Source of the DNA: Arthrobacter cryoconiti
GTDB taxonomy: Bacteria; Actinomycetota; Actinomycetes; Actinomycetales; Micrococcaceae
Assembly (NCBI RefSeq): GCF_020905375.1
Contig: NZ_JAJJBU010000003.1
Location: 62,001-126,000, forward strand
DNA: 64,000 bases
Direction: 5' to 3'
Shown here piece by piece: positions 1-64,000 of the stretch. The notes beneath the pieces were generated by a model. The model searched no databases. It saw nothing but the letters and a program-made list of their open reading frames with translations, and had not been told where the DNA came from. How positions within the stretch are numbered: position 1 is the stretch's first letter; every line of letters starts with the position of its first letter. Position numbers and translations under genes: made by a program.

Positions 1-2
1 AC

Positions 3-1373
3 GGCGCCGGCATCGAGGCCGCACTAGCTCGGATTGAGGACTGGTACGTCGGTGACGGGTGGTATTCTGACGGTGAAGGTCGCCGGTTTGACCACTACAA
101 CGCCTGGACGTTCCACCTGTACCCGTTCTTCATCCTTGACATGTTGGGTGAACCGGAAAGCACCGGACGCCGGCAGATCTACCGGGACAGATTGGCTCAA
201 TTTGTGCACGGCTACAGCCACCTCTTCGGAGCCAACGGGGCGCCACTGATCCAGGGGCGATCGCTCATCTACCGGTGGGGCGTGACAGCACCCTTCTGGA
301 TGGCCTTACGCGAAGGAATTGCCGTCATTTCTCCGGGAACGTCCCGACGCTTGGCGTCCGGGACGCTGAAATATTTCCTCACTGGTGGTGCTGCCCCCGA
401 CGGCGTATTGACCCTCGGGTGGCACGGCGTGGATAGCTCAATCTTGCAGTCTTACAACGCTCCGGGCTCACCGCAATGGGCGGCAAAAGGCTTTCTGGGG
501 CTGCTACTACCGGCTGATCATCCCGCCTGGGCGGACGTGGAGGAAGCGCTCCCCGTAGAACAGGCGGACTTCGCGCTCCCGCTGAAAGGTCCGGCATGGC
601 TGGCCGTGGGAACACGGGCCACAGGTACCGTTCGCGTACTCAACGCAGGAAGCGACGGTCACCCACAAAAGGATGAGCCGCTTTACCGCCGTCTGGCGTT
701 TTCCACCGCCACGGTTCCATGGCTCGACGCCGGTTGCCGGGACAACGATGTTTACCTCACCGGCCACGGTTCCACCAGTCGGCACCGCGGATTGCGCGGG
801 GGTAGCGTGCGCCCTGGGGGCACTTCTAGTACATTCTCCCTTGATGCCGACGGCCGGGATGTGAGTGTCCAAATAGCCTGCTCCGTGATCGAAGGCATTG
901 AAGTGCGCGCCGCCAAACTCACCGGCGTCGTGGGGCTAACCCCAGCCGTCTCCGGCTACCCGCGCAGTGCCCGTGAAGCACTCGTTGGCTGGTCAAAGAT
1001 GCAGGGCGCCGAAGTGAGCTCCGTGGCGGGCGCCATCATGTCCAGCTTGCTCCTGCTGGACGGCAGCGCCGAGGCAACCGCCCGTGTGGTTTATGGCGGG
1101 GCAACCATCCTCGGTGTACACTCGGCCGTTCCCATCCTTGAATGGGGCCCAGTGCGAGCCAATGAACTTCGGGTGCTCTACCTTGTGGGACTGGACCTAT
1201 CCTTGGCTGATCTTGAGCAATTTGCCGCGCGGATGCAGTGGGAATGGACCCCGGACGGGGTGCAACTACTCATCGGTGAGCAGCATGTGGTGCTTCCGTG
1301 GCAGCGTAAGACACCATGGCAGGCAGATGCAATCAACCAAAGCGTTTTTCGCTGGGAACCGCCCCGATACTAG
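3..1373 (+). CDS. DUF2264 domain protein, 5' truncated by window edge
   Basis: The reading frame is open from base 3 and its true start lies outside the window, so 456 C-terminal residues are visible. The N-terminal part carries GDGWYSDG followed by FDHYN and FHLYPFF, the hallmark of DUF2264 proteins (alpha/alpha-toroid, glycoside-hydrolase-like, exact substrate unknown). The internal ATG at 141 is not the start because the motif lies upstream of it. The gene converges on a sulfatase and their 3' ends overlap by 41 bp. A neighbouring sulfatase and sugar isomerase suggest a role in polysaccharide breakdown (inference). No signal peptide can be judged. Confidence 0.85.
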   Translation, partial: GAGIEAALARIEDWYVGDGWYSDGEGRRFDHYNAWTFHLYPFFILDMLGEPESTGRRQIYRDRLAQFVHGYSHLFGANGAPLIQGRSLIYRWGVTAPFWMALREGIAVISPGTSRRLASGTLKYFLTGGAAPDGVLTLGWHGVDSSILQSYNAPGSPQWAAKGFLGLLLPADHPAWADVEEALPVEQADFALPLKGPAWLAVGTRATGTVRVLNAGSDGHPQKDEPLYRRLAFSTATVPWLDAGCRDNDVYLTGHGSTSRHRGLRGGSVRPGGTSSTFSLDADGRDVSVQIACSVIEGIEVRAAKLTGVVGLTPAVSGYPRSAREALVGWSKMQGAEVSSVAGAIMSSLLLLDGSAEATARVVYGGATILGVHSAVPILEWGPVRANELRVLYLVGLDLSLADLEQFAARMQWEWTPDGVQLLIGEQHVVLPWQRKTPWQADAINQSVFRWEPPRY

Positions 1374-2853
1374 CAGTGCTGCTTGGGGCCGTACCGTCCC
1401 AGTTGGGTTGCGTAAACGCTCCGGCCGGGTCCTCAGCAAGTCTCCCGTCGGCCGCTCTGATCGGGCAGTGCTGCCCTGCGCCTGCCACGGGTAGAGCGGA
1501 GCCATCAAATTCGGGAACACCATGAAGGGTAAACCACTCTGCCATTTGTGCGCGCAAGCCACTAATGGTGTGGTGGGTGTCGCCGTCGTCCATCAAATTC
1601 TGCCGCTCTCCCGGATCCGCGGCTAAGTTGTAAAGCTCGTGGGGTCCATCAGGGTAGCGGTGAACGTACTTCCATTCGTGCGTGCGGATCATCCGGACAG
1701 GTCCGTATTCGTCATACACCACCACCGCTTGGTCCTGGCGGTCGGCGGCAGCACCGCTACGGGTCTTCGCAGCTGGAGCCAACAACGGTGCAAAGGAAGA
1801 ACCTGGCCCGGCCTCGAAGGGTGCCGGGTCCAAGCCAGCCAAATCGAGGATGGTGGCGGCGACGTCGTAGGCGGAGAGAAGCTCGTGGCGCACCACGTCC
1901 GCATCAATATGGCCTGGCCAGTGGAAAATGGCAGGAACTTTCACCGACGAGTCATACATGTTTTGTGGGAACGTGCCGTTGCCCTTGCCCCACACGCCGT
2001 GGTGACCGGCGTTGAAACCGTTATCACTGCTGAAGATGATCAGCGTGTCGTTTGCAATGCCCAGGAGTTCTAGATGTTCCATAATCGAGCCTATGGCTGC
2101 GTCCATGGCGCTGACGGCGGCAAAGTAGCCCACCAGGGCTGCCCGTACATCCGGCTCGCCGCCGATCGCAACCCCGTTCACGGTGGGTTGCCACGGGTGG
2201 GGGGCTTCCTGGGGGCAGCTGGCAAAAGAGCAATCTGCGTACAGGTCCTCAAATTCCTTGGGGTGCTGGCCCTTCCAGGGCTTATGGGGCGCCGTGTAGT
2301 TCACGGATAAAAAGAACGGTTCCTCGCGGTTCGCCTCCTTGTCTAAGAAGGCATGGGCGTCAGCCGTGATGGCGTCTGTGAGGTACTCGCTGACTTTCTC
2401 GCGCTCGCCGTTGCGGTACATGGTCGCGTCCCGGTAAGGACTACCGCCGCCCTCTAGACCGAACCAGTGGACAAATCCGCGACGTGCGGCGTCGTTCGCG
2501 CCCAGATGCCATTTTCCCGCCAGGCCCAACCGGTAGCCGTGGTCCGCTAGAACGTCTGTGAAGAGTGCTTGTCCAGCCAGGAAGTCGGGGGCCTTTGGAC
2601 CAACCTCAACACCGGTGAGGTAATCGTGGACGCCGTGCCGGGAAGGGATTTGCCCTGTCATTAGGCTGGCGCGGGCCGGGGAGCAGACGGGGGAGACGCA
2701 AAAGAAGTTCTCGAGCCGGGTACCCGATGTGGCCAGGGCATCGAGGTGGGGAGTTTGGATCTCGTCGTTGCCGGCACATCCGAGCGCCCAAGGGCCCTGG
2801 TCGTCGCTGAGAATGAAGACGATGTTTGGTCCAATTTTTTTCGCGTTAACCAT
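1333..2853 (-). CDS. Sulfatase (arylsulfatase family, type I)
   Basis: Predicted to hydrolyse sulfate esters, probably of a carbohydrate. The 506-residue protein has the formylglycine signature C57-S-P-A-R, the metal-binding pair D17-D18 in an LSDDQG segment, and a later SSDNGFNAGHHG block that matches the second metal-ligand region of the family. Cys rather than Ser at 57 implies activation by a formylglycine-generating enzyme, which is not in the window. No signal peptide is visible, so it is probably cytoplasmic. The start is supported by AAGGAG six bases upstream. It diverges from the sugar isomerase gene across a 160-bp region holding a LacI-type operator. Confidence 0.92.
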   Translation of the reverse strand: MVNAKKIGPNIVFILSDDQGPWALGCAGNDEIQTPHLDALATSGTRLENFFCVSPVCSPARASLMTGQIPSRHGVHDYLTGVEVGPKAPDFLAGQALFTDVLADHGYRLGLAGKWHLGANDAARRGFVHWFGLEGGGSPYRDATMYRNGEREKVSEYLTDAITADAHAFLDKEANREEPFFLSVNYTAPHKPWKGQHPKEFEDLYADCSFASCPQEAPHPWQPTVNGVAIGGEPDVRAALVGYFAAVSAMDAAIGSIMEHLELLGIANDTLIIFSSDNGFNAGHHGVWGKGNGTFPQNMYDSSVKVPAIFHWPGHIDADVVRHELLSAYDVAATILDLAGLDPAPFEAGPGSSFAPLLAPAAKTRSGAAADRQDQAVVVYDEYGPVRMIRTHEWKYVHRYPDGPHELYNLAADPGERQNLMDDGDTHHTISGLRAQMAEWFTLHGVPEFDGSALPVAGAGQHCPIRAADGRLAEDPAGAFTQPNWDGTAPSSTASIGAVPSEKRFG

Positions 2854-2944
2854 GGCTACTCCTTAGGCGGACGACGTATTTTAGAAAATTACCATCTTCA
2901 AAGAAGAGAAATAAAGAAGTATTTAGAAAGCCCACATCGTGTTT

Positions 2945-2958
2945 GGAAAGCGGTTTCC
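2945..2958. promoter_or_regulatory. Putative LacI-family operator
   Basis: GGAAAGCGGTTTCC is a palindrome apart from the two bases flanking its central CG, and fits the LacI/CcpA-type operator pattern with a central CpG. It lies between the divergent sulfatase and sugar isomerase starts and could control both. No LacI regulator is in the window, so the cognate protein is unknown. Confidence 0.5.
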
Positions 2959-3013
2959 GGCCTTGGTTCGAGGGGTATCCTGAGACAACTGAAAGCATAT
3001 TGAAAGGGGCACC

Positions 3014-3853
3014 ATGCCACTGGCATTTTCAACGCTAGGCTGTCCGGGTTTGTCATTGGAAAATGTGATCGCGCTCGCACACGCTAGCGGAGTTACTGGT
3101 CTGGAACTGCGCGTGGCTGCCGGCGAATCTGTCTATCCTGGCATGTCCGGTGAGCAAGCGCGCGCTGTGGCTAGGACCCTGAGTCAGGCTGGTTTGGTGG
3201 TCTTGGCGCTGGCCAGCTATGTGCGCGTTTGCCAGCCCGATCCGGAGGGTCGCGACGGGGAGGTCGACGCCGAACTTCGCGACGCCGTCGAGCTTGCCGC
3301 GGCTCTTGGCAGCCGATATGTCCGAGTGTTTCCGGGTGCCGGAATTATCCCCACTTTGAAAGAGGAACCCAACCCCGCCATGCTCTCTGCAGACAAACTT
3401 GGTGGGCTTCGGCTCAACAGGGCGGCCGCGCAGGCCACGGAACTTGGCGTGACATTGCTGTTGGAAACACACGATTCCCATCCACGCGGCCAGGACATCA
3501 TGCGGATCCTGGGCCACGTCGATACCGGTGCGCCGGTGCAGGTCATCTGGGATCTGATGCATCCTTGGCGCCATGATGAGGCTCCTGGGCGAACGGCACA
3601 ACTATTGGCTGGGTCGCTGGCCTACTCGCAATTCAAGGACGGAATACGCAAAGCTGAGACCTACGACGTCACATTGACGCTGCCGGGGGAGGGAGAGCTG
3701 CCCTTGCGTGCCATGCGCGATCTGGTGTTTGGCATCGCCGCCTCACACGGCACTGTGGATCCGTGGATTTCACTGGAATGGGAACGTGCCTGGCATCCAG
3801 AACTGCCTCCACTTGCAGATGCCATTGCTGCCCTGCGGGCAGTTCTCGCTTAG
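3014..3853 (+). CDS. Sugar phosphate isomerase/epimerase (xylose isomerase-like TIM barrel)
   Basis: The 279-residue protein resembles the AP-endonuclease-2/xylose-isomerase-like family: an N-terminal FSTLGCPG strand, a central LLLETHDSHPRG segment carrying candidate metal ligands, VIWDLMHPW, and a terminal SLEWERAWHP segment. Members isomerise or epimerise sugars or inositol derivatives; the substrate cannot be read from sequence. GAAAGGGG precedes the ATG. It is divergent from the sulfatase, with a LacI-like operator about 55 bp upstream, and probably belongs to the same sugar-utilisation locus (inference). Confidence 0.85.
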   Translation: MPLAFSTLGCPGLSLENVIALAHASGVTGLELRVAAGESVYPGMSGEQARAVARTLSQAGLVVLALASYVRVCQPDPEGRDGEVDAELRDAVELAAALGSRYVRVFPGAGIIPTLKEEPNPAMLSADKLGGLRLNRAAAQATELGVTLLLETHDSHPRGQDIMRILGHVDTGAPVQVIWDLMHPWRHDEAPGRTAQLLAGSLAYSQFKDGIRKAETYDVTLTLPGEGELPLRAMRDLVFGIAASHGTVDPWISLEWERAWHPELPPLADAIAALRAVLA

Positions 3854-3980
3854 ACGGCTTACAGCTTGCGGCCAGTCTGTCCTCTGACCTTGTGGAGTCG
3901 AGGAATCGTGGGGCCCCCGCGTCAGCAATTTTGCCCGGGGCTGACCGCGCCGCGCTCGCGGTGCGAATGCGCGGAGCCTA

Positions 3981-4041
3981 GTGCCCCTGATGTAACCGAG
4001 CGTTGGGGGAGAGTGCCCCTGATGTAACCGAGCGTCAGGGG
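3981..4041 (-). repeat. Two copies of ACGCTCGGTTA intergenic hairpin repeat
   Basis: Two 29-bp units 32 bp apart, in minus orientation (cores 3993-4003 and 4025-4035), between the converging isomerase and XPB genes. The second copy folds into a 7-bp stem (CCCCTGA with TCAGGGG) and supplies the first base of the complement of the XPB stop codon. The 127 bp upstream of the pair, after the isomerase stop, shows nothing else recognisable. Confidence 0.85.
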
Positions 4042-5702
4042 GCGTCGATGATGCGGTAGGCGTAGCCCTGTTCGGCCAGGAAACGCTGGCGTTTGGCGGC
4101 GAAGTCTGCGTCCACCGTGTCACGGGCTACGAGGGTGTAGAACGTTGCCGTGCGGCCGTCCTCTTTGGGACGCATGAGTCGCCCCAGTCGCTGTGCTTCC
4201 TCCTGGCGTGAGCCGAAGGACCCTGAAACCTGGATAGCCACGGAAGCTTCCGGGAGATCGATTGAAAAGTTGGCGACCTTTGAAACAACTAATGTCTTGA
4301 TGATCCCCTGCCGGAATTCTTCAAAGAGCTGTTGGCGCCGCTTCACGCTGGTCTCTCCCTTAATTAGAGGTGCGTGAAGCCGTTCGGAAATCTCGTCGAG
4401 TTGGTCGATGTATTGCCCGATCACCAGCAGTTGTTCCCCTGCGTGTTGGGCAGCTAATTTTTCCACGACATCAGTTTTGCTCTCAGAGGTGGCGCACAAA
4501 CGGTACTTCTGGGAATCGTCCGCCATGGCGTACGTCATGCGCTCGTCGGCGGGTAGATCAATCCGGACCTCTATGCAATCTGCCGGAGCGATGTACCCCT
4601 GAGCCTCAATGTCCTTCCATGGGGCGTCGTACCGCTTGGGCCCGATCAGTGAAAACACTTCTCCCTCCCGGCCGTCCTCGCGCACGAGGGTCGCTGTCAG
4701 CCCCAGCCGCCGTCGAGCTTGCAGATCAGCGCTCATGCGGAAGATGGGGGCGGGCAGTAGATGCACTTCGTCGTAGATGATCAGCCCCCAGTCGTTGTCG
4801 TTGAGCAGTTCCAGGTGCGGGTAAAGACCGCCTCGGCGGGTGGTCAGGACCTGGTAGGTGGCGATCGTGACAGGCCGTACTTCCTTGGCGGCGCCTGAAT
4901 ACTCACCGATCTCCGCCTCCGTGAGCGAAGTCCGGCGCAGCAGTTCTGCCTTCCACTGTCTGGCCGAGACAGTGTTCGTGACCAGGATCAGCGTAGTGGT
5001 GCCAGAGACCGCCATGGCTGCTGCACCAACGATCGTTTTGCCGGCACCGCAGGGCAGTACGATCACGCCCGATCCGCCGGCCCAGAAATTCTCCACCGCC
5101 ATCGCTTGATAGGGGCGCAGGGACCAAGCGCCCAGAGACGCGCCTGTTGAGTCCACAGCGTCCGCATCCCCCGCCGTGAGCGTAATCGGATGCGGAGTAC
5201 CGTCAACGTACCCGGCGAGATCCTCTGCCGGCCAGCCAGCTTTGAGCAGCAACGCCTTGAGCTCACCTCGCTGCGAGGAATGGACCACAACCGTCTGTGC
5301 GTCAATGAGCGGACCCAGCAGAGGCGCGATCTTCTTTGCGTGCATGACCTCCTCCAGTATGGGGAAGTCTGTGGTGCGCATGACCAGTCCGTGCACGGGG
5401 TCTTTTTCAAGACGCAGACGCCCGTAACGCGACATTATTTCGGCAATGTCGATCAGCAGTGGATGTGGCACGGGGAAGCGGGAATAGCGCAGCAATGTGT
5501 CCAGTACCTGTTCGGCGTCCAGCCCAGCGGCCCGAGCATTCCACAGCCCCAGGGGCGTGAGCCGATAGCTGTGCATATGTTCCGGGGCCCGCTCCAACTC
5601 GGCAAACGCAGCGATCGCATGGCGTGCTTCCGTAGCCTGCGGATGACCGATCTCCAGCAGGATGGTCTTATCGCTTTGGACGATCAACGGCCCGTCATTC
5701 AT
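4035..5702 (-). CDS. XPB-type DNA repair helicase
   Basis: A superfamily 2 helicase of 555 residues, orthologous in type to mycobacterial Rv0861c (Ercc3). Visible motifs in order: Walker A PCGAGKT at 217-223, DEVH box at 311-314, LTAT at 335-338, the XPB-specific RED motif at 341-343, and motif VI QRLGR at 504-508. The first 190 residues are the damage-recognition/N-terminal part. It unwinds DNA 3' to 5' in repair; its bacterial role is poorly defined. Its start overlaps the stop of the upstream helicase-associated gene by 4 bp (ATGA), so the two are translationally coupled. Confidence 0.95.
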   Translation of the reverse strand: MNDGPLIVQSDKTILLEIGHPQATEARHAIAAFAELERAPEHMHSYRLTPLGLWNARAAGLDAEQVLDTLLRYSRFPVPHPLLIDIAEIMSRYGRLRLEKDPVHGLVMRTTDFPILEEVMHAKKIAPLLGPLIDAQTVVVHSSQRGELKALLLKAGWPAEDLAGYVDGTPHPITLTAGDADAVDSTGASLGAWSLRPYQAMAVENFWAGGSGVIVLPCGAGKTIVGAAAMAVSGTTTLILVTNTVSARQWKAELLRRTSLTEAEIGEYSGAAKEVRPVTIATYQVLTTRRGGLYPHLELLNDNDWGLIIYDEVHLLPAPIFRMSADLQARRRLGLTATLVREDGREGEVFSLIGPKRYDAPWKDIEAQGYIAPADCIEVRIDLPADERMTYAMADDSQKYRLCATSESKTDVVEKLAAQHAGEQLLVIGQYIDQLDEISERLHAPLIKGETSVKRRQQLFEEFRQGIIKTLVVSKVANFSIDLPEASVAIQVSGSFGSRQEEAQRLGRLMRPKEDGRTATFYTLVARDTVDADFAAKRQRFLAEQGYAYRIIDAP

Positions 5703-8032
5703 GGGGTCTCCTTCGTGGCTTCAGGGATCTTTTCCGCCGTGATGATCCGGCTGACGGGAATCCATTGCTCATGGCCGGCGTCGGGCACGCTCACGCGCAG
5801 CCGGCCTTCGATGAGTGCCAACGGGCGCACCACTAACCGCACTTCGCCTCCGTCGCTACCTGCCATTGTCAACTGGGTGAGAGCTCCGGTGGCAACAGCA
5901 TGACTCAATCGTTCTTGCACCAGCGCCGTCGCGGACTCGCCATGCCCAGGGCTCCATGCGGGCCGGCTGCGCAGCAACGCCAGCTGTTCGTGCCTCGGGT
6001 CCAGAGGTACGACGCCGAGGTCCCCGCCAGTCTCGATTCTGGCCCTGGCCGCGGCTGCTTCATAGGGGGCGAGCGTGGCGTGCTCTGCGGGTTCTCTGGG
6101 GCGTTTCACACGCGTGGGATTGGCGCGAATGGCAAGATCACCGTTGGCTAAAGAGGCATTGACGCCGATGGCGCGCAGTGCCTTGTCGACTTCGGCAGGG
6201 GGCAGAGCGGAGATGGCGACCGTGGGTGCGATCAGCGTAAATCGCACGAGTGCACCGATGTCCCCGGCCAGCAGCTCCGCGAGTCGAGCAGGAGTGTCAG
6301 TGGTGATGAAGGTGGAAGCGGCACCGAGCATGATGCGTCCGTGCCGGGCGGCAGCGTCCTTGATGAGGTATCCAAGAGGCTGTGGGATTGGAGTGGTTGA
6401 GTGCTTACTTAAGAAGGCCGTGATGTCCGCCTCGGAGCGTCCGGCCGTGAATCCGCGTCCAAGCGACGCAGTACTGAAACGGTAGATGCCAGCGGCGCCT
6501 TTGCCTTCCGTGTCAGCGATCAGCGCGAGCTCACCGGATAGCGCGGGAGAGAGATAACCGGGGGCGATCGCGGTGAGATCGCCCTGCAACAGGACGTGCT
6601 CAACCGGCTTGGGCAGGGCCTGGTCCACGAGTGCCAACGCGTTCTCCCAGTCCCGTGCGATCACGGAAGCGCCCATGTCCGTCAAGGCGCTGGCGCCGGT
6701 GATTCCCAAGATCTCCGCCTCGGCCAAAAAGCCCGGAAGAGCTGCGGTGACGCGGCGGGCTGGACGCGGATAGTGCCAGGCGTAGCGTTCCCCCAGTTCC
6801 GTAATGGTCGGCGCCAGGGCGTGCGGGGGCACAGTCTTTACACGGGCGCCCCCGTAGTAGGTGCCCAGTACATCGAGCACGGTGGCGCGCAGCATGGCTG
6901 CGTCGGGGCGTAGTACGGCTCCGCTCAGGACCGTAACCACGGGCTTGCCGGAGCCCACCAGGGACGGCAGCCGAGTGGACTCCAACCAGGCAGTGACGAG
7001 CCATAACCACTGCTCGGCACGTTCACGCTGCAGCCATCCGGTTGCCGTGGGTCGCCACGTTGACGTGTCTGGATCCAGGGTCAATAGCCCGGCCATGGAA
7101 GCCAGCTCCAAGTAGAAGTACAGTTGTGCCACGCCGGTGTCGGTGTCCTGGCTTGCGTTGCGCACGGGACGCACGCCTACGCCGCCCGCAGCCAAGGTAG
7201 GCAGCGGAGTTCGGTTCACGGATTCGAGCAGGCTGGCCATGGTGCGCAGGAGAGTGGCGATGGCACTCAATGCCGCATTGTCTCGCAGTGAATCGGGCAC
7301 AGTGCCGATTTCCTGTTTCGCCGGGACCGGTTCAAAGTGTGAAATGACATGGCCGTGACGCAACGCCAACCCCATCTCGCGGGGCAGCTCCACATGAGAC
7401 TTGTCGATGGCCACCAAAAACCCCTTGTCCAGGAGCCAGTCTGCGGGGCCCCGGTTACCCCGGCCGAGAACGCCCAAGGGCGGGCCGGGCACTAATTTGG
7501 CCAGCAGCTCTGCAGCGCCAGCAGGCGCGTCGGCCAGCAGAGCATCTAAATCGTCGGCAAGCGTTGTTTCCGCACTGGCGCCCAGCTGGCGGTAGCTTCG
7601 GCCAAGCCCTGCAGGGTGAGAACCTAACATTTCGCGCACATTGGTCACGGGCAGGAAGTGCCGGTGACCGGCGTCGCAGGTACCGGAACTGGCCGAAGGG
7701 ATGTTGACGGCAAGGGCGTAATCGCACAATTGCGCTAAAATGGCTGTCACTTGCTGGTGAGTTGCTCCGGAAACCGCAGTGGTCACCTCGGCGACAGTTG
7801 CTCCATAATCCGGATTTGCCGTGACCACTAGAGCAGTCAGCACTTGCAGCTGGGGCCGGTTGAGACGGTCAAGTGTACGGGCTAATCCTGCCCTGCTGCA
7901 GGCACGTGCCGCTAAGGCGGCGAAATCCACGGCGACCGGGTCCATGAGCTCAGGGCGCAATGTGAGCAGCCGCAATAAGGCAGTATCATCCCGTGCGGCA
8001 AGATCGGCGATTAACAGCGGGAGGGTGGACAT
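5699..8032 (-). CDS. Helicase-associated protein, partner of XPB (Rv0862c type)
   Basis: A 777-residue protein of the actinobacterial helicase-C-associated family that is regularly encoded next to XPB. It begins with STLPLLIADLAARDD, and runs as an alpha-rich protein with winged-helix-like segments and no Walker motifs. A late block near the C-terminus (ARAARIETGGD, PLDPRHEQLALL) resembles the shared helicase-associated domain. The ATG at 8032 is preferred over a TTG two codons earlier; neither has a strong Shine-Dalgarno. Overlap with the XPB start implies a fixed stoichiometry and probably a complex (inference). Confidence 0.85.
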   Translation of the reverse strand: MSTLPLLIADLAARDDTALLRLLTLRPELMDPVAVDFAALAARACSRAGLARTLDRLNRPQLQVLTALVVTANPDYGATVAEVTTAVSGATHQQVTAILAQLCDYALAVNIPSASSGTCDAGHRHFLPVTNVREMLGSHPAGLGRSYRQLGASAETTLADDLDALLADAPAGAAELLAKLVPGPPLGVLGRGNRGPADWLLDKGFLVAIDKSHVELPREMGLALRHGHVISHFEPVPAKQEIGTVPDSLRDNAALSAIATLLRTMASLLESVNRTPLPTLAAGGVGVRPVRNASQDTDTGVAQLYFYLELASMAGLLTLDPDTSTWRPTATGWLQRERAEQWLWLVTAWLESTRLPSLVGSGKPVVTVLSGAVLRPDAAMLRATVLDVLGTYYGGARVKTVPPHALAPTITELGERYAWHYPRPARRVTAALPGFLAEAEILGITGASALTDMGASVIARDWENALALVDQALPKPVEHVLLQGDLTAIAPGYLSPALSGELALIADTEGKGAAGIYRFSTASLGRGFTAGRSEADITAFLSKHSTTPIPQPLGYLIKDAAARHGRIMLGAASTFITTDTPARLAELLAGDIGALVRFTLIAPTVAISALPPAEVDKALRAIGVNASLANGDLAIRANPTRVKRPREPAEHATLAPYEAAAARARIETGGDLGVVPLDPRHEQLALLRSRPAWSPGHGESATALVQERLSHAVATGALTQLTMAGSDGGEVRLVVRPLALIEGRLRVSVPDAGHEQWIPVSRIITAEKIPEATKETP

Positions 8033-8059
8033 CGTCAAGTGTGTTGGCCTAGCGCCGGC

Positions 8060-8299
8060 CTAGAGCCGTCGGCGGCGTGCGACGGCATGCAGGACGCTGG
8101 CGCCCATCATCAAGAAAGCTGCAGGCAGGCACAGCATCGCGATCCAGTCGAAGCCCGGCCACGGGGCCCCGCCAGCCCACTTGCTCAACAACACGATAAT
8201 CAAAGCGGCCAGCGCCGCAAGTGCCAACACCACAGCGGCTATATTGAAAACTTGCCAACCGCGTTCGCCGCGGCCCGAGGATGGAGAAAGAGGGCTCAT
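8060..8299 (-). CDS. Small two-helix membrane protein
   Basis: A 79-residue protein with a polar N-terminus, two hydrophobic helices (roughly residues 16-38 and 46-65) and an Arg-rich tail ending RRRRL, which suggests the C-terminus is cytoplasmic. No family is recognised. It starts 27 bp upstream of the XPB-partner gene and may be transcribed with it. The ATG at 8299 has no clear Shine-Dalgarno; another ATG lies two codons earlier, and a leaderless transcript is possible. Confidence 0.55.
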   Translation of the reverse strand: MSPLSPSSGRGERGWQVFNIAAVVLALAALAALIIVLLSKWAGGAPWPGFDWIAMLCLPAAFLMMGASVLHAVARRRRL

Positions 8300-8499
8300 G
8301 TCCATAACGCTAACAGCGGACAGGTAGCGCACAAAGCGGCTGCTGATTCCCCAACGCGGTAATCTAGAAGGTAAGAGACCAGCTCGGCTGGCGCCTGTAG
8401 GTACCAGCTGCACGTTTCACAGCTTTCCGGTACCGCGAATCAAGTCCCGCGCAGGCGCAGGAAGAGATCCCCACTGATGAAATATATGAGGTAGAGCAA

Positions 8500-8880
8500 G
8501 TGCCGATCGGCAAAGTTAAATGGTATGACAACGAAAAAGGCTTCGGCATCTTAACTGCCGACGACGGCCGCGAAGTATTCTTGCGCGCCAACGCCCTGGC
8601 AGCCGGCACCGGAGACATCAAAGCTGGCACTCGTATGGAGTTTGGCGTGGCAGACGGTCGCAAAGGCGCCCAGGCCATGGCTGCAAAGGTTCTAGATCAC
8701 GGCCCGTCCGTGGCTAAGGCCAAGCGCATGCCTGCCCGCGACCTGGCCCCCATTATTCAAGACCTCGTGTCCTTGCTTGAACGTTCCGTAGGATCCTTGA
8801 CCAACGGCAAGTACCCGGAAGGTGATGCAACGAAGATCGCTGCCGCCTTGCGCAAGGTTGCCGACAACTTCGACGCGTAA
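8500..8880 (+). CDS. cspB: Cold-shock domain protein, long actinobacterial CspB type
   Basis: Nucleic-acid chaperone. Residues 1-66 form a cold-shock OB fold with the RNA-binding segments KGFGIL and VFLRA, though Phe/His residues common in short Csps are partly replaced (VFLRANAL). Residues 67-126 are an extra alpha-helical tail found in actinobacterial long forms of the Rv0871 type. Translation begins at GTG after GAGGTAG. It is followed two bases later by the DUF3027 gene, a conserved actinobacterial neighbour. Confidence 0.88.
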   Translation: MPIGKVKWYDNEKGFGILTADDGREVFLRANALAAGTGDIKAGTRMEFGVADGRKGAQAMAAKVLDHGPSVAKAKRMPARDLAPIIQDLVSLLERSVGSLTNGKYPEGDATKIAAALRKVADNFDA

Positions 8881-8882
8881 CG

Positions 8883-9458
8883 GTGCCCACCATGACCGAA
8901 CTGCCCACGGAAACCGCCCCTGTTGCCGCTGACACTGCCAGCGCTGAAACCGGCGTCCCTGAAACCACTGCCGTTGCTGGGGTTGCGCAGGCTGCCTCGC
9001 GACCGGGTGTGCCGGTATGGAGGGTGGGAAAGCCGGATGCGTTCTTAGCTGACGCCATTGCCGTGGCCCGCGAAGCGCTCTTTGAGATCGCAACTGCGCA
9101 GGACATCGGCAAATACGTGGGTGCTCGCAGCGAAGGCATAAGGTGTGTGACCCACCTCTTTGAGTGTCTGCTGCCCGGCTACGTCGGTTGGGAATGGTTT
9201 GCCACGGTGACGCGCGTGTCCAGATCCAAGGATGCCACCGTCAATGAGGTGGGTCTGCTGCCTACCAATGATTCCGTCCTGGCGCCGCCATGGGTTCCTT
9301 GGGCCGAGCGCGTTCGTCCCGAGGACGCGCAAGATACGCCCGCCCAGGCAGATAACCATCACGAGGAAGACCTCCTCGAAGGTGAGCACGATGAAGACGG
9401 CGCAAATGAGCAAGTGCACCAGGACGACGTCGACGATTCTGACGGGGTCCGCGGCTAA
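8883..9458 (+). CDS. DUF3027 domain protein
   Basis: The 191-residue protein has the DUF3027 core around residues 45-147: DAFLADAIAVAREAL, HLFECLLPGYVGWEWF, then LLPTNDSVLAPPWVPWAERVRPED. The first 40 residues are Ala/Thr-rich and the last 45 are strongly acidic (HHEEDLLEGEHDEDG), both probably disordered. Function is unknown. A start at GTG 8883 directly follows cspB; ATG at 8892 is an alternative. The cspB-DUF3027-serC order matches other actinobacteria, which supports orthology but not function. Confidence 0.85.
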   Translation: MPTMTELPTETAPVAADTASAETGVPETTAVAGVAQAASRPGVPVWRVGKPDAFLADAIAVAREALFEIATAQDIGKYVGARSEGIRCVTHLFECLLPGYVGWEWFATVTRVSRSKDATVNEVGLLPTNDSVLAPPWVPWAERVRPEDAQDTPAQADNHHEEDLLEGEHDEDGANEQVHQDDVDDSDGVRG

Positions 9459-9475
9459 GAAGCGTGCATGAGCAT

Positions 9476-9520
9476 GAGAAAAGGTGACCTCTTCCAATAA
9501 TTGGGAGGTCACCTTTTCTC
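9476..9520. terminator. Bidirectional intrinsic terminator
   Basis: A 16-bp perfect stem (9476-9491 with 9505-9520) that continues into a further CCAA/TTGG helix and has A-rich and T-rich outer ends (GAGAAAAGG / CCTTTTCTC). It lies between the converging DUF3027 and serC genes and can stop transcription from both sides. Confidence 0.9.
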
Positions 9521-9548
9521 GTGCACTAGTCAGTTGCGCCGGTGGCGG

Positions 9549-10820
<1,272 letters not shown>

Positions 10821-10911
10821 TCAGTAGTTTTCGTCCGCTGTGTTAAGCAGGATAAAGTGAAGGGGTAGTCTCCTGCCCGGAAACTTGCCCACTCTTCAGG
10901 AGGAATCTTTC

Positions 10912-11607
10912 GTGACAGATCTGATCGACACGACGGAAATGTATCTTCGCACCATCTTGGAGTTGGAGGAAGAGAACATTGTGGCGCTCCGTGCGCGCAT
11001 TGCAGAGCGGCTTCATCATTCAGGGCCCACGGTATCCCAAACTATCGGACGCATGGAACGTGACGGGCTGGTCATTGTTTCCGGTGACCGGCACTTGGAA
11101 TTGACTCCCGCTGGCCGCGATAAGGCGACCCGCGTCATGCGCAAGCATCGGCTGGCCGAGAGACTACTCTCCGATGTCATCGGACTTGACTGGGCTTACG
11201 TCCATGATGAAGCGTGCCGCTGGGAACACGTGATGAGCGAGCGCGTAGAGCAAAAACTGTACGAATTGTTGGGTAAACCAGAAGAATCGCCTTACGGAAA
11301 CCCTATTCCGGGGTTGGAAGAGCTCGGCGGGGCCGTGGCGCCATCGTTTGCAGCGGGGCTGTTCACCTTGGTGGACGCCATGGGAAGCTATTCTCCAGAG
11401 CAGTCCGTCACCATTCACCGTCTCTCCGAGCGGATCCAGGTCGACCCGGAGTTGCTGACCCAACTCGATGAGGGCGGGCTGCGTCCCGGAGCGAAGATTT
11501 CCCTAGCTCAAGCTGGGGAGTACATTTCGGTGCGTGTCCCGGGGATCGAGGGTGCCTTGGAATTGCCGCCTGAGGTCGCATCACATATTTTTGTTTCGAT
11601 GAACTAA
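10912..11607 (+). CDS. ideR: Iron-dependent repressor, DtxR/IdeR family
   Basis: Metal-activated transcriptional repressor of iron uptake and storage genes. Numbered from the GTG, the ligands of DtxR are all at their canonical places: M10, C102, E105, H106 for one site and H79, E83, H98 for the other. The N-terminal winged helix (SGPTVSQTIGRMERDGL) and the C-terminal SH3-like domain are complete at 231 residues. AGGAGG eight bases upstream fixes the GTG start. No close match to the DtxR iron box was found by eye in the window, so its targets probably lie elsewhere. Confidence 0.93.
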   Translation: MTDLIDTTEMYLRTILELEEENIVALRARIAERLHHSGPTVSQTIGRMERDGLVIVSGDRHLELTPAGRDKATRVMRKHRLAERLLSDVIGLDWAYVHDEACRWEHVMSERVEQKLYELLGKPEESPYGNPIPGLEELGGAVAPSFAAGLFTLVDAMGSYSPEQSVTIHRLSERIQVDPELLTQLDEGGLRPGAKISLAQAGEYISVRVPGIEGALELPPEVASHIFVSMN

Positions 11608-11649
11608 GCGCGCGGTCACTCCTCTGCCACCGCGGCAAATGTAACGAAA

Positions 11650-11679
11650 TTGTCACGGACTAAGCTTTTACCGTATAGT
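11650..11679 (+). promoter_or_regulatory. Promoter of first riboswitch transcript
   Basis: TTGTCA (11650-11655) and TATAGT (11674-11679) are separated by 18 bp and sit about 40 bp before the riboswitch. This is a plausible housekeeping-sigma promoter. Confidence 0.5.
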
Positions 11680-11721
11680 AGCAACCCGGCGCCGTAATCA
11701 AAGCGTTACCAATTTTTGACA

Positions 11722-11950
11722 CCGAGTCTTGCCTTCAAAAATTGGTTTATTGAATTTTAGGCAAGGACGGGGGAACCACCATTGGCGGACCGTGAGGTCT
11801 GTCTTGGGGTGAAGCCCGGCAACAACACTCATCCTTTCCACTGATGCACGCTCTCCGGGGCAGCGCTATGGATGGCTGTGTGCCACAGCCGGGCCGGGTC
11901 AATTAGTAGTACTCTCTGGCCCGAATCCGACAGCTAACTCCGTAGGTGCC
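11722..11950 (+). promoter_or_regulatory. Cyclic di-AMP riboswitch (ydaO/yuaA class), copy 1
   Basis: The conserved blocks of the class appear in order: GGGGGAACC at 11769-11777, TTGGGGTGAAG near 11804-11814, and CCGAATCCGACAGCTAAC at 11921-11938 followed by CCGTAGG. A hairpin TCTTGCC/GGCAAGGA opens the element. CTCTCT (11912-11917) can pair with AGAGAG (11954-11959), part of the Shine-Dalgarno of the M23 gene, so ligand binding may act on translation (inference). In actinobacteria this class typically controls cell-wall hydrolase genes, as here. Confidence 0.88.
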
Positions 11951-11966
11951 ACTAGAGAGGCAATTT

Positions 11967-12767
11967 GTGTCCGATGCAAGAGCGCATGGCCGCCGTCGCG
12001 CCATCACGCCGGCGATACCACCACTTCTTAGTAGTCGGCGTGAGGCCCTAGCGCTTGAGCGCACCAGCATTAAACCGCAGGTCTCGGCAGCTCATATGCT
12101 CCGGCGTTCTGTAGCCAACGGTGCGGGCCAGAAATTGGGACTTGCGCTGGCCGTCACCGGACTTGCGCTGGCTGTCACGGTGCCTTCAGCGGCATCATTG
12201 GCGGCGAATCCAAGCCAACCCCTACTTGCTTCAGCCAGCGAATCAGCGGTAACTGCAGCCTCCGACGTACCTATCTCCTTTGCCGCACCTTCCGTGTCCA
12301 GCGCGTTGAACCCCGACGGGAAGCTGAAGGCGACACTCGCTGTCAAGGCGTCCAACGTGAGCCCCCAAGCCGCAAAAGGCACACTGTCAGCTCCCTTGGC
12401 AGAATTAGTGGAAAGCTCGCCTTTCGGCGCGCGCATCAACCCACTGACTGGTGCCGTTGGCGAGATCCACGGGGGCAAAGACTTTGCGGTTCAGTGCTCC
12501 ACCGCGGTTCTGGCCGCGGCTGGCGGAACTGTGACTTACGCGCAGTGGCACGAATTTGGTGGCGGTAACCGTGTTGTAGTGGACCATGGAAACGGCCTGG
12601 CGACGACGTACAACCACCTAAGCAGCATCGGCGTGAAGGTGGGCCAAAAGGTGGAACGCGGCCAGCAGATCGCTCTCAGTGGCACGACAGGCAATTCCAC
12701 CGGCTGTCACCTGCACTTTGAGGTCATGGTTGACGACACCAAAGTCGATCCACAGGGCTGGCTCTAG
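11967..12767 (+). CDS. Secreted M23 family peptidase (LytM-like endopeptidase)
   Basis: Predicted zinc endopeptidase that cuts peptidoglycan cross-bridges. GTG at 11967 follows GAGAGG by six bases, giving 266 residues. A long basic N-region leads to a hydrophobic signal segment (about residues 50-75, LGLALAVTGLALAV) and a VPSAASLA cleavage-like site. The C-terminal 130 residues hold the LytM motifs HGGKD and HLHFE, with a further His in YNHL; these supply Zn ligands and catalytic His. The gene lies directly behind a c-di-AMP riboswitch, as does the NlpC/P60 gene that follows. Confidence 0.92.
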   Translation: MSDARAHGRRRAITPAIPPLLSSRREALALERTSIKPQVSAAHMLRRSVANGAGQKLGLALAVTGLALAVTVPSAASLAANPSQPLLASASESAVTAASDVPISFAAPSVSSALNPDGKLKATLAVKASNVSPQAAKGTLSAPLAELVESSPFGARINPLTGAVGEIHGGKDFAVQCSTAVLAAAGGTVTYAQWHEFGGGNRVVVDHGNGLATTYNHLSSIGVKVGQKVERGQQIALSGTTGNSTGCHLHFEVMVDDTKVDPQGWL

Positions 12768-12907
12768 TCCCTCCACATTCCCTCCACAGGGACTCTAGGT
12801 CACGAATTGAGCACTTTACCGTGACCTGAACGTGACATTGTTAAAAAACTGTTGTACCGTCGTAATCGCGCCCGCTTCGAATCAAGAGGGCGTCCGTGAG
12901 TGGATTG

Positions 12908-13108
12908 CCTAGCTCTGCCACCGCTCGTGGTCCGTTCGTAACAATCGTCTGGCAGGGGCGGGGGAACCAATATCGGGCTTCTTGCATGTTGAGAGGTCCT
13001 AGGGGTTAAGTCGCTAAAGCTTTCACTCGAAGGAACTATTCTTCAAGTCATTGAACCAAGCGGCCGGGTGACTCCCATCCGAATCCGACAGCTTACCTCG
13101 CAGGCTTT
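12908..13108 (+). promoter_or_regulatory. Cyclic di-AMP riboswitch (ydaO/yuaA class), copy 2
   Basis: Same order of blocks as copy 1: GGGGGAACC near 12960, CTAGGGGTTAAG near 13000, and CCGAATCCGACAGCTTAC at 13079-13096 followed by CTCGCAGG. CTCCC (13072-13076) pairs with GGGAG (13109-13113) at the Shine-Dalgarno of the downstream gene. A weak promoter candidate, TTGTTA at 12838 and CGTAAT at 12861, lies just upstream, so this copy may have its own transcript. Confidence 0.88.
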
Positions 13109-13123
13109 GGGAGAGGATCCTTC

Positions 13124-13897
13124 TTGTCTTCAAACACTGCCCTCGGGCGCCACCGCGCCGAGGTTGTTAAGACCAGCCCGATCTCCGTCATCACGAAAGC
13201 CGTCAGCTCCAACGTCGGTGGTGTCGGACGTCAGGCCGCTGTTATCGCAGCAGCTTCTGGGTTGGTCCTTACTTCTGGTATTGCTGCAAACGCAGCAACC
13301 CCCACCGTTGAGCGTGCTTCTGACGGTGGATCAACGCTTAGCCTGAGCACAGAGCTGGCCTCTGCTGTAACGGCGGCATCCACGGTGAAGATTTCCTTCG
13401 CCAGCCCTGTCGTCACTTCCACCCCTGCCGTTGTTGCGGCACCGGTTGTGGCACAGAGCAACAATGTTGCAGCTGTTGCAGCTGTTGCACCTGCCGCGAA
13501 GACAGCTGCTCCCGTCATCACGACCACGGAAGCTCCTGTTGCACAGGCTGCACCAGCAGTTCAGAGCGGCGTTGGCGCAACCATCGCAGCTGCTGCCTAC
13601 GCCCAGTTGGGTGTTGAGCAGGACTGCACAGCATTGGCCTCGAATTCTCTGGCCGCTGCTGGTATTTTCTACCATGGCTGGCCGGCAGGTTACATGTCGC
13701 TTGGTCGTACGGTTAGCCAGGCAGAAGCTCAGCCCGGCGACTTGATCTACTACGCAAACGGCGGTGGTGGCCAAGCCCACATCGCAGTTTACGTAGGTAA
13801 CGGTATGGCTGTTCATGGTGGATGGAATGGTCACACGACCACACTGTTCTCCGCTAACGTCGGCTCCGGCCCGGTCTTCATTGCGATCGGTCACTAA
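13124..13897 (+). CDS. Secreted NlpC/P60 family peptidoglycan hydrolase
   Basis: Predicted cysteine endopeptidase acting on peptidoglycan stem peptides. TTG at 13124 follows GAGAGG by seven bases; the 257-residue product has a signal segment ending in GIAANAAT (about residue 50), an Ala/Val/Pro-rich linker, and a C-terminal NlpC/P60 domain from about residue 145. The catalytic Cys is in EQDCTAL and the His in GQAHIAVYVG. The variant QDCTAL instead of the usual DCSGL is typical of a divergent subgroup. It is controlled by its own c-di-AMP riboswitch and ends at a strong terminator. Confidence 0.9.
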   Translation: MSSNTALGRHRAEVVKTSPISVITKAVSSNVGGVGRQAAVIAAASGLVLTSGIAANAATPTVERASDGGSTLSLSTELASAVTAASTVKISFASPVVTSTPAVVAAPVVAQSNNVAAVAAVAPAAKTAAPVITTTEAPVAQAAPAVQSGVGATIAAAAYAQLGVEQDCTALASNSLAAAGIFYHGWPAGYMSLGRTVSQAEAQPGDLIYYANGGGGQAHIAVYVGNGMAVHGGWNGHTTTLFSANVGSGPVFIAIGH

Positions 13898-13913
13898 GAT
13901 CCTTACGTAGCAC

Positions 13914-13954
13914 CAAAGAAGGGACCCCGTCTTCGTGACGGGGTCCCTTCTTTG
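13914..13954. terminator. Bidirectional intrinsic terminator
   Basis: An 18-bp perfect stem (13914-13931 with 13937-13954) around a TTCGT loop, with A-rich left and T-rich right ends. It separates the converging NlpC/P60 and MFS genes. Confidence 0.93.
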
Positions 13955-13976
13955 TTACTTGGATTAGCCTCTTGGC

Positions 13977-15551
13977 TTACGGAGAAACAGTTTCTGCGGT
14001 ATCCAGAGTTTGATCCTTGACTGGTTGATGGTCAATGGTGGTTGCCAATGGGATCTCCTTGACGAAGCACAGCAGGATCGCAGCCAGGGCGAGCAGCGGG
14101 ACCATGTAGACGAAGATTGGTGTCAGCGCATCGCTGTAGGCGCCAATCACGATTTGACGGGCCGCATCGGGTAGATTGCGAACAATCTCCGGGGTGAGCG
14201 AATTGATACCTCCTGCGGCGTGTTCCCCAGAGGTACTCATTCGGTCGGTGAGAATCATGGCCAGACGGTGCGCAAACAAACTTCCCACGACCGCCGAGCC
14301 CAGTGAGGCGCCGATCTGGCGGAAGTAGGTATTGGAAGCAGTGGCCATGCCCACTTGGGAATTCGGGAACTGGTTTTGAACAATCAAGACCAGGATTTGC
14401 AAGCTGGTCCCCAAACCAATACCCATCAAGGCCAAGTATGCACAAATGAGCCAAACCGGCATCGTAGCAGTCATCGTGGAGAGCAGTACCAAAGCGATGG
14501 CGACTATGACCATTCCGGAAATTGGCAGCCACTTGTATTTGCCTGTCCGGCTTACTATTTGGCCGGAGACTACTGAAGTTATTAGCAGACCCAGCATCAT
14601 CGGGATCATCAAGAGCCCTGCCTGAGTGGCGTTAGCGCCCGTCACCATTTGCAGATAGGTCGGCAAGTATGCCAGCGTACCAAACATGGCGATACCCGTA
14701 ATAAGACCAGCCCCGGTCGTCAGATTGAAATTGCGGTCCTTGAAAAGGTGCAAGGACATGATGGGTTGTTCGGCCCGGTGCTCAATCCAGACAAAAGTGA
14801 CAGCGGCAAGGATGGTACCGGCGCCCATGGCAATGATCTGTGGAGAATTCCAGTCATACTTGGTTCCGCCCCACGTGCTGACTAGCACCAGCAAGGTGGA
14901 GGTAATTCCCAGCATAGCCATACCCGCGACATCCACGCGGGAACGGGTACGGGGGTGCTTGGGCAGGCGCAGGAAGAATGCGGCTGAAACGATCGCCAAG
15001 ATGCCTAGTGGAATGTTCATCCAAAGCCCCCAGCGCCAGCCAATTCCATCTGTAAACCAGCCACCCAAGAGTGGACCGGCCACGGAAGAGATGGCAAAGA
15101 CGCCACCAATGACGCCCATATAGCGGCCGCGGTCCCGAGCTGGAACGACGTCGGCAATAATGGCCTGGGAGAGCAGCATTAGGCCTCCACCACCCAGCCC
15201 CTGAATACCACGTCCAATGATTAGCCATGGGAGATCCTGGGCGAAGCCACCGATGATGGAGCCTGCGATGAAGATGGAAATGGCGCCAATGAACAAACCT
15301 TTTCGGCCGATAACATCGCCCAGTTTGCCATAAATGGGCAGCACTATTGTCGAGGCAAGAATGTAGATGGTGATGACCCACAGCATGTCATTGACGCCGT
15401 TGAGTTCTCCGACGATGGTTGGCAACGCTGTGCTAAAGATGGTCTGGTCCAGCGAGGACAGCAGCATGGTCAGAATGAGCCCGGCAAAGATGAGGTGGAT
15501 GCGGCGCCGGTCCGGCGTCGTGGGTGGATGGAGCGATTGTATGGAAGTCAT
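13977..15551 (-). CDS. DHA2-family MFS drug efflux transporter (EmrB/QacA type)
   Basis: Proton-driven efflux permease of 524 residues with about 14 membrane helices, as usual for the DHA2 family. Visible family motifs are SSLDQTIFSTALPTI in helix 1, GKLGDVIGRKG (motif A) after helix 2, and GGVFAISSVAGPLLGG (motif C) in helix 5. The 40-residue C-terminal tail is polar. A TetR regulator gene lies 74 bp upstream on the same strand and probably controls it. The drug or metabolite exported cannot be inferred. Confidence 0.92.
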   Translation of the reverse strand: MTSIQSLHPPTTPDRRRIHLIFAGLILTMLLSSLDQTIFSTALPTIVGELNGVNDMLWVITIYILASTIVLPIYGKLGDVIGRKGLFIGAISIFIAGSIIGGFAQDLPWLIIGRGIQGLGGGGLMLLSQAIIADVVPARDRGRYMGVIGGVFAISSVAGPLLGGWFTDGIGWRWGLWMNIPLGILAIVSAAFFLRLPKHPRTRSRVDVAGMAMLGITSTLLVLVSTWGGTKYDWNSPQIIAMGAGTILAAVTFVWIEHRAEQPIMSLHLFKDRNFNLTTGAGLITGIAMFGTLAYLPTYLQMVTGANATQAGLLMIPMMLGLLITSVVSGQIVSRTGKYKWLPISGMVIVAIALVLLSTMTATMPVWLICAYLALMGIGLGTSLQILVLIVQNQFPNSQVGMATASNTYFRQIGASLGSAVVGSLFAHRLAMILTDRMSTSGEHAAGGINSLTPEIVRNLPDAARQIVIGAYSDALTPIFVYMVPLLALAAILLCFVKEIPLATTIDHQPVKDQTLDTAETVSP

Positions 15552-15625
15552 GAGAATCCTAGGGATGAAAGAAATGACGGTTGTGTTTGGGTCGTGATGC
15601 GACGGTGAGACCGGTGGATTAGTAG

Positions 15626-16264
15626 TTAGGGCCAGTGTTCGTTCTTGGTGATGCGCTGGATCAGCCGTGAGGCGCCAAGTACCAAATCTTCGCGGGTGTC
15701 TGCGAAATTACTGGTTGCCCACTTTTGCATGGTGTAACGCATTGCACCGAAGACGAGAGAAACCACCATGCGGGCCTCGTCCATGAGATCCGGGGTTTCT
15801 TTCTCGCTGCGGCCGCGGAACCTGAAGCGGTCCATGACGTAGCCGACGAAAACATCCTCGGTTTCACTGATCCGGGCTTTTTCCCGATTCAACAGTTCGG
15901 GGGTTTGTTGGATGAGTTGATGGCGTTCCCTGAAGTACTCAAGATCAGCATCGTTATCAACTATTTTTTCGGCGATCATGCTAAATAGGTCCCCAAAAAC
16001 GCTAGAACCGGTGCCTTCCACAAATGCTTTAACTTGTGTTTGATTCGGCGTCGGTTTAGGGGATGAGATGTAGACGCCTTCCTTCGAGCCAAAGTAGTTG
16101 AAGAAGGTGCGGGCCGAGACCATGCTGGCGTCACAGATCATATCTACTGTGACATTTTCGTAGCCGTGTTGGAGTCCCAGTAGCGTCGCGGCGCGACGGA
16201 TCGAGTGACGCGTCGCAGCGCGTTTGCGATCACGGAGGGTCTCCACTGGCGGCTCGTTGTTCAA
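15626..16264 (-). CDS. TetR family transcriptional regulator
   Basis: The 212-residue protein has a TetR helix-turn-helix at about residues 13-60 (RAATLLGLQHGYENVTV, then SARTFFNYFGSKEG). The C-terminal ligand domain is not assignable. TTG at 16264 is preceded by GGAG. It is co-directional with the MFS pump 74 bp downstream, the typical arrangement for a local repressor of efflux. The upstream region to mobA holds a perfect GAAAATTTTC palindrome at 16284-16293, a possible operator, but AT-rich palindromes also arise by chance. Confidence 0.88.
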   Translation of the reverse strand: MNNEPPVETLRDRKRAATRHSIRRAATLLGLQHGYENVTVDMICDASMVSARTFFNYFGSKEGVYISSPKPTPNQTQVKAFVEGTGSSVFGDLFSMIAEKIVDNDADLEYFRERHQLIQQTPELLNREKARISETEDVFVGYVMDRFRFRGRSEKETPDLMDEARMVVSLVFGAMRYTMQKWATSNFADTREDLVLGASRLIQRITKNEHWP

Positions 16265-16498
16265 GGTGACTCCATTACAGTGCGAAAATTTTCTGGTTGT
16301 CTTGAAGGACAGATACTACGATATATGCAGTTCCTGAAAATTTGCAGAGTATGCACAAATTGTTTTTTTGGGTATCAGGGTGTCGGGGCATCCGGGTGTA
16401 ATGCTGACAGCTTTGGGTGACGCGCCCGGGGTGTGCGGGGCGGTTCTGACGGTGCGGACAGCAGTGTCATAGGGTGGGCACATGAATGAAGACAAACC

Positions 16499-17170
16499 AT
16501 GACCGTGGGCAGGATCGCCGCTGTCGTCCTGTGCGGTGGCCGCTCAAGCCGGCTTGGTGGTGTTCCCAAGGCTGGTCTGATGGTGGACGGGCAGACACTA
16601 TTAGCTCGCACGGTTGATGCTGCCCGCCACGCACTGGGTACCCCGGGTGGTACGGGCGCCCAACGCGGCGAGACAGCGCAAGGCGGCATCGTCGTCGTCG
16701 GACCTGTGGAAAGCGCTGCGCGATGGCTTGGTGAGGCTGCTCAGGATGTGGTCCTGGTTCAGGAAGACCCGCCATTTGGCGGACCGGCTGCGGGTATTGC
16801 TGCTGGCTTGGCCGGGCTGGAGGCTGGGGACGAGCGAGACTTCGCGTATGTGCTGGTTTTGGCGTGCGACATGATCGGTGCGGCCGCCCTGGCAGAGGCG
16901 CTCGTGGTAGCACTGGATGGTTGCGATCCGGACGTGGGTGTCATGGTTGAAGATGATGGACGCAAGCAGCCCCTGGCTGGCATCTACTCCCTAGGTGCAC
17001 TCCAGGAGGCTGTGGACGCGGCGCGGTCCGCTGGAATGCTGGTAAATGCGTCCGTTTTCTCGCTGCTTGCTAATGTGAAGACTAAAGAATGCATTGTGCC
17101 CGCGGGACTGAGCGCGGACATTGATACATGGGATGATGCACGGCGCCACGGAATTCCTGCACCGCAGTGA
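16499..17170 (+). CDS. mobA: Molybdenum cofactor guanylyltransferase-like protein
   Basis: Attaches GMP (or CMP in related enzymes) to molybdopterin. The 223-residue Rossmann-like nucleotidyltransferase shows the N-terminal signature LCGGRSSRLGGVPKAGL (about residues 11-27), a FGGPAAGI segment, and LACDM with the metal-binding Asp. The C-terminal half matches MobA in length. It is followed by DUF6457 and moeA in close succession, which supports a molybdenum-cofactor operon. MocA-like cytidylyl transfer cannot be excluded from sequence alone. Confidence 0.87.
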   Translation: MTVGRIAAVVLCGGRSSRLGGVPKAGLMVDGQTLLARTVDAARHALGTPGGTGAQRGETAQGGIVVVGPVESAARWLGEAAQDVVLVQEDPPFGGPAAGIAAGLAGLEAGDERDFAYVLVLACDMIGAAALAEALVVALDGCDPDVGVMVEDDGRKQPLAGIYSLGALQEAVDAARSAGMLVNASVFSLLANVKTKECIVPAGLSADIDTWDDARRHGIPAPQ

Positions 17171-17217
17171 TAATACCGGTATTTGGAACGTCCGTGCTAG
17201 AAAAGAAAGGCTGGCAC

Positions 17218-17517
17218 ATGGAGAACAACGACGAGGTCTTGGAAGCATGGTTGGCGAAATTGCAGGCCGCCTTTGAAATTTCCGACATTGAGATTGATCT
17301 GCATGCCGTCTTGAATCTAGCGGGAGTGGCCGCACACTCTGTGGTACGCCCGGCCGCTCCTTTGACCACCTTCGTTGCTGGCCTGGCGGCGGGGTTGGCC
17401 GTTGGATCCGGTCAGGCAGGGGAGAAGGCCGCCATGGACTCCGCACTTGAGCTGGCTAAGAAGTTGGCGCGGTCCTCACAGGACGAATCCGACGCGGCAA
17501 CACAGTCCGCTAGGTAG
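17218..17517 (+). CDS. DUF6457 domain protein
   Basis: A 99-residue, mostly helical protein beginning MENNDEVLEAWLAKL, with the family pattern of a Leu-rich helix, DLHAVLNLAGVAAHSVVRPAAPLTTFVAGLAAGLA, and a charged tail. An in-frame codon at 17167 overlaps mobA, but the ATG at 17218 after AAAGG fits the family start. Found in actinobacteria next to moeA; the role is unknown, possibly accessory to molybdenum cofactor or molybdoenzyme assembly (inference from context only). Confidence 0.78.
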   Translation: MENNDEVLEAWLAKLQAAFEISDIEIDLHAVLNLAGVAAHSVVRPAAPLTTFVAGLAAGLAVGSGQAGEKAAMDSALELAKKLARSSQDESDAATQSAR

Positions 17518-17523
17518 CAGCTC

Positions 17524-18768
17524 ATGGTGTTGGGGCCTCCCGCCATGCCGACGCGTGGAACGGACGATGTAGCCCATGGGCACTCGCATGAGCTTGCGCC
17601 GACGTGGGAAGAAGCACGTGCCAAAGCGTATGAGGTGGCTGAACCGCTGCCCTCTCGCGGTGTAGCACTGGCAAGCGCCACCGGGTACATACTGGGCGTG
17701 GACGTCTGTGCCGTGCACGATATGCCGCACTATGCGTCCTCGGCTATGGACGGGTGGGCTGTCGCGGGCAGTCCTCCCTGGATCTTGGCTGAGCGGGGCA
17801 GCCGCCTCAGCCCAGGCCAGGCTGCACCGATCGTCACCGGCGGGCTCCTTCCCCACGGGGCAAAGGCCGTTCTGCGTAGCGAGTCTGGGAGTCTCTCCAC
17901 TGACGAAGAAGGACTTCCAATTCTGGTGCTCGGTGGCGGAGCGCGCCCGGGCGAACCCAAAAATGGACAGCATATTCGCCCGGCTGGTCAGGAGGCTCGC
18001 AGTTTAGACCTGCTGATCAAGGCCGGAACGACTCTCAACCCGGCCCATATTGCCTTGGCGGCGCTCGGTGGTCTCGACGCGCTAGACGTTCTCGGCAGGC
18101 CCTCCGTCCAGCTCGTGTTCACCGGTGACGAGGTGGTGGCGGCGGGTATTCCAGCTCCCGGGTTCGTCCGGGATGCCTTCACCCCCCAGTTAGGGGGAGT
18201 CGTGGAGGCGCTGGGAGGTTCCGTGGTGGGGCTTCGCCGTGCGAGCGACAACTTGGAATCGATGCTCGAGGCGCTGGCGGACAACGAAGACAATCCGGCC
18301 GATGTCATTGTCACAACGGGTGCGACAGGGCGTTCCAGCGCAGACTTCCTGAGGGCGGCGATTACACAAATGGGGGCGAAGATGCATGTGGCAAACATCG
18401 CCATGCGTCCGGGACACCCGAGCCTTTTAGCCGAATTCCCTGATGGGAGGTTCCTTGTGGGGCTGCCAGGCAATCCGTTGGCAGCCATGATCGGCCTGCT
18501 GACGCTCGGCGCGCCATTGTTGGCGAGACTGGGCAGCCTTGCGATGCCAGCTACCTTTGAAGTGCCGTGCGGCTCGCCCATCAAAGAGTCCGCAGGGCCC
18601 ACACGGCTGATGCCCTACCGGCTGGTGTACGGGCTGGCTTCGCCGTGCGCATTCACTGACTCGGCCATGATGAGGGGACTGGCAGCAGCCGACGGCGTCA
18701 TGGTGGTGCCGCCGCACGGAGCGAAAATGGGCGAGAGTCTGCAGGCCTTCGCTTTGCCTTGGAAGTAA
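17524..18768 (+). CDS. moeA: Molybdopterin molybdenumtransferase
   Basis: Inserts molybdate into adenylated molybdopterin. The 414-residue protein has the MoeA order of domains: an N-terminal domain with ASSAMDGWAV (about residue 75), a central MoCF-binding domain with VFTGDEVV, TTGATGRSSADF and GLPGNPLAAM (about residue 325), and a C-terminal beta domain. TTGATGR departs from the more common TTGGVS/TGGTS loop. Six bases separate it from DUF6457. A start a few codons later (ATG 17545) is possible. It converges on an Lrp gene across a four-copy repeat array. Confidence 0.9.
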   Translation: MVLGPPAMPTRGTDDVAHGHSHELAPTWEEARAKAYEVAEPLPSRGVALASATGYILGVDVCAVHDMPHYASSAMDGWAVAGSPPWILAERGSRLSPGQAAPIVTGGLLPHGAKAVLRSESGSLSTDEEGLPILVLGGGARPGEPKNGQHIRPAGQEARSLDLLIKAGTTLNPAHIALAALGGLDALDVLGRPSVQLVFTGDEVVAAGIPAPGFVRDAFTPQLGGVVEALGGSVVGLRRASDNLESMLEALADNEDNPADVIVTTGATGRSSADFLRAAITQMGAKMHVANIAMRPGHPSLLAEFPDGRFLVGLPGNPLAAMIGLLTLGAPLLARLGSLAMPATFEVPCGSPIKESAGPTRLMPYRLVYGLASPCAFTDSAMMRGLAAADGVMVVPPHGAKMGESLQAFALPWK

Positions 18769-18776
18769 CCCACCTC

Positions 18777-18900
18777 CGACGCTCGGTTACTTTCGGGGCT
18801 GTTTTTCCCGACGCTCGGTTAGATTAGGGGCTGTTTTTCCCGACGCTCGGTTAGATTAGGGGCTGTTTCCTTCGACGCTCGGTTAGATCCGAGGTTGTCG
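18777..18900 (+). repeat. Four tandem copies of ACGCTCGGTTA intergenic hairpin repeat
   Basis: Cores at 18779-18789, 18811-18821, 18843-18853 and 18875-18885, spaced exactly 32 bp. Copies 1 and 2 are followed by GGGGCTGTTTTTCC, which resembles a terminator tail for moeA. The array fills the interval between converging moeA and Lrp genes. Confidence 0.9.
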
Positions 18901-18912
18901 GAGTGCAAGTGA

Positions 18913-19344
18913 TTACCGGAGCACGGAGCTGAGCAACAGGCTCGTCTCGCTGTTTTCGATACCCTTAATAGAACGGATTGTGCCGAGCACTTGGTCAAAT
19001 TCCGCGAGGTTCTCCATACCCAGCTCTGCGACCAGATCCCATGCGCCATTGGTGGTGTGCAGGGCTCGAATCTCCGGCAGCCCTTTGAGCTCACGTATGA
19101 CGTGTTTGGTGGCCTGGCCCTGGACTTCCAGCAGAGAGATGGCACGGATCGCCAATGGGTCAGTTTCATCACGCACGCGCACCGAAAAACCCACCACGGT
19201 GCCGGAAGCCATAAGGCGCTCCAACCTGCTGTTGACGGTAGCGCGGGAGACATCAAGGAGCCGGGCCAAGCTGGCCACAGGCTCACGACCGTTTTCGCGC
19301 AGTGCGGAAATGAGACGGCGATCCAGATCATCAAGGCTTTGCAT
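18913..19344 (-). CDS. Lrp/AsnC family transcriptional regulator
   Basis: A 143-residue feast/famine regulator: N-terminal helix-turn-helix (LDDLDRRLISALRENGREP, then SRATVNSRLERL) and a C-terminal RAM ligand domain. The reading frame is open far upstream, but the ATG at 19344 gives the family start MQSLDDLDRRL. It diverges from ornithine cyclodeaminase, so it probably senses an amino acid such as ornithine or proline and controls that gene (inference). GTACACAATGTAC at 19345-19357, just before its start, is an inverted repeat that may be an autoregulatory site. Confidence 0.88.
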   Translation of the reverse strand: MQSLDDLDRRLISALRENGREPVASLARLLDVSRATVNSRLERLMASGTVVGFSVRVRDETDPLAIRAISLLEVQGQATKHVIRELKGLPEIRALHTTNGAWDLVAELGMENLAEFDQVLGTIRSIKGIENSETSLLLSSVLR

Positions 19345-19471
19345 GTACACAATGTACGCCGCGACGGTGTGTTCTGAGTAGTAACTATACGATATGTGTC
19401 TAATTTGTGTATTGATTATGCAGATCGTCATTCCGTACAGTGAAATCACCAGTGTGATTGAAAGGAACGTA

Positions 19472-20500
19472 ATGACGCGCTTTGTGGATGTCAGAAATAT
19501 GGCTAGGTGGGCAGCGACTCGCGGGCCGGAAAATATCCTTGCCGAGATGGCCGGATATGTGGAAGACGACTTCCGCCGCTGGGAGGAGTTCGATAAGAAG
19601 CCCCGCGTCGCCAGCCACACGCCTTTTGGGGTCATTGAGCTGATGCCGGCTAGCGACCGTGACACTTACGGCTTCAAATACGTCAATGGGCACCCGTCGA
19701 ATCCTGCGCGAGGCTTTCAGACGGTGACAGCCTTTGGTGCGCTGGCCGACGTCCATAACGGCTACCCCACCTTCATGTCTGAGATGACGCTGTTGACGGC
19801 GTTCCGTACAGCCGCCACTTCAGCCATGGTGGCGAAGAAGCTTGCCCGCCCAGACTCGAAGACGTTGGCGCTCATTGGCGCCGGTAGCCAGTCAGAATTT
19901 CAAGCACTCGCTTTCCGCAGTGTCCTGGGAATTGAGCGGCTGACCGTGTGGGATACGGACCCGGAGGCCATGGAGAAATTCGTAAGGAATATGGCGCCAC
20001 TGGGATTCGAGATCAGGGTAGCTAGCAGCGCACGGGACGCGGTGCGGGGAACCGATATTGTCACCACATGCACAGCAGATAAAGCGAACGCGGACGTCCT
20101 TACTGCGGACATGGTGGAACCTGGCATGCACATCAATGCCATGGGCGGCGACTGCCCCGGTAAGACAGAACTGGACCCGGTAATCCTTGAGCGCGGGCGC
20201 GTCTTCGTTGAATTTGAACCTCAGACTCGTATTGAGGGAGAGATCCAGCAGATGCCAGCTGACTTTCCCGTCACGGAGTTCTGGACTGTGCTTACCTCCG
20301 CAGCTCCCGGACGGACAGCTAAGAACCAAGTCACCATCTTTGACTCCGTGGGCTTCGCCATTGAGGACTTCTCAGCACTTCGATACGTGCGCGACGCCGT
20401 GGATGGTACTAACTTCTACGATGAGATTGATCTTGTGGCCAACCCGGAGGACCCCAAAGACCTCTTTGGTCTCATCGGTGCATTGGTCCCGCAAACCTAA
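19472..20500 (+). CDS. Ornithine cyclodeaminase/mu-crystallin family enzyme
   Basis: Probably converts ornithine to proline and ammonia with bound NAD. From the ATG at 19472 (AAAGGAA upstream) the protein has 342 residues, typical of the family. The NAD-binding Rossmann segment LALIGAGSQSEFQ, the LTAFRTAATSAMVAKKL segment and the HINAMGGDCPGKTEL segment fit bacterial ornithine cyclodeaminases. The frame extends upstream without a ribosome site. The Lrp gene is divergent. Ornithine would link to the arginine/guanidino genes at 46-52 kb, although they are not adjacent. Other family members act on other amino acids. Confidence 0.87.
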   Translation: MTRFVDVRNMARWAATRGPENILAEMAGYVEDDFRRWEEFDKKPRVASHTPFGVIELMPASDRDTYGFKYVNGHPSNPARGFQTVTAFGALADVHNGYPTFMSEMTLLTAFRTAATSAMVAKKLARPDSKTLALIGAGSQSEFQALAFRSVLGIERLTVWDTDPEAMEKFVRNMAPLGFEIRVASSARDAVRGTDIVTTCTADKANADVLTADMVEPGMHINAMGGDCPGKTELDPVILERGRVFVEFEPQTRIEGEIQQMPADFPVTEFWTVLTSAAPGRTAKNQVTIFDSVGFAIEDFSALRYVRDAVDGTNFYDEIDLVANPEDPKDLFGLIGALVPQT

Positions 20501-20544
20501 GGATTGCAATGCCCGCGAACCTTCGGCGCTCGGAAAATGCGGAA

Positions 20545-20590
20545 GCGTTGGGGGGAAGTGCCCCGGTTGTAACCGAGCGTTGGGGGGAGG
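20545..20590 (-). repeat. Single ACGCTCGGTTA intergenic hairpin repeat
   Basis: Minus-orientation copy with core at 20570-20580, flanked by CCCC and GGGG that can pair around the core. A partial GCGTTGGGGGG copy lies just before it. It sits between the converging ornithine cyclodeaminase and lipoprotein genes. Confidence 0.8.
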
Positions 20591-20594
20591 GGGG

Positions 20595-21008
20595 CTACTT
20601 CACGCCGGCATATTGACGAATTTGGCCCACGGTAGGAGTCACGGCGAGTCCGACGGCGGTGGGCCGGATACCGGTTTTCTCGGCACCTTCGTTGAACACA
20701 TAGTAGGCAACGGAGGTGGTGGCATCTACGTCGGCCGAAGCATCTGCGAACGCGCGGAGTGATTCTGCCATGACCTTTTCCAGATCCGCATCCGCGGCGG
20801 CAGTGATCCGAATGCTAATGCTGGTGCTCATGCCGGCGGTGTTGTAGTAATTATTTGACGTGGACACCACTCCGGGGACGTTGCCAAGGGCAGTGTCTAT
20901 GCCCTTGAGAAATTTTTCGCTGTTGAAGCTGCTGCCGCAACCGCCTAGAAGTGATGCAAATAATCCCATGAGAAGAACCATACTCAGTCTGCGGGTCAAC
21001 GTGCGCAT
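20595..21008 (-). CDS. Small putative lipoprotein
   Basis: A 137-residue protein with a basic start (MRTLTRRL), a hydrophobic stretch and the lipobox LLGGC, Cys24 being the likely lipidated residue. The mature part has alternating polar strands (STSISIRITAAADADLEKVM) but no recognised domain. It starts six bases after the WXG-lipase stop and is probably the last gene of a three-gene operon, so it may be an accessory or immunity factor to the lipase (speculative). Confidence 0.7.
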   Translation of the reverse strand: MRTLTRRLSMVLLMGLFASLLGGCGSSFNSEKFLKGIDTALGNVPGVVSTSNNYYNTAGMSTSISIRITAAADADLEKVMAESLRAFADASADVDATTSVAYYVFNEGAEKTGIRPTAVGLAVTPTVGQIRQYAGVK

Positions 21009-21014
21009 CCGGGG

Positions 21015-22466
21015 CTACCTCCGACCCACGGGGATGTCCACGGCACTGACCTTGGACGGGTCATCGCTGAGGAATACTTGCATGGACGGATCTTGTTCAT
21101 AGGCTCCGACGGCAGGGTACTTACCGGTGTCCGCAAGGTCATGGATATAGGGTCCGGTTTCGTGGTTCTTGGCAAAATCTGGAATGAGTGAGTCGATTTT
21201 CCCTGTCGGGGCTCGATAAGGATCATCCATGGTGACCACTGAAACGTTGCTGGGGTGTTCAGCTTGCCCTCCCCAGGTGTTTGTCCCGCCTAGATCTAAT
21301 CGAGGAACAATGTCGTGCTGATGTTGCGCCGCCAGCACATTGATACTGGGATCGATGGAATTGATATCAATGGGGGATCCAACCGTCATCACATTGGTGA
21401 CGTTGAAATGGCTGTTGAATGAAGGATCTGACGCCAGCTGAGCGGCAATCATTCCACCTTGGCTGTGCCCGGTGAGCATGACGGGCGCATCCGCTGGGAT
21501 ACCTGCCTTCTGCATTGCCAAAATGACGTCCTGGCTGGCAGAGGTGGACTGGCCGGCCATCAACCTCAAGTTGCTGGTGAGATCCCGAGCCTGTCCGCTA
21601 CCGTCTACGCCCCAGGTTTCCGTGCCTGGGATGTTCACAATGTACGCATAGGTACCGTCTCCTTGATCTACCTTGAGGATTCGAATATCGCCGTCCTCGG
21701 TACCTGGCAAGTGCCCCATTTGATACGCATCTTCAACCCCGGAGAAGATTGAGCTTGCTGATGTTGGTAGTTGCACCGGCCGGGCGGAATCATTCTCAAC
21801 CGGAATCGGGTTTCCGGCATAAGGAGTGCCGTCGTCGAACCAGTGCGGGTTGATCATCCCCCCCGTGCCCAAAACTACGGCTAGATTTGCCCCGCTCCCC
21901 AAGGTGAGGGCAAGCTGAGAAACAAATCCGGAAATGGAGGGCGGATTGCCTATCAGTGACTGAAGGCCGGTCATGCCTAAATGGCCCAGTTGGGAGAGGA
22001 GATTTCCCGAGGCGTTGAAGAGGTTGCCGGCGCTGTGGCCGATAGTCCCCACCAGCCAGTCAAGTCCGTCCTTGACCTGGTCCGCACCCTTTCCAACAGC
22101 GTCCTTGACGCCGCCGATTACGTCACCGACACCGCCGGTGAAGTCGTCCCAGAGATTTTTGGCGTCCCCGATCAGCCGATCCAGGGGGCTACCGCCGTCG
22201 ACGGAACTGGCACGTTCTTGTTCGGCAATGTTGCGTAGCACTACGGTGGCTACGTCTTCGAGGGCATTGGCGGTGCGGAGCAGCTGTGAGCGCTGTCCCG
22301 GCCATTGGGCCCGGAAGCGACCGCTGTCGGGTCCTTGCCAGCTGGTCCGCGAGACTGCCTGGTTGAGCTGGCTGCTGGCGTGGTCTAAGCGTTTAGCCGA
22401 GTCTTTGAGGAGTTTTACCAACTCGCGGCACTGCTGCGGGTCCAATCCCCACATGGTCCCGGTCAT
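21015..22466 (-). CDS. WXG100-like N-terminal domain fused to alpha/beta-hydrolase (lipase)
   Basis: Residues 1-90 form a helical hairpin with the turn W43-Q-G45 (TSWQGPDSGRF), the hallmark of WXG100/LXG-type substrates of type VII secretion. Residues 100-200 are Gly-rich and amphipathic. From about 255 an alpha/beta-hydrolase domain carries the nucleophile elbow GHSQGG (Ser335), with Asp385 in QHDIVP and His435 or His442 as triad candidates. No classical signal peptide is present, consistent with type VII export (inference). It overlaps the upstream EspG-like gene by 4 bp. It resembles secreted lipase effectors; substrate and export are unproven. Confidence 0.75.
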   Translation of the reverse strand: MTGTMWGLDPQQCRELVKLLKDSAKRLDHASSQLNQAVSRTSWQGPDSGRFRAQWPGQRSQLLRTANALEDVATVVLRNIAEQERASSVDGGSPLDRLIGDAKNLWDDFTGGVGDVIGGVKDAVGKGADQVKDGLDWLVGTIGHSAGNLFNASGNLLSQLGHLGMTGLQSLIGNPPSISGFVSQLALTLGSGANLAVVLGTGGMINPHWFDDGTPYAGNPIPVENDSARPVQLPTSASSIFSGVEDAYQMGHLPGTEDGDIRILKVDQGDGTYAYIVNIPGTETWGVDGSGQARDLTSNLRLMAGQSTSASQDVILAMQKAGIPADAPVMLTGHSQGGMIAAQLASDPSFNSHFNVTNVMTVGSPIDINSIDPSINVLAAQHQHDIVPRLDLGGTNTWGGQAEHPSNVSVVTMDDPYRAPTGKIDSLIPDFAKNHETGPYIHDLADTGKYPAVGAYEQDPSMQVFLSDDPSKVSAVDIPVGRR

Positions 22467-23338
22467 GCTTTTGCCTGCACATTCGTTAGTGCGTCATGGG
22501 CGCCCACGACTGCAAAGATGAGTTCATGGGCGATGTGTCCGGGGGGCACCTCTGTGATGGCCAGCTGGGGTGAAACGGCAGTATTGTGGGTCCGCACCGA
22601 ATATAGATGCTCGTCCTTGACCGACCACATGCCTGCCCACATTCGTGGTGGATGTCCCTCAGCGGTGGACTGGACGGTCAGTGTCACGTTGGAATCTTCC
22701 CCGGCGGCCAGACTTGCTAGCGGCTCGGGAAGCGCACCAACGGGAAGCGCACCGGCTAGATCTCCGGCCGTCCCATCAGGGGCGTGAACCGGCCAGAGGC
22801 TCTCATCACCACCATTAACTTGGTCAACATTTAGTGGCGCGGCCTTGGCCGGGGCACGTACGGATGACAGGGGTGGTAGCAGCCGCTCCATGGCGCCCCA
22901 CAGATTTTCCTCGTCAAAAAGTGTCACTTCCACGCTGTCTTCACTTCCGGTGAGCGTGGTCCCGGAGCTTGTTGACTCGCAAAGATGGCGCTGATGCACA
23001 GCTAGCCCGCGCCCACCGCGCACACCCATCACACTGGTGGTGCTAACGCCGGCATAAGTGGCACGGGCCGTGATCGTTATGGGTGCACTCAGAAGAAGTG
23101 CGACGGCGCCCATCCAAGCCCGCTGCACCTCGCCGACCTGGGGGGATAGTCCCAGAGTTGCCAGTTCGGCCCAGGCCGCAGAGCTGGATTGCGCATCGAG
23201 GGGCGTGGGAGCACCTATGTCGTCAGTTGCGGGGGTCAGGTCCAGGGCGTCAGCGGCGGTTTCACTGAGTACCCGCCACGCTGCGGTGCTGAGCTGGAGC
23301 CGGCGCAAAATGATGGGCCGGGTGGCGGCTTCAGGCAT
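22463..23338 (-). CDS. Possible EspG-like type VII secretion chaperone
   Basis: A 291-residue protein with no signal peptide or membrane helix. It begins with a strand-helix unit (ILRRLQLSTAAWRVLSETA), then WAELATLGLSP, strand-rich segments (ITITARATYAG, SVEVTLFDEENLWGAMERLLPPL) and a final helix. Length and strand/helix order are reminiscent of EspG chaperones, which hold type VII substrates, but no defining motif is visible. GAGGAGA precedes the ATG. The 4-bp overlap with the WXG-lipase gene is the main support for a chaperone-substrate pair. Confidence 0.5.
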   Translation of the reverse strand: MPEAATRPIILRRLQLSTAAWRVLSETAADALDLTPATDDIGAPTPLDAQSSSAAWAELATLGLSPQVGEVQRAWMGAVALLLSAPITITARATYAGVSTTSVMGVRGGRGLAVHQRHLCESTSSGTTLTGSEDSVEVTLFDEENLWGAMERLLPPLSSVRAPAKAAPLNVDQVNGGDESLWPVHAPDGTAGDLAGALPVGALPEPLASLAAGEDSNVTLTVQSTAEGHPPRMWAGMWSVKDEHLYSVRTHNTAVSPQLAITEVPPGHIAHELIFAVVGAHDALTNVQAKA

Positions 23339-23520
23339 GTGATGTCTCCTCGGTGAATTACTGGATTCCCACGATGGCGGGTAAACGGTCTACTGGGGAT
23401 AAAGCTATGCCACTTTCAGACTTTCGGCGATGGGCACGGCTACCCATGCTTGTCGGGCCAACTAGCCGCACACCCCTCACCGCGCGCATGGAAGCTAACA
23501 GCGCAAAAAAGAGTGGTGCC

Positions 23521-24354
23521 TCAGAGCTCATGCAGGAGACGACGCACAAACTGTTGGGTGCGTTCTTCCTTGGGTTCGCGCAGTACCTGGCTGGCGGGCC
23601 CGCGTTCCACCACGACGCCGTCGGCCATGAAGACCACCTCATCAGCTGTCTGCCGGGCGAACGCAAGCTCGTGAGTCACGATCACCATGGTCCAGCCTTC
23701 GTCGGCTAGTTCTTTGATGACAGCTAAGACATCGTCCACCAGCTCCGGATCCAGCGCTGAGGTGGGTTCGTCAAAGAGCAGCAACTGCGGCTTCAAGGCC
23801 AGCGCCCTGACAATGCCCACACGTTGTTGTTGGCCGCCGGAGAGCTCGAAAGGGTGAGCGTCTTTTTTCTCCAACAACCCCACCCGATCCAGCAGGCGTT
23901 CTGCCTCCGCAATGACTTTCGCGCGCGGGCGCTTCTGAACGCGGATGGGTCCTTCAATCACGTTTTGCAGCACACTCATGTGGGGGAACAGATTGTAATG
24001 TTGGAACACCATGGCGCTGCGATCACGCAGGGCCGCAACTTCCCGCGGACTCACGGTGGCGCTGAAGTCCAGAGTTAGCGGCGGAAGGTTATGTTCGACG
24101 CCGGAGGGCTCGTCCTTGCCAGCGGAACCATCCGCTGTGGTGTGGCTGGCACCGACGGTGACCGAGCCGGCGTCGGGCGTCTCTAATCCGTTGAGTGAGC
24201 GCAAAATGGTGGTCTTGCCAGACCCTGACGGACCGATAAGGGCAACAACTTTGCCGCGGGGAACGTCCAAGTCAATGCCGCGGAGGACTTGATTGGTGCC
24301 GAATGATTTACTCAGGCCGCGAACCTGAAGGACGGGTGCATCAATGGGCGACAT
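23521..24354 (-). CDS. Polar amino acid (cystine-type) ABC transporter ATPase
   Basis: ATP-binding subunit of an importer, 277 residues from the ATG at 24354, which overlaps the permease stop by 14 bp. Motifs: Walker A GPSGSGKT at 41-48, Q-loop Gln118 in VFQHYNLFPH, signature LSGGQQQR, Walker B LLLFDEPTSALD and H-loop VTHE. It is about 30 residues longer than usual because of an insertion at about 66-100 between Walker A and the Q-loop (Gly/Ser/Glu-rich then PPLTLDFSATVS). Forms an operon with the permease and binding protein. Confidence 0.93.
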   Translation of the reverse strand: MSPIDAPVLQVRGLSKSFGTNQVLRGIDLDVPRGKVVALIGPSGSGKTTILRSLNGLETPDAGSVTVGASHTTADGSAGKDEPSGVEHNLPPLTLDFSATVSPREVAALRDRSAMVFQHYNLFPHMSVLQNVIEGPIRVQKRPRAKVIAEAERLLDRVGLLEKKDAHPFELSGGQQQRVGIVRALALKPQLLLFDEPTSALDPELVDDVLAVIKELADEGWTMVIVTHELAFARQTADEVVFMADGVVVERGPASQVLREPKEERTQQFVRRLLHEL

Positions 24355-25000
24355 AGCGGTCCAGCCTCTTTTCAAGTTGTGACTGCGCCGTGGATAGGGC
24401 CAGGCAGATCACCCAGTAGATGAGGGCCGCCTCTAAATACAAGAGCATGAATTCTTGGCTGAACGCTGCCACCTGCTGGGCCACACGGAACATTTCCGTG
24501 ACCAGAATCAGCGACGCCAGGGACGTGTCCTTGACGAGAGAGATGAACGTGTTGGACAGCGGTGGCACGGACACGCGGGCAGCTTGAGGCAAGATGATGC
24601 ACAGCAGGGTCTGGCTGCGAGACATGCCGATCATGTGCCCGGCCTCCCACTGTCCGGCCGGGACCGAAAGGATGGCCGCACGGATGACTTCGGCCGCATA
24701 CCCGCCCACATTCAAAGAGAACGCGATGATGGCACTGGGCCAAGGATCGAGCTTGACGCCGATGGCCGGGAGCCCATAAAAAATCACAAAAAGCTGGACC
24801 AGCAGTGGTGTGCCGCGGATGACCGAGACATAAAACTGTCCCACACCGTTGGCTACCTTATTGCGGCTGATGCGCAGCATGGCAACGAGCAATGCCAGTA
24901 TCAGTCCCAGGATAAAAGAGGACAACGCCAGCGGAATGGTGCCCTGGATGGCGCCCAGCAGTAGCGGACCCAGCGAACTCCAAAACAAGTCAAACCCCAT
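24341..25000 (-). CDS. Polar amino acid (cystine-type) ABC transporter permease
   Basis: A 219-residue inner-membrane subunit with about five helices and the HisMQ-type pattern: IRGTPLLVQLFVIFYGLP near residue 60 and the EAA loop EAGHMIGMSRSQTLLCIILPQAA. It lies between the binding-protein and ATPase genes with 22-bp and overlapping junctions, so the three are one operon. Substrate choice follows the binding protein. Confidence 0.93.
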   Translation of the reverse strand: MGFDLFWSSLGPLLLGAIQGTIPLALSSFILGLILALLVAMLRISRNKVANGVGQFYVSVIRGTPLLVQLFVIFYGLPAIGVKLDPWPSAIIAFSLNVGGYAAEVIRAAILSVPAGQWEAGHMIGMSRSQTLLCIILPQAARVSVPPLSNTFISLVKDTSLASLILVTEMFRVAQQVAAFSQEFMLLYLEAALIYWVICLALSTAQSQLEKRLDRYVAH

Positions 25001-25022
25001 GATGAGAACCTTAGCCCAGTGG

Positions 25023-25841
25023 TTACTTGCTCACGTCTTCGCCGAAGTACTTTTTACTCAACGTGCTTAGGGTTCCGTCAGCGCTAAGATCCTTCACCGC
25101 GGTATTGACGGCGTCAGTGAGAGCGGTGGAGCCTTTCCGGAAGGCAAAAGCAGACTCTGAGGAGTCCTTCGTGGTGGCTGCGATCTTCAGGCCGGAGTTC
25201 GGATTGGTCACTTGGTAGTCCAAGAAGGTCAACTTGTCGTTCACGATCGCATCCACACGGCCGTCCTTCAACAAGGTCACGGACTGGGCCCAGCCCTCAA
25301 CGTTCTCCACCTTGGCCCCGCTTTCGGTGGCAAGCGTGTACCAATTGCTTGTGAGCGACTGCGCAGTTGTTTTGTCCTTCAGGTCCGCAAAGGACTTGAT
25401 GTCCGAGTTGGCGTCCTTGGTGATAATGACGCCCTGGGAGACTGTGTAGGGGATGGAGAGATCGTATTTTTGTTGCCGTGTGGGATTGATCGTGACCTGG
25501 TTGGCGATCGCGTCAAAGCGTTTGGCTTCCAAGCCAGCGAAGATGGAATCGAACTGGGTCTCTTCGAATTTGGCTTTGACGCCCAGCTTCTTCGCCACAG
25601 CCGTGGCAACCTCGACGTCGTATCCGGTCAATTCTCCGGCGCCACCTTGGTGAAAGCTGAATGGCTTATAGGTGCCCTCTGTAGCAAAAACGATCTGGCC
25701 AGCTGATTTCACCGAGCTAAGCGAGGTATCCCCACCGGCTGCCGCTGAGGAATCGCCGCTGCCTGTTGCTCCACCACACGCGGCAAGGGCGATCGAAGCC
25801 GCTGCGAGCGTGCCGAGTATTCCAAAGGTGCGACGATTCAT
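25023..25841 (-). CDS. Amino acid ABC transporter binding lipoprotein, probably cystine
   Basis: Extracellular solute-binding protein family 3, 272 residues from the ATG at 25841. The lipobox ALAACGG places the lipid Cys near residue 22. The segments EGTYKPFSF, LTGYDVEVA, INPTRQQKYDLSIPYT and the C-terminal SKKYFGEDVSK resemble FliY/TcyA cystine-binding proteins more than glutamine or arginine ones (judged from remembered family sequence). AAGGAAC precedes the ATG; the open frame upstream is not preferred. It is the first gene of the importer operon. Confidence 0.88.
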   Translation of the reverse strand: MNRRTFGILGTLAAASIALAACGGATGSGDSSAAAGGDTSLSSVKSAGQIVFATEGTYKPFSFHQGGAGELTGYDVEVATAVAKKLGVKAKFEETQFDSIFAGLEAKRFDAIANQVTINPTRQQKYDLSIPYTVSQGVIITKDANSDIKSFADLKDKTTAQSLTSNWYTLATESGAKVENVEGWAQSVTLLKDGRVDAIVNDKLTFLDYQVTNPNSGLKIAATTKDSSESAFAFRKGSTALTDAVNTAVKDLSADGTLSTLSKKYFGEDVSK

Positions 25842-26203
25842 TTTCAGTGTTCCTTGTCGTGAAATTTTTTCGATTGCTGCGAAAACGTTGGGCCCCACGA
25901 GGGCTTGTCCGCCACGCTACCATCGTGGAACGCGGTTTCATGAGGGAATATTTCACCGTGTTACATCCATGGCAATGATGAGATTTGACTCACACTGTGA
26001 TACTGAGATAGGCGCGGGTGAGTTGTGTGGATGCTATGGCCTTGTGGCGGCGTTTTTTTTGCTGAAGGGCGCCTCTATGCCGAACAGCATGACAGTAAGA
26101 GATCTCCATGAGTTCCCGGAATAATAGGGGCTCAATTAAGCTGAAGCTGTTAGAGTATGAAATAGATCACTAAATTCTCCCTCGTCTCAAGGAGTTGGCG
26201 GCA
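25842..26203. other. Intergenic region between cystine importer and small membrane gene
   Basis: This 362-bp divergent region must carry the promoter of the importer operon. I see only a short hairpin (CCACG/CGTGG, 25912-25928) and no clear riboswitch, T-box or strong promoter. AAGGAG at 26189-26194 is the ribosome site of the rightward gene. Confidence 0.5.
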
Positions 26204-26455
26204 GTGAAGGAATTTCGAAATATCCCCCGGTGGGCGTTGATATTCTCCTCGTGCGTGGCCGTCGTGGCAGTGACATTTGTGATTATTGGAATATTCGATG
26301 TTGTGATGGGGGCGGGCACCGATAAGGTTTCCTTTGATGCCCTGGCCGCTGCAGCATTTGCTCTTGGTGCGTGGTCCATTGCAGTCAAAGGAAACCCTGA
26401 GCTTTCCAGACGCCGAGATGGTGCACCCAACCGTCGTAGTCCCCTCGACTGGTAA
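26204..26455 (+). CDS. Small two-helix membrane protein
   Basis: The 83-residue product has two hydrophobic helices (ALIFSSCVAVVAVTFVIIGIF and ALAAAAFALGAWSIAV) and a short basic tail (SRRRDGAPNRR). GTG at 26204 is chosen because AAGGAG lies nine bases upstream; an in-frame TTG at 26195 abuts the ribosome site and is unlikely. No family is recognised. It stands alone between a divergent importer and a 570-bp region with no gene. Confidence 0.6.
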   Translation: MKEFRNIPRWALIFSSCVAVVAVTFVIIGIFDVVMGAGTDKVSFDALAAAAFALGAWSIAVKGNPELSRRRDGAPNRRSPLDW

Positions 26456-27028
26456 GCAACCGTTCGGTGTTCCTTGCGGGAGTCATTCCCTGTGCGTTCT
26501 CGAGCTTAATGCCCGCACGTGCAATGAAGTTCTCTCACACTGCTTCGGAGAATGATTCTCCGTCGCCAACGCTGAACCAGCCGACTGCTTCCTAAGCTGA
26601 GCTCGCTACTTTGGAGTTCCCAGGCATCGAACATCCCGTAGACAGAGCAGACGAGACCACCAGGTGTTCGTCCTTCGCGACCACGACTGTTAACAGTGCA
26701 GAAAAGACCAACACAAGCATCGCGGGTGAGTGAAATGGTGCTGACCACTCTAGGGTCCAGCAACTGGCTGTGAGCAAGTAGTCCGGCACTCGTTGGATAA
26801 GGACACCGAGATGACGGTTGGGATTGATGTAGCGAACGCTAGATTAATCTCCTCAGATTCTGCCTCGGGCAGCATTCATGGAACCCCGCAGCGCAGTCTG
26901 AGAACTGCGCCATCTAAGGACGCTGGCTGGGGAGCGCATGGAAGCCGTCAGAGGAGCGCGGGAATATCCCAGAGCGCCTAGGGGCTTAAGCTGATGGCTT
27001 GGCTCAACACAATTGAAGGATCACACAT
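26456..27028. other. 573-bp region without a recognisable gene
   Basis: No convincing coding region on either strand: the short open frames have no ribosome site, domain or codon bias like their neighbours. It holds a 17-bp palindrome at 26546-26562 (separate entry) and a 7-bp-stem hairpin at 26891-26910 (GCGCAGT/ACTGCGC). It may be decayed sequence or contain an unrecognised small RNA. Confidence 0.4.
26546..26562. promoter_or_regulatory. 17-bp palindrome resembling a Fur/Zur-type operator
   Basis: CGGAGAATGATTCTCCG is a perfect 8-bp inverted repeat with one central base. The AATGATT centre resembles Fur-family boxes (Fur, Zur). There is no adjacent gene start, so the target is unclear; the next rightward gene is the ABC exporter about 470 bp away. 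Confidence 0.35.
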
Positions 27029-28930
27029 ATGAGTATGGAAGGCGCCGCTTGGAGCTCGCTCTGGGGCACCATGCGGTCCGAGAAATCCAATAGCGGGATT
27101 TCTAAAGACACGGTGCGCCGGACAATACTTTTTGCCAAGCCCTACGGCCGCAAACTGCTCTTGTTCGTAGTGCTCTCTGTAGCGTCTGCAGCGCTCGCCG
27201 TTGCCACGCCGGTACTTGCGGGACAAGTGGTTAACGCGATCGTCGCCAAATCTGCCGTAGATGTGGTGGTTCGCCTCGCCGTGCTCATTGCCGTGGTGGC
27301 GGTGCTGGATGCCGGGTTGTCATTGATGATCCGCTGGATTTCGGCAAATCTGGGTGAAGGCGTCATTTTGGATCTGCGGACATCAGTGTTCGATCACGTC
27401 CAGCGGATGCCGATAGCGTTCTTTACGCGCACCCGTACCGGGGCGCTGGTCAGCCGCCTCAACAACGACGTCATCGGTGCCCAGCAGGCGTTTTCTGGGA
27501 CGTTGTCAGGGATTGTCTCCAACTCGGTGCAACTGATCCTGACATTGATCGTCATGCTTAATACGTCCTGGCTAGTAACTTTGCTGGCGCTGGTGCTGCT
27601 GCCAGTCTTCCTGCTCCCAGCCCGCCGTTTTGGTTCCCGACTGGCCGGACTGCGCCGCGAGGGTGCGGATCTGAATGCCGATATGAGCACGCAGATGACA
27701 GAACGCTTTTCTGCTCCTGGGGCGACGCTCGTGAAACTGTTTGGCCGGCCCGCGGAGGAATCACGTGAGTTCGCCGCCCGCGCTGACAGGGTTCGTGAAA
27801 TTGGTGTGCGTGCCGCCATCTTACAATTCGTGTTCTTCACGGCTCTCATGCTGGTCTCCGCTTTGGCGCTGGCCCTCGTGTACGGGGTGGGAGGCACGTT
27901 GGCGATCGGCGGCGCACTAAACGCCGGCGACGTCGTCGTCCTGGCTCTGCTGTTGACGCGCCTGTACGCACCTCTGACGGCGTTAGCGAACGCCCGCGTG
28001 GACATCATGAGCGCCTTGGTCAGTTTTGATCGAGTATTTGAGATTCTGGACTTGAAGCCGCTGATCACCGAGAAAGCCGTCACCACCCCGCTGCAACCCG
28101 GGCCGGTGGGTATTGAATTCGCTGATGTTCGCTTTGCCTACCCATCCGCCCAGAAGGTCTCCTTGGCGTCCCTGGAGGATGTTGCCGTGTTGGACACCCG
28201 TGGCGGGGAGGAAGTGCTCCACGGCATCTCATTCCGGGCCGAACCAGGTCAGACTGTGGCGCTGGTAGGATCCTCGGGAGCGGGCAAATCAACCATCGCC
28301 CAGCTGCTCTCTCGCCTGTACGACGTCGATTCCGGTGCCGTGCGCATTGGCGGAACCGACGTGCGGGACCTGTCCTTTGACGGACTGCGTGCCGCGGTTG
28401 GCATGGTGACGCAGGACGGGCACCTGTTCCATGAGTCCATCCGATCCAATCTGCGCTTAGCCAAGCCGGATGCCACGGATGCTCAGATTTGGGATGTGCT
28501 GCACCGTGCCCGGCTTGAAGACTTCGCTCTGGCCTTACCGGACGGCCTGGACACCGTGGTGGGCGAACGCGGTTACCGGCTCTCCGGCGGGGAACGTCAG
28601 CGCCTGACCATTGCGCGATTGCTACTGGTCCAACCCGCGGTTGTTATTTTGGATGAGGCCACGGCTGCACTGGACTCTACGAATGAGGCCGCCGTTCAGG
28701 CAGCCTTGGGTGAAGCGTTGGCGGGGAGAACTGCTGTGGTGATTGCCCACAGGCTTTCCACCATCCGTTCAGCTGATTTGATCCTGGTGGTTGAGGCGGG
28801 CCAGATTGTAGAACGGGGAACTCACGATCAACTCATAGGCAAGGGTGGTCGATACGCCGAGTTGCATGACACCCAGTTCGCCCAAGCTGTTGCCGCCGTC
28901 GTGGATGCCGAATTGCCGGAGAACGGGTAG
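27029..28930 (+). CDS. ABC exporter, fused membrane and ATPase domains
   Basis: A 633-residue half-transporter that should work as a dimer. Residues 30-320 hold a six-helix type I exporter domain (RTILFAKPYGRKLLLFVVLS, the coupling region MPIAFFTRTRTGALVSRLNND). Residues 355-620 hold the ATPase: Walker A GSSGAGKS, Q-loop VTQDGHLF, signature LSGGERQR, Walker B VVILDEATAALD and H-loop AHRLSTI. The linker before Walker A has an extra stretch (SAQKVSLASLEDVAVLDTRGG). Substrate unknown, likely lipid or drug. It ends 9 bp from the converging EamA gene. Confidence 0.92.
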   Translation: MSMEGAAWSSLWGTMRSEKSNSGISKDTVRRTILFAKPYGRKLLLFVVLSVASAALAVATPVLAGQVVNAIVAKSAVDVVVRLAVLIAVVAVLDAGLSLMIRWISANLGEGVILDLRTSVFDHVQRMPIAFFTRTRTGALVSRLNNDVIGAQQAFSGTLSGIVSNSVQLILTLIVMLNTSWLVTLLALVLLPVFLLPARRFGSRLAGLRREGADLNADMSTQMTERFSAPGATLVKLFGRPAEESREFAARADRVREIGVRAAILQFVFFTALMLVSALALALVYGVGGTLAIGGALNAGDVVVLALLLTRLYAPLTALANARVDIMSALVSFDRVFEILDLKPLITEKAVTTPLQPGPVGIEFADVRFAYPSAQKVSLASLEDVAVLDTRGGEEVLHGISFRAEPGQTVALVGSSGAGKSTIAQLLSRLYDVDSGAVRIGGTDVRDLSFDGLRAAVGMVTQDGHLFHESIRSNLRLAKPDATDAQIWDVLHRARLEDFALALPDGLDTVVGERGYRLSGGERQRLTIARLLLVQPAVVILDEATAALDSTNEAAVQAALGEALAGRTAVVIAHRLSTIRSADLILVVEAGQIVERGTHDQLIGKGGRYAELHDTQFAQAVAAVVDAELPENG

Positions 28931-28939
28931 CGGCCCGGG

Positions 28940-29836
28940 TCAGCGTGGCCGGCGCAAACGCGGGGCACGGCGGCTGTCCACCCCCAAGAAGATTAGCGCT
29001 AAGAGAATCGGCCCGTAAGTGAGCAGCGCTGACCAGCCCAGCGTCTCCCCGAGCAGGACTGAAACTCCTACCAGCAGCAGCGGCTCCACATAACTGAGCA
29101 GCCCAAATAATGATAAAGGCAGCCATTTGCTGGCCAAGAGGTAAAGCACCATAGCTAAGCCGCCCAGTATGCCAATGGCTATAGCGCCGACCCATCCGGT
29201 GGCGGCTGCGTTGCCGGAGATACCGTGCGGTCCACTGAGAATGTAGAAGATTCCCACGGGAAGCAGAAGCAGTAGCTCGACGGCAAAAGCGCCCAAGTTG
29301 TCAAAGCCGTATTTGCGGCGTAAAACAAAATACACGGGATAGCCCAAGCAGACCACAAGGGTAGGCCACGCGAGCCCTCCGCCAGAGACTGCCTGATGGA
29401 GAACGCCCAAAGCGGCAGCTGCGACGGCCAACTTGCGTAAAGGGCTGAGCCGGTCCGCGAAGAAGAACCGCCCTGCGATCACCATGGTGAGCGGCAGTAG
29501 GAAGTAGCCAAACGCTACGGACATCGCCATCGCATGCAGTGGTGCCCACATAAAAAGCCATAGCTGCACCCCGACGATGCCGGCAGCACAGATACCGGGC
29601 AGGATCAGCGTGGGCCGGAAGCGAACCCTAGAAAGTAGCGTCCTAACCTCAGCCCGGCCCCATGGAACAAAAGGCAGAATGAGGGCAAGCGTGCCCAAGG
29701 TCAAAACGACCCGCCAGCCAAATATTTCTTCGGAGCCCCAGTCAGAGAGTGAACCGGCAATGAGGAAGATCACGGCGAACAGTGCTGAGGCCGTGACGGA
29801 AACCGCCACACCACGCCGCGCTGAGCCAGTACTCAT
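28940..29836 (-). CDS. EamA/DMT family transporter, RarD-like
   Basis: A 298-residue integral membrane protein with about ten helices. The start RGVAVSVTASALFAVIFLIAG and the order of Gly-rich helices match the EamA family, with an overall RarD-like look (GWRVVLTLGTLAL, YFLLPLTMVIAGR). Such proteins export metabolites, but the substrate is unknown. The ATG at 29836 follows GAGGG; an in-frame start 11 codons earlier is less likely. It lies next to a tRNA gene on the same strand. Confidence 0.85.
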   Translation of the reverse strand: MSTGSARRGVAVSVTASALFAVIFLIAGSLSDWGSEEIFGWRVVLTLGTLALILPFVPWGRAEVRTLLSRVRFRPTLILPGICAAGIVGVQLWLFMWAPLHAMAMSVAFGYFLLPLTMVIAGRFFFADRLSPLRKLAVAAAALGVLHQAVSGGGLAWPTLVVCLGYPVYFVLRRKYGFDNLGAFAVELLLLLPVGIFYILSGPHGISGNAAATGWVGAIAIGILGGLAMVLYLLASKWLPLSLFGLLSYVEPLLLVGVSVLLGETLGWSALLTYGPILLALIFLGVDSRRAPRLRRPR

Positions 29837-29905
29837 TCGATGGCCCTCGTCCACGAAGAAGGCCTGCAAGCGGCTTCAGTCGCAGACCGGAATGAAAAAA
29901 CAAAG

Positions 29906-29977
29906 TGCCCCCGCCGGGGATCGAACCCGGATTTGCCCTTTAGGAGAGGGCCGTCTTATCCATTGGACTACAGAGGC
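29906..29977 (-). tRNA. tRNA-Arg (anticodon CCT)
   Basis: The minus-strand 72 nt form a full cloverleaf: acceptor GCCTCTG/CGGGGGC with two G-U pairs, anticodon stem GCCCT/AGGGC around loop CTCCTAA (anticodon CCT, reading AGG), and T arm CCGGG-TTCGATC-CCCGG. The CCA end is not encoded. AGG is a rare Arg codon in this GC range. No integrated element is seen next to it. Confidence 0.95.
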
Positions 29978-30033
29978 GCATCATCCAGCCTAGCGGAAGC
30001 CACAATCAAGAAAAAACCGGAAGCTGTGGGGGA

Positions 30034-30666
30034 CTAATTGATGGGGGCAGCCGCAATCACTTTGGGTTTGCGGCCCAGGAACAGTGCCACGCCAAGCGCG
30101 AGCAGGCTTGCGATCAACAAGAACCACGAAGCCGTGACCAGAGTCGAAGCTACGGTGACCGTCCCGGCGTCCAGCTTCTGGGCACCGAGCATGTTGTCAA
30201 TACTGATGTTGGCCCAAATCTGGATGCCGGCAAACAGGATCGGGATGGCCCACAGGAACCAGCGCAACCACTTTTTGGCGACATTCATGGCAATCATGGT
30301 CATGGCGGTGAGACCAAATACCAGGGGAAAGAGCATCCCGGCAGTCTTGTGGACAAATTGCAGCTGACCTAAGGCATCCGAATTCAAGGCATCCCTCAGC
30401 GCCTGAATATGAGCCAAATCAAAGCCAAAAACCATGGAATCAGGCATGGCCAGCCCGCCAGATAATTCGGTCATCTGGTTCAGGGTCAAAATGTGGAAGT
30501 ACCAAAACAGGAACAAGCTCGCCACGGAACCGGCAATGAGGATCAGATTTGCATTGCCCTGCGCCTTTTGAGGGGAACGCGCAGTACTCGCGTTGATGAC
30601 CGGTTTGCTTGGCGGGGTAGCCTGCTGGCCATATTTGGCGGCGCGTTGGGCGGGAGTTTTAGCCAT
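30034..30666 (-). CDS. Conserved membrane protein of unknown function
   Basis: A 210-residue protein with a basic Gln/Pro-rich N-terminal tail of about 38 residues, then four hydrophobic segments (ANLILIAGSVASLFLFWYF, AGMLFPLVFGLTAMTMIAM, WFLWAIPILFAGIQIWA, ASWFLLIASLLALGVALFL). An extracytoplasmic loop of about 50 residues follows the first helix. I do not recognise the family. It diverges from the inositol-phosphatase-like gene by only 49 bp, so the promoters overlap. Confidence 0.75.
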   Translation of the reverse strand: MAKTPAQRAAKYGQQATPPSKPVINASTARSPQKAQGNANLILIAGSVASLFLFWYFHILTLNQMTELSGGLAMPDSMVFGFDLAHIQALRDALNSDALGQLQFVHKTAGMLFPLVFGLTAMTMIAMNVAKKWLRWFLWAIPILFAGIQIWANISIDNMLGAQKLDAGTVTVASTLVTASWFLLIASLLALGVALFLGRKPKVIAAAPIN

Positions 30667-30715
30667 GTTCCCATTATGACGGAGAACGGCCGCCGACCCG
30701 CACTAGTCTGGTTGC

Positions 30716-31588
30716 ATGGCCACAATTCTCAGCTCCACTTTGAGTGACGCGGACCTCGCCGCACTTCTTGTCCACAATGCCGGCAACCTGGCTCTGACCA
30801 TGCGCTCTCAGGATACGCAGGCGCTGCGCGAAAGCGCCACGGAGAAAAATAGTGTCTCCGACATCGTGACCGCCGCCGATCTTTCCGCGGAACTCTACGT
30901 TTTTGAACAACTGCGACGCTTCCGCCCAGATGACTCAATAGTTGGTGAGGAGGGTGGGGGATACACGGGAACCAGTGGTCGGACGTGGGTGATCGACCCC
31001 GTGGACGGCACCTACAATTTCTTCAGCGGCTCCACTTACTGGTGTTCAGCGTTGGCCCTATGCCCTGCCACGCCGGACGACGCCGTCAGTTCCGCAACAT
31101 CAGATGGCACCGCAGCGCTGTGGGACGACGAACCGCTCATTGGTGCCATTTACCAGCCCCAAGAAGACAAATTATGGCTCGGGGGGAGCAGCCAAAAAAC
31201 AACACTCAATGGCATGCCGGTCGGTGTTGACCCGCGTGCTGAGATCGGCCAGCTATCAGCCGGGACGTATCTTCACCCCACCTGGTTTGCCGGGGAAAAG
31301 GCCGGGACCCCCTGGCGCAATGCCGCACAGCTGCCCGCCACACTGCGCATGCTCGGCTCTGGCTCCTGCGATCTTGCTCGTGTGGCGCAGGGAGAGCTGG
31401 GTGTGTGGTTCCAGCACAGCTGCCCGGCGTGGGACTGGCTGCCCGGCAAAGCGATCGTGCGTGCGGCAGGTGGGGAGACCGGCGTCGTGCGGGTCAACGG
31501 TCTTGACTGGTTTGTTGCCGGACCGGCGGAAGCTGTGGCAGCCATCATGGCGGCTTTGGCGGCTGGAACCACCGTCGACCCACATTGA
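30716..31588 (+). CDS. Inositol monophosphatase family protein
   Basis: A Mg-dependent phosphatase of 290 residues. The family metal sites are present: E78-E79 in VGEEGG, D94 and D97 in WVIDPVDGTYNF, and the distal Asp in AWDWLPGKAIVRAAGG. An insertion of about 30 residues (CPATPDDAVSSATSDGTAALW) follows motif 2. It may act on inositol phosphate, histidinol phosphate or 3'-phosphoadenosine-type substrates; sequence does not decide. The ATG lacks an obvious Shine-Dalgarno. The pcrA gene follows after 89 bp. Confidence 0.9.
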   Translation: MATILSSTLSDADLAALLVHNAGNLALTMRSQDTQALRESATEKNSVSDIVTAADLSAELYVFEQLRRFRPDDSIVGEEGGGYTGTSGRTWVIDPVDGTYNFFSGSTYWCSALALCPATPDDAVSSATSDGTAALWDDEPLIGAIYQPQEDKLWLGGSSQKTTLNGMPVGVDPRAEIGQLSAGTYLHPTWFAGEKAGTPWRNAAQLPATLRMLGSGSCDLARVAQGELGVWFQHSCPAWDWLPGKAIVRAAGGETGVVRVNGLDWFVAGPAEAVAAIMAALAAGTTVDPH

Positions 31589-31677
31589 GTGGATACCCGG
31601 GAAGGGGCGCGCGTTATCCACAAGCGGGCGAGTGAAACTTCGGGCTAGAGCCGTGGCCAACTAGACTTGGTGGCACC

Positions 31678-34314
31678 ATGGACATGTTGTTTGACCCCTA
31701 CGCCAAAAAGCCCACAGCGCATACTGCCGCCAGCCTCCCTGCCGCAATTCCGCTGTGGGAACACTCCGACCACGATGACCCTGGAGCTGACGCGCCAGAA
31801 TTCGGAGAGGTTGCACCAGACGGTGAGCACGTTTCTGTTGCTGACGGGGTGGTCGGCGCGAGCAGTTTGCGGCAGGCCGGCGGGAACAGCACCGGAGCCC
31901 CCGCCGCGACGCTTAGCAGCCGTTGGCCTGCACCCGCTTCACTGCTGGAAGGGATGAATCCGCAGCAGGAAGCCGCAGTGGTCCATGCCGGGTCCCCGCT
32001 GTTGATAATTGCTGGAGCTGGCTCCGGAAAAACACGTGTCCTCAGCCACAGAATCGCCTATCTGCTGGCTACAGGACGCGCCCATCCGGGCCAGATTCTA
32101 GCTATCACATTCACCAACAAGGCTGCCGCGGAAATGCGTGAGCGCATCACCGGGCTCATTGGCGAGCCAGCCAAGACGATGTGGATTTCCACGTTTCACT
32201 CCTCCTGTGTGAGGATCCTGCGCCGCGAGGCCAAAACGATCGGCCTGAACTCCAACTTTTCCATCTATGATTCCGCTGATTCATTGCGTCTGATCACGCT
32301 AGTGGCCAAGGGCTTGGATCTTGACCCGAAGAAGTTTGCCCCCAAGGCGCTCATGCATAAGATTTCGGCGTTGAAGAATGAGTTGATCGACGATGACGAG
32401 AACTCCCTCAAGACCAACTTTAACGAACCGTTCGAAGCGGCGGTAGCCGAGGTCTATAAGGGGTATGCGCAACGTTTGCGCCAGGCTAACGCCATGGACT
32501 TCGATGACCTCATCGCCCAGGTGGTTTATATGTTCCGGGCGTTCCCCGGCGTGGCCGATTCCTACCGGCGCCGCTTCCGCCACGTTTTGGTGGACGAATA
32601 CCAGGACACCAACCACGCCCAGTACGCGTTGGTGCGGGAAATCGTGGGACAAGAAACGGGAGCGGTCCCATTTCAGGGTTCCGTGCCCCTTGAGCCGGGC
32701 GAACTGACAGTCGTCGGTGACTCCGACCAGTCCATCTACGCGTTCCGTGGTGCGGATATCCGCAACATTGTGGAGTTTGAAAAGGATTATCCCTCCGCGG
32801 CCACTATCAAGCTAGAACAAAACTACCGTTCGACTCAGAACATTCTCAGTGCGGCCAATGCTGTGATCTCCCGCAATCCCAACCGTCGGGAAAAGCGGCT
32901 GTGGACGGCGGAGGGCGATGGGGAAAAAATTGTTGGATACGTTGCCGAATCCGAGCATGATGAAGCCCGCTTCATTGCCAAGGAAATTGACCGACTTGCG
33001 GATGAGAGTGATCTGCGTCCAGGCGACGTCGCCATTTTCTACCGCACCAATGCGCAGTCACGTGCCATAGAGGACATTCTGGTCCGCGTTGGTCTTCCGT
33101 ACCGAGTGGTGGGCGGTACGCGCTTTTACGAGCGCAAGGAGATCAAGGATGCGCTTGCCTACCTGCGTGCCTTGGCAAATCCGGACGACGACGTCAATTT
33201 GCGCAGGATTCTCAACGAACCCAAACGAGGTATCGGAGACCGTGCCGAAGGGGCCGTGGCAGCACTGGCCGACCGCGAACGGATCTCCTTCTTTACGGCC
33301 CTGAACCGTGCTGATCAAGCTCCGGGAATCGCTTCCCGTTCTCTGAATGCGGTGAATACTTTTGCCAAGATGATGGCAGATCTGGGTGAGGTGGCTGCAA
33401 GCTCGGGCCCGGCCACGGTGTTGGAAGCAGTGTTGGAGCAGAGCGGGTATCTGCAAACGCTGCGTTCTTCCACTGACCCCCAAGATGAGTCCAGGGTGGA
33501 AAACCTGGCAGAACTGCTCGCCGTCGTGCGGGAATTTGAGAAGGAAAATCCTGTAGGGCCGGACGAAAACCCTGGAGGCACCCTCGCTGCTTTCTTGGAG
33601 CAGGTCTCTCTGGTGGCTGATGCCGACCAGATCCCAGACGCCCCGGGCGGCTCACAGGCCGACGCCGCGGCCGCGGTAGCCGAGGCAAAGCGTTTAGGCG
33701 TTGTCACCTTGATGACGCTGCACACTGCCAAAGGCTTGGAATTTCCTGTCGTTTTCCTCACTGGCATGGAGCACGGATTGTTCCCGCATTCGCGCTCCGC
33801 TACCGACCCCAAGGAACTCGCTGAGGAACGCCGGCTTGCCTATGTTGGACTGACTAGGGCCCGTAAACGGCTCTATTTGACCCGCTCCGAGGTGCGCAGT
33901 TTGTGGGGACAGAGCCAATATAACCCCGCCAGCCAGTTCATCGATGAGATCCCCGTTGAATTGATCGACTGGAAACGTGAGGGCACAGCGCGCATAGCGC
34001 CAACCATGGGAGGTGGCTTCGGCACGAGCCGATACTCTGGCTCGTCATGGGGAGCGGGCACTGCTGTAGGCGGACGGGACACCGGTCACCTGCCGCCGAG
34101 TATCTCAGCGCGCACCGCTGCAGGCCGCGTGCAGCCGCAAAAGGAAGTGATTTCCGTCAGTGTGGGTGAGCGCGTCAACCATACGTCGTTTGGCGACGGC
34201 ACTGTGCTGGAGATCCAGGGGGCGGGGGACAAGACGGTGGCAAAGGTGCGCTTCGAGATTGGCGAAAAGCGTCTGTTGCTGCGCTATGCGCCGGTCACGA
34301 AGCTGGATTCCTGA
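31678..34314 (+). CDS. pcrA: ATP-dependent DNA helicase PcrA/UvrD
   Basis: Superfamily 1 3'-5' helicase of 878 residues used in nucleotide excision repair and replication restart. After a poorly conserved acidic N-terminal extension of about 90 residues come the Q-motif (MNPQQEAA), Walker A AGAGSGKT at 112-119, DEYQDTN, GDSDQSIYAFRGAD, QNYRST, TLHTAKGLEF and VGLTRARKRL. A linker with Gly/Ser-rich sequence leads to a C-terminal Tudor-like domain (HTSFGDGTVLEI to YAPVTKL), as in PcrA, where it binds RNA polymerase. Confidence 0.95.
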   Translation: MDMLFDPYAKKPTAHTAASLPAAIPLWEHSDHDDPGADAPEFGEVAPDGEHVSVADGVVGASSLRQAGGNSTGAPAATLSSRWPAPASLLEGMNPQQEAAVVHAGSPLLIIAGAGSGKTRVLSHRIAYLLATGRAHPGQILAITFTNKAAAEMRERITGLIGEPAKTMWISTFHSSCVRILRREAKTIGLNSNFSIYDSADSLRLITLVAKGLDLDPKKFAPKALMHKISALKNELIDDDENSLKTNFNEPFEAAVAEVYKGYAQRLRQANAMDFDDLIAQVVYMFRAFPGVADSYRRRFRHVLVDEYQDTNHAQYALVREIVGQETGAVPFQGSVPLEPGELTVVGDSDQSIYAFRGADIRNIVEFEKDYPSAATIKLEQNYRSTQNILSAANAVISRNPNRREKRLWTAEGDGEKIVGYVAESEHDEARFIAKEIDRLADESDLRPGDVAIFYRTNAQSRAIEDILVRVGLPYRVVGGTRFYERKEIKDALAYLRALANPDDDVNLRRILNEPKRGIGDRAEGAVAALADRERISFFTALNRADQAPGIASRSLNAVNTFAKMMADLGEVAASSGPATVLEAVLEQSGYLQTLRSSTDPQDESRVENLAELLAVVREFEKENPVGPDENPGGTLAAFLEQVSLVADADQIPDAPGGSQADAAAAVAEAKRLGVVTLMTLHTAKGLEFPVVFLTGMEHGLFPHSRSATDPKELAEERRLAYVGLTRARKRLYLTRSEVRSLWGQSQYNPASQFIDEIPVELIDWKREGTARIAPTMGGGFGTSRYSGSSWGAGTAVGGRDTGHLPPSISARTAAGRVQPQKEVISVSVGERVNHTSFGDGTVLEIQGAGDKTVAKVRFEIGEKRLLLRYAPVTKLDS

Positions 34315-34361
34315 CGTTCACAGCAGTCTGGGCTGCAGTGGGGTAAGAGCCCAGCGGGCGC

Positions 34362-34997
34362 TTAGGCCCACGACCACGTTTTCAGCACGGAGTCGCAGAG
34401 GGCATCACGGTCGGCTTGGGAGACGGTGGTGCTGAAAGAGAACGTCGTGATGAATGTTTGCTCGCCGTGTGTCTGATAAAACTGCTCGATCTGATATTTG
34501 GCTCCGCTATGGGAAAACATGGCGGAAAGATGGGCGGACTCGGACCCGGCCACAGTGGTGCGAGGGCGAATTACCACGTCTGTGGCTCCGGCGTCCTTGA
34601 TTTCTTTGACGCCTTGGGACTCGACCTGCTCAGGTGTAACTTTCCCCGCTGGTGAGAGCAAAACATTGACGTTATCGGCAAACCCGTCGGTGTCGTTTCG
34701 GTTCACCACCACTACGTCCAGTCCCTGCTGGGCCGGGTCCTGGTCTGGTTTGGTCCAGCCCTCGGGGACCACGATGCTGTATCCGGAACCGGTTATTTTA
34801 TCTCCCGAAGCCGGTGCGGCTCCAGGATCGGAGGCCTGCGGATTGTTGGATTCCACGGACCGGGCGCCACTGGACTCGGAGGCCTGCGCCACAGTGGAGG
34901 AAGTCTGTGAGGAACTGGCGGAGGTAGTGGATGAACACCCCGCGAGTGCAAGAGAAGCGGCAAGTGCGATTACGGAGACGTGCAAGAGTCTGGGCAT
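34362..34997 (-). CDS. Putative lipoprotein, LpqN/PsbP-like fold
   Basis: The 211-residue precursor has a signal peptide with lipobox LALAGC (Cys21), a Ser/Ala-rich linker of about 45 residues and a 130-residue domain containing YSIVVPEGWTKP, a strand pattern shared with actinobacterial LpqN and PsbP-like proteins, and a terminal Cys (DALCDSVLKTWSW). Function unknown; cell-surface location is expected. It converges on pcrA with 47 bp between them, which contain a GC hairpin (TGGGCT/AGCCCA, 34329-34353) without a T-run. Confidence 0.78.
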   Translation of the reverse strand: MPRLLHVSVIALAASLALAGCSSTTSASSSQTSSTVAQASESSGARSVESNNPQASDPGAAPASGDKITGSGYSIVVPEGWTKPDQDPAQQGLDVVVVNRNDTDGFADNVNVLLSPAGKVTPEQVESQGVKEIKDAGATDVVIRPRTTVAGSESAHLSAMFSHSGAKYQIEQFYQTHGEQTFITTFSFSTTVSQADRDALCDSVLKTWSWA

Positions 34998-35070
34998 TGC
35001 CTTAGAGTACCAATGGCTATCGAATGGAACAAGTCATTGTCAGATGGCGGCGTGCCGTTTCAATGCATGG

Positions 35071-35114
35071 CAGGACGTGCCAGAGCAGCGCTAGCGCGGT
35101 CCAGGACGTGCCAG
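35071..35114 (+). repeat. Short direct repeat, CAGGACGTGCCAG twice
   Basis: Two exact 13-bp copies at 35071-35083 and 35102-35114, 31 bp apart (three helical turns), upstream of a lipoprotein gene. Same-face spacing suggests a regulator-binding pair, but nothing else supports this. Confidence 0.5.
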
Positions 35115-35238
35115 GGCAGGGCCCTAGTTGGGTCGGCGGCAGGCTATACGGCAAACTTATTCCATGGCACTTTCTCCTCGGCCCACCGTGCGGCACGTTG
35201 CGGGCGCTAAGCGTGCCTCAAACGGCCCTGGGTCACTC

Positions 35239-35982
35239 ATGCGTGCAGCAACGCTCATCGTGCTGGCGGCTGCTGTCGGAACCGGCCTCGTGGGTTGCAT
35301 CACGATCCCCACAGGCCCACCTGCCCAGCCCACGGTCACGGCAAAAGGACCCTTGAGCTATGTAGACAGGCTCAAAGCGATGGCTGTTGACCAAGCCACG
35401 GAAGATGCTGGGGGGGCAGAACTGCCAGCGTTTATTACGGATTCACGCAACATTGCCTGCGTCTTCACTTCCTCTCGGGCCGGGAATCTCAACCAGCCGT
35501 GGGAACCCAATAATTACACGGATTCAGCGAATGAAACGAGTCCCATAGTTCCGGTGGTGAACTGCGAACTCGCCAACTACCCGGCCCCGGATCCGGCGAC
35601 CGTGAAGGGTACTTGCGCAGGAACCCACGTGGGTTATCTGGGTGGCACAGCGCTGCTCATGCCTGACGCCGTGAGCTACGGCGGCTGCCGGGCCGGTGTC
35701 ACAGCGGTGGAGGCTGCGTTCGGAACAGCGGGCACAGTCAGCGAGAACATGTCCCGAATCCCGGTGTTGAGTCAAGGTCATGCCAAGGAAGCCCAAGGCT
35801 ACCGCTGTGCCCCCATGGACGACGGCGTTGCTTGCGCGAACCTCTCTAACGGGCTTGGCTTTTTCGTCTCGGCAGACAAATATGAGCTCTTCGGACCCGG
35901 CCACGAAAGCCCAACAACACCTGCCGCTACGGCTCCCGCCACAACAACTCCGGCCTCAGGCGCAGCTACCAAAACCGGTTAG
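35239..35982 (+). CDS. Putative secreted lipoprotein
   Basis: From the ATG at 35239 the 247-residue product starts with a typical lipoprotein signal (MRAATLIVLAAAVGTGLVGC). Mature sequence has several Cys residues (NIACVF, VNCELAN, KGTCAG, GGCRAG, YRCAPM, GVACANL), suggesting disulfides, and a Thr/Pro/Ala-rich C-terminal tail. No domain is recognised. In-frame starts exist upstream (35128 TTG, 35164 ATG) but would bury the signal peptide. No convincing Shine-Dalgarno marks any of these starts. Confidence 0.7.
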   Translation: MRAATLIVLAAAVGTGLVGCITIPTGPPAQPTVTAKGPLSYVDRLKAMAVDQATEDAGGAELPAFITDSRNIACVFTSSRAGNLNQPWEPNNYTDSANETSPIVPVVNCELANYPAPDPATVKGTCAGTHVGYLGGTALLMPDAVSYGGCRAGVTAVEAAFGTAGTVSENMSRIPVLSQGHAKEAQGYRCAPMDDGVACANLSNGLGFFVSADKYELFGPGHESPTTPAATAPATTTPASGAATKTG

Positions 35983-36171
35983 GCTCAGCGGTCAGCCATT
36001 CATGGTGAAACAGCTACTTGAGAGGTTTTCTGCGGGCCGCCAATGTGAGAGGAATAACCCTTAACACTGTGGTGCACGGGCCAAGTATGTGCTTTTAGTG
36101 CAAGGCGGTAGTGTGTGAAAAGGGGTTTTGCCCCTCAAAATCACTACTTCGACGTAGAAGGACACAAACCC

Positions 36172-37341
36172 GTGGACCTGTTTGAATACCAGGCGCGCGA
36201 CATGTTTGAGGCTCACGGCGTTCCCGTGTTGGCCGGCATCGTGGCGCACACCCCTGAAGAAGCAAAGGCAGCAGCCGAGAAGATTGGCGGCGTCACAGTC
36301 GTCAAAGCACAGGTGAAGGTCGGTGGCCGAGGTAAGGCCGGTGGCGTTAAGGTAGCCAAGACCGCTGATGAAGCGTTCGAGCATGCCTCCGCCATTCTTG
36401 GCATGGACATCAAGGGCCACACCGTTAACACGGTCATGATCGCCCAAGGTGCCGACATCGCTGAGGAGTTCTACTTCTCCGTGTTGTTGGACCGTGCAAA
36501 CCGTAACTACTTGGCCATGTGCTCGGTGGAAGGTGGCGTGGAGATTGAGGTCTTGGCAGTGGAGCGTCCAGACGCTCTGGCCAGGGTCGCCGTCGACCCC
36601 GCCGTTGGCATCGATGTGGCGAAGGCTGACGAGATCGTCGCCGCAGCAGGCTTCAACGCCGAACTTGCACCGAAGGTTGCAGCGGCCATCATCAAGCTGT
36701 GGGACGTCTTCAAGAAAGAGGACGCCACTCTGGTTGAGGTTAACCCGCTGGTTCTCACCGGAGCAGGCGACATCGTTGCACTGGACGGCAAAGTCTCCAT
36801 CGATGAGAACGCTGACTTCCGCCACCCCGGCCACCTGGAACTAGAAGATGCCGCCGCAGCGGACCCGCTTGAAGCTAAGGCGAAGGCCGCTGGCCTGAAC
36901 TACGTCAAGCTCGACGGCGAAGTTGGCGTCATCGGCAACGGTGCAGGGCTGGTTATGTCCACTTTGGACGTTGTGGCCTACGCTGGCGAAAATCATGGCG
37001 GCGTTAAGCCCGCCAACTTCTTGGACATTGGCGGTGGAGCCTCAGCTGAGGTCATGGCCAACGGACTGGACGTCATCTTGAATGACCCCCAGGTCAAGAG
37101 TGTTTTCGTCAACGTCTTCGGTGGAATCACCGCGTGTGACGCAGTCGCCAAGGGCATCGTTGGTGCACTGGCAACGCTGGGCACAGCAGCGAACAAGCCG
37201 CTGGTAGTTCGCCTCGACGGCAACAACGTTGAAGAGGGCCGCCGCATCCTCAATGAAGCCAACCACCCGTTGGTCACCCTGGCCGCCACGATGGACGAGG
37301 GCGCCAACAAGGCCGCCGAGCTCGCCAACGCTTCGAAGTAG
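36172..37341 (+). CDS. sucC: Succinate-CoA ligase, ADP-forming, beta subunit
   Basis: TCA-cycle enzyme subunit that binds ADP/GDP and carries the ATP-grasp fold. GTG at 36172 gives 389 residues and the canonical start (V)[25 protein letters not shown] lies nine bases upstream. [16 protein letters not shown] is the nucleotide-binding region, LVEVNPLV supplies metal ligands, and NFLDIGGGA with NVFGGIT lie in the CoA-ligase-like C-terminal domain. sucD follows after 15 bp. Confidence 0.96.
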
Positions 37342-37356
37342 AGGTTTAGAAAACTT

Positions 37357-38259
37357 ATGTCTATCTTCTTGAACAAAGACTCAAAGGTCATCGTCCAGGG
37401 CATCACCGGCGGCGAAGGCACCAAGCACACTGCTCTGATGCTCAAGGCTGGTACGCAGGTCGTCGGTGGCGTGAACGCACGCAAGGCCGGCACCGAGGTC
37501 ACCCACGGCGACGTCGTCCTACCCGTGTTCGGGACTGTCAGCGAAGCTGTTGCCAAGACTGGCGCCGACGTTTCGATCGTGTTCGTCCCCCCGGCATTCA
37601 CCAAGGACGCCGTCGTTGAGGCCATCGAAGCCGGCGTTCCGCTGGTTGTTGTCATCACCGAAGGCGTGCCGGTTCAGGACTCAGCGGAGTTCTGGGCGCT
37701 GGCACAGTCCAAGGTTGACGCGCAGGGCAAGCAGATCACCCGCATCATCGGGCCGAACTGCCCCGGGATCATCACCCCCGGCGAAGCGCTTGTCGGCATC
37801 ACGCCGAACAACATCACACAGAAGGGCCCGATCGGCTTGGTCTCCAAGTCCGGCACCCTGACGTACCAGATGATGTATGAGCTGCGCGACCTTGGCTTCT
37901 CCTCGGCGATCGGCATCGGTGGCGACCCCGTCATCGGCACCACGCACATTGACGCCCTAGCTGCGTTCGAGGCTGACCCCGAGACCAAAGCCATCGTCAT
38001 GATCGGTGAAATCGGTGGTGACGCTGAAGAGCGCGCAGCCGAGTACATCAAGGCCCACGTCACGAAGCCCGTTGTGGGCTACGTTGCTGGCTTCACCGCA
38101 CCCGAGGGCAAGACCATGGGCCACGCTGGCGCCATCGTCTCCGGCTCCGCGGGCACGGCTCAAGCTAAGAAAGAAGCCCTTGAAGCTGCCGGAGTCAAGG
38201 TTGGCAAGACGCCTTCCGAGACCGCCGCGCTGCTGCGCGAAATTTACGCAGCGCTGTAA
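37357..38259 (+). CDS. sucD: Succinate-CoA ligase alpha subunit
   Basis: A 300-residue subunit that binds CoA and carries the phosphorylated active-site histidine, here H256 in [13 protein letters not shown]. The CoA-binding Rossmann segment [14 protein letters not shown] and the family block [13 protein letters not shown] are intact. It forms an operon with sucC and is followed by a strong terminator that separates it from the sugar ABC genes. Confidence 0.96.
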
Positions 38260-38276
38260 TTTAGTTGTGAAGAAGA

Positions 38277-38315
38277 AGCGCGTCCGGCCGACTTTTGGCC
38301 GGGCGCGCTTTTGTT
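38277..38315 (+). terminator. Intrinsic terminator after sucCD
   Basis: A 13-bp GC-rich stem with one T-G pair (38277-38289 with 38297-38309) around GACTTTT, followed by a TTTTGTT tail. Confidence 0.92.
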
Positions 38316-38346
38316 GGCGGAAGTCCCAAATTGGAGGAAGCTTTAC

Positions 38347-39345
38347 GTGAAAAGGATCTCTTGGCGAAAGTTGGCCGTAGCGGCTGCGATCGTGCCACTG
38401 TTTGCAATGAGCGCCTGTTCTAGCTCGGGCGGGCGCCCCGGCGAAACTGCGGCAGCAGGAGGGGGACAGGTCGCCAGCACATCAAGCATCAAAATTGCGC
38501 TCATCACGCACGCAGCCCCAGGAGATACCTTTTGGGACATCGTGCGCAAAGGCGCCGAAGAAGCTGCGGCCAAGGACAACGTTGATTTGCTCTACACCTC
38601 CGATCCTGATGGTGGGCGGCAAGCGCAGTTGGTCCAGCAGGCCATTGATCAAAAAGTGGCCGGTATTGCCGTGTCGCTGGCCAAGCCCGACGCGTTGAAG
38701 GCTGTCTTGAAGAAGGCGGAGGACGCTGGTATCCCCGTGGTCAGTATCAACTCAGGGGCGGACCTTTTCGCCAGCCTCGGAGCGTTCACACACTTTGGTT
38801 CCGATGAAGGAATCGCTGGCGCTGCCGTGGGAACACGATTGGCCAAAGAAGGTGTGACCCACCCCATCTGCGTTATCCATGAACAAGGGAACGTGGCATT
38901 GGAAGCTAGATGTGCCGGTGTGAAGACCAAGATCGCTGGAACCGAGATCCTGTATGTTCAGGGAACGGATATGACCCAGGTATCCTCCACCGTGACGGCG
39001 AAGCTGCAGTCCACGCCGAACGCCGACGCGATCATTGGTCTGGGTGCACCGTTCACGGCTACCATTCTCAAAGCCGTCACATCCTTGAACTTGGGAGCCA
39101 AATGTAAGATTGCCTCCTTTGACGTGGGGGCCGATCTGCTCCAGGACATCATCGACGGCAAGGTACTCTTCACCGTCGATCAGCAGCCGTGGCTCCAAGG
39201 CTACGATGCCGTGGACGCCCTGTGGCAGAACCACCGCGGCGGATTCAAAGTCGGCGGTGGACTTCCGGTCTTGACCGGTCCGGCCATCATTGACAAGACC
39301 AACGCCCCAGCGATCCTCACATTCGCCAAAGAAGGCATCCGTTAA
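38347..39345 (+). CDS. Sugar ABC transporter substrate-binding lipoprotein
   Basis: A 332-residue lipoprotein: GTG at 38347 follows GGAGGAAG, with signal peptide and lipobox AMSACSS. The mature part matches the ribose/galactose-binding type (periplasmic-binding-protein-4): KIALITHAAPGDTFWDIVRKGAEEAA, DPDGGRQAQLVQQAIDQKVAGIAV, and VPVVSINSG-like GIPVVSINSGAD. It probably delivers a monosaccharide or cyclitol to the permease encoded 63 bp downstream; substrate undefined. It directly follows the sucCD terminator, so it likely has its own or read-through transcription. Confidence 0.9.
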   Translation: MKRISWRKLAVAAAIVPLFAMSACSSSGGRPGETAAAGGGQVASTSSIKIALITHAAPGDTFWDIVRKGAEEAAAKDNVDLLYTSDPDGGRQAQLVQQAIDQKVAGIAVSLAKPDALKAVLKKAEDAGIPVVSINSGADLFASLGAFTHFGSDEGIAGAAVGTRLAKEGVTHPICVIHEQGNVALEARCAGVKTKIAGTEILYVQGTDMTQVSSTVTAKLQSTPNADAIIGLGAPFTATILKAVTSLNLGAKCKIASFDVGADLLQDIIDGKVLFTVDQQPWLQGYDAVDALWQNHRGGFKVGGGLPVLTGPAIIDKTNAPAILTFAKEGIR

Positions 39346-39408
39346 GGATGACTTGATGCCGGGCCCGATGGCGTCATCGGTCAGGCCCGCTCACACCAGG
39401 AGAACCAC

Positions 39409-40455
39409 ATGAGCACCATGTCCCAATCCCCGCCGTCTTTGCGAGATGAACGCGTCGGGCAGCGCAGCCTCCTTTCCGGCCTCCTGGGGCGGCCGGAAAT
39501 TGGCGCGTTGGTGGGTGCCGTAGTGCTGTTCATCTTCTTTGCCATCGTTGCCCCCGTTTTTTTGCAAGCCAATTCGTTCGCCACGGTGCTTTACGGGTCC
39601 TCCACCATCGGCATCATGGCTGTGGGTGTCGCGCTGCTGATGATTGGCGGGGAGTTTGACCTCTCAGCCGGGGTGGCAGTGATCAGCTCCGCGCTGACTG
39701 CCTCCTTGTTCAGCTGGTACTTCTCCACCAACGTATGGATTGGTGTGGGTTTGGCGCTCGTAGTCTCGCTCGCTATTGGCTTTGTCAACGGCTGGATCTT
39801 GATGAAGACAAAATTGCCGAGCTTCATCGTCACCCTGGCAACATTTTTGATGCTGACGGGGCTGAATCTGGCCCTAACGCGTTTGATTGGTGGCAGTGTT
39901 GCCAGCCCCTCCATCGCCACCATGGATGGATTTTCCTCGGCGCAGGCCGTCTTCTCCAACGATTTCACAATTGCCGGCGTGGACGTGAAAAGCCCCATTT
40001 TCATTTGGATCCTGCTCGTAGCGCTGACATCGTGGATTCTGCTGCGAACAAAGGTGGGGAATTGGATCTTCGCGGTGGGTGGGGACGAAAATGCTGCCCG
40101 AGCCGTGGGCGTTCCGGTTAAGTGGACCAAAATTGGCCTGTTCATGGGGGTTGGCTTCTGTGGCTGGCTTCTGGGCATGCACAACCTTTTTGCGTTCGAC
40201 GCCGTCCAATCAGGTGAGGGTGTCGGTAACGAGTTCTTGTACATCATTGCCGCAGTTATTGGTGGGTGTCTGCTCACGGGCGGATATGGTTCGGCTATTG
40301 GTGGGGCTATTGGCGCTTTCATCTTCGGCATGGCGAACAAGGGGATTGTTTATGCCCAATGGAACCCGGACTGGTTCAAGTTTTTCTTGGGCCTGATGTT
40401 GCTACTGGCTACCATCGTGAACCTGGTTGTTAAACGCCGCTCAGAACTGAAGTAG
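39409..40455 (+). CDS. Sugar ABC transporter permease (RbsC/FrcC type)
   Basis: A 348-residue integral membrane protein with eight to ten helices. The family segment GGEFDLSAGVAVISSALTA and the later VGGDENAARAVGVPV coupling loop identify the ribose/xylose/fructose permease group. GGAGA precedes the ATG. It sits between the binding protein and ATPase genes. Confidence 0.92.
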   Translation: MSTMSQSPPSLRDERVGQRSLLSGLLGRPEIGALVGAVVLFIFFAIVAPVFLQANSFATVLYGSSTIGIMAVGVALLMIGGEFDLSAGVAVISSALTASLFSWYFSTNVWIGVGLALVVSLAIGFVNGWILMKTKLPSFIVTLATFLMLTGLNLALTRLIGGSVASPSIATMDGFSSAQAVFSNDFTIAGVDVKSPIFIWILLVALTSWILLRTKVGNWIFAVGGDENAARAVGVPVKWTKIGLFMGVGFCGWLLGMHNLFAFDAVQSGEGVGNEFLYIIAAVIGGCLLTGGYGSAIGGAIGAFIFGMANKGIVYAQWNPDWFKFFLGLMLLLATIVNLVVKRRSELK

Positions 40456-40465
40456 GGACTAAGCC

Positions 40466-41362
40466 ATGATGACGACTAACGAAAGCGAGCTCTTGGCCCA
40501 TCCGCCGGCGCCCTTGATGGAGCTGGAAAATGTGGGTAAGAGTTATGGGAACATCATTGCCCTGACCGATGTGAGCATGGCAGTCGATGCTGGCCGTGTC
40601 ACCTGTGTTCTAGGGGACAACGGTGCAGGCAAATCGACGCTGATCAAAATTATGGCCGGTCTCCATTCCCACGATTCTGGCACGTTCAAAATCATGGGCG
40701 AGGAACGAACGTTGAGAAGCCCTCGTGAAGCCTTGGATGCCGGGATTGCTGCGGTCTATCAGGACCTGGCAGTGGTGGCGTTGATGCCGATCTGGCGCAA
40801 CTTCTTCCTAGGTTCCGAGCTGACATTAGGGCGTGGAGCGTTTAAACGCCTGGACGTGAAGACCATGAAACAGACTACGAAATCTGAGCTGGCTCGGATG
40901 GGGATCGATCTACGCGATGTGGATCAGCCTATCGGGCAGCTTTCCGGCGGTGAGCGTCAGTGCGTGGCAATTGCGCGGGCCGTCCATTTCGGGGCCAAAG
41001 CGCTCATCCTTGACGAGCCGACGGCCGCGCTGGGAGTCAAACAATCCGGCGTCGTCCTGCGCTATATTTTGCAGGCCAGGGACCGCGGGCTGGGCGTCAT
41101 CTTCATTACCCATAACCCGCACCACGCGTTCCCGGTGGGCGACCGCTTCTTGCTACTCAAGCGCGGTAAATCCATGGGATATTACGAGAAAAAAGACATC
41201 ACACTAGCCGAACTGACCGGGCAGATGGCCGGCGGAGCGGAATTGGCAGAACTGGCCCACGAGCTCGAGGAGCTGGGCGGACATGGTGAGCTGGTCACCG
41301 AAGTCCAAGCCGAGCTGGACGGAAAATCCGGTACAGCTCCGGGTGACCCAGCAGCAACGTAG
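40466..41362 (+). CDS. Sugar ABC transporter ATPase (FrcA type, single domain)
   Basis: A 298-residue ATPase with one nucleotide-binding domain rather than the tandem domains of RbsA: Walker [10 protein letters not shown]-loop VYQDLAV, signature LSGGERQ, Walker [13 protein letters not shown] and H-loop THNPHHAF. Single-domain enzymes of this kind occur in FrcBCA-type importers. The last 45 residues are an acidic extension ([16 protein letters not shown]). It starts ten bases after the permease stop and completes a three-gene importer. Confidence 0.92.
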
Positions 41363-41363
41363 C

Positions 41364-41669
41364 CTACTCCGGGGCCACCATCGGCATGCCCTCGGCAGCC
41401 CAGTTGCTCATGCCACCCACCAGAGTATCCGCGTCGTAACCGAGTTCAGTCAGGGCCTGGGCCACTCGCCCGCTACGGCCGCCACCATGGCAGACGGCGA
41501 TGACGCGCCGGGACTTATCCAGCTCGTCCAGGCGCTGAAGGACCTCCCCTGCCGGAATATGCACGGCATCTTCAATCATGCCCGCAGTGATCTCATCCGC
41601 TTCGCGGACATCGATAATCTGGACATCCGGGTCCGCGGCCATAAAATCGCCTGTGTTGATTTCCTTCAT
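41364..41669 (-). CDS. Rhodanese-like domain protein
   Basis: A single-domain rhodanese of 101 residues from the ATG at 41669 (AGGAGC upstream). Cys60 in CHGGGRSG forms the active-site loop, and IIDVREADE is the characteristic N-terminal strand. It may carry sulfur as persulfide or act in sulfur transfer; no partner gene is adjacent. It ends two bases from the converging ABC ATPase stop. Confidence 0.92.
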   Translation of the reverse strand: MKEINTGDFMAADPDVQIIDVREADEITAGMIEDAVHIPAGEVLQRLDELDKSRRVIAVCHGGGRSGRVAQALTELGYDADTLVGGMSNWAAEGMPMVAPE

Positions 41670-41806
41670 TGTTGCTCCTGAATAAAAAGAATTGAAGCGC
41701 CGCGGCATCCCGGCGGTGAGTATGTGAAACTGTCCCCTCCACAGTACCCGCCAAGCCTGACGCCTTAGTTACCAGGGGGAGCCACTGGGCTAGCTAAGCT
41801 GGGGAC

Positions 41807-42934
41807 GTGAATGTACCTACTTCTCCCCATTCCCGCACCGTTGAAGTCGAGGAAGTCGCTGGCTTTGACGCGCTCATTGCTGGCGGGGCAAAATCAATGC
41901 ACGGCTGGATCTTTCAAGCCGTTGACCTGCGTACCCGCAGCAGTGAGCTGGTGGCTTTACGGGCCCCCGGTGCCATCTTCTTGGGATGCCTATTTGCACC
42001 CGAAATTGAGAATCTGCTGCGCTCCCGAGGGGCCTTGATTTTCCCCACGCTGCCCAATATTCCTTTCAACGCCTACCGCGGACACCTGTACACGGGTGCG
42101 GAACTGTATGCAGGCATCGCTGGCGGTGATTATGAAAGCGTGCCGGACGCGCTGATTTACCAGTGGACACTCCAACGTGGGCGCGGACGCGCTTTGGATG
42201 CCACGCTGGCCACTGCCATGCACGACCACGCCATCAGTGACGCCCTCGATGACTTCATGACCACTCTAGCTGGTGCCGGAATCCGGACTGTTGGAATTAT
42301 GGGCGGGCACCGTTCGGCTCGCGGAAGTACAGAATATGCCCAGGCCGCGCACTTGGGCCGATCGTTGGCACGTCAGGGATTCATGGTTGCCACCGGAGGG
42401 GGTCCCGGAACCATGGAGGCCGCCAATCTCGGCGCCTATCTTGCCGGATACGATGATGACGCACTAGATTCCGCTCTTGGCACCTTAGCGTGTGTTCCCG
42501 GATTTCGTCCTTCCGTGAGCGCTTGGGCGCAGGCAGCAGAAGCCGTTTTGGCGCAATTCCCCACAGGCACAAAGAATCTTGGCATCCCCACGTGGTTTTA
42601 CGGGCATGAGCCGCCCAACGTGTTTGCTACCAGCGTGGCCAAGTACTTTGCGAATTCGGTCCGCGAGGCAGTTCTGTTGGCCCGCTGTGATGGTGGCATC
42701 ATCTTCTTACCAGGAGCGGCGGGGACAGTTCAGGAAATTTTTCAGGATGCCTGTGAGAACTACTATGCCTCGGAGGGTGGGGAGAGGCCCATGGTGCTGG
42801 TGGGTCGGCGCTACTGGGAAAAGGATCTGCCCGTCCGCCCTCTTCTGGCGGCGTTGGCTAGCGGCCGGACCATGGCTGGGCGCATCCATGTTGTCGATAC
42901 GGTGGAGCAGGCCTGCCAAGCGATTGCCCACTAG
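41807..42934 (+). CDS. LOG-family protein (Rossmann-like nucleotide-binding)
   Basis: The 375-residue protein has the lysine-decarboxylase-like/LOG fold in its second half: GIMGGHRSA, ATGGGPGTMEAAN and the variant FLPGAAGTVQEIF, where the usual motif is PGGxGTxxE. The N-terminal 150 residues are an extra domain rich in aromatic residues. Related proteins hydrolyse nucleotide 5'-monophosphates or activate cytokinin-like compounds. GTG at 41807 has no Shine-Dalgarno; TAAGCT at 41795-41800 suggests a leaderless transcript (inference). Confidence 0.85.
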   Translation: MNVPTSPHSRTVEVEEVAGFDALIAGGAKSMHGWIFQAVDLRTRSSELVALRAPGAIFLGCLFAPEIENLLRSRGALIFPTLPNIPFNAYRGHLYTGAELYAGIAGGDYESVPDALIYQWTLQRGRGRALDATLATAMHDHAISDALDDFMTTLAGAGIRTVGIMGGHRSARGSTEYAQAAHLGRSLARQGFMVATGGGPGTMEAANLGAYLAGYDDDALDSALGTLACVPGFRPSVSAWAQAAEAVLAQFPTGTKNLGIPTWFYGHEPPNVFATSVAKYFANSVREAVLLARCDGGIIFLPGAAGTVQEIFQDACENYYASEGGERPMVLVGRRYWEKDLPVRPLLAALASGRTMAGRIHVVDTVEQACQAIAH

Positions 42935-42989
42935 CTTGCCCGGGTGCCTAGAGTCTGATCCAGCCGAGCACGGCTGCTTTCTTCTTGCG

Positions 42990-44090
42990 TTATCCGACGA
43001 TCGCGCCAAAGGCCAGACCTAGGAGATACGTCGCAGCGGCAGCGCCCAGACCGATACCCAGCTGCCGTAGTCCGCGCCACAGCGGTGAAGCACCGGAAAG
43101 CAGACCGACGACGGCGCCCGTTCCCATCAGCGTCAGCCCCACCAATGCGCAGGCTAATGCCAGGGCCCCAAACCCCGTCATGCCGAACAGGAAGGGAAGG
43201 ATGGGGAAGAGCGCACCGGACGCAAAAAAGCAGAAGCTTGAGCTTGCCGCGCCCCAGGCCGTTCCGAGTGTCTCGTGCTCGTCGCCTTCCTCGCCTTCCT
43301 CGGGGACATCGGGACGCAGCGACAAGCTGGGGTCACAGTCGCAGCTGGCATGCCCCAGGCGCTCGGCGGCGCGGTGTTCGGCGGCGTCACGGGACATACC
43401 CCGGGCCAAGTAGACCAGGACCAGCTCATTGTTTTGTAAATCCAGTGCTGGCGCGGCGGTCAACGTAACCTGGGTCGGTAGGGAGGCGTCTAGCAATTCG
43501 CGCTGGGACCGCACCGAAACATACTCGCCGGCGCCCATGGACAGCGCTCCTGCCAAGAGGCCGGCAATACCGCTAAAGAGGACCACATGGCTGCCCACGC
43601 CGGTGGCGGCCATACCCATTACCAGCGAGAGATTGCTGACCAGGCCGTCGTTGGCGCCAAAGACAGCGGCTCTGAAGGAGCCGGAAAGCCGATTGCGACC
43701 GCGAGTGGCTAATCCGCGGACCACTTCTTCATGGATGGCCTCGTCGGCGGCCATAGCTCGCGTTGCGTCCACATCGGAGGCATAGGGAGATCTGGACTCT
43801 GCGCGTTGTGCCAACGCCAGAACAAAGACCGAACCGAAACGACGGGCGAGTAACCCCAGGAGGCGATTCCGGGAGGATGGCTTGGCAGGCGGGCCGGCAT
43901 GGCTGCCTAATAGCGCCAGCCAATGCTGTTCATGGCGTCCCTCCGAGTCGGCCAAAGCCAAAAGAATGGCTTTTTCCTCCCCGTCGCGGCGCTTGGCTAA
44001 ATCCCGGTAGACAGACGCCTCGGCTCTTTCATCCGCCAAATACTGGCGCCAGCGCTTGATCTGCGCCGGGTTGGGTATGCGTTCAGGCAT
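42990..44090 (-). CDS. VIT1/CCC1-family transporter with ferritin-like N-terminal domain
   Basis: Probable Fe/Mn transporter of 366 residues. Residues 5-130 resemble a rubrerythrin/ferritin-like helical domain (ADERAEASVYRDLAKR, DSEGRHEQHW, AADEAIHEEVV) with Glu/His metal-ligand candidates. From about 140 the VIT1 domain begins (FRAAVFGANDGLVSNLSLVMG) and has about five helices. An acidic Cys-containing insertion, CDCDPSLSLRPDVPEEGEE, lies in the cytosolic loop. This fusion is known in bacterial membrane ferritins. It converges on the LOG gene. Confidence 0.88.
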   Translation of the reverse strand: MPERIPNPAQIKRWRQYLADERAEASVYRDLAKRRDGEEKAILLALADSEGRHEQHWLALLGSHAGPPAKPSSRNRLLGLLARRFGSVFVLALAQRAESRSPYASDVDATRAMAADEAIHEEVVRGLATRGRNRLSGSFRAAVFGANDGLVSNLSLVMGMAATGVGSHVVLFSGIAGLLAGALSMGAGEYVSVRSQRELLDASLPTQVTLTAAPALDLQNNELVLVYLARGMSRDAAEHRAAERLGHASCDCDPSLSLRPDVPEEGEEGDEHETLGTAWGAASSSFCFFASGALFPILPFLFGMTGFGALALACALVGLTLMGTGAVVGLLSGASPLWRGLRQLGIGLGAAAATYLLGLAFGAIVG

Positions 44091-44225
44091 GATCGGGACT
44101 CCTCAAATCCAGCCATCACTGTAGCTCTTTTTGGGACGGTTTTTCGGTCGGTATGCCGTGAAGAAAAGTTTAGGGACGCCGCAATTAGATAGTCTTCGAA
44201 GAAATTCACAAGTACATGAAAGTAC

Positions 44226-44255
44226 TTGACAATATGGAAAGTACTTTCGTATGCT
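44226..44255 (+). promoter_or_regulatory. Strong promoter with palindromic operator in its spacer
   Basis: TTGACA (44226-44231) and TATGCT (44250-44255) are 18 bp apart. The spacer holds the perfect 12-bp palindrome GAAAGTACTTTC (44237-44248), and a second GAAAGTACTT half lies at 44218-44227 over the -35. A repressor there would block the promoter fully. It drives the small membrane gene starting at 44294. Confidence 0.7.
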
Positions 44256-44293
44256 GAGTGACATCAACGGTCACTAGTTATCTGGGAGTCACC

Positions 44294-44512
44294 ATGAACA
44301 CGAATACCCGCGACAACGGAACACGGTTCGTCTGGATGGGCTTTGCTGCAGGGCTGGCCTGCATGCTGGCCTTATTCATCTATGGGCTTGTGCGGGGGAG
44401 TGCGCCAATGCTGGTCATGGCCTCGAGTGTGGGCGTGGTGCTGGGCTCCACATGGACGGCCACCTCGGTCGCCCTCAAGAAGCGGGCACGTGAAGCTGCG
44501 GCTGCTGCGTGA
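44294..44512 (+). CDS. Small two-helix membrane protein
   Basis: A 72-residue protein with a polar head (MNTNTRDNGTR), two hydrophobic helices (FVWMGFAAGLACMLALFIYGL and APMLVMASSVGVVLGSTW) and a basic tail. GGAG precedes the ATG at 44294. No family is recognised. The strong, apparently repressible promoter upstream suggests it is induced under a specific stress (inference). It is divergent from the ferritin-like/VIT1 gene. Confidence 0.65.
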   Translation: MNTNTRDNGTRFVWMGFAAGLACMLALFIYGLVRGSAPMLVMASSVGVVLGSTWTATSVALKKRAREAAAAA

Positions 44513-44580
44513 GGCGTCCTTACCTTTCGCTGTGAAGTGTAGACGCCTGCCAACCGGCTTCGACACACATCGGAAGAAGG

Positions 44581-44868
44581 CTAGTAAGCGCTCAGACGGA
44601 AACCTAGTCTTAGCCCGGCCCGGACACCAGTCTGCGCCACAGTTATCACCAGAGTGCTCACCTCCGGTATCCACTGGGCGGGGCGAACGGCCTGTGTCAG
44701 TGCGCTCACTAGATCGGCTGGTTCCGCGGAGAAAAACAGGAGTTGGCCGGTCGGCGAGAAGAAAGAAACAGTGCCGAGATTGACGTCCACTGCCGGCAAT
44801 ACCGGCACCGAGTAGGGGCGCTTGGTGGTTGCAGTGCGCTGTGAATTACTAAACGAAAGAGTGGTCAT
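44581..44868 (-). CDS. Hypothetical protein
   Basis: A 95-residue product beginning MTTLSFSNSQRTATTKRPYSV, with a strand-rich middle (LGTVSFFSPTGQLLFFSA) and an amphipathic helix (DLVSALTQAV). No known domain. The ATG at 44868 follows AAAGGG; the frame is open further upstream to 45057. Coding potential is modest, and it could be a spurious frame; it is kept because ribosome site and composition are reasonable. Confidence 0.4.
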   Translation of the reverse strand: MTTLSFSNSQRTATTKRPYSVPVLPAVDVNLGTVSFFSPTGQLLFFSAEPADLVSALTQAVRPAQWIPEVSTLVITVAQTGVRAGLRLGFRLSAY

Positions 44869-45028
44869 TGGCGAAACCCTTTGTGAGTGCTCTTGCCCGC
44901 TCCGGTTTGTCTTTAGTTCCGCCGCGGGCCACTTCTTCATCCGAGCCACCCTGTGAACATGGGGTTGGCGTGCGACAAGTCGGAGCTTGACATCGCATCT
45001 CATGAAGCTGGATTCAGAGTACCGCTTT

Positions 45029-45090
45029 AAAGTACGACGGCGGCATGATGACGTCATAAAGACTCGCCATCGTACCGCCGTCGTGCTTTT
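45029..45090 (-). terminator. Probable terminator of the symporter gene
   Basis: A 15-bp stem with one wobble pair (45029-45043 with 45075-45090) and a 31-nt loop containing ATGACGTCAT. It lies just beyond the symporter stop; on the minus strand the stem ends in ACTTTAAAG. Confidence 0.65.
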
Positions 45091-45107
45091 ACGTAACCGG
45101 GAATACC

Positions 45108-46634
45108 TTAGCGCGCGGCAGTTTCCGTCATGATCTCGTCCGTGTTGGAGTCAGTGGCTGCAGCAGCGAGGCGGTCATCCCAGACTTTGCGGATATGAGC
45201 CGGGGTTGGCGGGGTTAGCAATGAGACCACCACGTAAACGACCAAGGAGGCGGCTAACCCGTAGTAGATCGGCTCATTGGCATAGATGCCGTCGGCACTA
45301 GGGATAGCACTTGTCGCGTAGAGCACCAGCATCAACAAGGTCAGTGCGCAGCCGACGCACATGGACCAAGCGGCGCCCAGACCGGTACCCCGCTTCCAGA
45401 CCAAGCCACCGATGATGGAGACAAGCAGGCCTCCAACCAAGATGTCGTAGGCAATGGTGAGCGCGAAGACGACGTCGTTGACGACAATCGAGATCAGCAC
45501 GACCAGTACGCCGAGTCCCAGGACGTACCAACGGTTGGAATTGACGTCGTGTTCTGGGTTGGAAGTATCCGATGAATCTATGGTCTTGCCAAACCAGCTA
45601 GCGACGAACGGGACCACGTCCTTGCGTGCCACGGTTGCAGCGGCGATGAGGGCTCCGGAAGCGGTGGACATCATGGCAGCCACGGCAGCCGCCATGACAA
45701 TACCGCCTAAGCCGATCGGTAGTAGGTGTGTGGCGACCTCGGCGTAGACAACGTCCTTCCCAAGAGTGGCGACGTCGATCCCTGGCAGTGCCACCCGGGC
45801 CGCAAGGCCGATCAACGCACCGGCTACACCGTAGAGAATGCAATAAATGCCGGCTGTTGCGCCGCCCCACCTGGCCACAGTCGGGGTTCTGGCGGTGAAA
45901 ACACGCTGCCAGATGTCCTGGCCGATCAACAAGCCCAGGGTGTAGATAACGAAGTACGTGATGATGGTCTGGATACCGATTCCATCCCATTGGAAGAAGC
46001 TAGCCTCAACGCGGTCCTGGATGCCGGACAGTCCGCCAGCTGCGTTCCACGCGAAGGGAAGCATGAGCAAGAAGACCCCCACGGTCTTGATGACAAACTG
46101 CACTTGGTCGGCCAAAGTGATAGACCACATGCCGCCAATCGTGGAATAGACAAGGACAATTGCCCCACCTACGGCGATTGCCAGCCAGCGGTCCCAGCCG
46201 AAAAGTACCACGAAGATGGTTGCGTAGGCTCCCGTAGACGTTGCAGAGATCATGATGGTGTAGGCCAGCATGACAATGCCTGACATCTTGGTCGTTTCCT
46301 GGCCGTAGCGCAGGCTCAGCATTTGGGAAACGGTGTAGATCTTCAGCTTCTGGATGGTCGGGGCGAAGAGCAGGCTCAGGAGTAGTACCCCGACGCCGAT
46401 CGCAACCACCAACCACATGCCGGAGATGCCAAATTTGTAACCCAGTCCTACGCCACCGACGGTGGAAGCGCCGCCAAGGACGACTGCGGCCATGGTTCCC
46501 GTGTAGAGGAAAGGTCCCAAGCGGCGACCGGCAACGAGGAAATCGCTGTTATTCTTGGTGCGCGATTTTCCCCACCAACCAAAGGCCAGCATGGCGACCA
46601 GGTAGAGGACGACTATTGCAATGTTCAGTGTCAC
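45108..46634 (-). CDS. Sodium:solute symporter family transporter
   Basis: A 508-residue membrane protein with about 13 helices. SSS hallmarks are the start YLVAMLAFGWWGKSRTKNNSDFLVAGRRLG, the sodium-site region ALGGASTVGG-like VVLGGASTVGGVGLGYKFG, and AAAVAAMMSTASGALIAAATV. It belongs to the broad PutP/PanF group. Next to a PuuR-like regulator and, two genes on, agmatinase, its solute is probably a guanidino compound or polyamine (inference). It diverges from the regulator, and the shared region has the cluster operator. Confidence 0.88.
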   Translation of the reverse strand: MTLNIAIVVLYLVAMLAFGWWGKSRTKNNSDFLVAGRRLGPFLYTGTMAAVVLGGASTVGGVGLGYKFGISGMWLVVAIGVGVLLLSLLFAPTIQKLKIYTVSQMLSLRYGQETTKMSGIVMLAYTIMISATSTGAYATIFVVLFGWDRWLAIAVGGAIVLVYSTIGGMWSITLADQVQFVIKTVGVFLLMLPFAWNAAGGLSGIQDRVEASFFQWDGIGIQTIITYFVIYTLGLLIGQDIWQRVFTARTPTVARWGGATAGIYCILYGVAGALIGLAARVALPGIDVATLGKDVVYAEVATHLLPIGLGGIVMAAAVAAMMSTASGALIAAATVARKDVVPFVASWFGKTIDSSDTSNPEHDVNSNRWYVLGLGVLVVLISIVVNDVVFALTIAYDILVGGLLVSIIGGLVWKRGTGLGAAWSMCVGCALTLLMLVLYATSAIPSADGIYANEPIYYGLAASLVVYVVVSLLTPPTPAHIRKVWDDRLAAAATDSNTDEIMTETAAR

Positions 46635-46687
46635 GTGAAGCTCCAGTGTGCGGTGATGATGGAGAAAGCAAGAATAAATTGCATGAG

Positions 46688-46702
46688 AGACAACTTATGT
46701 TG
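46688..46702. promoter_or_regulatory. Cluster operator, site 1 (symporter/regulator promoter)
   Basis: AGACAACTTATGTTG contains CAAC-N4-GTTG. It differs at only two of 15 positions from AGACAACTTGGGTTG at 49653-49667 in the permease/agmatinase promoter. Probably the target of the XRE-cupin regulator. Confidence 0.65.
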
Positions 46703-46809
46703 CCTAACAGGCTAAACTGTGATGGTGGTTACAGTCAATACATGGCTGCAGTCGCTGGACGTATAGAGTCACGATGGGCATGAATTGCCAAAGACTTCAA
46801 GGAGCGAAG

Positions 46810-47394
46810 ATGAAAGCACTGCCAGTGGAGCCCAGCTCGGCGCCGGTTGCCATTGGCTCGCGCATCCGCGCGGCACGCCAAGCTCAGCGACTCACCATTG
46901 AGCATGTGGCGGACGCGACCGGTCTGACGAAGGGCTTTTTGAGCCGTGTCGAGCGCGATCTGACCTCTCCTAGTGTGTCGTCCTTGGTCACCTTGTGCCA
47001 AGTCTTGTCGATTTCCATCGGGGACTTGTTCGCTGTGCCCGAGACGCATCTGACACTTCGCGGGGAGGGCCCGCGGATCTCCCTAGGCGGAGAGGGAATT
47101 GTGGAACGGTTGCTCACGGCACGTTCGGAACGACGCCTGCAGATCCTCGGCACGACCATCGGCCCCTTTGGCCGGGGTGAATCCGAGTTGTATGCCGTGG
47201 ATTGCGATGTGGACGTCCTGCACATCATCAGTGGGGAACTGACATTGATTATGACGCAAGATTCGTACGATTTGAAGGCCGGGGATACCTTGTCCTTCCC
47301 GGGCCGCGAGCCGCACTCCTGGGAAAACCGCTCCGCCACACCCGTTGAAGCGCTATTCATCCTGGTCCCCGCAGCGTCCGGGGCTGCTGGATAA
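46810..47394 (+). CDS. XRE-family regulator with cupin domain (PuuR-like)
   Basis: A 194-residue regulator. Residues 17-75 form an XRE helix-turn-helix (IGSRIRAARQAQRLTIEHVA, then KGFLSRVERDLTSPS); residues 115-185 form a cupin sensor (ELYAVDCDVDVLHIISGELTL, LKAGDTLSFPGREPHSWEN). This architecture matches PuuR, the putrescine-responsive repressor of Escherichia coli. AAGGAG precedes the ATG at 46810. It diverges from the symporter gene and shares an operator-like sequence with the agmatinase promoter, so it is likely the local regulator. Confidence 0.9.
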   Translation: MKALPVEPSSAPVAIGSRIRAARQAQRLTIEHVADATGLTKGFLSRVERDLTSPSVSSLVTLCQVLSISIGDLFAVPETHLTLRGEGPRISLGGEGIVERLLTARSERRLQILGTTIGPFGRGESELYAVDCDVDVLHIISGELTLIMTQDSYDLKAGDTLSFPGREPHSWENRSATPVEALFILVPAASGAAG

Positions 47395-47404
47395 CCACTC
47401 CCAA

Positions 47405-47495
47405 CCCGACGCTCGGTTACTTTCGGGTCCCTTTTGCCCGACGCTCGGTTAGAAACGGGCCCTTTTGCCCGACGCTCGGTTAGAAACGGGTCCCT
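47405..47495 (+). repeat. Three tandem copies of ACGCTCGGTTA intergenic hairpin repeat
   Basis: Cores at 47409-47419, 47441-47451 and 47472-47482 (spacing 32 and 31 bp), filling the gap between the converging regulator and APC permease genes. Copy 2 pairs as GCCCG with CGGGC, copy 1 as CCCGA with TCGGG. Each is followed by CCCTTTT. Confidence 0.9.
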
Positions 47496-47496
47496 T

Positions 47497-49476
47497 TTAG
47501 CCGACGTGGACCCAAGGACGTTGCGTCAGGTCAGGCTCTGCCTCCCGCAGCACTTCTCGCGTGACGGGCGCGATCTCGCCTTCGCCGGTGAACATGAACT
47601 TGATCATGTTCGTGATCGGGTTTCCCTCGTTCCAGCGGAAGTAGATATGTGGAATCAGACCGGTGGCGTCGCGCACATGAAGCAAGACTGCGGCGATTGT
47701 ATTGGGGACATTGGAACCGTGGACCTCAAGTATTTTGAAGCCGTGGCGGACCACGCCGCGCACTTCCAAGGCTGTCTCAAAGTCGGAGGAGTCATCCACG
47801 ATAACTTCCATAAAGAGAACTTGGCGAGGATCGCCGATCTGGTTGACAGCGGCCGCGTGGTTGAGTTTACGGCGGTACGCGGCGGCATTGCGCGTCTTGG
47901 GGTCGTGGGAGATGAACCTGATGGTGCCCTCATCGACGGCGGCCACAAACGACATGGCGTGTTCGTCCATGCGAATGTAGGTGGCGCGCAGTTCAAACGC
48001 CCGGCGGAACCGTGAGAGCAAGCTGACCAAAATGATGCCCAGGATGAAAAGTAAAGCAATTTTCAGCCCGTCCGGGCGTTCGATCGAGTTTGCCACGGTG
48101 GTGTAGAGGAATGCCACGGAGACTGCGCCAAAACCAAAGGTCTTGACGCGCTCCTTCTTGCGCCTGGCAGAGAGCGTCACGGCGATGGCAGCGGATGTGA
48201 TCAGTACCAACACTCCGGTGGCATACGCGCCTCCCTGAGCATCGACGTCGGCCTTGAATGCCACGGTAATGATGATGGCGATGACAGCGAACACCAAGAC
48301 CAGCGGGCGCACCGCCCCGGCCCATTCCGGAGCCATGCCGAAGCGAGGCAAGTACCTGGGCACCAGATTGAGTAGCCCTGCCATCGCGGAAGCCCCCGCA
48401 AACCAGAGGATGGCGATGGTGCTGATGTCATAGACGGTGCCGAAACCCTCGCCGAGGAGATCGTGGGCAAGAAAGGCAAGTGCGCGCCCATTAGCGGCAC
48501 CGCCGGGCTGGAATTCCGCGACAGGAATGAGGATGGTCGTAGCAAGTGAGGACGTGATGAGGAAGGTGCTCATAATGACCGCGGCGCTCGTCAGCAGCTT
48601 GTGCGCACCACGGATGCGCCCCTCCGGGTTTTCCTCGGTGTCGCTGGCAGGGCCTTTGATCTGTGGCATGACAGCCACGCCGGTTTCAAATCCTGACAGA
48701 CCCAGTGCCAAACGCGGAAAGACTAGAAGGGCGACGGCGACCACCATGACTGGGTTGCCGTGCTGGGTTGTCAGCGCTGTCCACCAGTCTGCGGTCAGTA
48801 AGGGGCTCCCGGCGACGTGGAACAACGCAACAGAAATGACCACCAGGTTAAGACTCAAGAACACGGCGACAAGGACCACGGCAATGCTGATGGCCTCCTT
48901 GAAACCTCTCAGGAACACGATGGCCAAGGCGGTGATGAGCACTAGGGTGATGATGATGTTTTGTCCGTGCAAGAAACTGGGGGCAAAAGGATTTTCTATC
49001 ACGTGAGCTGAAGCATCGGCAGCTGAGAGGGTGATGGTGATCATGAAATCTGTGGCGGCAAATCCCAGTAGCGCCAAGACGAATAATTTGCCCCACCAAC
49101 GGGGGAGCAGGTTTTGCAACATGGCGATGGAACCGGCTCCGCGGGGACTCTCTCGGGCCACCCTTTTATAGACCGGCAATGCGCCAAAAAGGGTCACGAG
49201 GACCAAGACGATGGTGGCCAGTGGTGCCAGCACGCCTGCGGCGAGAGCCGCGATGGCAGGCTGGTAGCCAAGAGTTGAAAAGTAATCCAGGCCGGTCAGG
49301 CACATGACTCGCCACCACGAGTGCGGTTTGTCGCTGGGCTTGGGCCGACCGTGCGGACCCTGGCGCTTTCCGGAGCTTTCGGGCAGGCCTTCCATGAGCC
49401 ACAGCCGCAGGGCCTGTTTTCTAGTGGGCTTGGTGCGATCTCCCGGGTCCGATGGTGCGTGGGCGAGGGATGTCAC
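47497..49476 (-). CDS. APC-family permease with cytosolic C-terminal domain
   Basis: A 659-residue transporter of the amino acid-polyamine-organocation superfamily. About 12 helices span residues 50-490 ([36 protein letters not shown]). A cytosolic domain of about 160 residues follows ([18 protein letters not shown] to PWVHVG), which is not universal in APC proteins and might sense a ligand. GTG at 49476 follows AAAGGAA. It diverges from agmatinase and shares its operator region, pointing to a guanidino or polyamine substrate; a KimA-like potassium role cannot be excluded. Confidence 0.85.
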
Positions 49477-49644
49477 GAGAAATTCCTTTCGGCCGTGCAC
49501 GCACGGCGGCTGAACCGCTCGACGGCGGCAGAGTGAGACTAGCACCGGATTTTGGTCAGAGAGCACATCTTGACGAAATCTTTACGCGAGCCCAATGATC
49601 CGTGGTCAAACTCACCTAGATCTTTATCCAAGGAAAACTTTTGG

Positions 49645-49673
49645 TTCACATTAGACAACTTGGGTTGTACGAT
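49645..49673 (+). promoter_or_regulatory. Agmatinase promoter with cluster operator, site 2
   Basis: TTCACA (49645-49650) and TACGAT (49668-49673) are 17 bp apart, and AGACAACTTGGGTTG (49653-49667) lies exactly in the spacer. A bound repressor would block RNA polymerase. The sequence matches site 1 at 46688-46702 in 13 of 15 positions. Confidence 0.65.
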
Positions 49674-49730
49674 TGTGAGCAATGACCTGTGTGTGATCCA
49701 GGTCTACTGGCTTATGAAATGAGGACGTTC

Positions 49731-50822
49731 ATGAAAGAAATCCGCATCGAGACCAACGGTAACTTGGGGCCGATCGATTCCGCCCAGATCCCGCGCTATG
49801 CAGGCGCTGCCACGTACGCGCGACTGCCCCGCCTGGATCAGGTGGCTAAGGCGGATGTGAGCGTTGTTGGCGTTCCCTTTGACAGTGGCGTCTCTTATCG
49901 CCCGGGGGCTCGCTTCGGCGCCAATCATGTGCGGGAGGCATCACGTCTCTTGCGTCCGTATAACCCGGCATGGGATGTGTCTCCGTTTGAAAACTGCCAG
50001 GTGGCAGATGCTGGCGATATGGCCGTGAACCCGTTCAACATCAACGAGGCCATCGAGACCATCCAGCAAAATGCGCTGGACTTGACCGCAAGCGGCTCTA
50101 AGCTCTTGACGATCGGTGGAGACCACACGATTTCGCTGCCGTTGCTGCGTGCCGCCGCTGAGCGCGCGGGTGAGCCCATCGCTATGCTCCACTTCGACGC
50201 CCACTTGGATACCTGGGACACCTACTTTGGTGCGGAATACACGCATGGCACTCCTTTCCGCCGCGCGGTAGAGGAGGGCATCTTGGACACCGAGGCCATC
50301 TCCCACGTAGGTACGCGAGGGCCGCTATATGGCAAAAAGGACCTCGATGACGACCACCGCTTCGGTTTCGGGATCGTCACAAGCGCCGACGTCTACTATC
50401 AGGGCGTACTGGAAACTGTGGCAAAAATCCGCGACCGCATTGGTAAGCGCCCGCTCTACATTTCCGTGGACATTGACGTCCTGGACCCCGCGCACGCCCC
50501 CGGCACCGGAACACCCGAAGCTGGCGGTATATCGAGCCGCGAACTCATCGAGATCATCCGCGGCTTCCGTGGCATGAACCTTGTTGGCGCCGATATCGTG
50601 GAAGTGGCCCCGGCTTACGACCACGCCGAAATTACCGGTATTGCCGCCAGCCACGTTGGTTTTGAACTGGTGACATTGATGGCGGACAACCACGTTGCGG
50701 GGGATCGATTCGGTGCCCCCAACGGCTACGCAGCCCAAGCCCTTGATGCCCAAGAACGACGCCGGCCGGCCGGGTTCTCCCCGACGGCCTCCTCCGCTAC
50801 GAGCCAGGACGGTTCCAAATGA
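49731..50822 (+). CDS. Agmatinase/guanidinobutyrase-family ureohydrolase
   Basis: Mn-dependent hydrolase releasing urea from a guanidino compound. From ATG 49731 (GAGGA upstream) it has 363 residues. The two-metal site is complete: H132 in GGDHT, D156, H158 and D160 in FDAHLD, and D247 and D249 in VDIDVLDP. Family members act on agmatine, 4-guanidinobutyrate or 3-guanidinopropionate; context with a ThDP decarboxylase-type enzyme favours 4-guanidinobutyrate (inference). The stop overlaps the start of the ThDP enzyme by 4 bp. Confidence 0.9.
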
Positions 50823-52498
50823 CAGCTACTTCGACGACGGGTTCCACCGTCCAGCGCAACGGCGGGGATCTCGTGGTGGAGACACTCGCGGCCCTAGGTG
50901 CCAAGACAGTTTTTGGAATCCCGGGACAACATGCCCTTGGACTATTTGATGCGTTGAGCCGTTCGCCTCTGCACTTTATTTCCTCCCGGGTTGAGAACAA
51001 TTCAGCCTTCGCCGCTGACGGGTACTCTCGAGCCACCGGAGAGGTTGGTGTGCTCTTCCTCTCTACCGGACCAGGGGCACTGACCGCGCTGGCAGGTTTG
51101 CAGGAGGCTTATGCCACCGGCGTGCCGATGATTGTTGTTGCCAGTCAGATCCCGCTGGAAGGCTTGGGGGCGCGCCGGAAAGGCATGTTGCATCAGCTGG
51201 ATGATCAAAAGGCTTCCGCCGCGAACGTTTCCAAGAGCCAGCGGCTCATCCAGCATGCTTCTGGTATTCCCTCGGCTATTCAGGACGCCTGGACGGAAGC
51301 TGTCTCTTCGCCGCAAGGGCCTGTTTGGGTGGAAGTTCCACAAAATGTGTTGTTGGATCCCATCTTTGTGCCCGCTGTGGAGGATGCATTGGCCGAGCCG
51401 TTCGATAATCCTCCCCGCGTTGAGCTGATTCGGGAGGCTGTGAAATGGCTCTCGGCTGCTGAGCGCCCGGCGATCGTGGCGGGAGGCGGTGTCCGGCGCG
51501 GTCACGCCGAGGCGCAGCTGCTCTCCATCGCACAGAAGCTAAACGCCCCCGTGGTGTGTACTCCCGGTGGCAACGGCGCGTTCCCTTGGAACCATGAGCT
51601 CTCGTTGCAGTCGTGGGTGGAAGACAGACACGTCACCGAAGTCCTAGAGGACGCCGACGTGCTGGTCGTCATCGGGTCCTCGCTGGGTGAGGTATCCAGC
51701 AACTACTTCACGATGGAACCGCGCGGACGGATTATCCAGATCGACGCCGAACCTCGCGTTTTGGAGTCCAACCGGCCGGCCCTGGGTATCCGGGCAGATT
51801 CTGGCCAGGCGCTGAGCGCACTGGATGAGGCCTTGTTGGAACCTCATGGTGAACAGGCCAACTGGCACGGAGCAACTCCGCAGGTAACTGTGAAAGAGAC
51901 GTTAGCCAAGGTCGTGGCACGGTTGGACGGACAAGACCTCAGTCTTGAGCGTAAGTTTATGGCGGATATCCGCGATGCCGTTCCCGCGGACATGCAAACG
52001 TTCTGGGACATGACAATCTCCGCCTACTGGGGCTGGAGTTGCTGGGATTCAATGGCTGGGGAATTCCACTCGGCCCAGGGTGCTGGTGGATTAGGGTACG
52101 GGTTCCCGGCGGCCATTGGTGGCTCGTTGGGGCTGGAGAGCCAGGGCAAGCCAGCCCGCGTGCTGGCTGTTGCCGGTGACGGATCTTCCATGTACTCGAT
52201 CTCCGAGCTAGCCACCGCGAAGCAGCACAATGCGGCCGTCACGTGGCTTATCGTGGACGATGGTGGATACGGGATCCTGCGTGAGTACATGATTGACACG
52301 TTCGGGAAGGCAACTCATACCGAGCTGGCCCGCCCGGACTTTGTGAAACTGGCTGAGGCGTTTGGCGTCCCGGCCCAGCGCGTCGCTCCCGAGAATGTCG
52401 GAGAAGCGCTGAAGGCGGGATTCGCTGCCGACGGGCCCAACGTCGTCGTGGTTGATGTGCTCTTGAAGATGTTTGGACCAACGCACCTGAATCTGTAG
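50819..52498 (+). CDS. Thiamine-diphosphate enzyme, candidate 2-ketoarginine decarboxylase
   Basis: A 559-residue ThDP enzyme of the acetolactate synthase/benzoylformate decarboxylase group with the usual three domains. E59 in RVENN is the conserved cofactor-activating Glu, and GDG at 453-455 begins the ThDP-Mg motif. The motif ends in D480-D481-G-G-Y-G instead of the common NNGGYG, a change at the Mg-ligand Asn. Coupling to a ureohydrolase recalls AruI, the 2-ketoarginine decarboxylase of the arginine transaminase route, which has similar length. That role is inferred, not shown. Confidence 0.8.
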
Positions 52499-52624
52499 AT
52501 GACGTGAGGCTGGAGAGCCTAAAAAAATTTGATGGGCGGTGAGGTCGCCGTTGAGCCAGGAACGGTTCGACGGCGGCCTTGCGGCATTCCGGACAGGTTC
52601 TTTAGGTGCGCAACCTTACGTCAG

Positions 52625-53374
52625 TCAGGTTGGGGTGGCAGTGCTCAGGAGCGGCTGTCTAGCCGCCAGGACCAGTGATCGCTGTGCTTCTTGGCGTATT
52701 TCTAGGACTGGAGAATCGTTAGTAATTTCCGTGAGCAGAGCAAGGGACTCGGGATGGTTGAAACTCTCGAGGGCACGCGCGATCTTCCACCGCGTCAGCT
52801 CATCGTTGACGTTGCTGCGGAAACAATCAATGAGGGTGTGCAGGGCCGTGATCTTCTGTGCGGGAGCCACAGATGCATACGAGCACATGAATCCCACTGC
52901 ATCGATGACTTCTACGACCTCCTCACGGGCGCCGTCGCGAATGCACGCCAACAGAGTCGGTAGAACGTGGGGGTCCATTCGCCCAAGAATGCGGGCGACG
53001 ATGTCCCGAGGCAACGGGTAGCTGCTTTTCTTGAAGGCTTCACGGGACGGGCGTTTATGTTGGTTGTTCCCGATTTTTCCCAGTAACGGAAGCAGCAACC
53101 GTGCGCTTGTTGCACCTCCGGTTTGAAGTGCCGCGCAGAGTTCGATCTTCGTGTAGAGCTTGGTTTCTCGTGAGAGCCGTTCCACGAAAAGACGCTGCAG
53201 TGATTCATCAGCTCCAGGCGTCAGCGCCAGGATGCGGACGGCCGCAGTTCTTTCCACGGCGTCGTCCGATTCAAGTAGGCGCATCAAATTCTTGGCAGGC
53301 TGTGAGCGGAAGCGCGCAAGGTCTTCCTCGCTGAGGAATCCTCGAGCAAGTAATTGGCTTGACTGGCTTTTCAT
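52625..53374 (-). CDS. HEAT-repeat-like protein
   Basis: A 249-residue all-helical protein built of repeated helix pairs (DDAVERTAAVRILAL, LARFRSQPAKNLMRLL, PLPRDIVARILGRMDPHVLPTLLACI, DELTRWKIARALESF), which fits an Armadillo/HEAT scaffold. No catalytic motif is visible. It may mediate protein interactions. Stand-alone gene converging on the ThDP enzyme with a 126-bp gap that holds no clear terminator. Confidence 0.65.
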   Translation of the reverse strand: MKSQSSQLLARGFLSEEDLARFRSQPAKNLMRLLESDDAVERTAAVRILALTPGADESLQRLFVERLSRETKLYTKIELCAALQTGGATSARLLLPLLGKIGNNQHKRPSREAFKKSSYPLPRDIVARILGRMDPHVLPTLLACIRDGAREEVVEVIDAVGFMCSYASVAPAQKITALHTLIDCFRSNVNDELTRWKIARALESFNHPESLALLTEITNDSPVLEIRQEAQRSLVLAARQPLLSTATPT

Positions 53375-53411
53375 CAGGCCCCAACCCTAACGTGATGACG
53401 GGCTCCGCGGC

Positions 53412-53702
53412 CTAGAAGACGTCCGTGAAGTGTTCCACGGCTGGGAAGGGATCATAGAAGTGGTGCAGTAGCTCGCGCCAAGTGCCGTATTGTGCTGATT
53501 CTCGAAATCCGACGGTGTGGTCTTCTAGCTGGTCCCAGTGGACAAGAAGCAGATATGTGCTCGGTGACTCGAGGGAACGTGACAGCGAAAGCTTGCGGAA
53601 CCCTGGCATCGAAGAGATCAGGGACTTCGCGGTGGCGAATGCCAGTTCAAAGCCGTGTTCCTGACCAGGAATGACCGGCAAGAGTGCGTGTTCGGTAATC
53701 AT
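53412..53702 (-). CDS. Antibiotic biosynthesis monooxygenase (ABM) domain protein
   Basis: A 96-residue ferredoxin-like fold protein. The pattern EHALLPVIPGQEHGFELAFATAKSLISSMPGFRKLSL followed by TYLLLVHWDQLEDHTVGFRESAQY is typical of ABM domains. It may be a cofactor-free monooxygenase or a binding protein. The ATG at 53702 has no strong ribosome site; an in-frame codon six residues earlier is possible. It diverges from the pyridoxamine oxidase-like gene. Confidence 0.82.
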   Translation of the reverse strand: MITEHALLPVIPGQEHGFELAFATAKSLISSMPGFRKLSLSRSLESPSTYLLLVHWDQLEDHTVGFRESAQYGTWRELLHHFYDPFPAVEHFTDVF

Positions 53703-53814
53703 CGACCAAGTCTCACACAAAGAACTTCGGGATTTCTGGCTTTCCAGTTCTACCCCGACGGGATTGTCCCAGCAATTCTTCCTGCTCCCATTCTTTTTTG
53801 TGGAGAATAGAAAG

Positions 53815-54471
53815 ATGCAAACACTTCGTAGTCAGCTTCGGGCGATTCCGTCAATTACTGGTCAGTCTCCGGCCTTCGATTCGGCATCTGCACCGGAAGA
53901 GCCGCACGAGTTGTTCCTGGGATGGTTCCGATACGCGCTTGATGCCGGCGTGTCAGAAGGGCATGCGGCCACGCTCTCGACCGTCGATGAGTATGGCATG
54001 CCGGACGCGCGGGTGTTGATTGTTAAAGACGTGACCGACGACTGTGATTTCAAGATCGCTACAAGCGATGACTCAGCCAAAGGCCACCAACTTCGACAGA
54101 ACTCAAACTGCGCCCTCACGTTTTACTGGAGCACGCTGGCCCGTTCGGTGCGTGTCCGGGGAAGCGCGCATCGGGCTTCCGCAGCAGAATCAGCGCAGGA
54201 CTTCTTGGCCCGTCAGCCACAGGCCCGGGCGATCGCTCTGGCCGGGCATCAAAGTTCAGTCCTTTCCTCTGACGCTGTCCGGGAAGAAGCTATCGCCCGG
54301 GCCACGGCGGAGATTGAGGCTGATGACAGCGTTGTTCCAGCAGATTGGGGGGTCTGGACTATCGTGCCAAGCTCCATTGAATTCTGGCAAGGCGATCCCA
54401 ACCGAGATCACCAACGCCTTCGTTATACCCGGCTTGGAGCCGGCTGGGACAGAGAACGTCTCTGGTCTTAA
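53815..54471 (+). CDS. Pyridoxamine 5'-phosphate oxidase family protein (PdxH-like)
   Basis: A 218-residue FMN-binding split-barrel protein. The order FLGWFRYALDAGVSEGHAATLSTVDEYGMPDARVLIVKDV, FYWSTLARSVRVRGSAHR, then SIEFWQGDPNRDHQRLRY at the C-terminus matches PdxH, which makes pyridoxal phosphate. The PLP/FMN Arg and Ser residues of PdxH (RVLIVK, QVRVRG region, WQG) are mostly recognisable, although QHR-type R-L-H near the end is altered to HQRLRY. GGAGA precedes the ATG at 53815. Confidence 0.85.
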   Translation: MQTLRSQLRAIPSITGQSPAFDSASAPEEPHELFLGWFRYALDAGVSEGHAATLSTVDEYGMPDARVLIVKDVTDDCDFKIATSDDSAKGHQLRQNSNCALTFYWSTLARSVRVRGSAHRASAAESAQDFLARQPQARAIALAGHQSSVLSSDAVREEAIARATAEIEADDSVVPADWGVWTIVPSSIEFWQGDPNRDHQRLRYTRLGAGWDRERLWS

Positions 54472-54712
54472 AGACGCGGAGCAGCCTGCTCATAGACGCC
54501 TGGAGCAACGTTAGACTCAACGCGGTCACACTAGCCCAACGTCCCAAATAGAACTGTGTGCTATCGCGTGAAGGCTTTCTAAATACGGGGCTGGGGAGAC
54601 CGCAGAGCCAAAGATGGCCACGAGTTCCGCCCAAACCGAGGACGGCGCCCAACAGCCAACGTCTAGAGTATGGGCGAAGGAGTGTCAGGCGTGGCGGGTA
54701 AGGTCGAGGATT

Positions 54713-55441
54713 ATGAACAGGACCGAGCGGCTGTATGCCCTTGTGGAGGAACTTCGGGCAGTTTCGCCGCGGCCGCGGAGTGTGCATTGGCTGGCTGCTC
54801 GCTTTGAAGTTAGTTCCCGCACGATCGAGCGGGACATAAACGCGCTCCAGCGCACAGGAGCGTCTATTTGGGCCGAACCTGGGCGTACCGGAGGGTACTG
54901 CCTTAACAGTGACCAGACCCTGCCTCCCGTTAATTTCACGCCACAGGAGGCAGCGGCCATGTCGGTAGCCCTGCAGAAGTTGGAAGGCACTCCATTTTGG
55001 ATGGCAGCCAGCTCAGGGTTGCGCAAACTCGTCTCGGTGATGAAAAGCGAAGACGCCGCCGTCGCCCGTGACCACGCAGGACGCATTCACTTTCTCGGTG
55101 ACGGCCAAATGAATGACGGCCAAACGACTGCTGGCGAAGCCCAGAGCCCTATCTCTCATCTCATCGCGGACGCGCTTTCCGCTGGACATGTCCTGCGCAT
55201 TGGGTATACCGACAGCGACGGCAACACTACAAACCGTGAGATCGAGCCCGTGGGATATATAGGCTCCGCAACAGGTTGGTATCTCATCGCCTGGTGCAGG
55301 CTGCGGGATGGGGTTCGGGTTTTCCGCACGGATCGGATCACGACGGTGGTTGCCACGACTGAAAAGCCTGCGCGGCGCGAATTGAGCGCCGATGATCTAG
55401 ACATTCGCTATGGAGAGCTCCGCCAAGCTACTTTGCACTGA
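54713..55441 (+). CDS. WYL-domain transcriptional regulator
   Basis: A 242-residue regulator. Residues 1-60 form an HTH_11-type winged helix (NRTERLYALVEELRAVSPRPRSVHWLAARFEVSSRTIERDI), and residues 140-220 form a WYL ligand domain (LRIGYTDSDGN, GWYLIAWCRLRDGVRVFRTDRI). GAGG lies before the ATG at 54713. Regulated genes are not obvious; the adjacent converging VOC gene is a candidate. Confidence 0.9.
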   Translation: MNRTERLYALVEELRAVSPRPRSVHWLAARFEVSSRTIERDINALQRTGASIWAEPGRTGGYCLNSDQTLPPVNFTPQEAAAMSVALQKLEGTPFWMAASSGLRKLVSVMKSEDAAVARDHAGRIHFLGDGQMNDGQTTAGEAQSPISHLIADALSAGHVLRIGYTDSDGNTTNREIEPVGYIGSATGWYLIAWCRLRDGVRVFRTDRITTVVATTEKPARRELSADDLDIRYGELRQATLH

Positions 55442-55464
55442 ACCGACCATAAAAGAAGGCGCCC

Positions 55465-55872
55465 TCACCTCTCGAAACGCGCGAACTTCGTGATGGCAAC
55501 GGGAGTGATGGGGGTGAAGAAGTTCACCAGGTTACCGTCGGGGTCCCGGAACAAAACAGAGCGGTTTCCCCAAGGGAGCGTCGTCGGTGCACTGACAAAT
55601 TCATCGACCCAGCCTTGAAGCTTCTTGTACTCGGCATCGACGTCCTCAACCAGGAACTCGATGATCACCGAATGGTTGTCGGCTGGGCGGGCAGCCCCTG
55701 GGCCGAAGAGGCCCACGGTACGAGTACTACCGATCGCCAAGGTGCCCTGGGGGGTTGCGAGTTCGGCAAAGTCTTCATTTGGCCGACTCGCTACAGCACC
55801 GGTGGCGCGCTCGTAGAACGTCACTAGACGCTGGACGTCATCAGTGATCACACGCAGGGAGACAAGATTCAT
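55465..55872 (-). CDS. VOC family protein (glyoxalase/bleomycin resistance fold)
   Basis: A 135-residue vicinal-oxygen-chelate protein. It has two beta-alpha-beta-beta-beta modules (VSLRVITDDVQRLVTFYERATG; SVIIEFLVEDVDAEYKKLQ), ending in FRDPDGNLVNFFTP. The metal-ligand Glu in the first module is present (DFAELATPQG), and Glu in EFLVEDVD. Substrate unknown. The ATG at 55872 gives the family start MNLVSLRVI. It converges on the WYL regulator with 23 bp between stops. Confidence 0.88.
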   Translation of the reverse strand: MNLVSLRVITDDVQRLVTFYERATGAVASRPNEDFAELATPQGTLAIGSTRTVGLFGPGAARPADNHSVIIEFLVEDVDAEYKKLQGWVDEFVSAPTTLPWGNRSVLFRDPDGNLVNFFTPITPVAITKFARFER

Positions 55873-56005
55873 GAGAGGCTCTTTCGACAAAAGTGGTGTG
55901 CAGCGGTCGCTGCCACCATTCACTATCCCGCCTCGCGACGACAACGCCCTGTCGGTGTTTACGAACTATTCGGGAACAAAAAGATGCGAACGGCGTCCTG
56001 CGTTA

Positions 56006-56057
56006 TTGAACGCGTTCAAAATTTCTGTCATACTCATATTTGAACACGTTCAAATAT
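56006..56057 (+). promoter_or_regulatory. TetR promoter with twin palindromic operators
   Basis: Two near-identical palindromes, TTGAACGCGTTCAA (56006-56019) and TTGAACACGTTCAA (56040-56053), the latter within a 22-bp inverted repeat (56036-56057). TTGAAC at 56006-56011 and CATACT at 56029-56034 are 17 bp apart, giving a promoter whose -35 overlaps operator 1 and whose start region overlaps operator 2. Likely autorepression by the TetR encoded just downstream. Confidence 0.8.
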
Positions 56058-56072
56058 GAGGAAGTGAACCAC

Positions 56073-56726
56073 GTGGCTGGTGACAAGAGCGAGCAAACCA
56101 AGGATCTGGTCCTTCAGACTGCCCTCGGCATGTTAAGGACCAGGGGCTACGCGAAGACCACCATGCGGGCTATTGCGGCCGAGGCAGGGGTCTCGCTCGG
56201 TAGCGCCTATTACTACTTTGCGTCCAAAGACGAACTGGTCCTGGAGCTGTACCGCGAATCCGTTCTGGAGCAGAGAGCTGCGGCAAACACGGCATTGGCC
56301 GGCAGGAAGGGACTGTCCGATCGCCTGAAAGTTGCCTTGCACGCTGGCGTTCAGGCCTTGAATCCCTACCATCACTTCGGCGGGGCATTCATTGCCAGTG
56401 CGCTGCCACCCCATACCGCAGTCAACCCTTTTGGTGCAGCTTCTACACAAGCGCGGGAGGAAGCCATTGCAATCTTCGCTGACGTCATTGACGGCACCAA
56501 AATTCCGGCTTACCTGCGGTCCCAACTGCCGGAACTGCTGTGGCTGGCCTATATGGGTATCGTGCTCTTCTGGGTGTATGACCACTCAGAAGACCAGCGC
56601 CGAACTCACACTCTCATTGACGGTGCCGCTGCGCTCATTGCCAAGCTAGTGGCTCTTTCGCGATTGCCCGTCGTGAAGCCGCTGGTTGAAGAGGCCTTGG
56701 CGCTCAAGGCCAGGGTGCAATCATGA
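56073..56726 (+). CDS. TetR family transcriptional regulator
   Basis: From GTG 56073 (GAGGAAG nine bases upstream) it has 217 residues. The helix-turn-helix is SEQTKDLVLQTALGMLRTRGYAKTTMRAIAAEAGVSLGSAYYYFASKDE. The C-terminal domain may bind a lipophilic ligand. It carries twin operators in its own promoter and overlaps the next gene, a TIGR01777 protein, by 4 bp, so both form one autoregulated operon. Confidence 0.92.
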   Translation: MAGDKSEQTKDLVLQTALGMLRTRGYAKTTMRAIAAEAGVSLGSAYYYFASKDELVLELYRESVLEQRAAANTALAGRKGLSDRLKVALHAGVQALNPYHHFGGAFIASALPPHTAVNPFGAASTQAREEAIAIFADVIDGTKIPAYLRSQLPELLWLAYMGIVLFWVYDHSEDQRRTHTLIDGAAALIAKLVALSRLPVVKPLVEEALALKARVQS

Positions 56727-57613
56727 AAACGGTGATAATCGCAGGCGCATCCGGCTTTATTGGCCAGCATTTTCGTCGCGAGTTTGAAGCCGCAGGATGG
56801 CGGGTACGTACGGTGGGACGCGCAGCAGACGCCGTCTGGGGTGACACCGCTGGGATCACCAACTTGCTAGAAGATACCGAATTGCTCATCAATCTTGCCG
56901 GAAAGTCGGTCTCATGCCGTTATAACTTACGCAACAAAGCGGAGATTTTTCGTTCCCGTTTGGAGACCACGGAAGAGCTGGCCCTGGCGGTACAAGCGTG
57001 TCAAAACCCGCCGCGTGACTGGTTCAACGCCAGCACGGCCACCATCTACCGGGATGCGCGTGACCGTCCCCAAACCGAGGACGACGGCGAGCTCGGCTCC
57101 GGCTTTTCCGTGGACGTGGCCCGGGGCTGGGAAGCGGCACTAGATGCCGTCCCGACGCCAAAAACTCGCAGGATCCCGCTGCGAATGTCCATTGTCATGG
57201 GTGACGGCGGCGGTGTGATGCGTCCATTCGTCAACCTGGCACGGCTTGGCTTAGGTGGATGCATGGGCGACGGCGGCCAAAAATACAGCTGGATCCATGT
57301 GAGCGACCTGTTTAGTGCCGTGATGTTTATACATCAGCATCCACAGATGACCGGCCCCATGAACATTGCTGCCCCGGAAGCTGTGGCAAACTCTGAACTA
57401 ATGTCCCAGGTCCGCACGGCAGTCGGAGTGCGGTGGGGGTTTCGAACTCCGGCATGGTTACTGTCCATGGGGGCCATGTTGATTGGTACGGAAACCGAAC
57501 TTGTCCTCAAAAGCCGCTGGGTGGCGCCTGCCAAACTGCAGGACGCAGGATTCGAGTGGCGATATTCGTGCCTTCACGAAGCGCTCGCCGACATCCAGCC
57601 AAGGTCCCGCTGA
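56723..57613 (+). CDS. TIGR01777-family epimerase/NAD-dependent protein
   Basis: A 296-residue extended SDR-like protein. GASGFIGQHF is the NAD(P)-binding turn near the N-terminus; INLAGKSVSCRYN and the C-terminal region FEWRYSCLHEALAD are typical of the TIGR01777/DUF1731 family. Reaction unknown. Translation is coupled to the preceding TetR by an ATGA overlap, so expression probably depends on that repressor. Confidence 0.85.
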   Translation: MKTVIIAGASGFIGQHFRREFEAAGWRVRTVGRAADAVWGDTAGITNLLEDTELLINLAGKSVSCRYNLRNKAEIFRSRLETTEELALAVQACQNPPRDWFNASTATIYRDARDRPQTEDDGELGSGFSVDVARGWEAALDAVPTPKTRRIPLRMSIVMGDGGGVMRPFVNLARLGLGGCMGDGGQKYSWIHVSDLFSAVMFIHQHPQMTGPMNIAAPEAVANSELMSQVRTAVGVRWGFRTPAWLLSMGAMLIGTETELVLKSRWVAPAKLQDAGFEWRYSCLHEALADIQPRSR

Positions 57614-57697
57614 TATGGGCGTGGACGCGCACTAGACGCCATGGGCAGAACGGGCGTTCGGCGATTGCCTAGGAGTTCTTTCCGATAGGCTCTCACC

Positions 57698-59713
57698 ATG
57701 ACTGCTGCCTCTTCGATGACCGTGACTACCCGCAACGTCGAGATGGCAACGTTGGGACCGGAATCGCCGCTGCCGTCGGTGCAACCGTTGCTTGAAGGTC
57801 CCTATACGGTGGGGGACACCTTGCCGGCAGATATTGCTGGCGGTGCGCGGTGGGGGCATGCCGCCAACATGTTTCCGTATCCCCTGCAGGACGCCTACAC
57901 GCGAGAGAGCAGCGCAACGGCGCTGACCGCCGTCGTACTTGAAAACGATCACGTGAAAGCGACGTTCCTGCCGCAGCTGGGTGGTCGGCTGTGGTCGCTC
58001 ATTGATAAGGCCAGCGGCAAGGAGTTGCTGCACACGGGGGACCGCATTCAATTTGCCAACTTGGCGTTGCGTAATGCCTGGTTCGCTGGTGGGATTGAAT
58101 ACAACATTGGCACGCGCGGGCATTCACCCACCACCTGCTCGCCACTCCACAGTGCCATTGTGCGCACTCCGGAAGGCCAGGAAGTTCTGCGCATGTGGGA
58201 GTTTGACCGTCTGCGCGAAGTGGTGTTTCAACTTGATGCGTGGCTTCCCTCCGATTCCAAAGTGCTTTTCGTCGCCGTGCGCATCCAAAACCCCAATGAC
58301 GTCACCGTACCTATGTACTGGTGGAGCAACGCCGCGATCCCACAGACCCCTGCGACTCGGGTAATCGCCCCCGCTACCCGCGCTTACGCCACCGATTATG
58401 ACGGTTCAATGGCGATCGTGGAGCCCACATCGTTCCACGGGATCGATGCCACCTGGCCTGCACGCAATCCGCAAGCTGCCGACTTCTTCTTCGACTTGGC
58501 TCCGCAAGAACGGCGTTGGGAAGTGGCGGTGGATTGCGACGGCGACGGGCTTGGCCTCATATCCTCCTCGCAGTTACGGGGACGCAAGCTATTTGTTTGG
58601 GGCGAAAACACGGGCGGACACCGCTGGCAGGAGTGGCTCACCCCGTCCGACGGCGCTGACCGGCACTATGCCGAGATTCAGTCCGGTCTCTCGCAAACGC
58701 AGTTTGAACATCTACCCCTGCCCGCGGGGGAGTCGTGGCAGTGGGTAGAGGCATACGGCAATGCAGCCTTGGATCCTGCTCTCGCAGGAGGAAGCTGGAA
58801 AGCGGCCGTGGCCCATGGGGCGCAACGCGTTGAGGAGCTCCTCTCCGAAGCGGCTGTAGACGCCGCGCTCGCCAACGCCGCCGCGTGGGCAGATCTTGCC
58901 CCGGACGAGATGCTGGTCGCTGGCAGCGGTTGGGGCGCACTGGAACGTGAGCGGCGTGTGGCAGCCAAACTGGATTGGCTCGACGAAACCGGAACGCCCT
59001 TCGCAACGGAGACACTGACGGCCGCTCAGGCACCGTGGTTGGAACTGCTGAGAGCCAATGCCGGGATTGTGGAGAAACCGTTTGAACCCTCCGCAGCAGC
59101 AGTGGTGAGTCAGCCGTTTGCTGGGGCGGAGTCTTTTGTTCGCGGCCTGGACTGGGAAGATCTACTCACAGCCGGGCGGAATAAGAGTGCCGAGGCGCTG
59201 CTGCATCACGCCGTAATGGTCCATGCTCGGGCGGACGGCGCCAGCTTCGGCGACATGGGGACGGTGGCGTCACTTTACCGCCGTGCGCTGGCTGAGTGCT
59301 CCCTCGCCACGAGTAGTCGCGCGCTGGCTCGGCGCGGGCTCGGCTTGGCTCTGATCTCCTCAGGAGATGTGGCCGGGGGCATCGAAGCGCTCACGGAGGC
59401 GTGCGCCGTGGATCCAAGTAACCGTTGGATCTTGGTGGAAGCCATGACTTTGGCCATCGCCCACGGTTTCCCCGCGCAGGCGCTTGCTTTGGTGGAGCAG
59501 GCCCCCAAATCCGTGGTCGACGTCGGACGCGTGAAGTTCCTGAGCGCACTCGCACATGCTCGCAACGGCGAGGCGGAGTTCGCGGCCGAAATTCTTCGTG
59601 CCGGGGTAGAAGTTTTTGACCTTCGGGAAGGCGAAAACTCCATCACCAACTTGTGGCAGGAAGTGTGTCCCGGTGAAGACGTGCCGCGTGCGTACCAGTT
59701 CAGTATGCGCTGA
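57698..59713 (+). CDS. DUF5107 domain protein with TPR-like C-terminal half
   Basis: A 671-residue protein. The first 340 residues fit the DUF5107 galactose-mutarotase-like beta fold: VKATFLPQLGGRLWSLIDKASGKELLH, GGIEYNIGTRGHSPTTCSPLHSA and PMYWWSNAAIPQTPATRVIAPA. The remainder (from about 470) is helical, with TPR-like repeats (LLHHAVMVHARAD, SLYRRALAECSLATSSRALARRGLGLALIS). Found in actinobacterial carbohydrate loci, possibly binding or processing glycans; function unproven. It has no signal peptide. Confidence 0.85.
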   Translation: MTAASSMTVTTRNVEMATLGPESPLPSVQPLLEGPYTVGDTLPADIAGGARWGHAANMFPYPLQDAYTRESSATALTAVVLENDHVKATFLPQLGGRLWSLIDKASGKELLHTGDRIQFANLALRNAWFAGGIEYNIGTRGHSPTTCSPLHSAIVRTPEGQEVLRMWEFDRLREVVFQLDAWLPSDSKVLFVAVRIQNPNDVTVPMYWWSNAAIPQTPATRVIAPATRAYATDYDGSMAIVEPTSFHGIDATWPARNPQAADFFFDLAPQERRWEVAVDCDGDGLGLISSSQLRGRKLFVWGENTGGHRWQEWLTPSDGADRHYAEIQSGLSQTQFEHLPLPAGESWQWVEAYGNAALDPALAGGSWKAAVAHGAQRVEELLSEAAVDAALANAAAWADLAPDEMLVAGSGWGALERERRVAAKLDWLDETGTPFATETLTAAQAPWLELLRANAGIVEKPFEPSAAAVVSQPFAGAESFVRGLDWEDLLTAGRNKSAEALLHHAVMVHARADGASFGDMGTVASLYRRALAECSLATSSRALARRGLGLALISSGDVAGGIEALTEACAVDPSNRWILVEAMTLAIAHGFPAQALALVEQAPKSVVDVGRVKFLSALAHARNGEAEFAAEILRAGVEVFDLREGENSITNLWQEVCPGEDVPRAYQFSMR

Positions 59714-59785
59714 CACGGTGAACGGATAGCGAGCACACTTCCGACGGGTAGCGAGCCCTAGCAGTTGCTCGGGACTCTCCACCCC

Positions 59786-59890
59786 TGCGGACGCTCGGTT
59801 ACTTTCGGGGCACTTTGGCCCAACGCTCGGTTAGCAAGCAACCGAGCGTTGGCCAAAACACCCCCGAAAGTAACCGAGCGTTGGGGCAGG
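59786..59890. repeat. Inverted pair of double ACGCTCGGTTA repeats (near-palindrome)
   Basis: Two head-to-head double units form arms of about 48 bp (59786-59833 and 59841-59890) around AGCAAGC, with few mismatches. Cores lie at 59792-59802, 59824-59834, 59840-59850 (one mismatch) and 59872-59882. The element sits between DUF5107 and the GntR promoter; it can form a large cruciform or transcript hairpin. Upstream, CGG(A/G)TAGCGAGC occurs twice near 59725 and 59749. Confidence 0.88.
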
Positions 59891-59896
59891 GGGCTT

Positions 59897-59925
59897 TGAC
59901 AACGCACCGTCAGCGGGGCATAGTC
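59897..59925 (+). promoter_or_regulatory. Promoter of the asparagine/aspartate operon, probably leaderless
   Basis: TTGACA (59897-59902) and CATAGT (59920-59925) are 17 bp apart. The predicted start site lies about seven bases downstream, on the ATG at 59932, and there is no Shine-Dalgarno, which suggests a leaderless mRNA. Confidence 0.75.
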
Positions 59926-59931
59926 GAAACT

Positions 59932-60639
59932 ATGAACTTGTCAGACAACTGGACAGCCGGACAGGCCCAAATAGTTCGAGTGAGTGCAGCCGAGGCTGTG
60001 TTCACCTCGATCCGTACGGCTATCGAATCTGGCGAGCTAGCCGTTGGTTCTAAGCTCAGCTCCGAAATTGCGCTCGCAGCCCAGTACGGTGTCAGCCGAT
60101 CAGTGGTTCGGGAGGCCCTGAGATCCTGCACCGCATTGGGATTGACGGCTACGCAAACCGGCAAGGGAAGCTTTGTGCTGGCCAACAGAGCAGTGGGCGA
60201 TCTTGTTTTGGGTCGGTTTTCTGCCCGCAGCCTCATGGAGGCTCGCCCGCACATTGAGGTGCCCGCCGCCGAGATGGCCGCCGCGCGCCGCACTGATGCA
60301 CAGTTGGAGCAGATGCTGGGCATCGTCCGGACCATGGAACAAGAAGATGATCCGGAAATGTGGGTTGGTTTGGACGCCAGCTTCCATGCCGCAATCGCGG
60401 CGGCTAGCGGGAACGGCGTTTTTGAACAAGTCGTCACCGATATTCGCGATGCCATGGTCAACCAGTCCGAAACTATTAACCTCATCACCGGCCGTCAGAG
60501 CCAGTCCGATGCTGAACACCGATTGATCCTCGACGCGATCATCCGCGCCGATTCCGTAGGGGCAGGCCGCGCCATGACAGAGCATTTGGCCAAGGTTGAG
60601 ACGGCACTGACCCTCATCATGGGAGAAACGAACGAATGA
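59932..60639 (+). CDS. GntR/FadR-family regulator
   Basis: A 235-residue repressor-type protein. Winged helix: SAAEAVFTSIRTAIESGELAVGSKLSSEIALAAQYGVSRSVVREALRSCTALGL; then a helical FCD ligand-binding domain (LDASFHAAIAAASGNGVFEQV, AEHRLILDAI) with candidate metal-binding His residues. Its stop overlaps the asparaginase start by 4 bp, and aspartase follows, so it likely regulates asparagine/aspartate catabolism. The ATG at 59932 fits the leaderless promoter. Confidence 0.9.
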   Translation: MNLSDNWTAGQAQIVRVSAAEAVFTSIRTAIESGELAVGSKLSSEIALAAQYGVSRSVVREALRSCTALGLTATQTGKGSFVLANRAVGDLVLGRFSARSLMEARPHIEVPAAEMAAARRTDAQLEQMLGIVRTMEQEDDPEMWVGLDASFHAAIAAASGNGVFEQVVTDIRDAMVNQSETINLITGRQSQSDAEHRLILDAIIRADSVGAGRAMTEHLAKVETALTLIMGETNE

Positions 60640-61598
60640 TAATATCCCCTCTTGCCAACCATGAACCGCTAGCTGTGCAGACCCGCGGAGCCATTGTGGA
60701 GAGCATTCACTTTGGCTCATTGGCCGCCGTCGGGCCAGATGGTGGAACCCTCCTAACTCGAGGGGATCCAAGCGCCCCCGTGTACCCCCGGTCTGCTCTG
60801 AAGCCGCTCATGGCTGTGGCGATGCTGCGCGCCGGTCTGAAACTCCCCAGTGAGCAATTGGCACTCGCCGCTGCCAGCCACTCCGGATCGACGGCCCACC
60901 AACGTGTGGCGGCCGGGATTCTTGCCGGCGCAGGGCTCACGGAGGACCATCTTCATAACTCCACCGACATGCCGTATGGCGTGGCTGAGCGTGAGGCGTG
61001 GCTGCGTGCAGGCAAGGGACCCACTCGGCTCGCTCAAAACTGCTCCGGCAAGCATGCGGCCCTTCTTGCCACCTGCGTCGCCAACGGCTGGCCCTTAGAA
61101 AGCTACCTTGACCCCGCGCATCCCTTGCCGGCACTGGTCCGGGAGAGCGTCGCTGAGCTGACCGGTGAAGAACTGACCCAGATCAGCACTGATGGTTGCG
61201 GTACTGAGGTCTTCGCTCTCTCGCTAACTGGTATGGCCCGGGCGTTTAGCCATCTGGTCACGGCAAAGGACGGTACGCCCGAACGGCAAGTTGCGGACGC
61301 TATGCGAAGCCACCCCCTGCTGGTGGCTGGCGAGGGCCGTGATGTCAGTGCCCTCATGCTTGCAATCCCTGGATTGTTGGCCAAAGACGGGTTTGAAGGA
61401 ATCCAGCTAATCGCGCTTGCTGACGGGCGCACTGTGGCTCTAAAAATATCCGACGGCGGTGATCGCGCCCGGATGCCGGCCGCGGTTCCTGCACTGCTGA
61501 CGCTAGGCGTGGACGCCACCGCGTTGGAGCCTTTTAACAACCTGCCTGTTCTAGGTGGCGGCCACCCCGTGGGTACACTCTTCGGGCTCCCCTTCTAA
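60636..61598 (+). CDS. L-asparaginase, Rhizobium etli AnsA type (PF06089)
   Basis: Hydrolyses asparagine to aspartate and ammonia. The 320-residue enzyme shows the family signatures TRGAIVESIHFGSLAAV, PRSALKPLMAVAML, SHSGSTAHQRVAAG, NCSGKHAALLATC and DGCGTEVFALSL; the Ser/Lys/Cys residues of these blocks are the active-site candidates. It lacks the bacterial type I/II threonine motifs. It is coupled to the GntR gene by an ATGA overlap and precedes aspartase by 73 bp, giving a two-step asparagine to fumarate route. Confidence 0.9.
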   Translation: MIISPLANHEPLAVQTRGAIVESIHFGSLAAVGPDGGTLLTRGDPSAPVYPRSALKPLMAVAMLRAGLKLPSEQLALAAASHSGSTAHQRVAAGILAGAGLTEDHLHNSTDMPYGVAEREAWLRAGKGPTRLAQNCSGKHAALLATCVANGWPLESYLDPAHPLPALVRESVAELTGEELTQISTDGCGTEVFALSLTGMARAFSHLVTAKDGTPERQVADAMRSHPLLVAGEGRDVSALMLAIPGLLAKDGFEGIQLIALADGRTVALKISDGGDRARMPAAVPALLTLGVDATALEPFNNLPVLGGGHPVGTLFGLPF

Positions 61599-61671
61599 CT
61601 TATTCATTTCCGTAAAGACACTTCTCCAAATAACTACGGGCGCTCCGCAGCGCCCAACACCAAGGAGCACC

Positions 61672-63117
61672 ATGACTGACATTGCCCTCGATCCCCTCTC
61701 ACGCAGTTATGAAAATGATTCCTTCCCCGTGCGAAGCGAACATGATCTCATCGGCGACCGCGACGTCCCAGCAGATGTCTACTGGGGCGTGCATTCACTG
61801 CGCGCCGTAGAAAATTTCCCCATCACAGGCCAGCCGCTGTCCACAAACACCAACCTGGTCAACGGGTTGGCAATGGTCAAGCAGGCCGCTGCGCAGGCTA
61901 ACCATGAGCTGGGACTGCTCGATGACGAGCGCGCCGCAGCCATCATTTTGGCGTGCCAAGAAATCATTGCCGGAAACCTGCATGAGCAGTTTGTAGTTGA
62001 CGTTATCCAAGGAGGTGCCGGGACGTCGTCGAACATGAACGCCAATGAGGTCATCGCCAACCGTGCCTTGGAAATCTTGGGCCACAAAAAGGGTGAGTAC
62101 CAATTTCTGCATCCCAACGACCACGTCAATCTGAGCCAATCCACCAATGATGTGTACCCCACGGCTGTCAACGTGGCTACGATCTTTGCTGCCAAGTCGT
62201 TGGTAAAGGCCATGGAATATCTGGGCGTCGCATTCTCTGAGAAAGCTGTTGAGTTCAAACACGTCGTGAAGATGGGGCGCACCCAGCTCCAAGATGCAGT
62301 GCCCATGACGTTGGGTCAAGAATTCAACACTTACGCTGTCACCCTGGGCGAGGACCGTGCCCGGCTCGCAGAATCTGCGTTGTTGGTCCACGAGATCAAC
62401 CTAGGTGCCACGGCCATCGGTACTGGTCTGAACGCACCGGCGGGGTACGCAGAATTGGCCCGGACGCATCTGGCGGAAATCTCTGGACTTCCACTGGTGA
62501 CCTCTTTGGACCTCATTGAGGCTACCCAGGACGTTGGAGCGTTTGTGCACCTTTCGGGTGTACTTAAGCGTGTTGCTGTGAAGCTCTCCAAGGTGTGCAA
62601 CGATCTCCGTCTTCTCTCCTCCGGCCCGCGTGCAGGCTTCGGCGAGATCACCTTGCCGGCTGTGCAGGCGGGCTCGTCGATCATGCCCGGAAAGGTGAAC
62701 CCGGTGATTCCGGAAGTAGTCAATCAGGTGGCCTACGAGGTTATCGGCAACGACGTGACGGTTACGATGGCTGCCGAGGGTGGACAGTTGCAGCTCAACG
62801 CCTTTGAGCCCATCATTGTGCACAGTCTGACCAAGAGTATGCGCCACCTGGAAGCAGCCTGCTACACGTTGGCAGATAAGTGCATTCGGGGCATCACCGC
62901 TCACGAGGACAAGTTGCGGGCCCAAGTGGAACACTCCATTGGTCTGGTGACAGCGCTGACCCCGAAGCTAGGTTATGCGGCCTCGACGATGATCGCTCTA
63001 GAAGCGCTAAATAGCGGTCGAGGAGTGGCGGAGCTGGTCCTGGAACACAAATTGCTCACTGTCGAAGAATTGGATGAGTTGCTGCGCCCGGAGTACCTAG
63101 CTAATCTCAGCGACTAA
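61672..63117 (+). CDS. aspA: Aspartate ammonia-lyase
   Basis: Converts aspartate to fumarate and ammonia. The 481-residue protein starts at ATG 61672 after AAGGAGC. Fumarase/aspartase superfamily signature GSSIMPGKVNP is intact, as are GGAGTSSNMNANEVI, HPNDHVNLSQSTNDVYPTA and the TQLQDAVPMTLGQEF helix with catalytic residues. GRTQLQDAVPMT-type sequence fits aspartase rather than argininosuccinate lyase. With the asparaginase it completes asparagine degradation and feeds the TCA cycle. Confidence 0.93.
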   Translation: MTDIALDPLSRSYENDSFPVRSEHDLIGDRDVPADVYWGVHSLRAVENFPITGQPLSTNTNLVNGLAMVKQAAAQANHELGLLDDERAAAIILACQEIIAGNLHEQFVVDVIQGGAGTSSNMNANEVIANRALEILGHKKGEYQFLHPNDHVNLSQSTNDVYPTAVNVATIFAAKSLVKAMEYLGVAFSEKAVEFKHVVKMGRTQLQDAVPMTLGQEFNTYAVTLGEDRARLAESALLVHEINLGATAIGTGLNAPAGYAELARTHLAEISGLPLVTSLDLIEATQDVGAFVHLSGVLKRVAVKLSKVCNDLRLLSSGPRAGFGEITLPAVQAGSSIMPGKVNPVIPEVVNQVAYEVIGNDVTVTMAAEGGQLQLNAFEPIIVHSLTKSMRHLEAACYTLADKCIRGITAHEDKLRAQVEHSIGLVTALTPKLGYAASTMIALEALNSGRGVAELVLEHKLLTVEELDELLRPEYLANLSD

Positions 63118-63228
63118 ATAACTGAGCGGCAATGACGCAAGCAACGATTTCATTGAGCAGCTGATGCGGGTGTGGGGCGGGTAAACCCGCATGAGCTGCA
63201 CAATGAATGGCGCAAGTGCCCTAGTGGG

Positions 63229-63262
63229 AATAGTTTCCCGATACTGCTAGTTGGAAACTATT
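63229..63262. promoter_or_regulatory. 10-bp inverted repeat upstream of FMN reductase-like gene
   Basis: AATAGTTTCC (63229-63238) and GGAAACTATT (63253-63262) are exact inverted copies separated by 14 bp, about 45 bp before the GTG. Could be an operator for a dimeric regulator or a hairpin in the leader. Confidence 0.45.
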
Positions 63263-63306
63263 AGATGCAAACGCATAAGTATCGCGGTGGCAAATAAGGA
63301 GTTGCA

Positions 63307-63993
63307 GTGCAGCGCACGATCATTGTTGTTTCAGCCGGTCTCGGCGTTCCCTCCACTACTCGCATGCTGGCGGACCAATTGGCCTCGGCAGTCCAGAACC
63401 AGCTGGGCGAGCTGGGAACCCAGGCCGTGATCGACGTCGTCGATCTTCGAGACCTTGCTACCGAGATCACCAACGCCATGGTGAGCGGTTACGCTGGGCC
63501 GGTTCTGGCGGACGTGATCGCTCGGGTTGGTAACGCTGATGCCATGATTGCCGTGACGCCCACGTTTAACGCCTCCTACAGTGGGCTCTTCAAATCCTTC
63601 TTCGACGTGCTGGAGCCCAAGTTTCTGGACGGCATGCCGGTACTCTTTGGGGCCACCGGTGGAACGTCGCGGCACTCGCTAGTGCTGGAGATGGCGATGC
63701 GTCCGCTGTTCAGCTATCTGCGCGCCCGGACAATGCCCACTGCCGTCTATGCTTCTCCCGAAGACTGGGGGCAAGGTGGTTCCGACTCCTTGGACCGTCG
63801 GGTTGCTCAGGCTGCCGGTGAACTTGCCGCTGTACTTGCTGTTGCGCAAGGTGCGACGTCGGCCGCGTCGGTTGGTGCGACGCCGGCAGACGGGTTCGCC
63901 CCGGATCACAAAGCAATACGAAGTGCCTATCAAGCGGAAAAGTTGTCATCCCTGCCGTTTGAGCAACTTCTGGAGCAAACCCAGCGTCGCTAG
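63307..63993 (+). CDS. NADPH-dependent FMN reductase-like flavoprotein (CE1759 family)
   Basis: A 228-residue flavodoxin-fold protein. It has VVSAGLGVPSTTRMLADQLA near the N-terminus (phosphate-binding loop), VTPTFNASYSGLFKSFFDVLE and MPVLFGATGGTSRHSL, typical of FMN reductases. AAGGAG supports the GTG at 63307. Homologues of this type usually sit next to a luciferase-like monooxygenase; none is present up to the window end at 64000, but the following gene may lie beyond it. Confidence 0.85.
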   Translation: MQRTIIVVSAGLGVPSTTRMLADQLASAVQNQLGELGTQAVIDVVDLRDLATEITNAMVSGYAGPVLADVIARVGNADAMIAVTPTFNASYSGLFKSFFDVLEPKFLDGMPVLFGATGGTSRHSLVLEMAMRPLFSYLRARTMPTAVYASPEDWGQGGSDSLDRRVAQAAGELAAVLAVAQGATSAASVGATPADGFAPDHKAIRSAYQAEKLSSLPFEQLLEQTQRR

Positions 63994-64000
63994 GGAGCTT

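What the first reader, a model, noticed from the sequence alone, without database searches (positions are those of the whole stretch)
3981..59890. Unrecognised intergenic hairpin repeat with invariant core ACGCTCGGTTA
Fourteen copies (13 exact, one with a single mismatch) at 3993, 4025, 18779, 18811, 18843, 18875, 20570, 47409, 47441, 47472, 59792, 59824, 59840 and 59872. An exact 11-mer is expected about 0.03 times in 64 kb on both strands. Copies stack at a 31-32 bp period. The sequence around the core varies, but flanks still pair in most copies: CCCCTGA/TCAGGGG at 4025, CCCGA/TCGGG at 47409, GCCCG/CGGGC at 47441, CTCCGA/TCGGGG at 18779, CCCC/GGGG at 20570 and 59872. Compensating change around a constant loop suggests a structure kept by selection, such as a protein- or RNA-recognised hairpin. 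Weak copies (18811 and 18843 pair only CCC/GGG; 59792 pairs poorly) count against a strict rule. I know no named element with this core.
Basis: partly seen in the sequence, partly recalled or inferred. Interest (0 to 1): 0.78.

Follow-up and report, generated by a model that had tools for sequence, protein, structure and literature searches.

The report
Gene-end repeats paired with a nuclease
The 11-letter repeat is the fixed part of a 32-base unit found behind gene ends in Arthrobacter-like bacteria, and the same unit brackets a gene for one kind of predicted DNA-cutting enzyme, which suggests an unrecognised repeat-plus-nuclease system that resembles, but is not, the known REP/transposase pairs.

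Summary
The repeat is real: 14 copies in the window, 47 exact in the genome. The 11-mer is the fixed part of a 32-bp unit, stacked in tandem and in inward-facing arms, often just behind stop codons. Covariation of the flanks is not supported. The same 32-bp spacing recurs in two genera, with units that differ by species. The unit also brackets a gene whose ~325-aa product has an AbiEi-like N-terminus and a DUF559 (Vsr-like) C-terminus: 38 of 41 distinct genes have period-32 arrays on both sides, against 0 of 49 control genes. The unit beside the gene predicted the dispersed repeats of other genomes in two tests. Many DUF559 paralogs are bracketed by other palindromes; one of these is dispersed in this genome too. 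Best reading: a REPtron-like pair whose enzyme is a nuclease; this genome has no Y1 transposase match. Cleavage, spread and homogenisation are inferred. This genome's own copy has an in-frame stop, and G020 does not fit simply. No paper in the held library contains both DUF559 and inverted repeat.

The parts
3981..4040 (-). Array 1: two tandem units (cores 4025-4035 and 3993-4003) behind ORF 4035-5702(-), whose stop codon shares its last base with the first core
18774..18906 (+). Array 2: four tandem units (cores 18779, 18811, 18843, 18875), 10 nt behind the stop of ORF 17524-18768(+)
20545..20585 (-). Array 3: one unit (core 20570-20580) followed by the start of a diverged second (AACGCTTCCG), 14 nt behind ORF 20595-21008(-), which faces ORF 19394-20500(+). 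The stricter gene filter does not score ORF 20595-21008
47404..47507 (+). Array 4: three tandem units (cores 47409, 47441, 47472), 14 nt behind ORF 46774-47394(+), facing ORF 47497-49566(-); the matching site in G020 holds one unit
59786..59886 (.). Array 5: inward-facing palindrome, units + 59791, + 59823, - 59839 (one mismatch), - 59871; 77 nt behind ORF 57698-59713(+)
63149..63212 (.). Palindrome of another family: two mismatches per 21-nt arm to the palindromes that bracket a DUF559 paralog of this genome (G000:C23:408644-409522); 31 nt behind ORF 61555-63117(+)

Best explanation
The copies are the dispersed part of a two-part system. Part one is a 32-bp DNA unit (ACGC, a variable stretch often ending in YCAC, then about 20 bp), in tandem and in inward-facing arms behind stop codons. 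Part two is a nuclease gene (AbiEi-like head, DUF559 tail) bracketed by a unit of the same kind. Shown: the repeats, their placement, the bracketing, the match between bracketing unit and genome-wide unit in the cases tested, and differing unit numbers at matching sites of related genomes. Inferred: the head binds the unit; the nuclease cuts or nicks there; repair from other copies multiplies and homogenises units, so that each species drifts to its own sequence while the architecture persists; new sites at gene ends arise by the same copying. Once in place the arms may also act as 3'-end structures for the host gene. It works like a REPtron, with an unrelated enzyme. In this genome the nuclease gene (G000:C17:82222-83184) has an in-frame stop, so spread may have ceased here.
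For: DUF559 in four of ten ORFs scanned between inward arms, from four loci of three genomes, a fifth locus in a fourth genome; AbiEi-like N-terminus in three of three scanned. Profile search of 80 genomes. Period-32 arrays on both sides in 38 of 41 distinct close-tier genes, at least one side in 41 of 41; controls 0 of 49 and 7 of 49. Leaving out the five loci first met through the repeats (L131-L134, L143): 34 of 36 on both sides. Inverted words of 12 nt or more: 36 of 41 against 1 of 49. Predictions met: ACGCSGTATCACNTTTGG, read beside the gene of G006 and G014, occurs 79 and 51 times there, 2 in G002, 0 in the other 20 genomes; ACGCYATCGCAGCAATG, read in G002 and G013, occurs 17 and 14 times there, 3 in G020, 2 in G003, 0 in the other 19. 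36 of 41 genomes with the closest nuclease tier have ACGCTC arrays against 2 of 29 others. Second pair in this genome: a DUF559 paralog bracketed by CAACTGACCCGCAATTA, 13 copies here at up to two mismatches, at most 2 in each of 22 relatives. Differing unit numbers at matching sites.
Against: No biochemical evidence. Fisher test (p 3.5e-12) ignores relatedness, and its tier cut (E 1e-140) was chosen after seeing the data; the next tiers have arrays in 0 of 10 and 1 of 10, paralog-only genomes in 1 of 9. The ACGCTC signature is blind to other units. G127 has 14 array pairs but only paralogs; G162 has 8 with a lower-tier gene. G020 has 15 copies of ACGCTCGGTTA but its close-tier gene is bracketed by ACGCTATCCCACC-type units, so there gene and repeat do not match; those units were not searched genome-wide, nor were those of G003 and G005. 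In G002 and G013 the reversed control is high (12 and 18). Unit and protein distances correlate weakly (Mantel r 0.32), as shared ancestry alone could give. The own copy is broken. No target duplication at 7 of 7 palindromes. Structure model unusable (pLDDT 41). 30 of 42 loci share one downstream neighbourhood, so the gene is mostly inherited in place. Among nine distant DUF559 genes only 2 pass the inverted-word test.
Confidence: 0.58

Rival explanations
1. The arrays are simply transcription terminators or 3'-end stabilisers of host genes, and the DUF559 gene is one more gene with such ends.
For: Arms often lie right behind stop codons and face inward; long stems in some; a stem with a T-rich tail can be drawn in 2 of 14 window units.
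Against: Terminator-like sites are at chance in the two regions scanned (16 against 15.0; 17 against 16.3), and only 2 of 14 units qualify. Terminators need no 32-bp period, no species-wide common sequence, and no matching pair round one gene family.
Confidence: 0.16
2. Reverse causality: the repeats spread by something else (slippage, recombination, an unseen transposase), and DUF559 genes insert into or survive at such repeats.
For: The gene lies in at least six neighbourhoods, sometimes with stops inside; tandem gain and loss looks slippage-like; in G020 gene and repeat do not match.
Against: The bracketing unit matched dispersed repeats of the same genome in the three searches made for that; different DUF559 clades go with different repeats inside one genome.
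Confidence: 0.2
3. Ordinary REP/REPIN elements mobilised by a Y1/HUH transposase (RAYT).
For: Placement and dimer or cluster habits like REPs (PMC3733652, sections read).
Against: Y1_Tnp (PF01797) has no match in 56 of 58 genomes searched, the own genome included; no GTAG tag in the unit consensus.
Confidence: 0.03

Closest known systems
REPtron (REP/BIME repeats plus TnpAREP/RAYT)
   Same: Dispersed extragenic palindromic units, single, inverted or tandem, near stop codons; enzyme gene beside its cognate repeat; repeat-specific enzymes where several families coexist; enzyme gene usually not mobile (PMC3733652 sections 15 and 16; PMC8266576 introduction).
   Different: Enzyme is AbiEi-like plus DUF559, not HUH/Y1; no GTAG tag; 31-32 bp tandem period; the unit is not itself a conserved hairpin.
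CGTC-tagged REPs
   Same: Gene-end palindromes, reported to lack a dedicated transposase (PMC3733652 abstract and section 16).
   Different: CGTC arises on the complement only where G precedes the core (25 of 47 copies), at the other end of the element; the 8-9 bp stem with CCA tail described there is not seen.
TIRtrons (TIR plus TIRYT)
   Same: One gene between inverted repeats that can also occur dispersed (PMC3733652 section 16).
   Different: Enzyme again a Y1/HUH transposase.
Vsr-like DUF559 endonuclease VsrA of Caulobacter
   Same: DUF559, PD-(D/E)XK superfamily (PMC12907096, one passage).
   Different: The passage read mentions no repeats and no AbiEi-like head.

Membership tests
REP/REPtron | short extragenic repeat in many copies, near stop codons | tested here: met
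   47 exact copies; 13 of 23 arms with a scorable same-strand stop lie within 20 nt of it (7 more of the 30 arms had none), against 5% of random intergenic positions of the window
REP/REPtron | GTAG or CGTC tag beside a stem-loop | tested here: not met
   no GTAG in the consensus; CGTC on the complement in 25 of 47 and at the other end
REP/REPtron | cognate Y1/HUH transposase | tested here: not met
   PF01797 in 2 of 58 genomes, not in the own genome
REP/REPtron | enzyme gene flanked by its own dispersed repeat | tested here: met
   met with an unrelated enzyme; G020 is an exception
MITE / DDE transposon derivative | target-site duplication | tested here: not met
   no direct match above 2 nt at 7 of 7 palindromes, shifts up to 3
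DUF559 / Vsr-like nuclease | PF04480 match above the curated cut-off | tested here: met
   25.3 to 31.2 bits against 20.6 in four of the ten enclosed ORFs scanned
DUF559 / Vsr-like nuclease | nuclease fold and activity | tested here: inconclusive
   model pLDDT 41; activity cannot be tested here
Intrinsic terminator | G+C stem followed by a T tract | tested here: not met
   2 of 14 window units; site numbers at chance
Covarying structured RNA | compensatory changes above controls | tested here: not met
   one register

The most novel reading that the evidence does not exclude
A new class of repeat-nuclease element, at least in Micrococcaceae and possibly wider in Actinomycetota: each clade of AbiEi-like/DUF559 nuclease owns a palindromic repeat that it cuts, and cut-and-repair copying spreads and homogenises that repeat at gene ends. 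It would be a REPtron built on a PD-(D/E)XK nuclease, and a candidate kind of enzyme for repeat families, such as CGTC REPs, reported to lack one.
Probability: 0.38. Interest if true: 0.9.

Novelty: new variant of a known kind. Interest (0 to 1): 0.78.

Why it matters
In the REP papers read, the enzyme proposed to spread such repeats is the HUH transposase. A second, unrelated enzyme class with its own repeats would give DUF559, a family named for unknown function, a concrete substrate, explain palindromic gene-end repeats in Arthrobacter and relatives, and supply many natural enzyme/target pairs for reading how specificity changes.

Tried and rejected
Rfam: no match at the repeats at gathering score. 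RAYT/Y1: not found in the own genome. Covarying hairpin: not supported. Terminators: not supported. Target duplications: none. Structure prediction: unusable, so no fold search was made. Solved structures: no hit up to E 1. Viral contigs: 28 stretches matched a pattern, none a relative. Plasmids: three distant matches, all Arthrobacter records, at most 38.2% identity. My first strand choice for the enclosed gene of L097 was wrong; the gene is on the + strand. Seven of 30 arms had no scorable stop. The unit picker took inner remnants in some loci, and one of its 42 loci was dropped for too few partners. On checking, one search had counted two genes twice and tested its controls by a different cut for the period; one search repeats the count without the doubles and with the same cut, and its numbers are used here.

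Full report
Observation. The 11-mer occurs 14 times in the window with at most one mismatch (13 exact; shuffles 0.68 on average) and 47 times exactly in the 3.6-Mb genome, against 4 for the reversed pattern. Of 57 relatives searched with it, G020 has 15 copies and none of the others more than 2. Aligning the 47 copies shows conservation beyond the core: a unit of about AACGCTCGGTTACTTTMGGGGCACTTTTGCCC, repeated every 31-32 bp.

Anatomy. In the own-genome clusters that hold both orientations, + units come first and - units second, so the arms face inward and form palindromes, several with an inner hairpin of the type AACGCTCCCKCA..TGMGGGAGCGTT. Arms often start just behind the stop codon of the gene that runs towards them. 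By a strict gene filter, 13 of 23 arms lie within 20 nt of a same-strand stop, 3 more within 100 nt and 7 further away; 7 of the 30 arms could not be scored. Random intergenic positions of the window give 5%. In array 1 the stop codon shares a base with the unit. Matching sites of related genomes differ in unit number: G020 has one unit where the window has three (47409-47482), and other pairs differ likewise. The proposed hairpin does not covary beyond controls, few units look like terminators, and seven palindromes show no target duplication.

Spread. A degenerate pattern scanned over one genome for each of 84,980 species gave 46 stretches, all from four Arthrobacter records: A. silviterrae DSM 27180, A. 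sp. SDTb3-6, A. wenxiniae AETb3-4 and A. psychrochitiniphilus GP3; records of the own genome may be left out by the tool. Contig lengths suggest that G004, G010, G018 and G020 are these strains. A sequence profile found a variant, ACGCTCGGTTGCAACCGGGGC, in G018 and G021. Other species of the genus use ACGCTCCCKCA at the same spacing. A pattern that asks only for two ACGCTC 32 bp apart reaches 4 or more in 16 of 23 genomes of genus g1 (which holds the window) and in 51 of 77 of genus g10 (my count from the table), up to 108 per genome; genomes of the other genera show 0 to 4. The reversed control is mostly 0 to 2, but 12 in G002 and 18 in G013.

The partner gene. Ten ORFs lying between inward arms were scanned; four matched DUF559 in their C-terminal part above the curated cut-off (25.3 to 31.2 bits against 20.6), from L071 and L121 (A. 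silviterrae/G004), L086 (SDTb3-6) and L039 (G021). A fifth locus, L097 of A. wenxiniae, holds the same gene. The three proteins scanned match AbiEi models in the N-terminal part. A profile of the four, run on 80 genomes, gives a close tier and weaker paralogs. The own genome has a close-tier copy on contig C17 with one in-frame stop, lying between its own arrays.

Bracketing. examines 84 distinct DUF559 loci by tblastn score, with 49 window genes as controls. Close tier: period-32 arrays on both sides in 38 of 41 (not in L132, L144, L180), on at least one side in 41 of 41; controls 0 of 49 and 7 of 49, five of the seven bordering the window's own arrays. Five of the 41 (L131-L134, L143) were first met through the repeats; of the other 36, found by protein similarity, 34 have both. 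Inverted words of 12 nt or more: 36 of 41 close tier, 8 of 9 intermediate, 14 of 25 paralogs, 2 of 9 distant; controls 1 of 49. By eye, palindromes on both sides are also seen in six of the nine distant loci (L203, L205, L206, L209, L210, L211) and on the one readable side of L212; none was seen in L202 and L204, where the aligned piece may not reach the gene ends. These nine come from five of the 149 genomes drawn from the phylum. A TGTGGATAA string lies upstream in 63 of 70 loci; that it resembles a DnaA box is recalled.

Prediction and test. Five genomes with the closest tier have fewer than four ACGCTC pairs, and their gene is bracketed by other units. Two of those units were searched genus-wide. 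ACGCSGTATCACNTTTGG gave 79 (G006), 51 (G014), 2 (G002) and 0 in 20 others. ACGCYATCGCAGCAATG gave 17 (G002), 14 (G013), 3 (G020), 2 (G003) and 0 in 19 others. The units of G003, G005 and G020 were not searched. G020 is a misfit: it has 15 copies of ACGCTCGGTTA, but its close-tier gene stands between ACGCTATCCCACC-type units. A paralog of the own genome is bracketed by CAACTGACCCGCAATTA, which occurs 13 times here at up to two mismatches (8 of them as pairs 55-56 bp apart, 2 beside the gene), and at most twice in each of 22 relatives. The palindrome beside a third DUF559 gene of this genome recurs in the window at 63149-63212.

Association. Of 70 genomes of the two genera, 36 of 41 with the closest tier (E below 1e-140) have at least four ACGCTC pairs, against 0 of 10, 1 of 10 and 1 of 9 in the next tiers and in paralog-only genomes. 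The cut was chosen after seeing the data, relatedness is not corrected, and other units are missed. Of the second-tier genomes, eight have their gene bracketed by period-32 units other than ACGCTC (L170-L177). By flank comparison the gene sits in at least six neighbourhoods, but 30 of 42 loci (two of them identical genes) share one downstream neighbourhood.

Interpretation. The nearest known thing is the REPtron: repeats next to stop codons, repeat-specific enzymes, an enzyme gene that is usually not mobile (PMC3733652: abstract and sections 6, 15 and 16 read; PMC8266576: abstract and introduction read). Its defining enzyme and tag are not met here, so I do not file this as a REP; I propose that it works like one, through a nuclease. 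That DUF559 proteins are nucleases rests on the family match and one passage on Caulobacter VsrA (PMC12907096). That AbiEi binds inverted repeats is recalled. Cleavage, copying and homogenisation are inferred.

Literature. In the held library no paper contains both DUF559 and inverted repeat. Listings seen: DUF559 with repeat (9 papers), DUF559 with Vsr (1), Vsr/palindromic/repeats/actinobacteria (1), AbiEi and related terms (3), Arthrobacter with palindromic or tandem repeats, the string ACGCTCGG with Arthrobacter (2), RAYT/REPIN/endonuclease (5). One passage of PMC12306157 is a table that includes Arthrobacter livingstonensis among genomes in which REP-like palindromes were counted, so palindromes in Arthrobacter have been tallied before; the rest of that paper was not read. 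Subscription journals and preprints are largely outside this library.

Noticed in passing
window 63149-63212: Palindrome of a second DUF559-linked repeat family of this genome (bracketing G000:C23:408644-409522).
   Followed up: partly
window 11738-11964 and 12936-13120 (+), 44884-45007 (-): Two c-di-AMP riboswitches and one SAM-IV riboswitch (Rfam).
   Followed up: no
window about 34998-35127: A stretch with a 31-bp self-match (22 of 32) between two ORFs, not this repeat.
   Followed up: no
L131-L160, upstream flanks: TGTGGATAA (complement TTATCCACA) lies upstream of the DUF559 gene in all 30 loci; a possible promoter part or DnaA-type site.
   Followed up: no
L131, L142, L145, L163, L172, downstream of the DUF559 gene: The hairpin behind the nuclease gene stays near ACGCTCCCYCAC..GTGAGGGAGCGT whatever the unit is, and resembles the inner hairpin of dispersed elements, as if some were internally deleted copies.
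   Followed up: no
L162 (genus g7): DUF559 paralog with many tandem ~21-bp repeats on both sides.
   Followed up: no
L116:1074-1982: Integrase-core (rve) gene near a broken copy of the DUF559 gene, both between arrays in G012.
   Followed up: no
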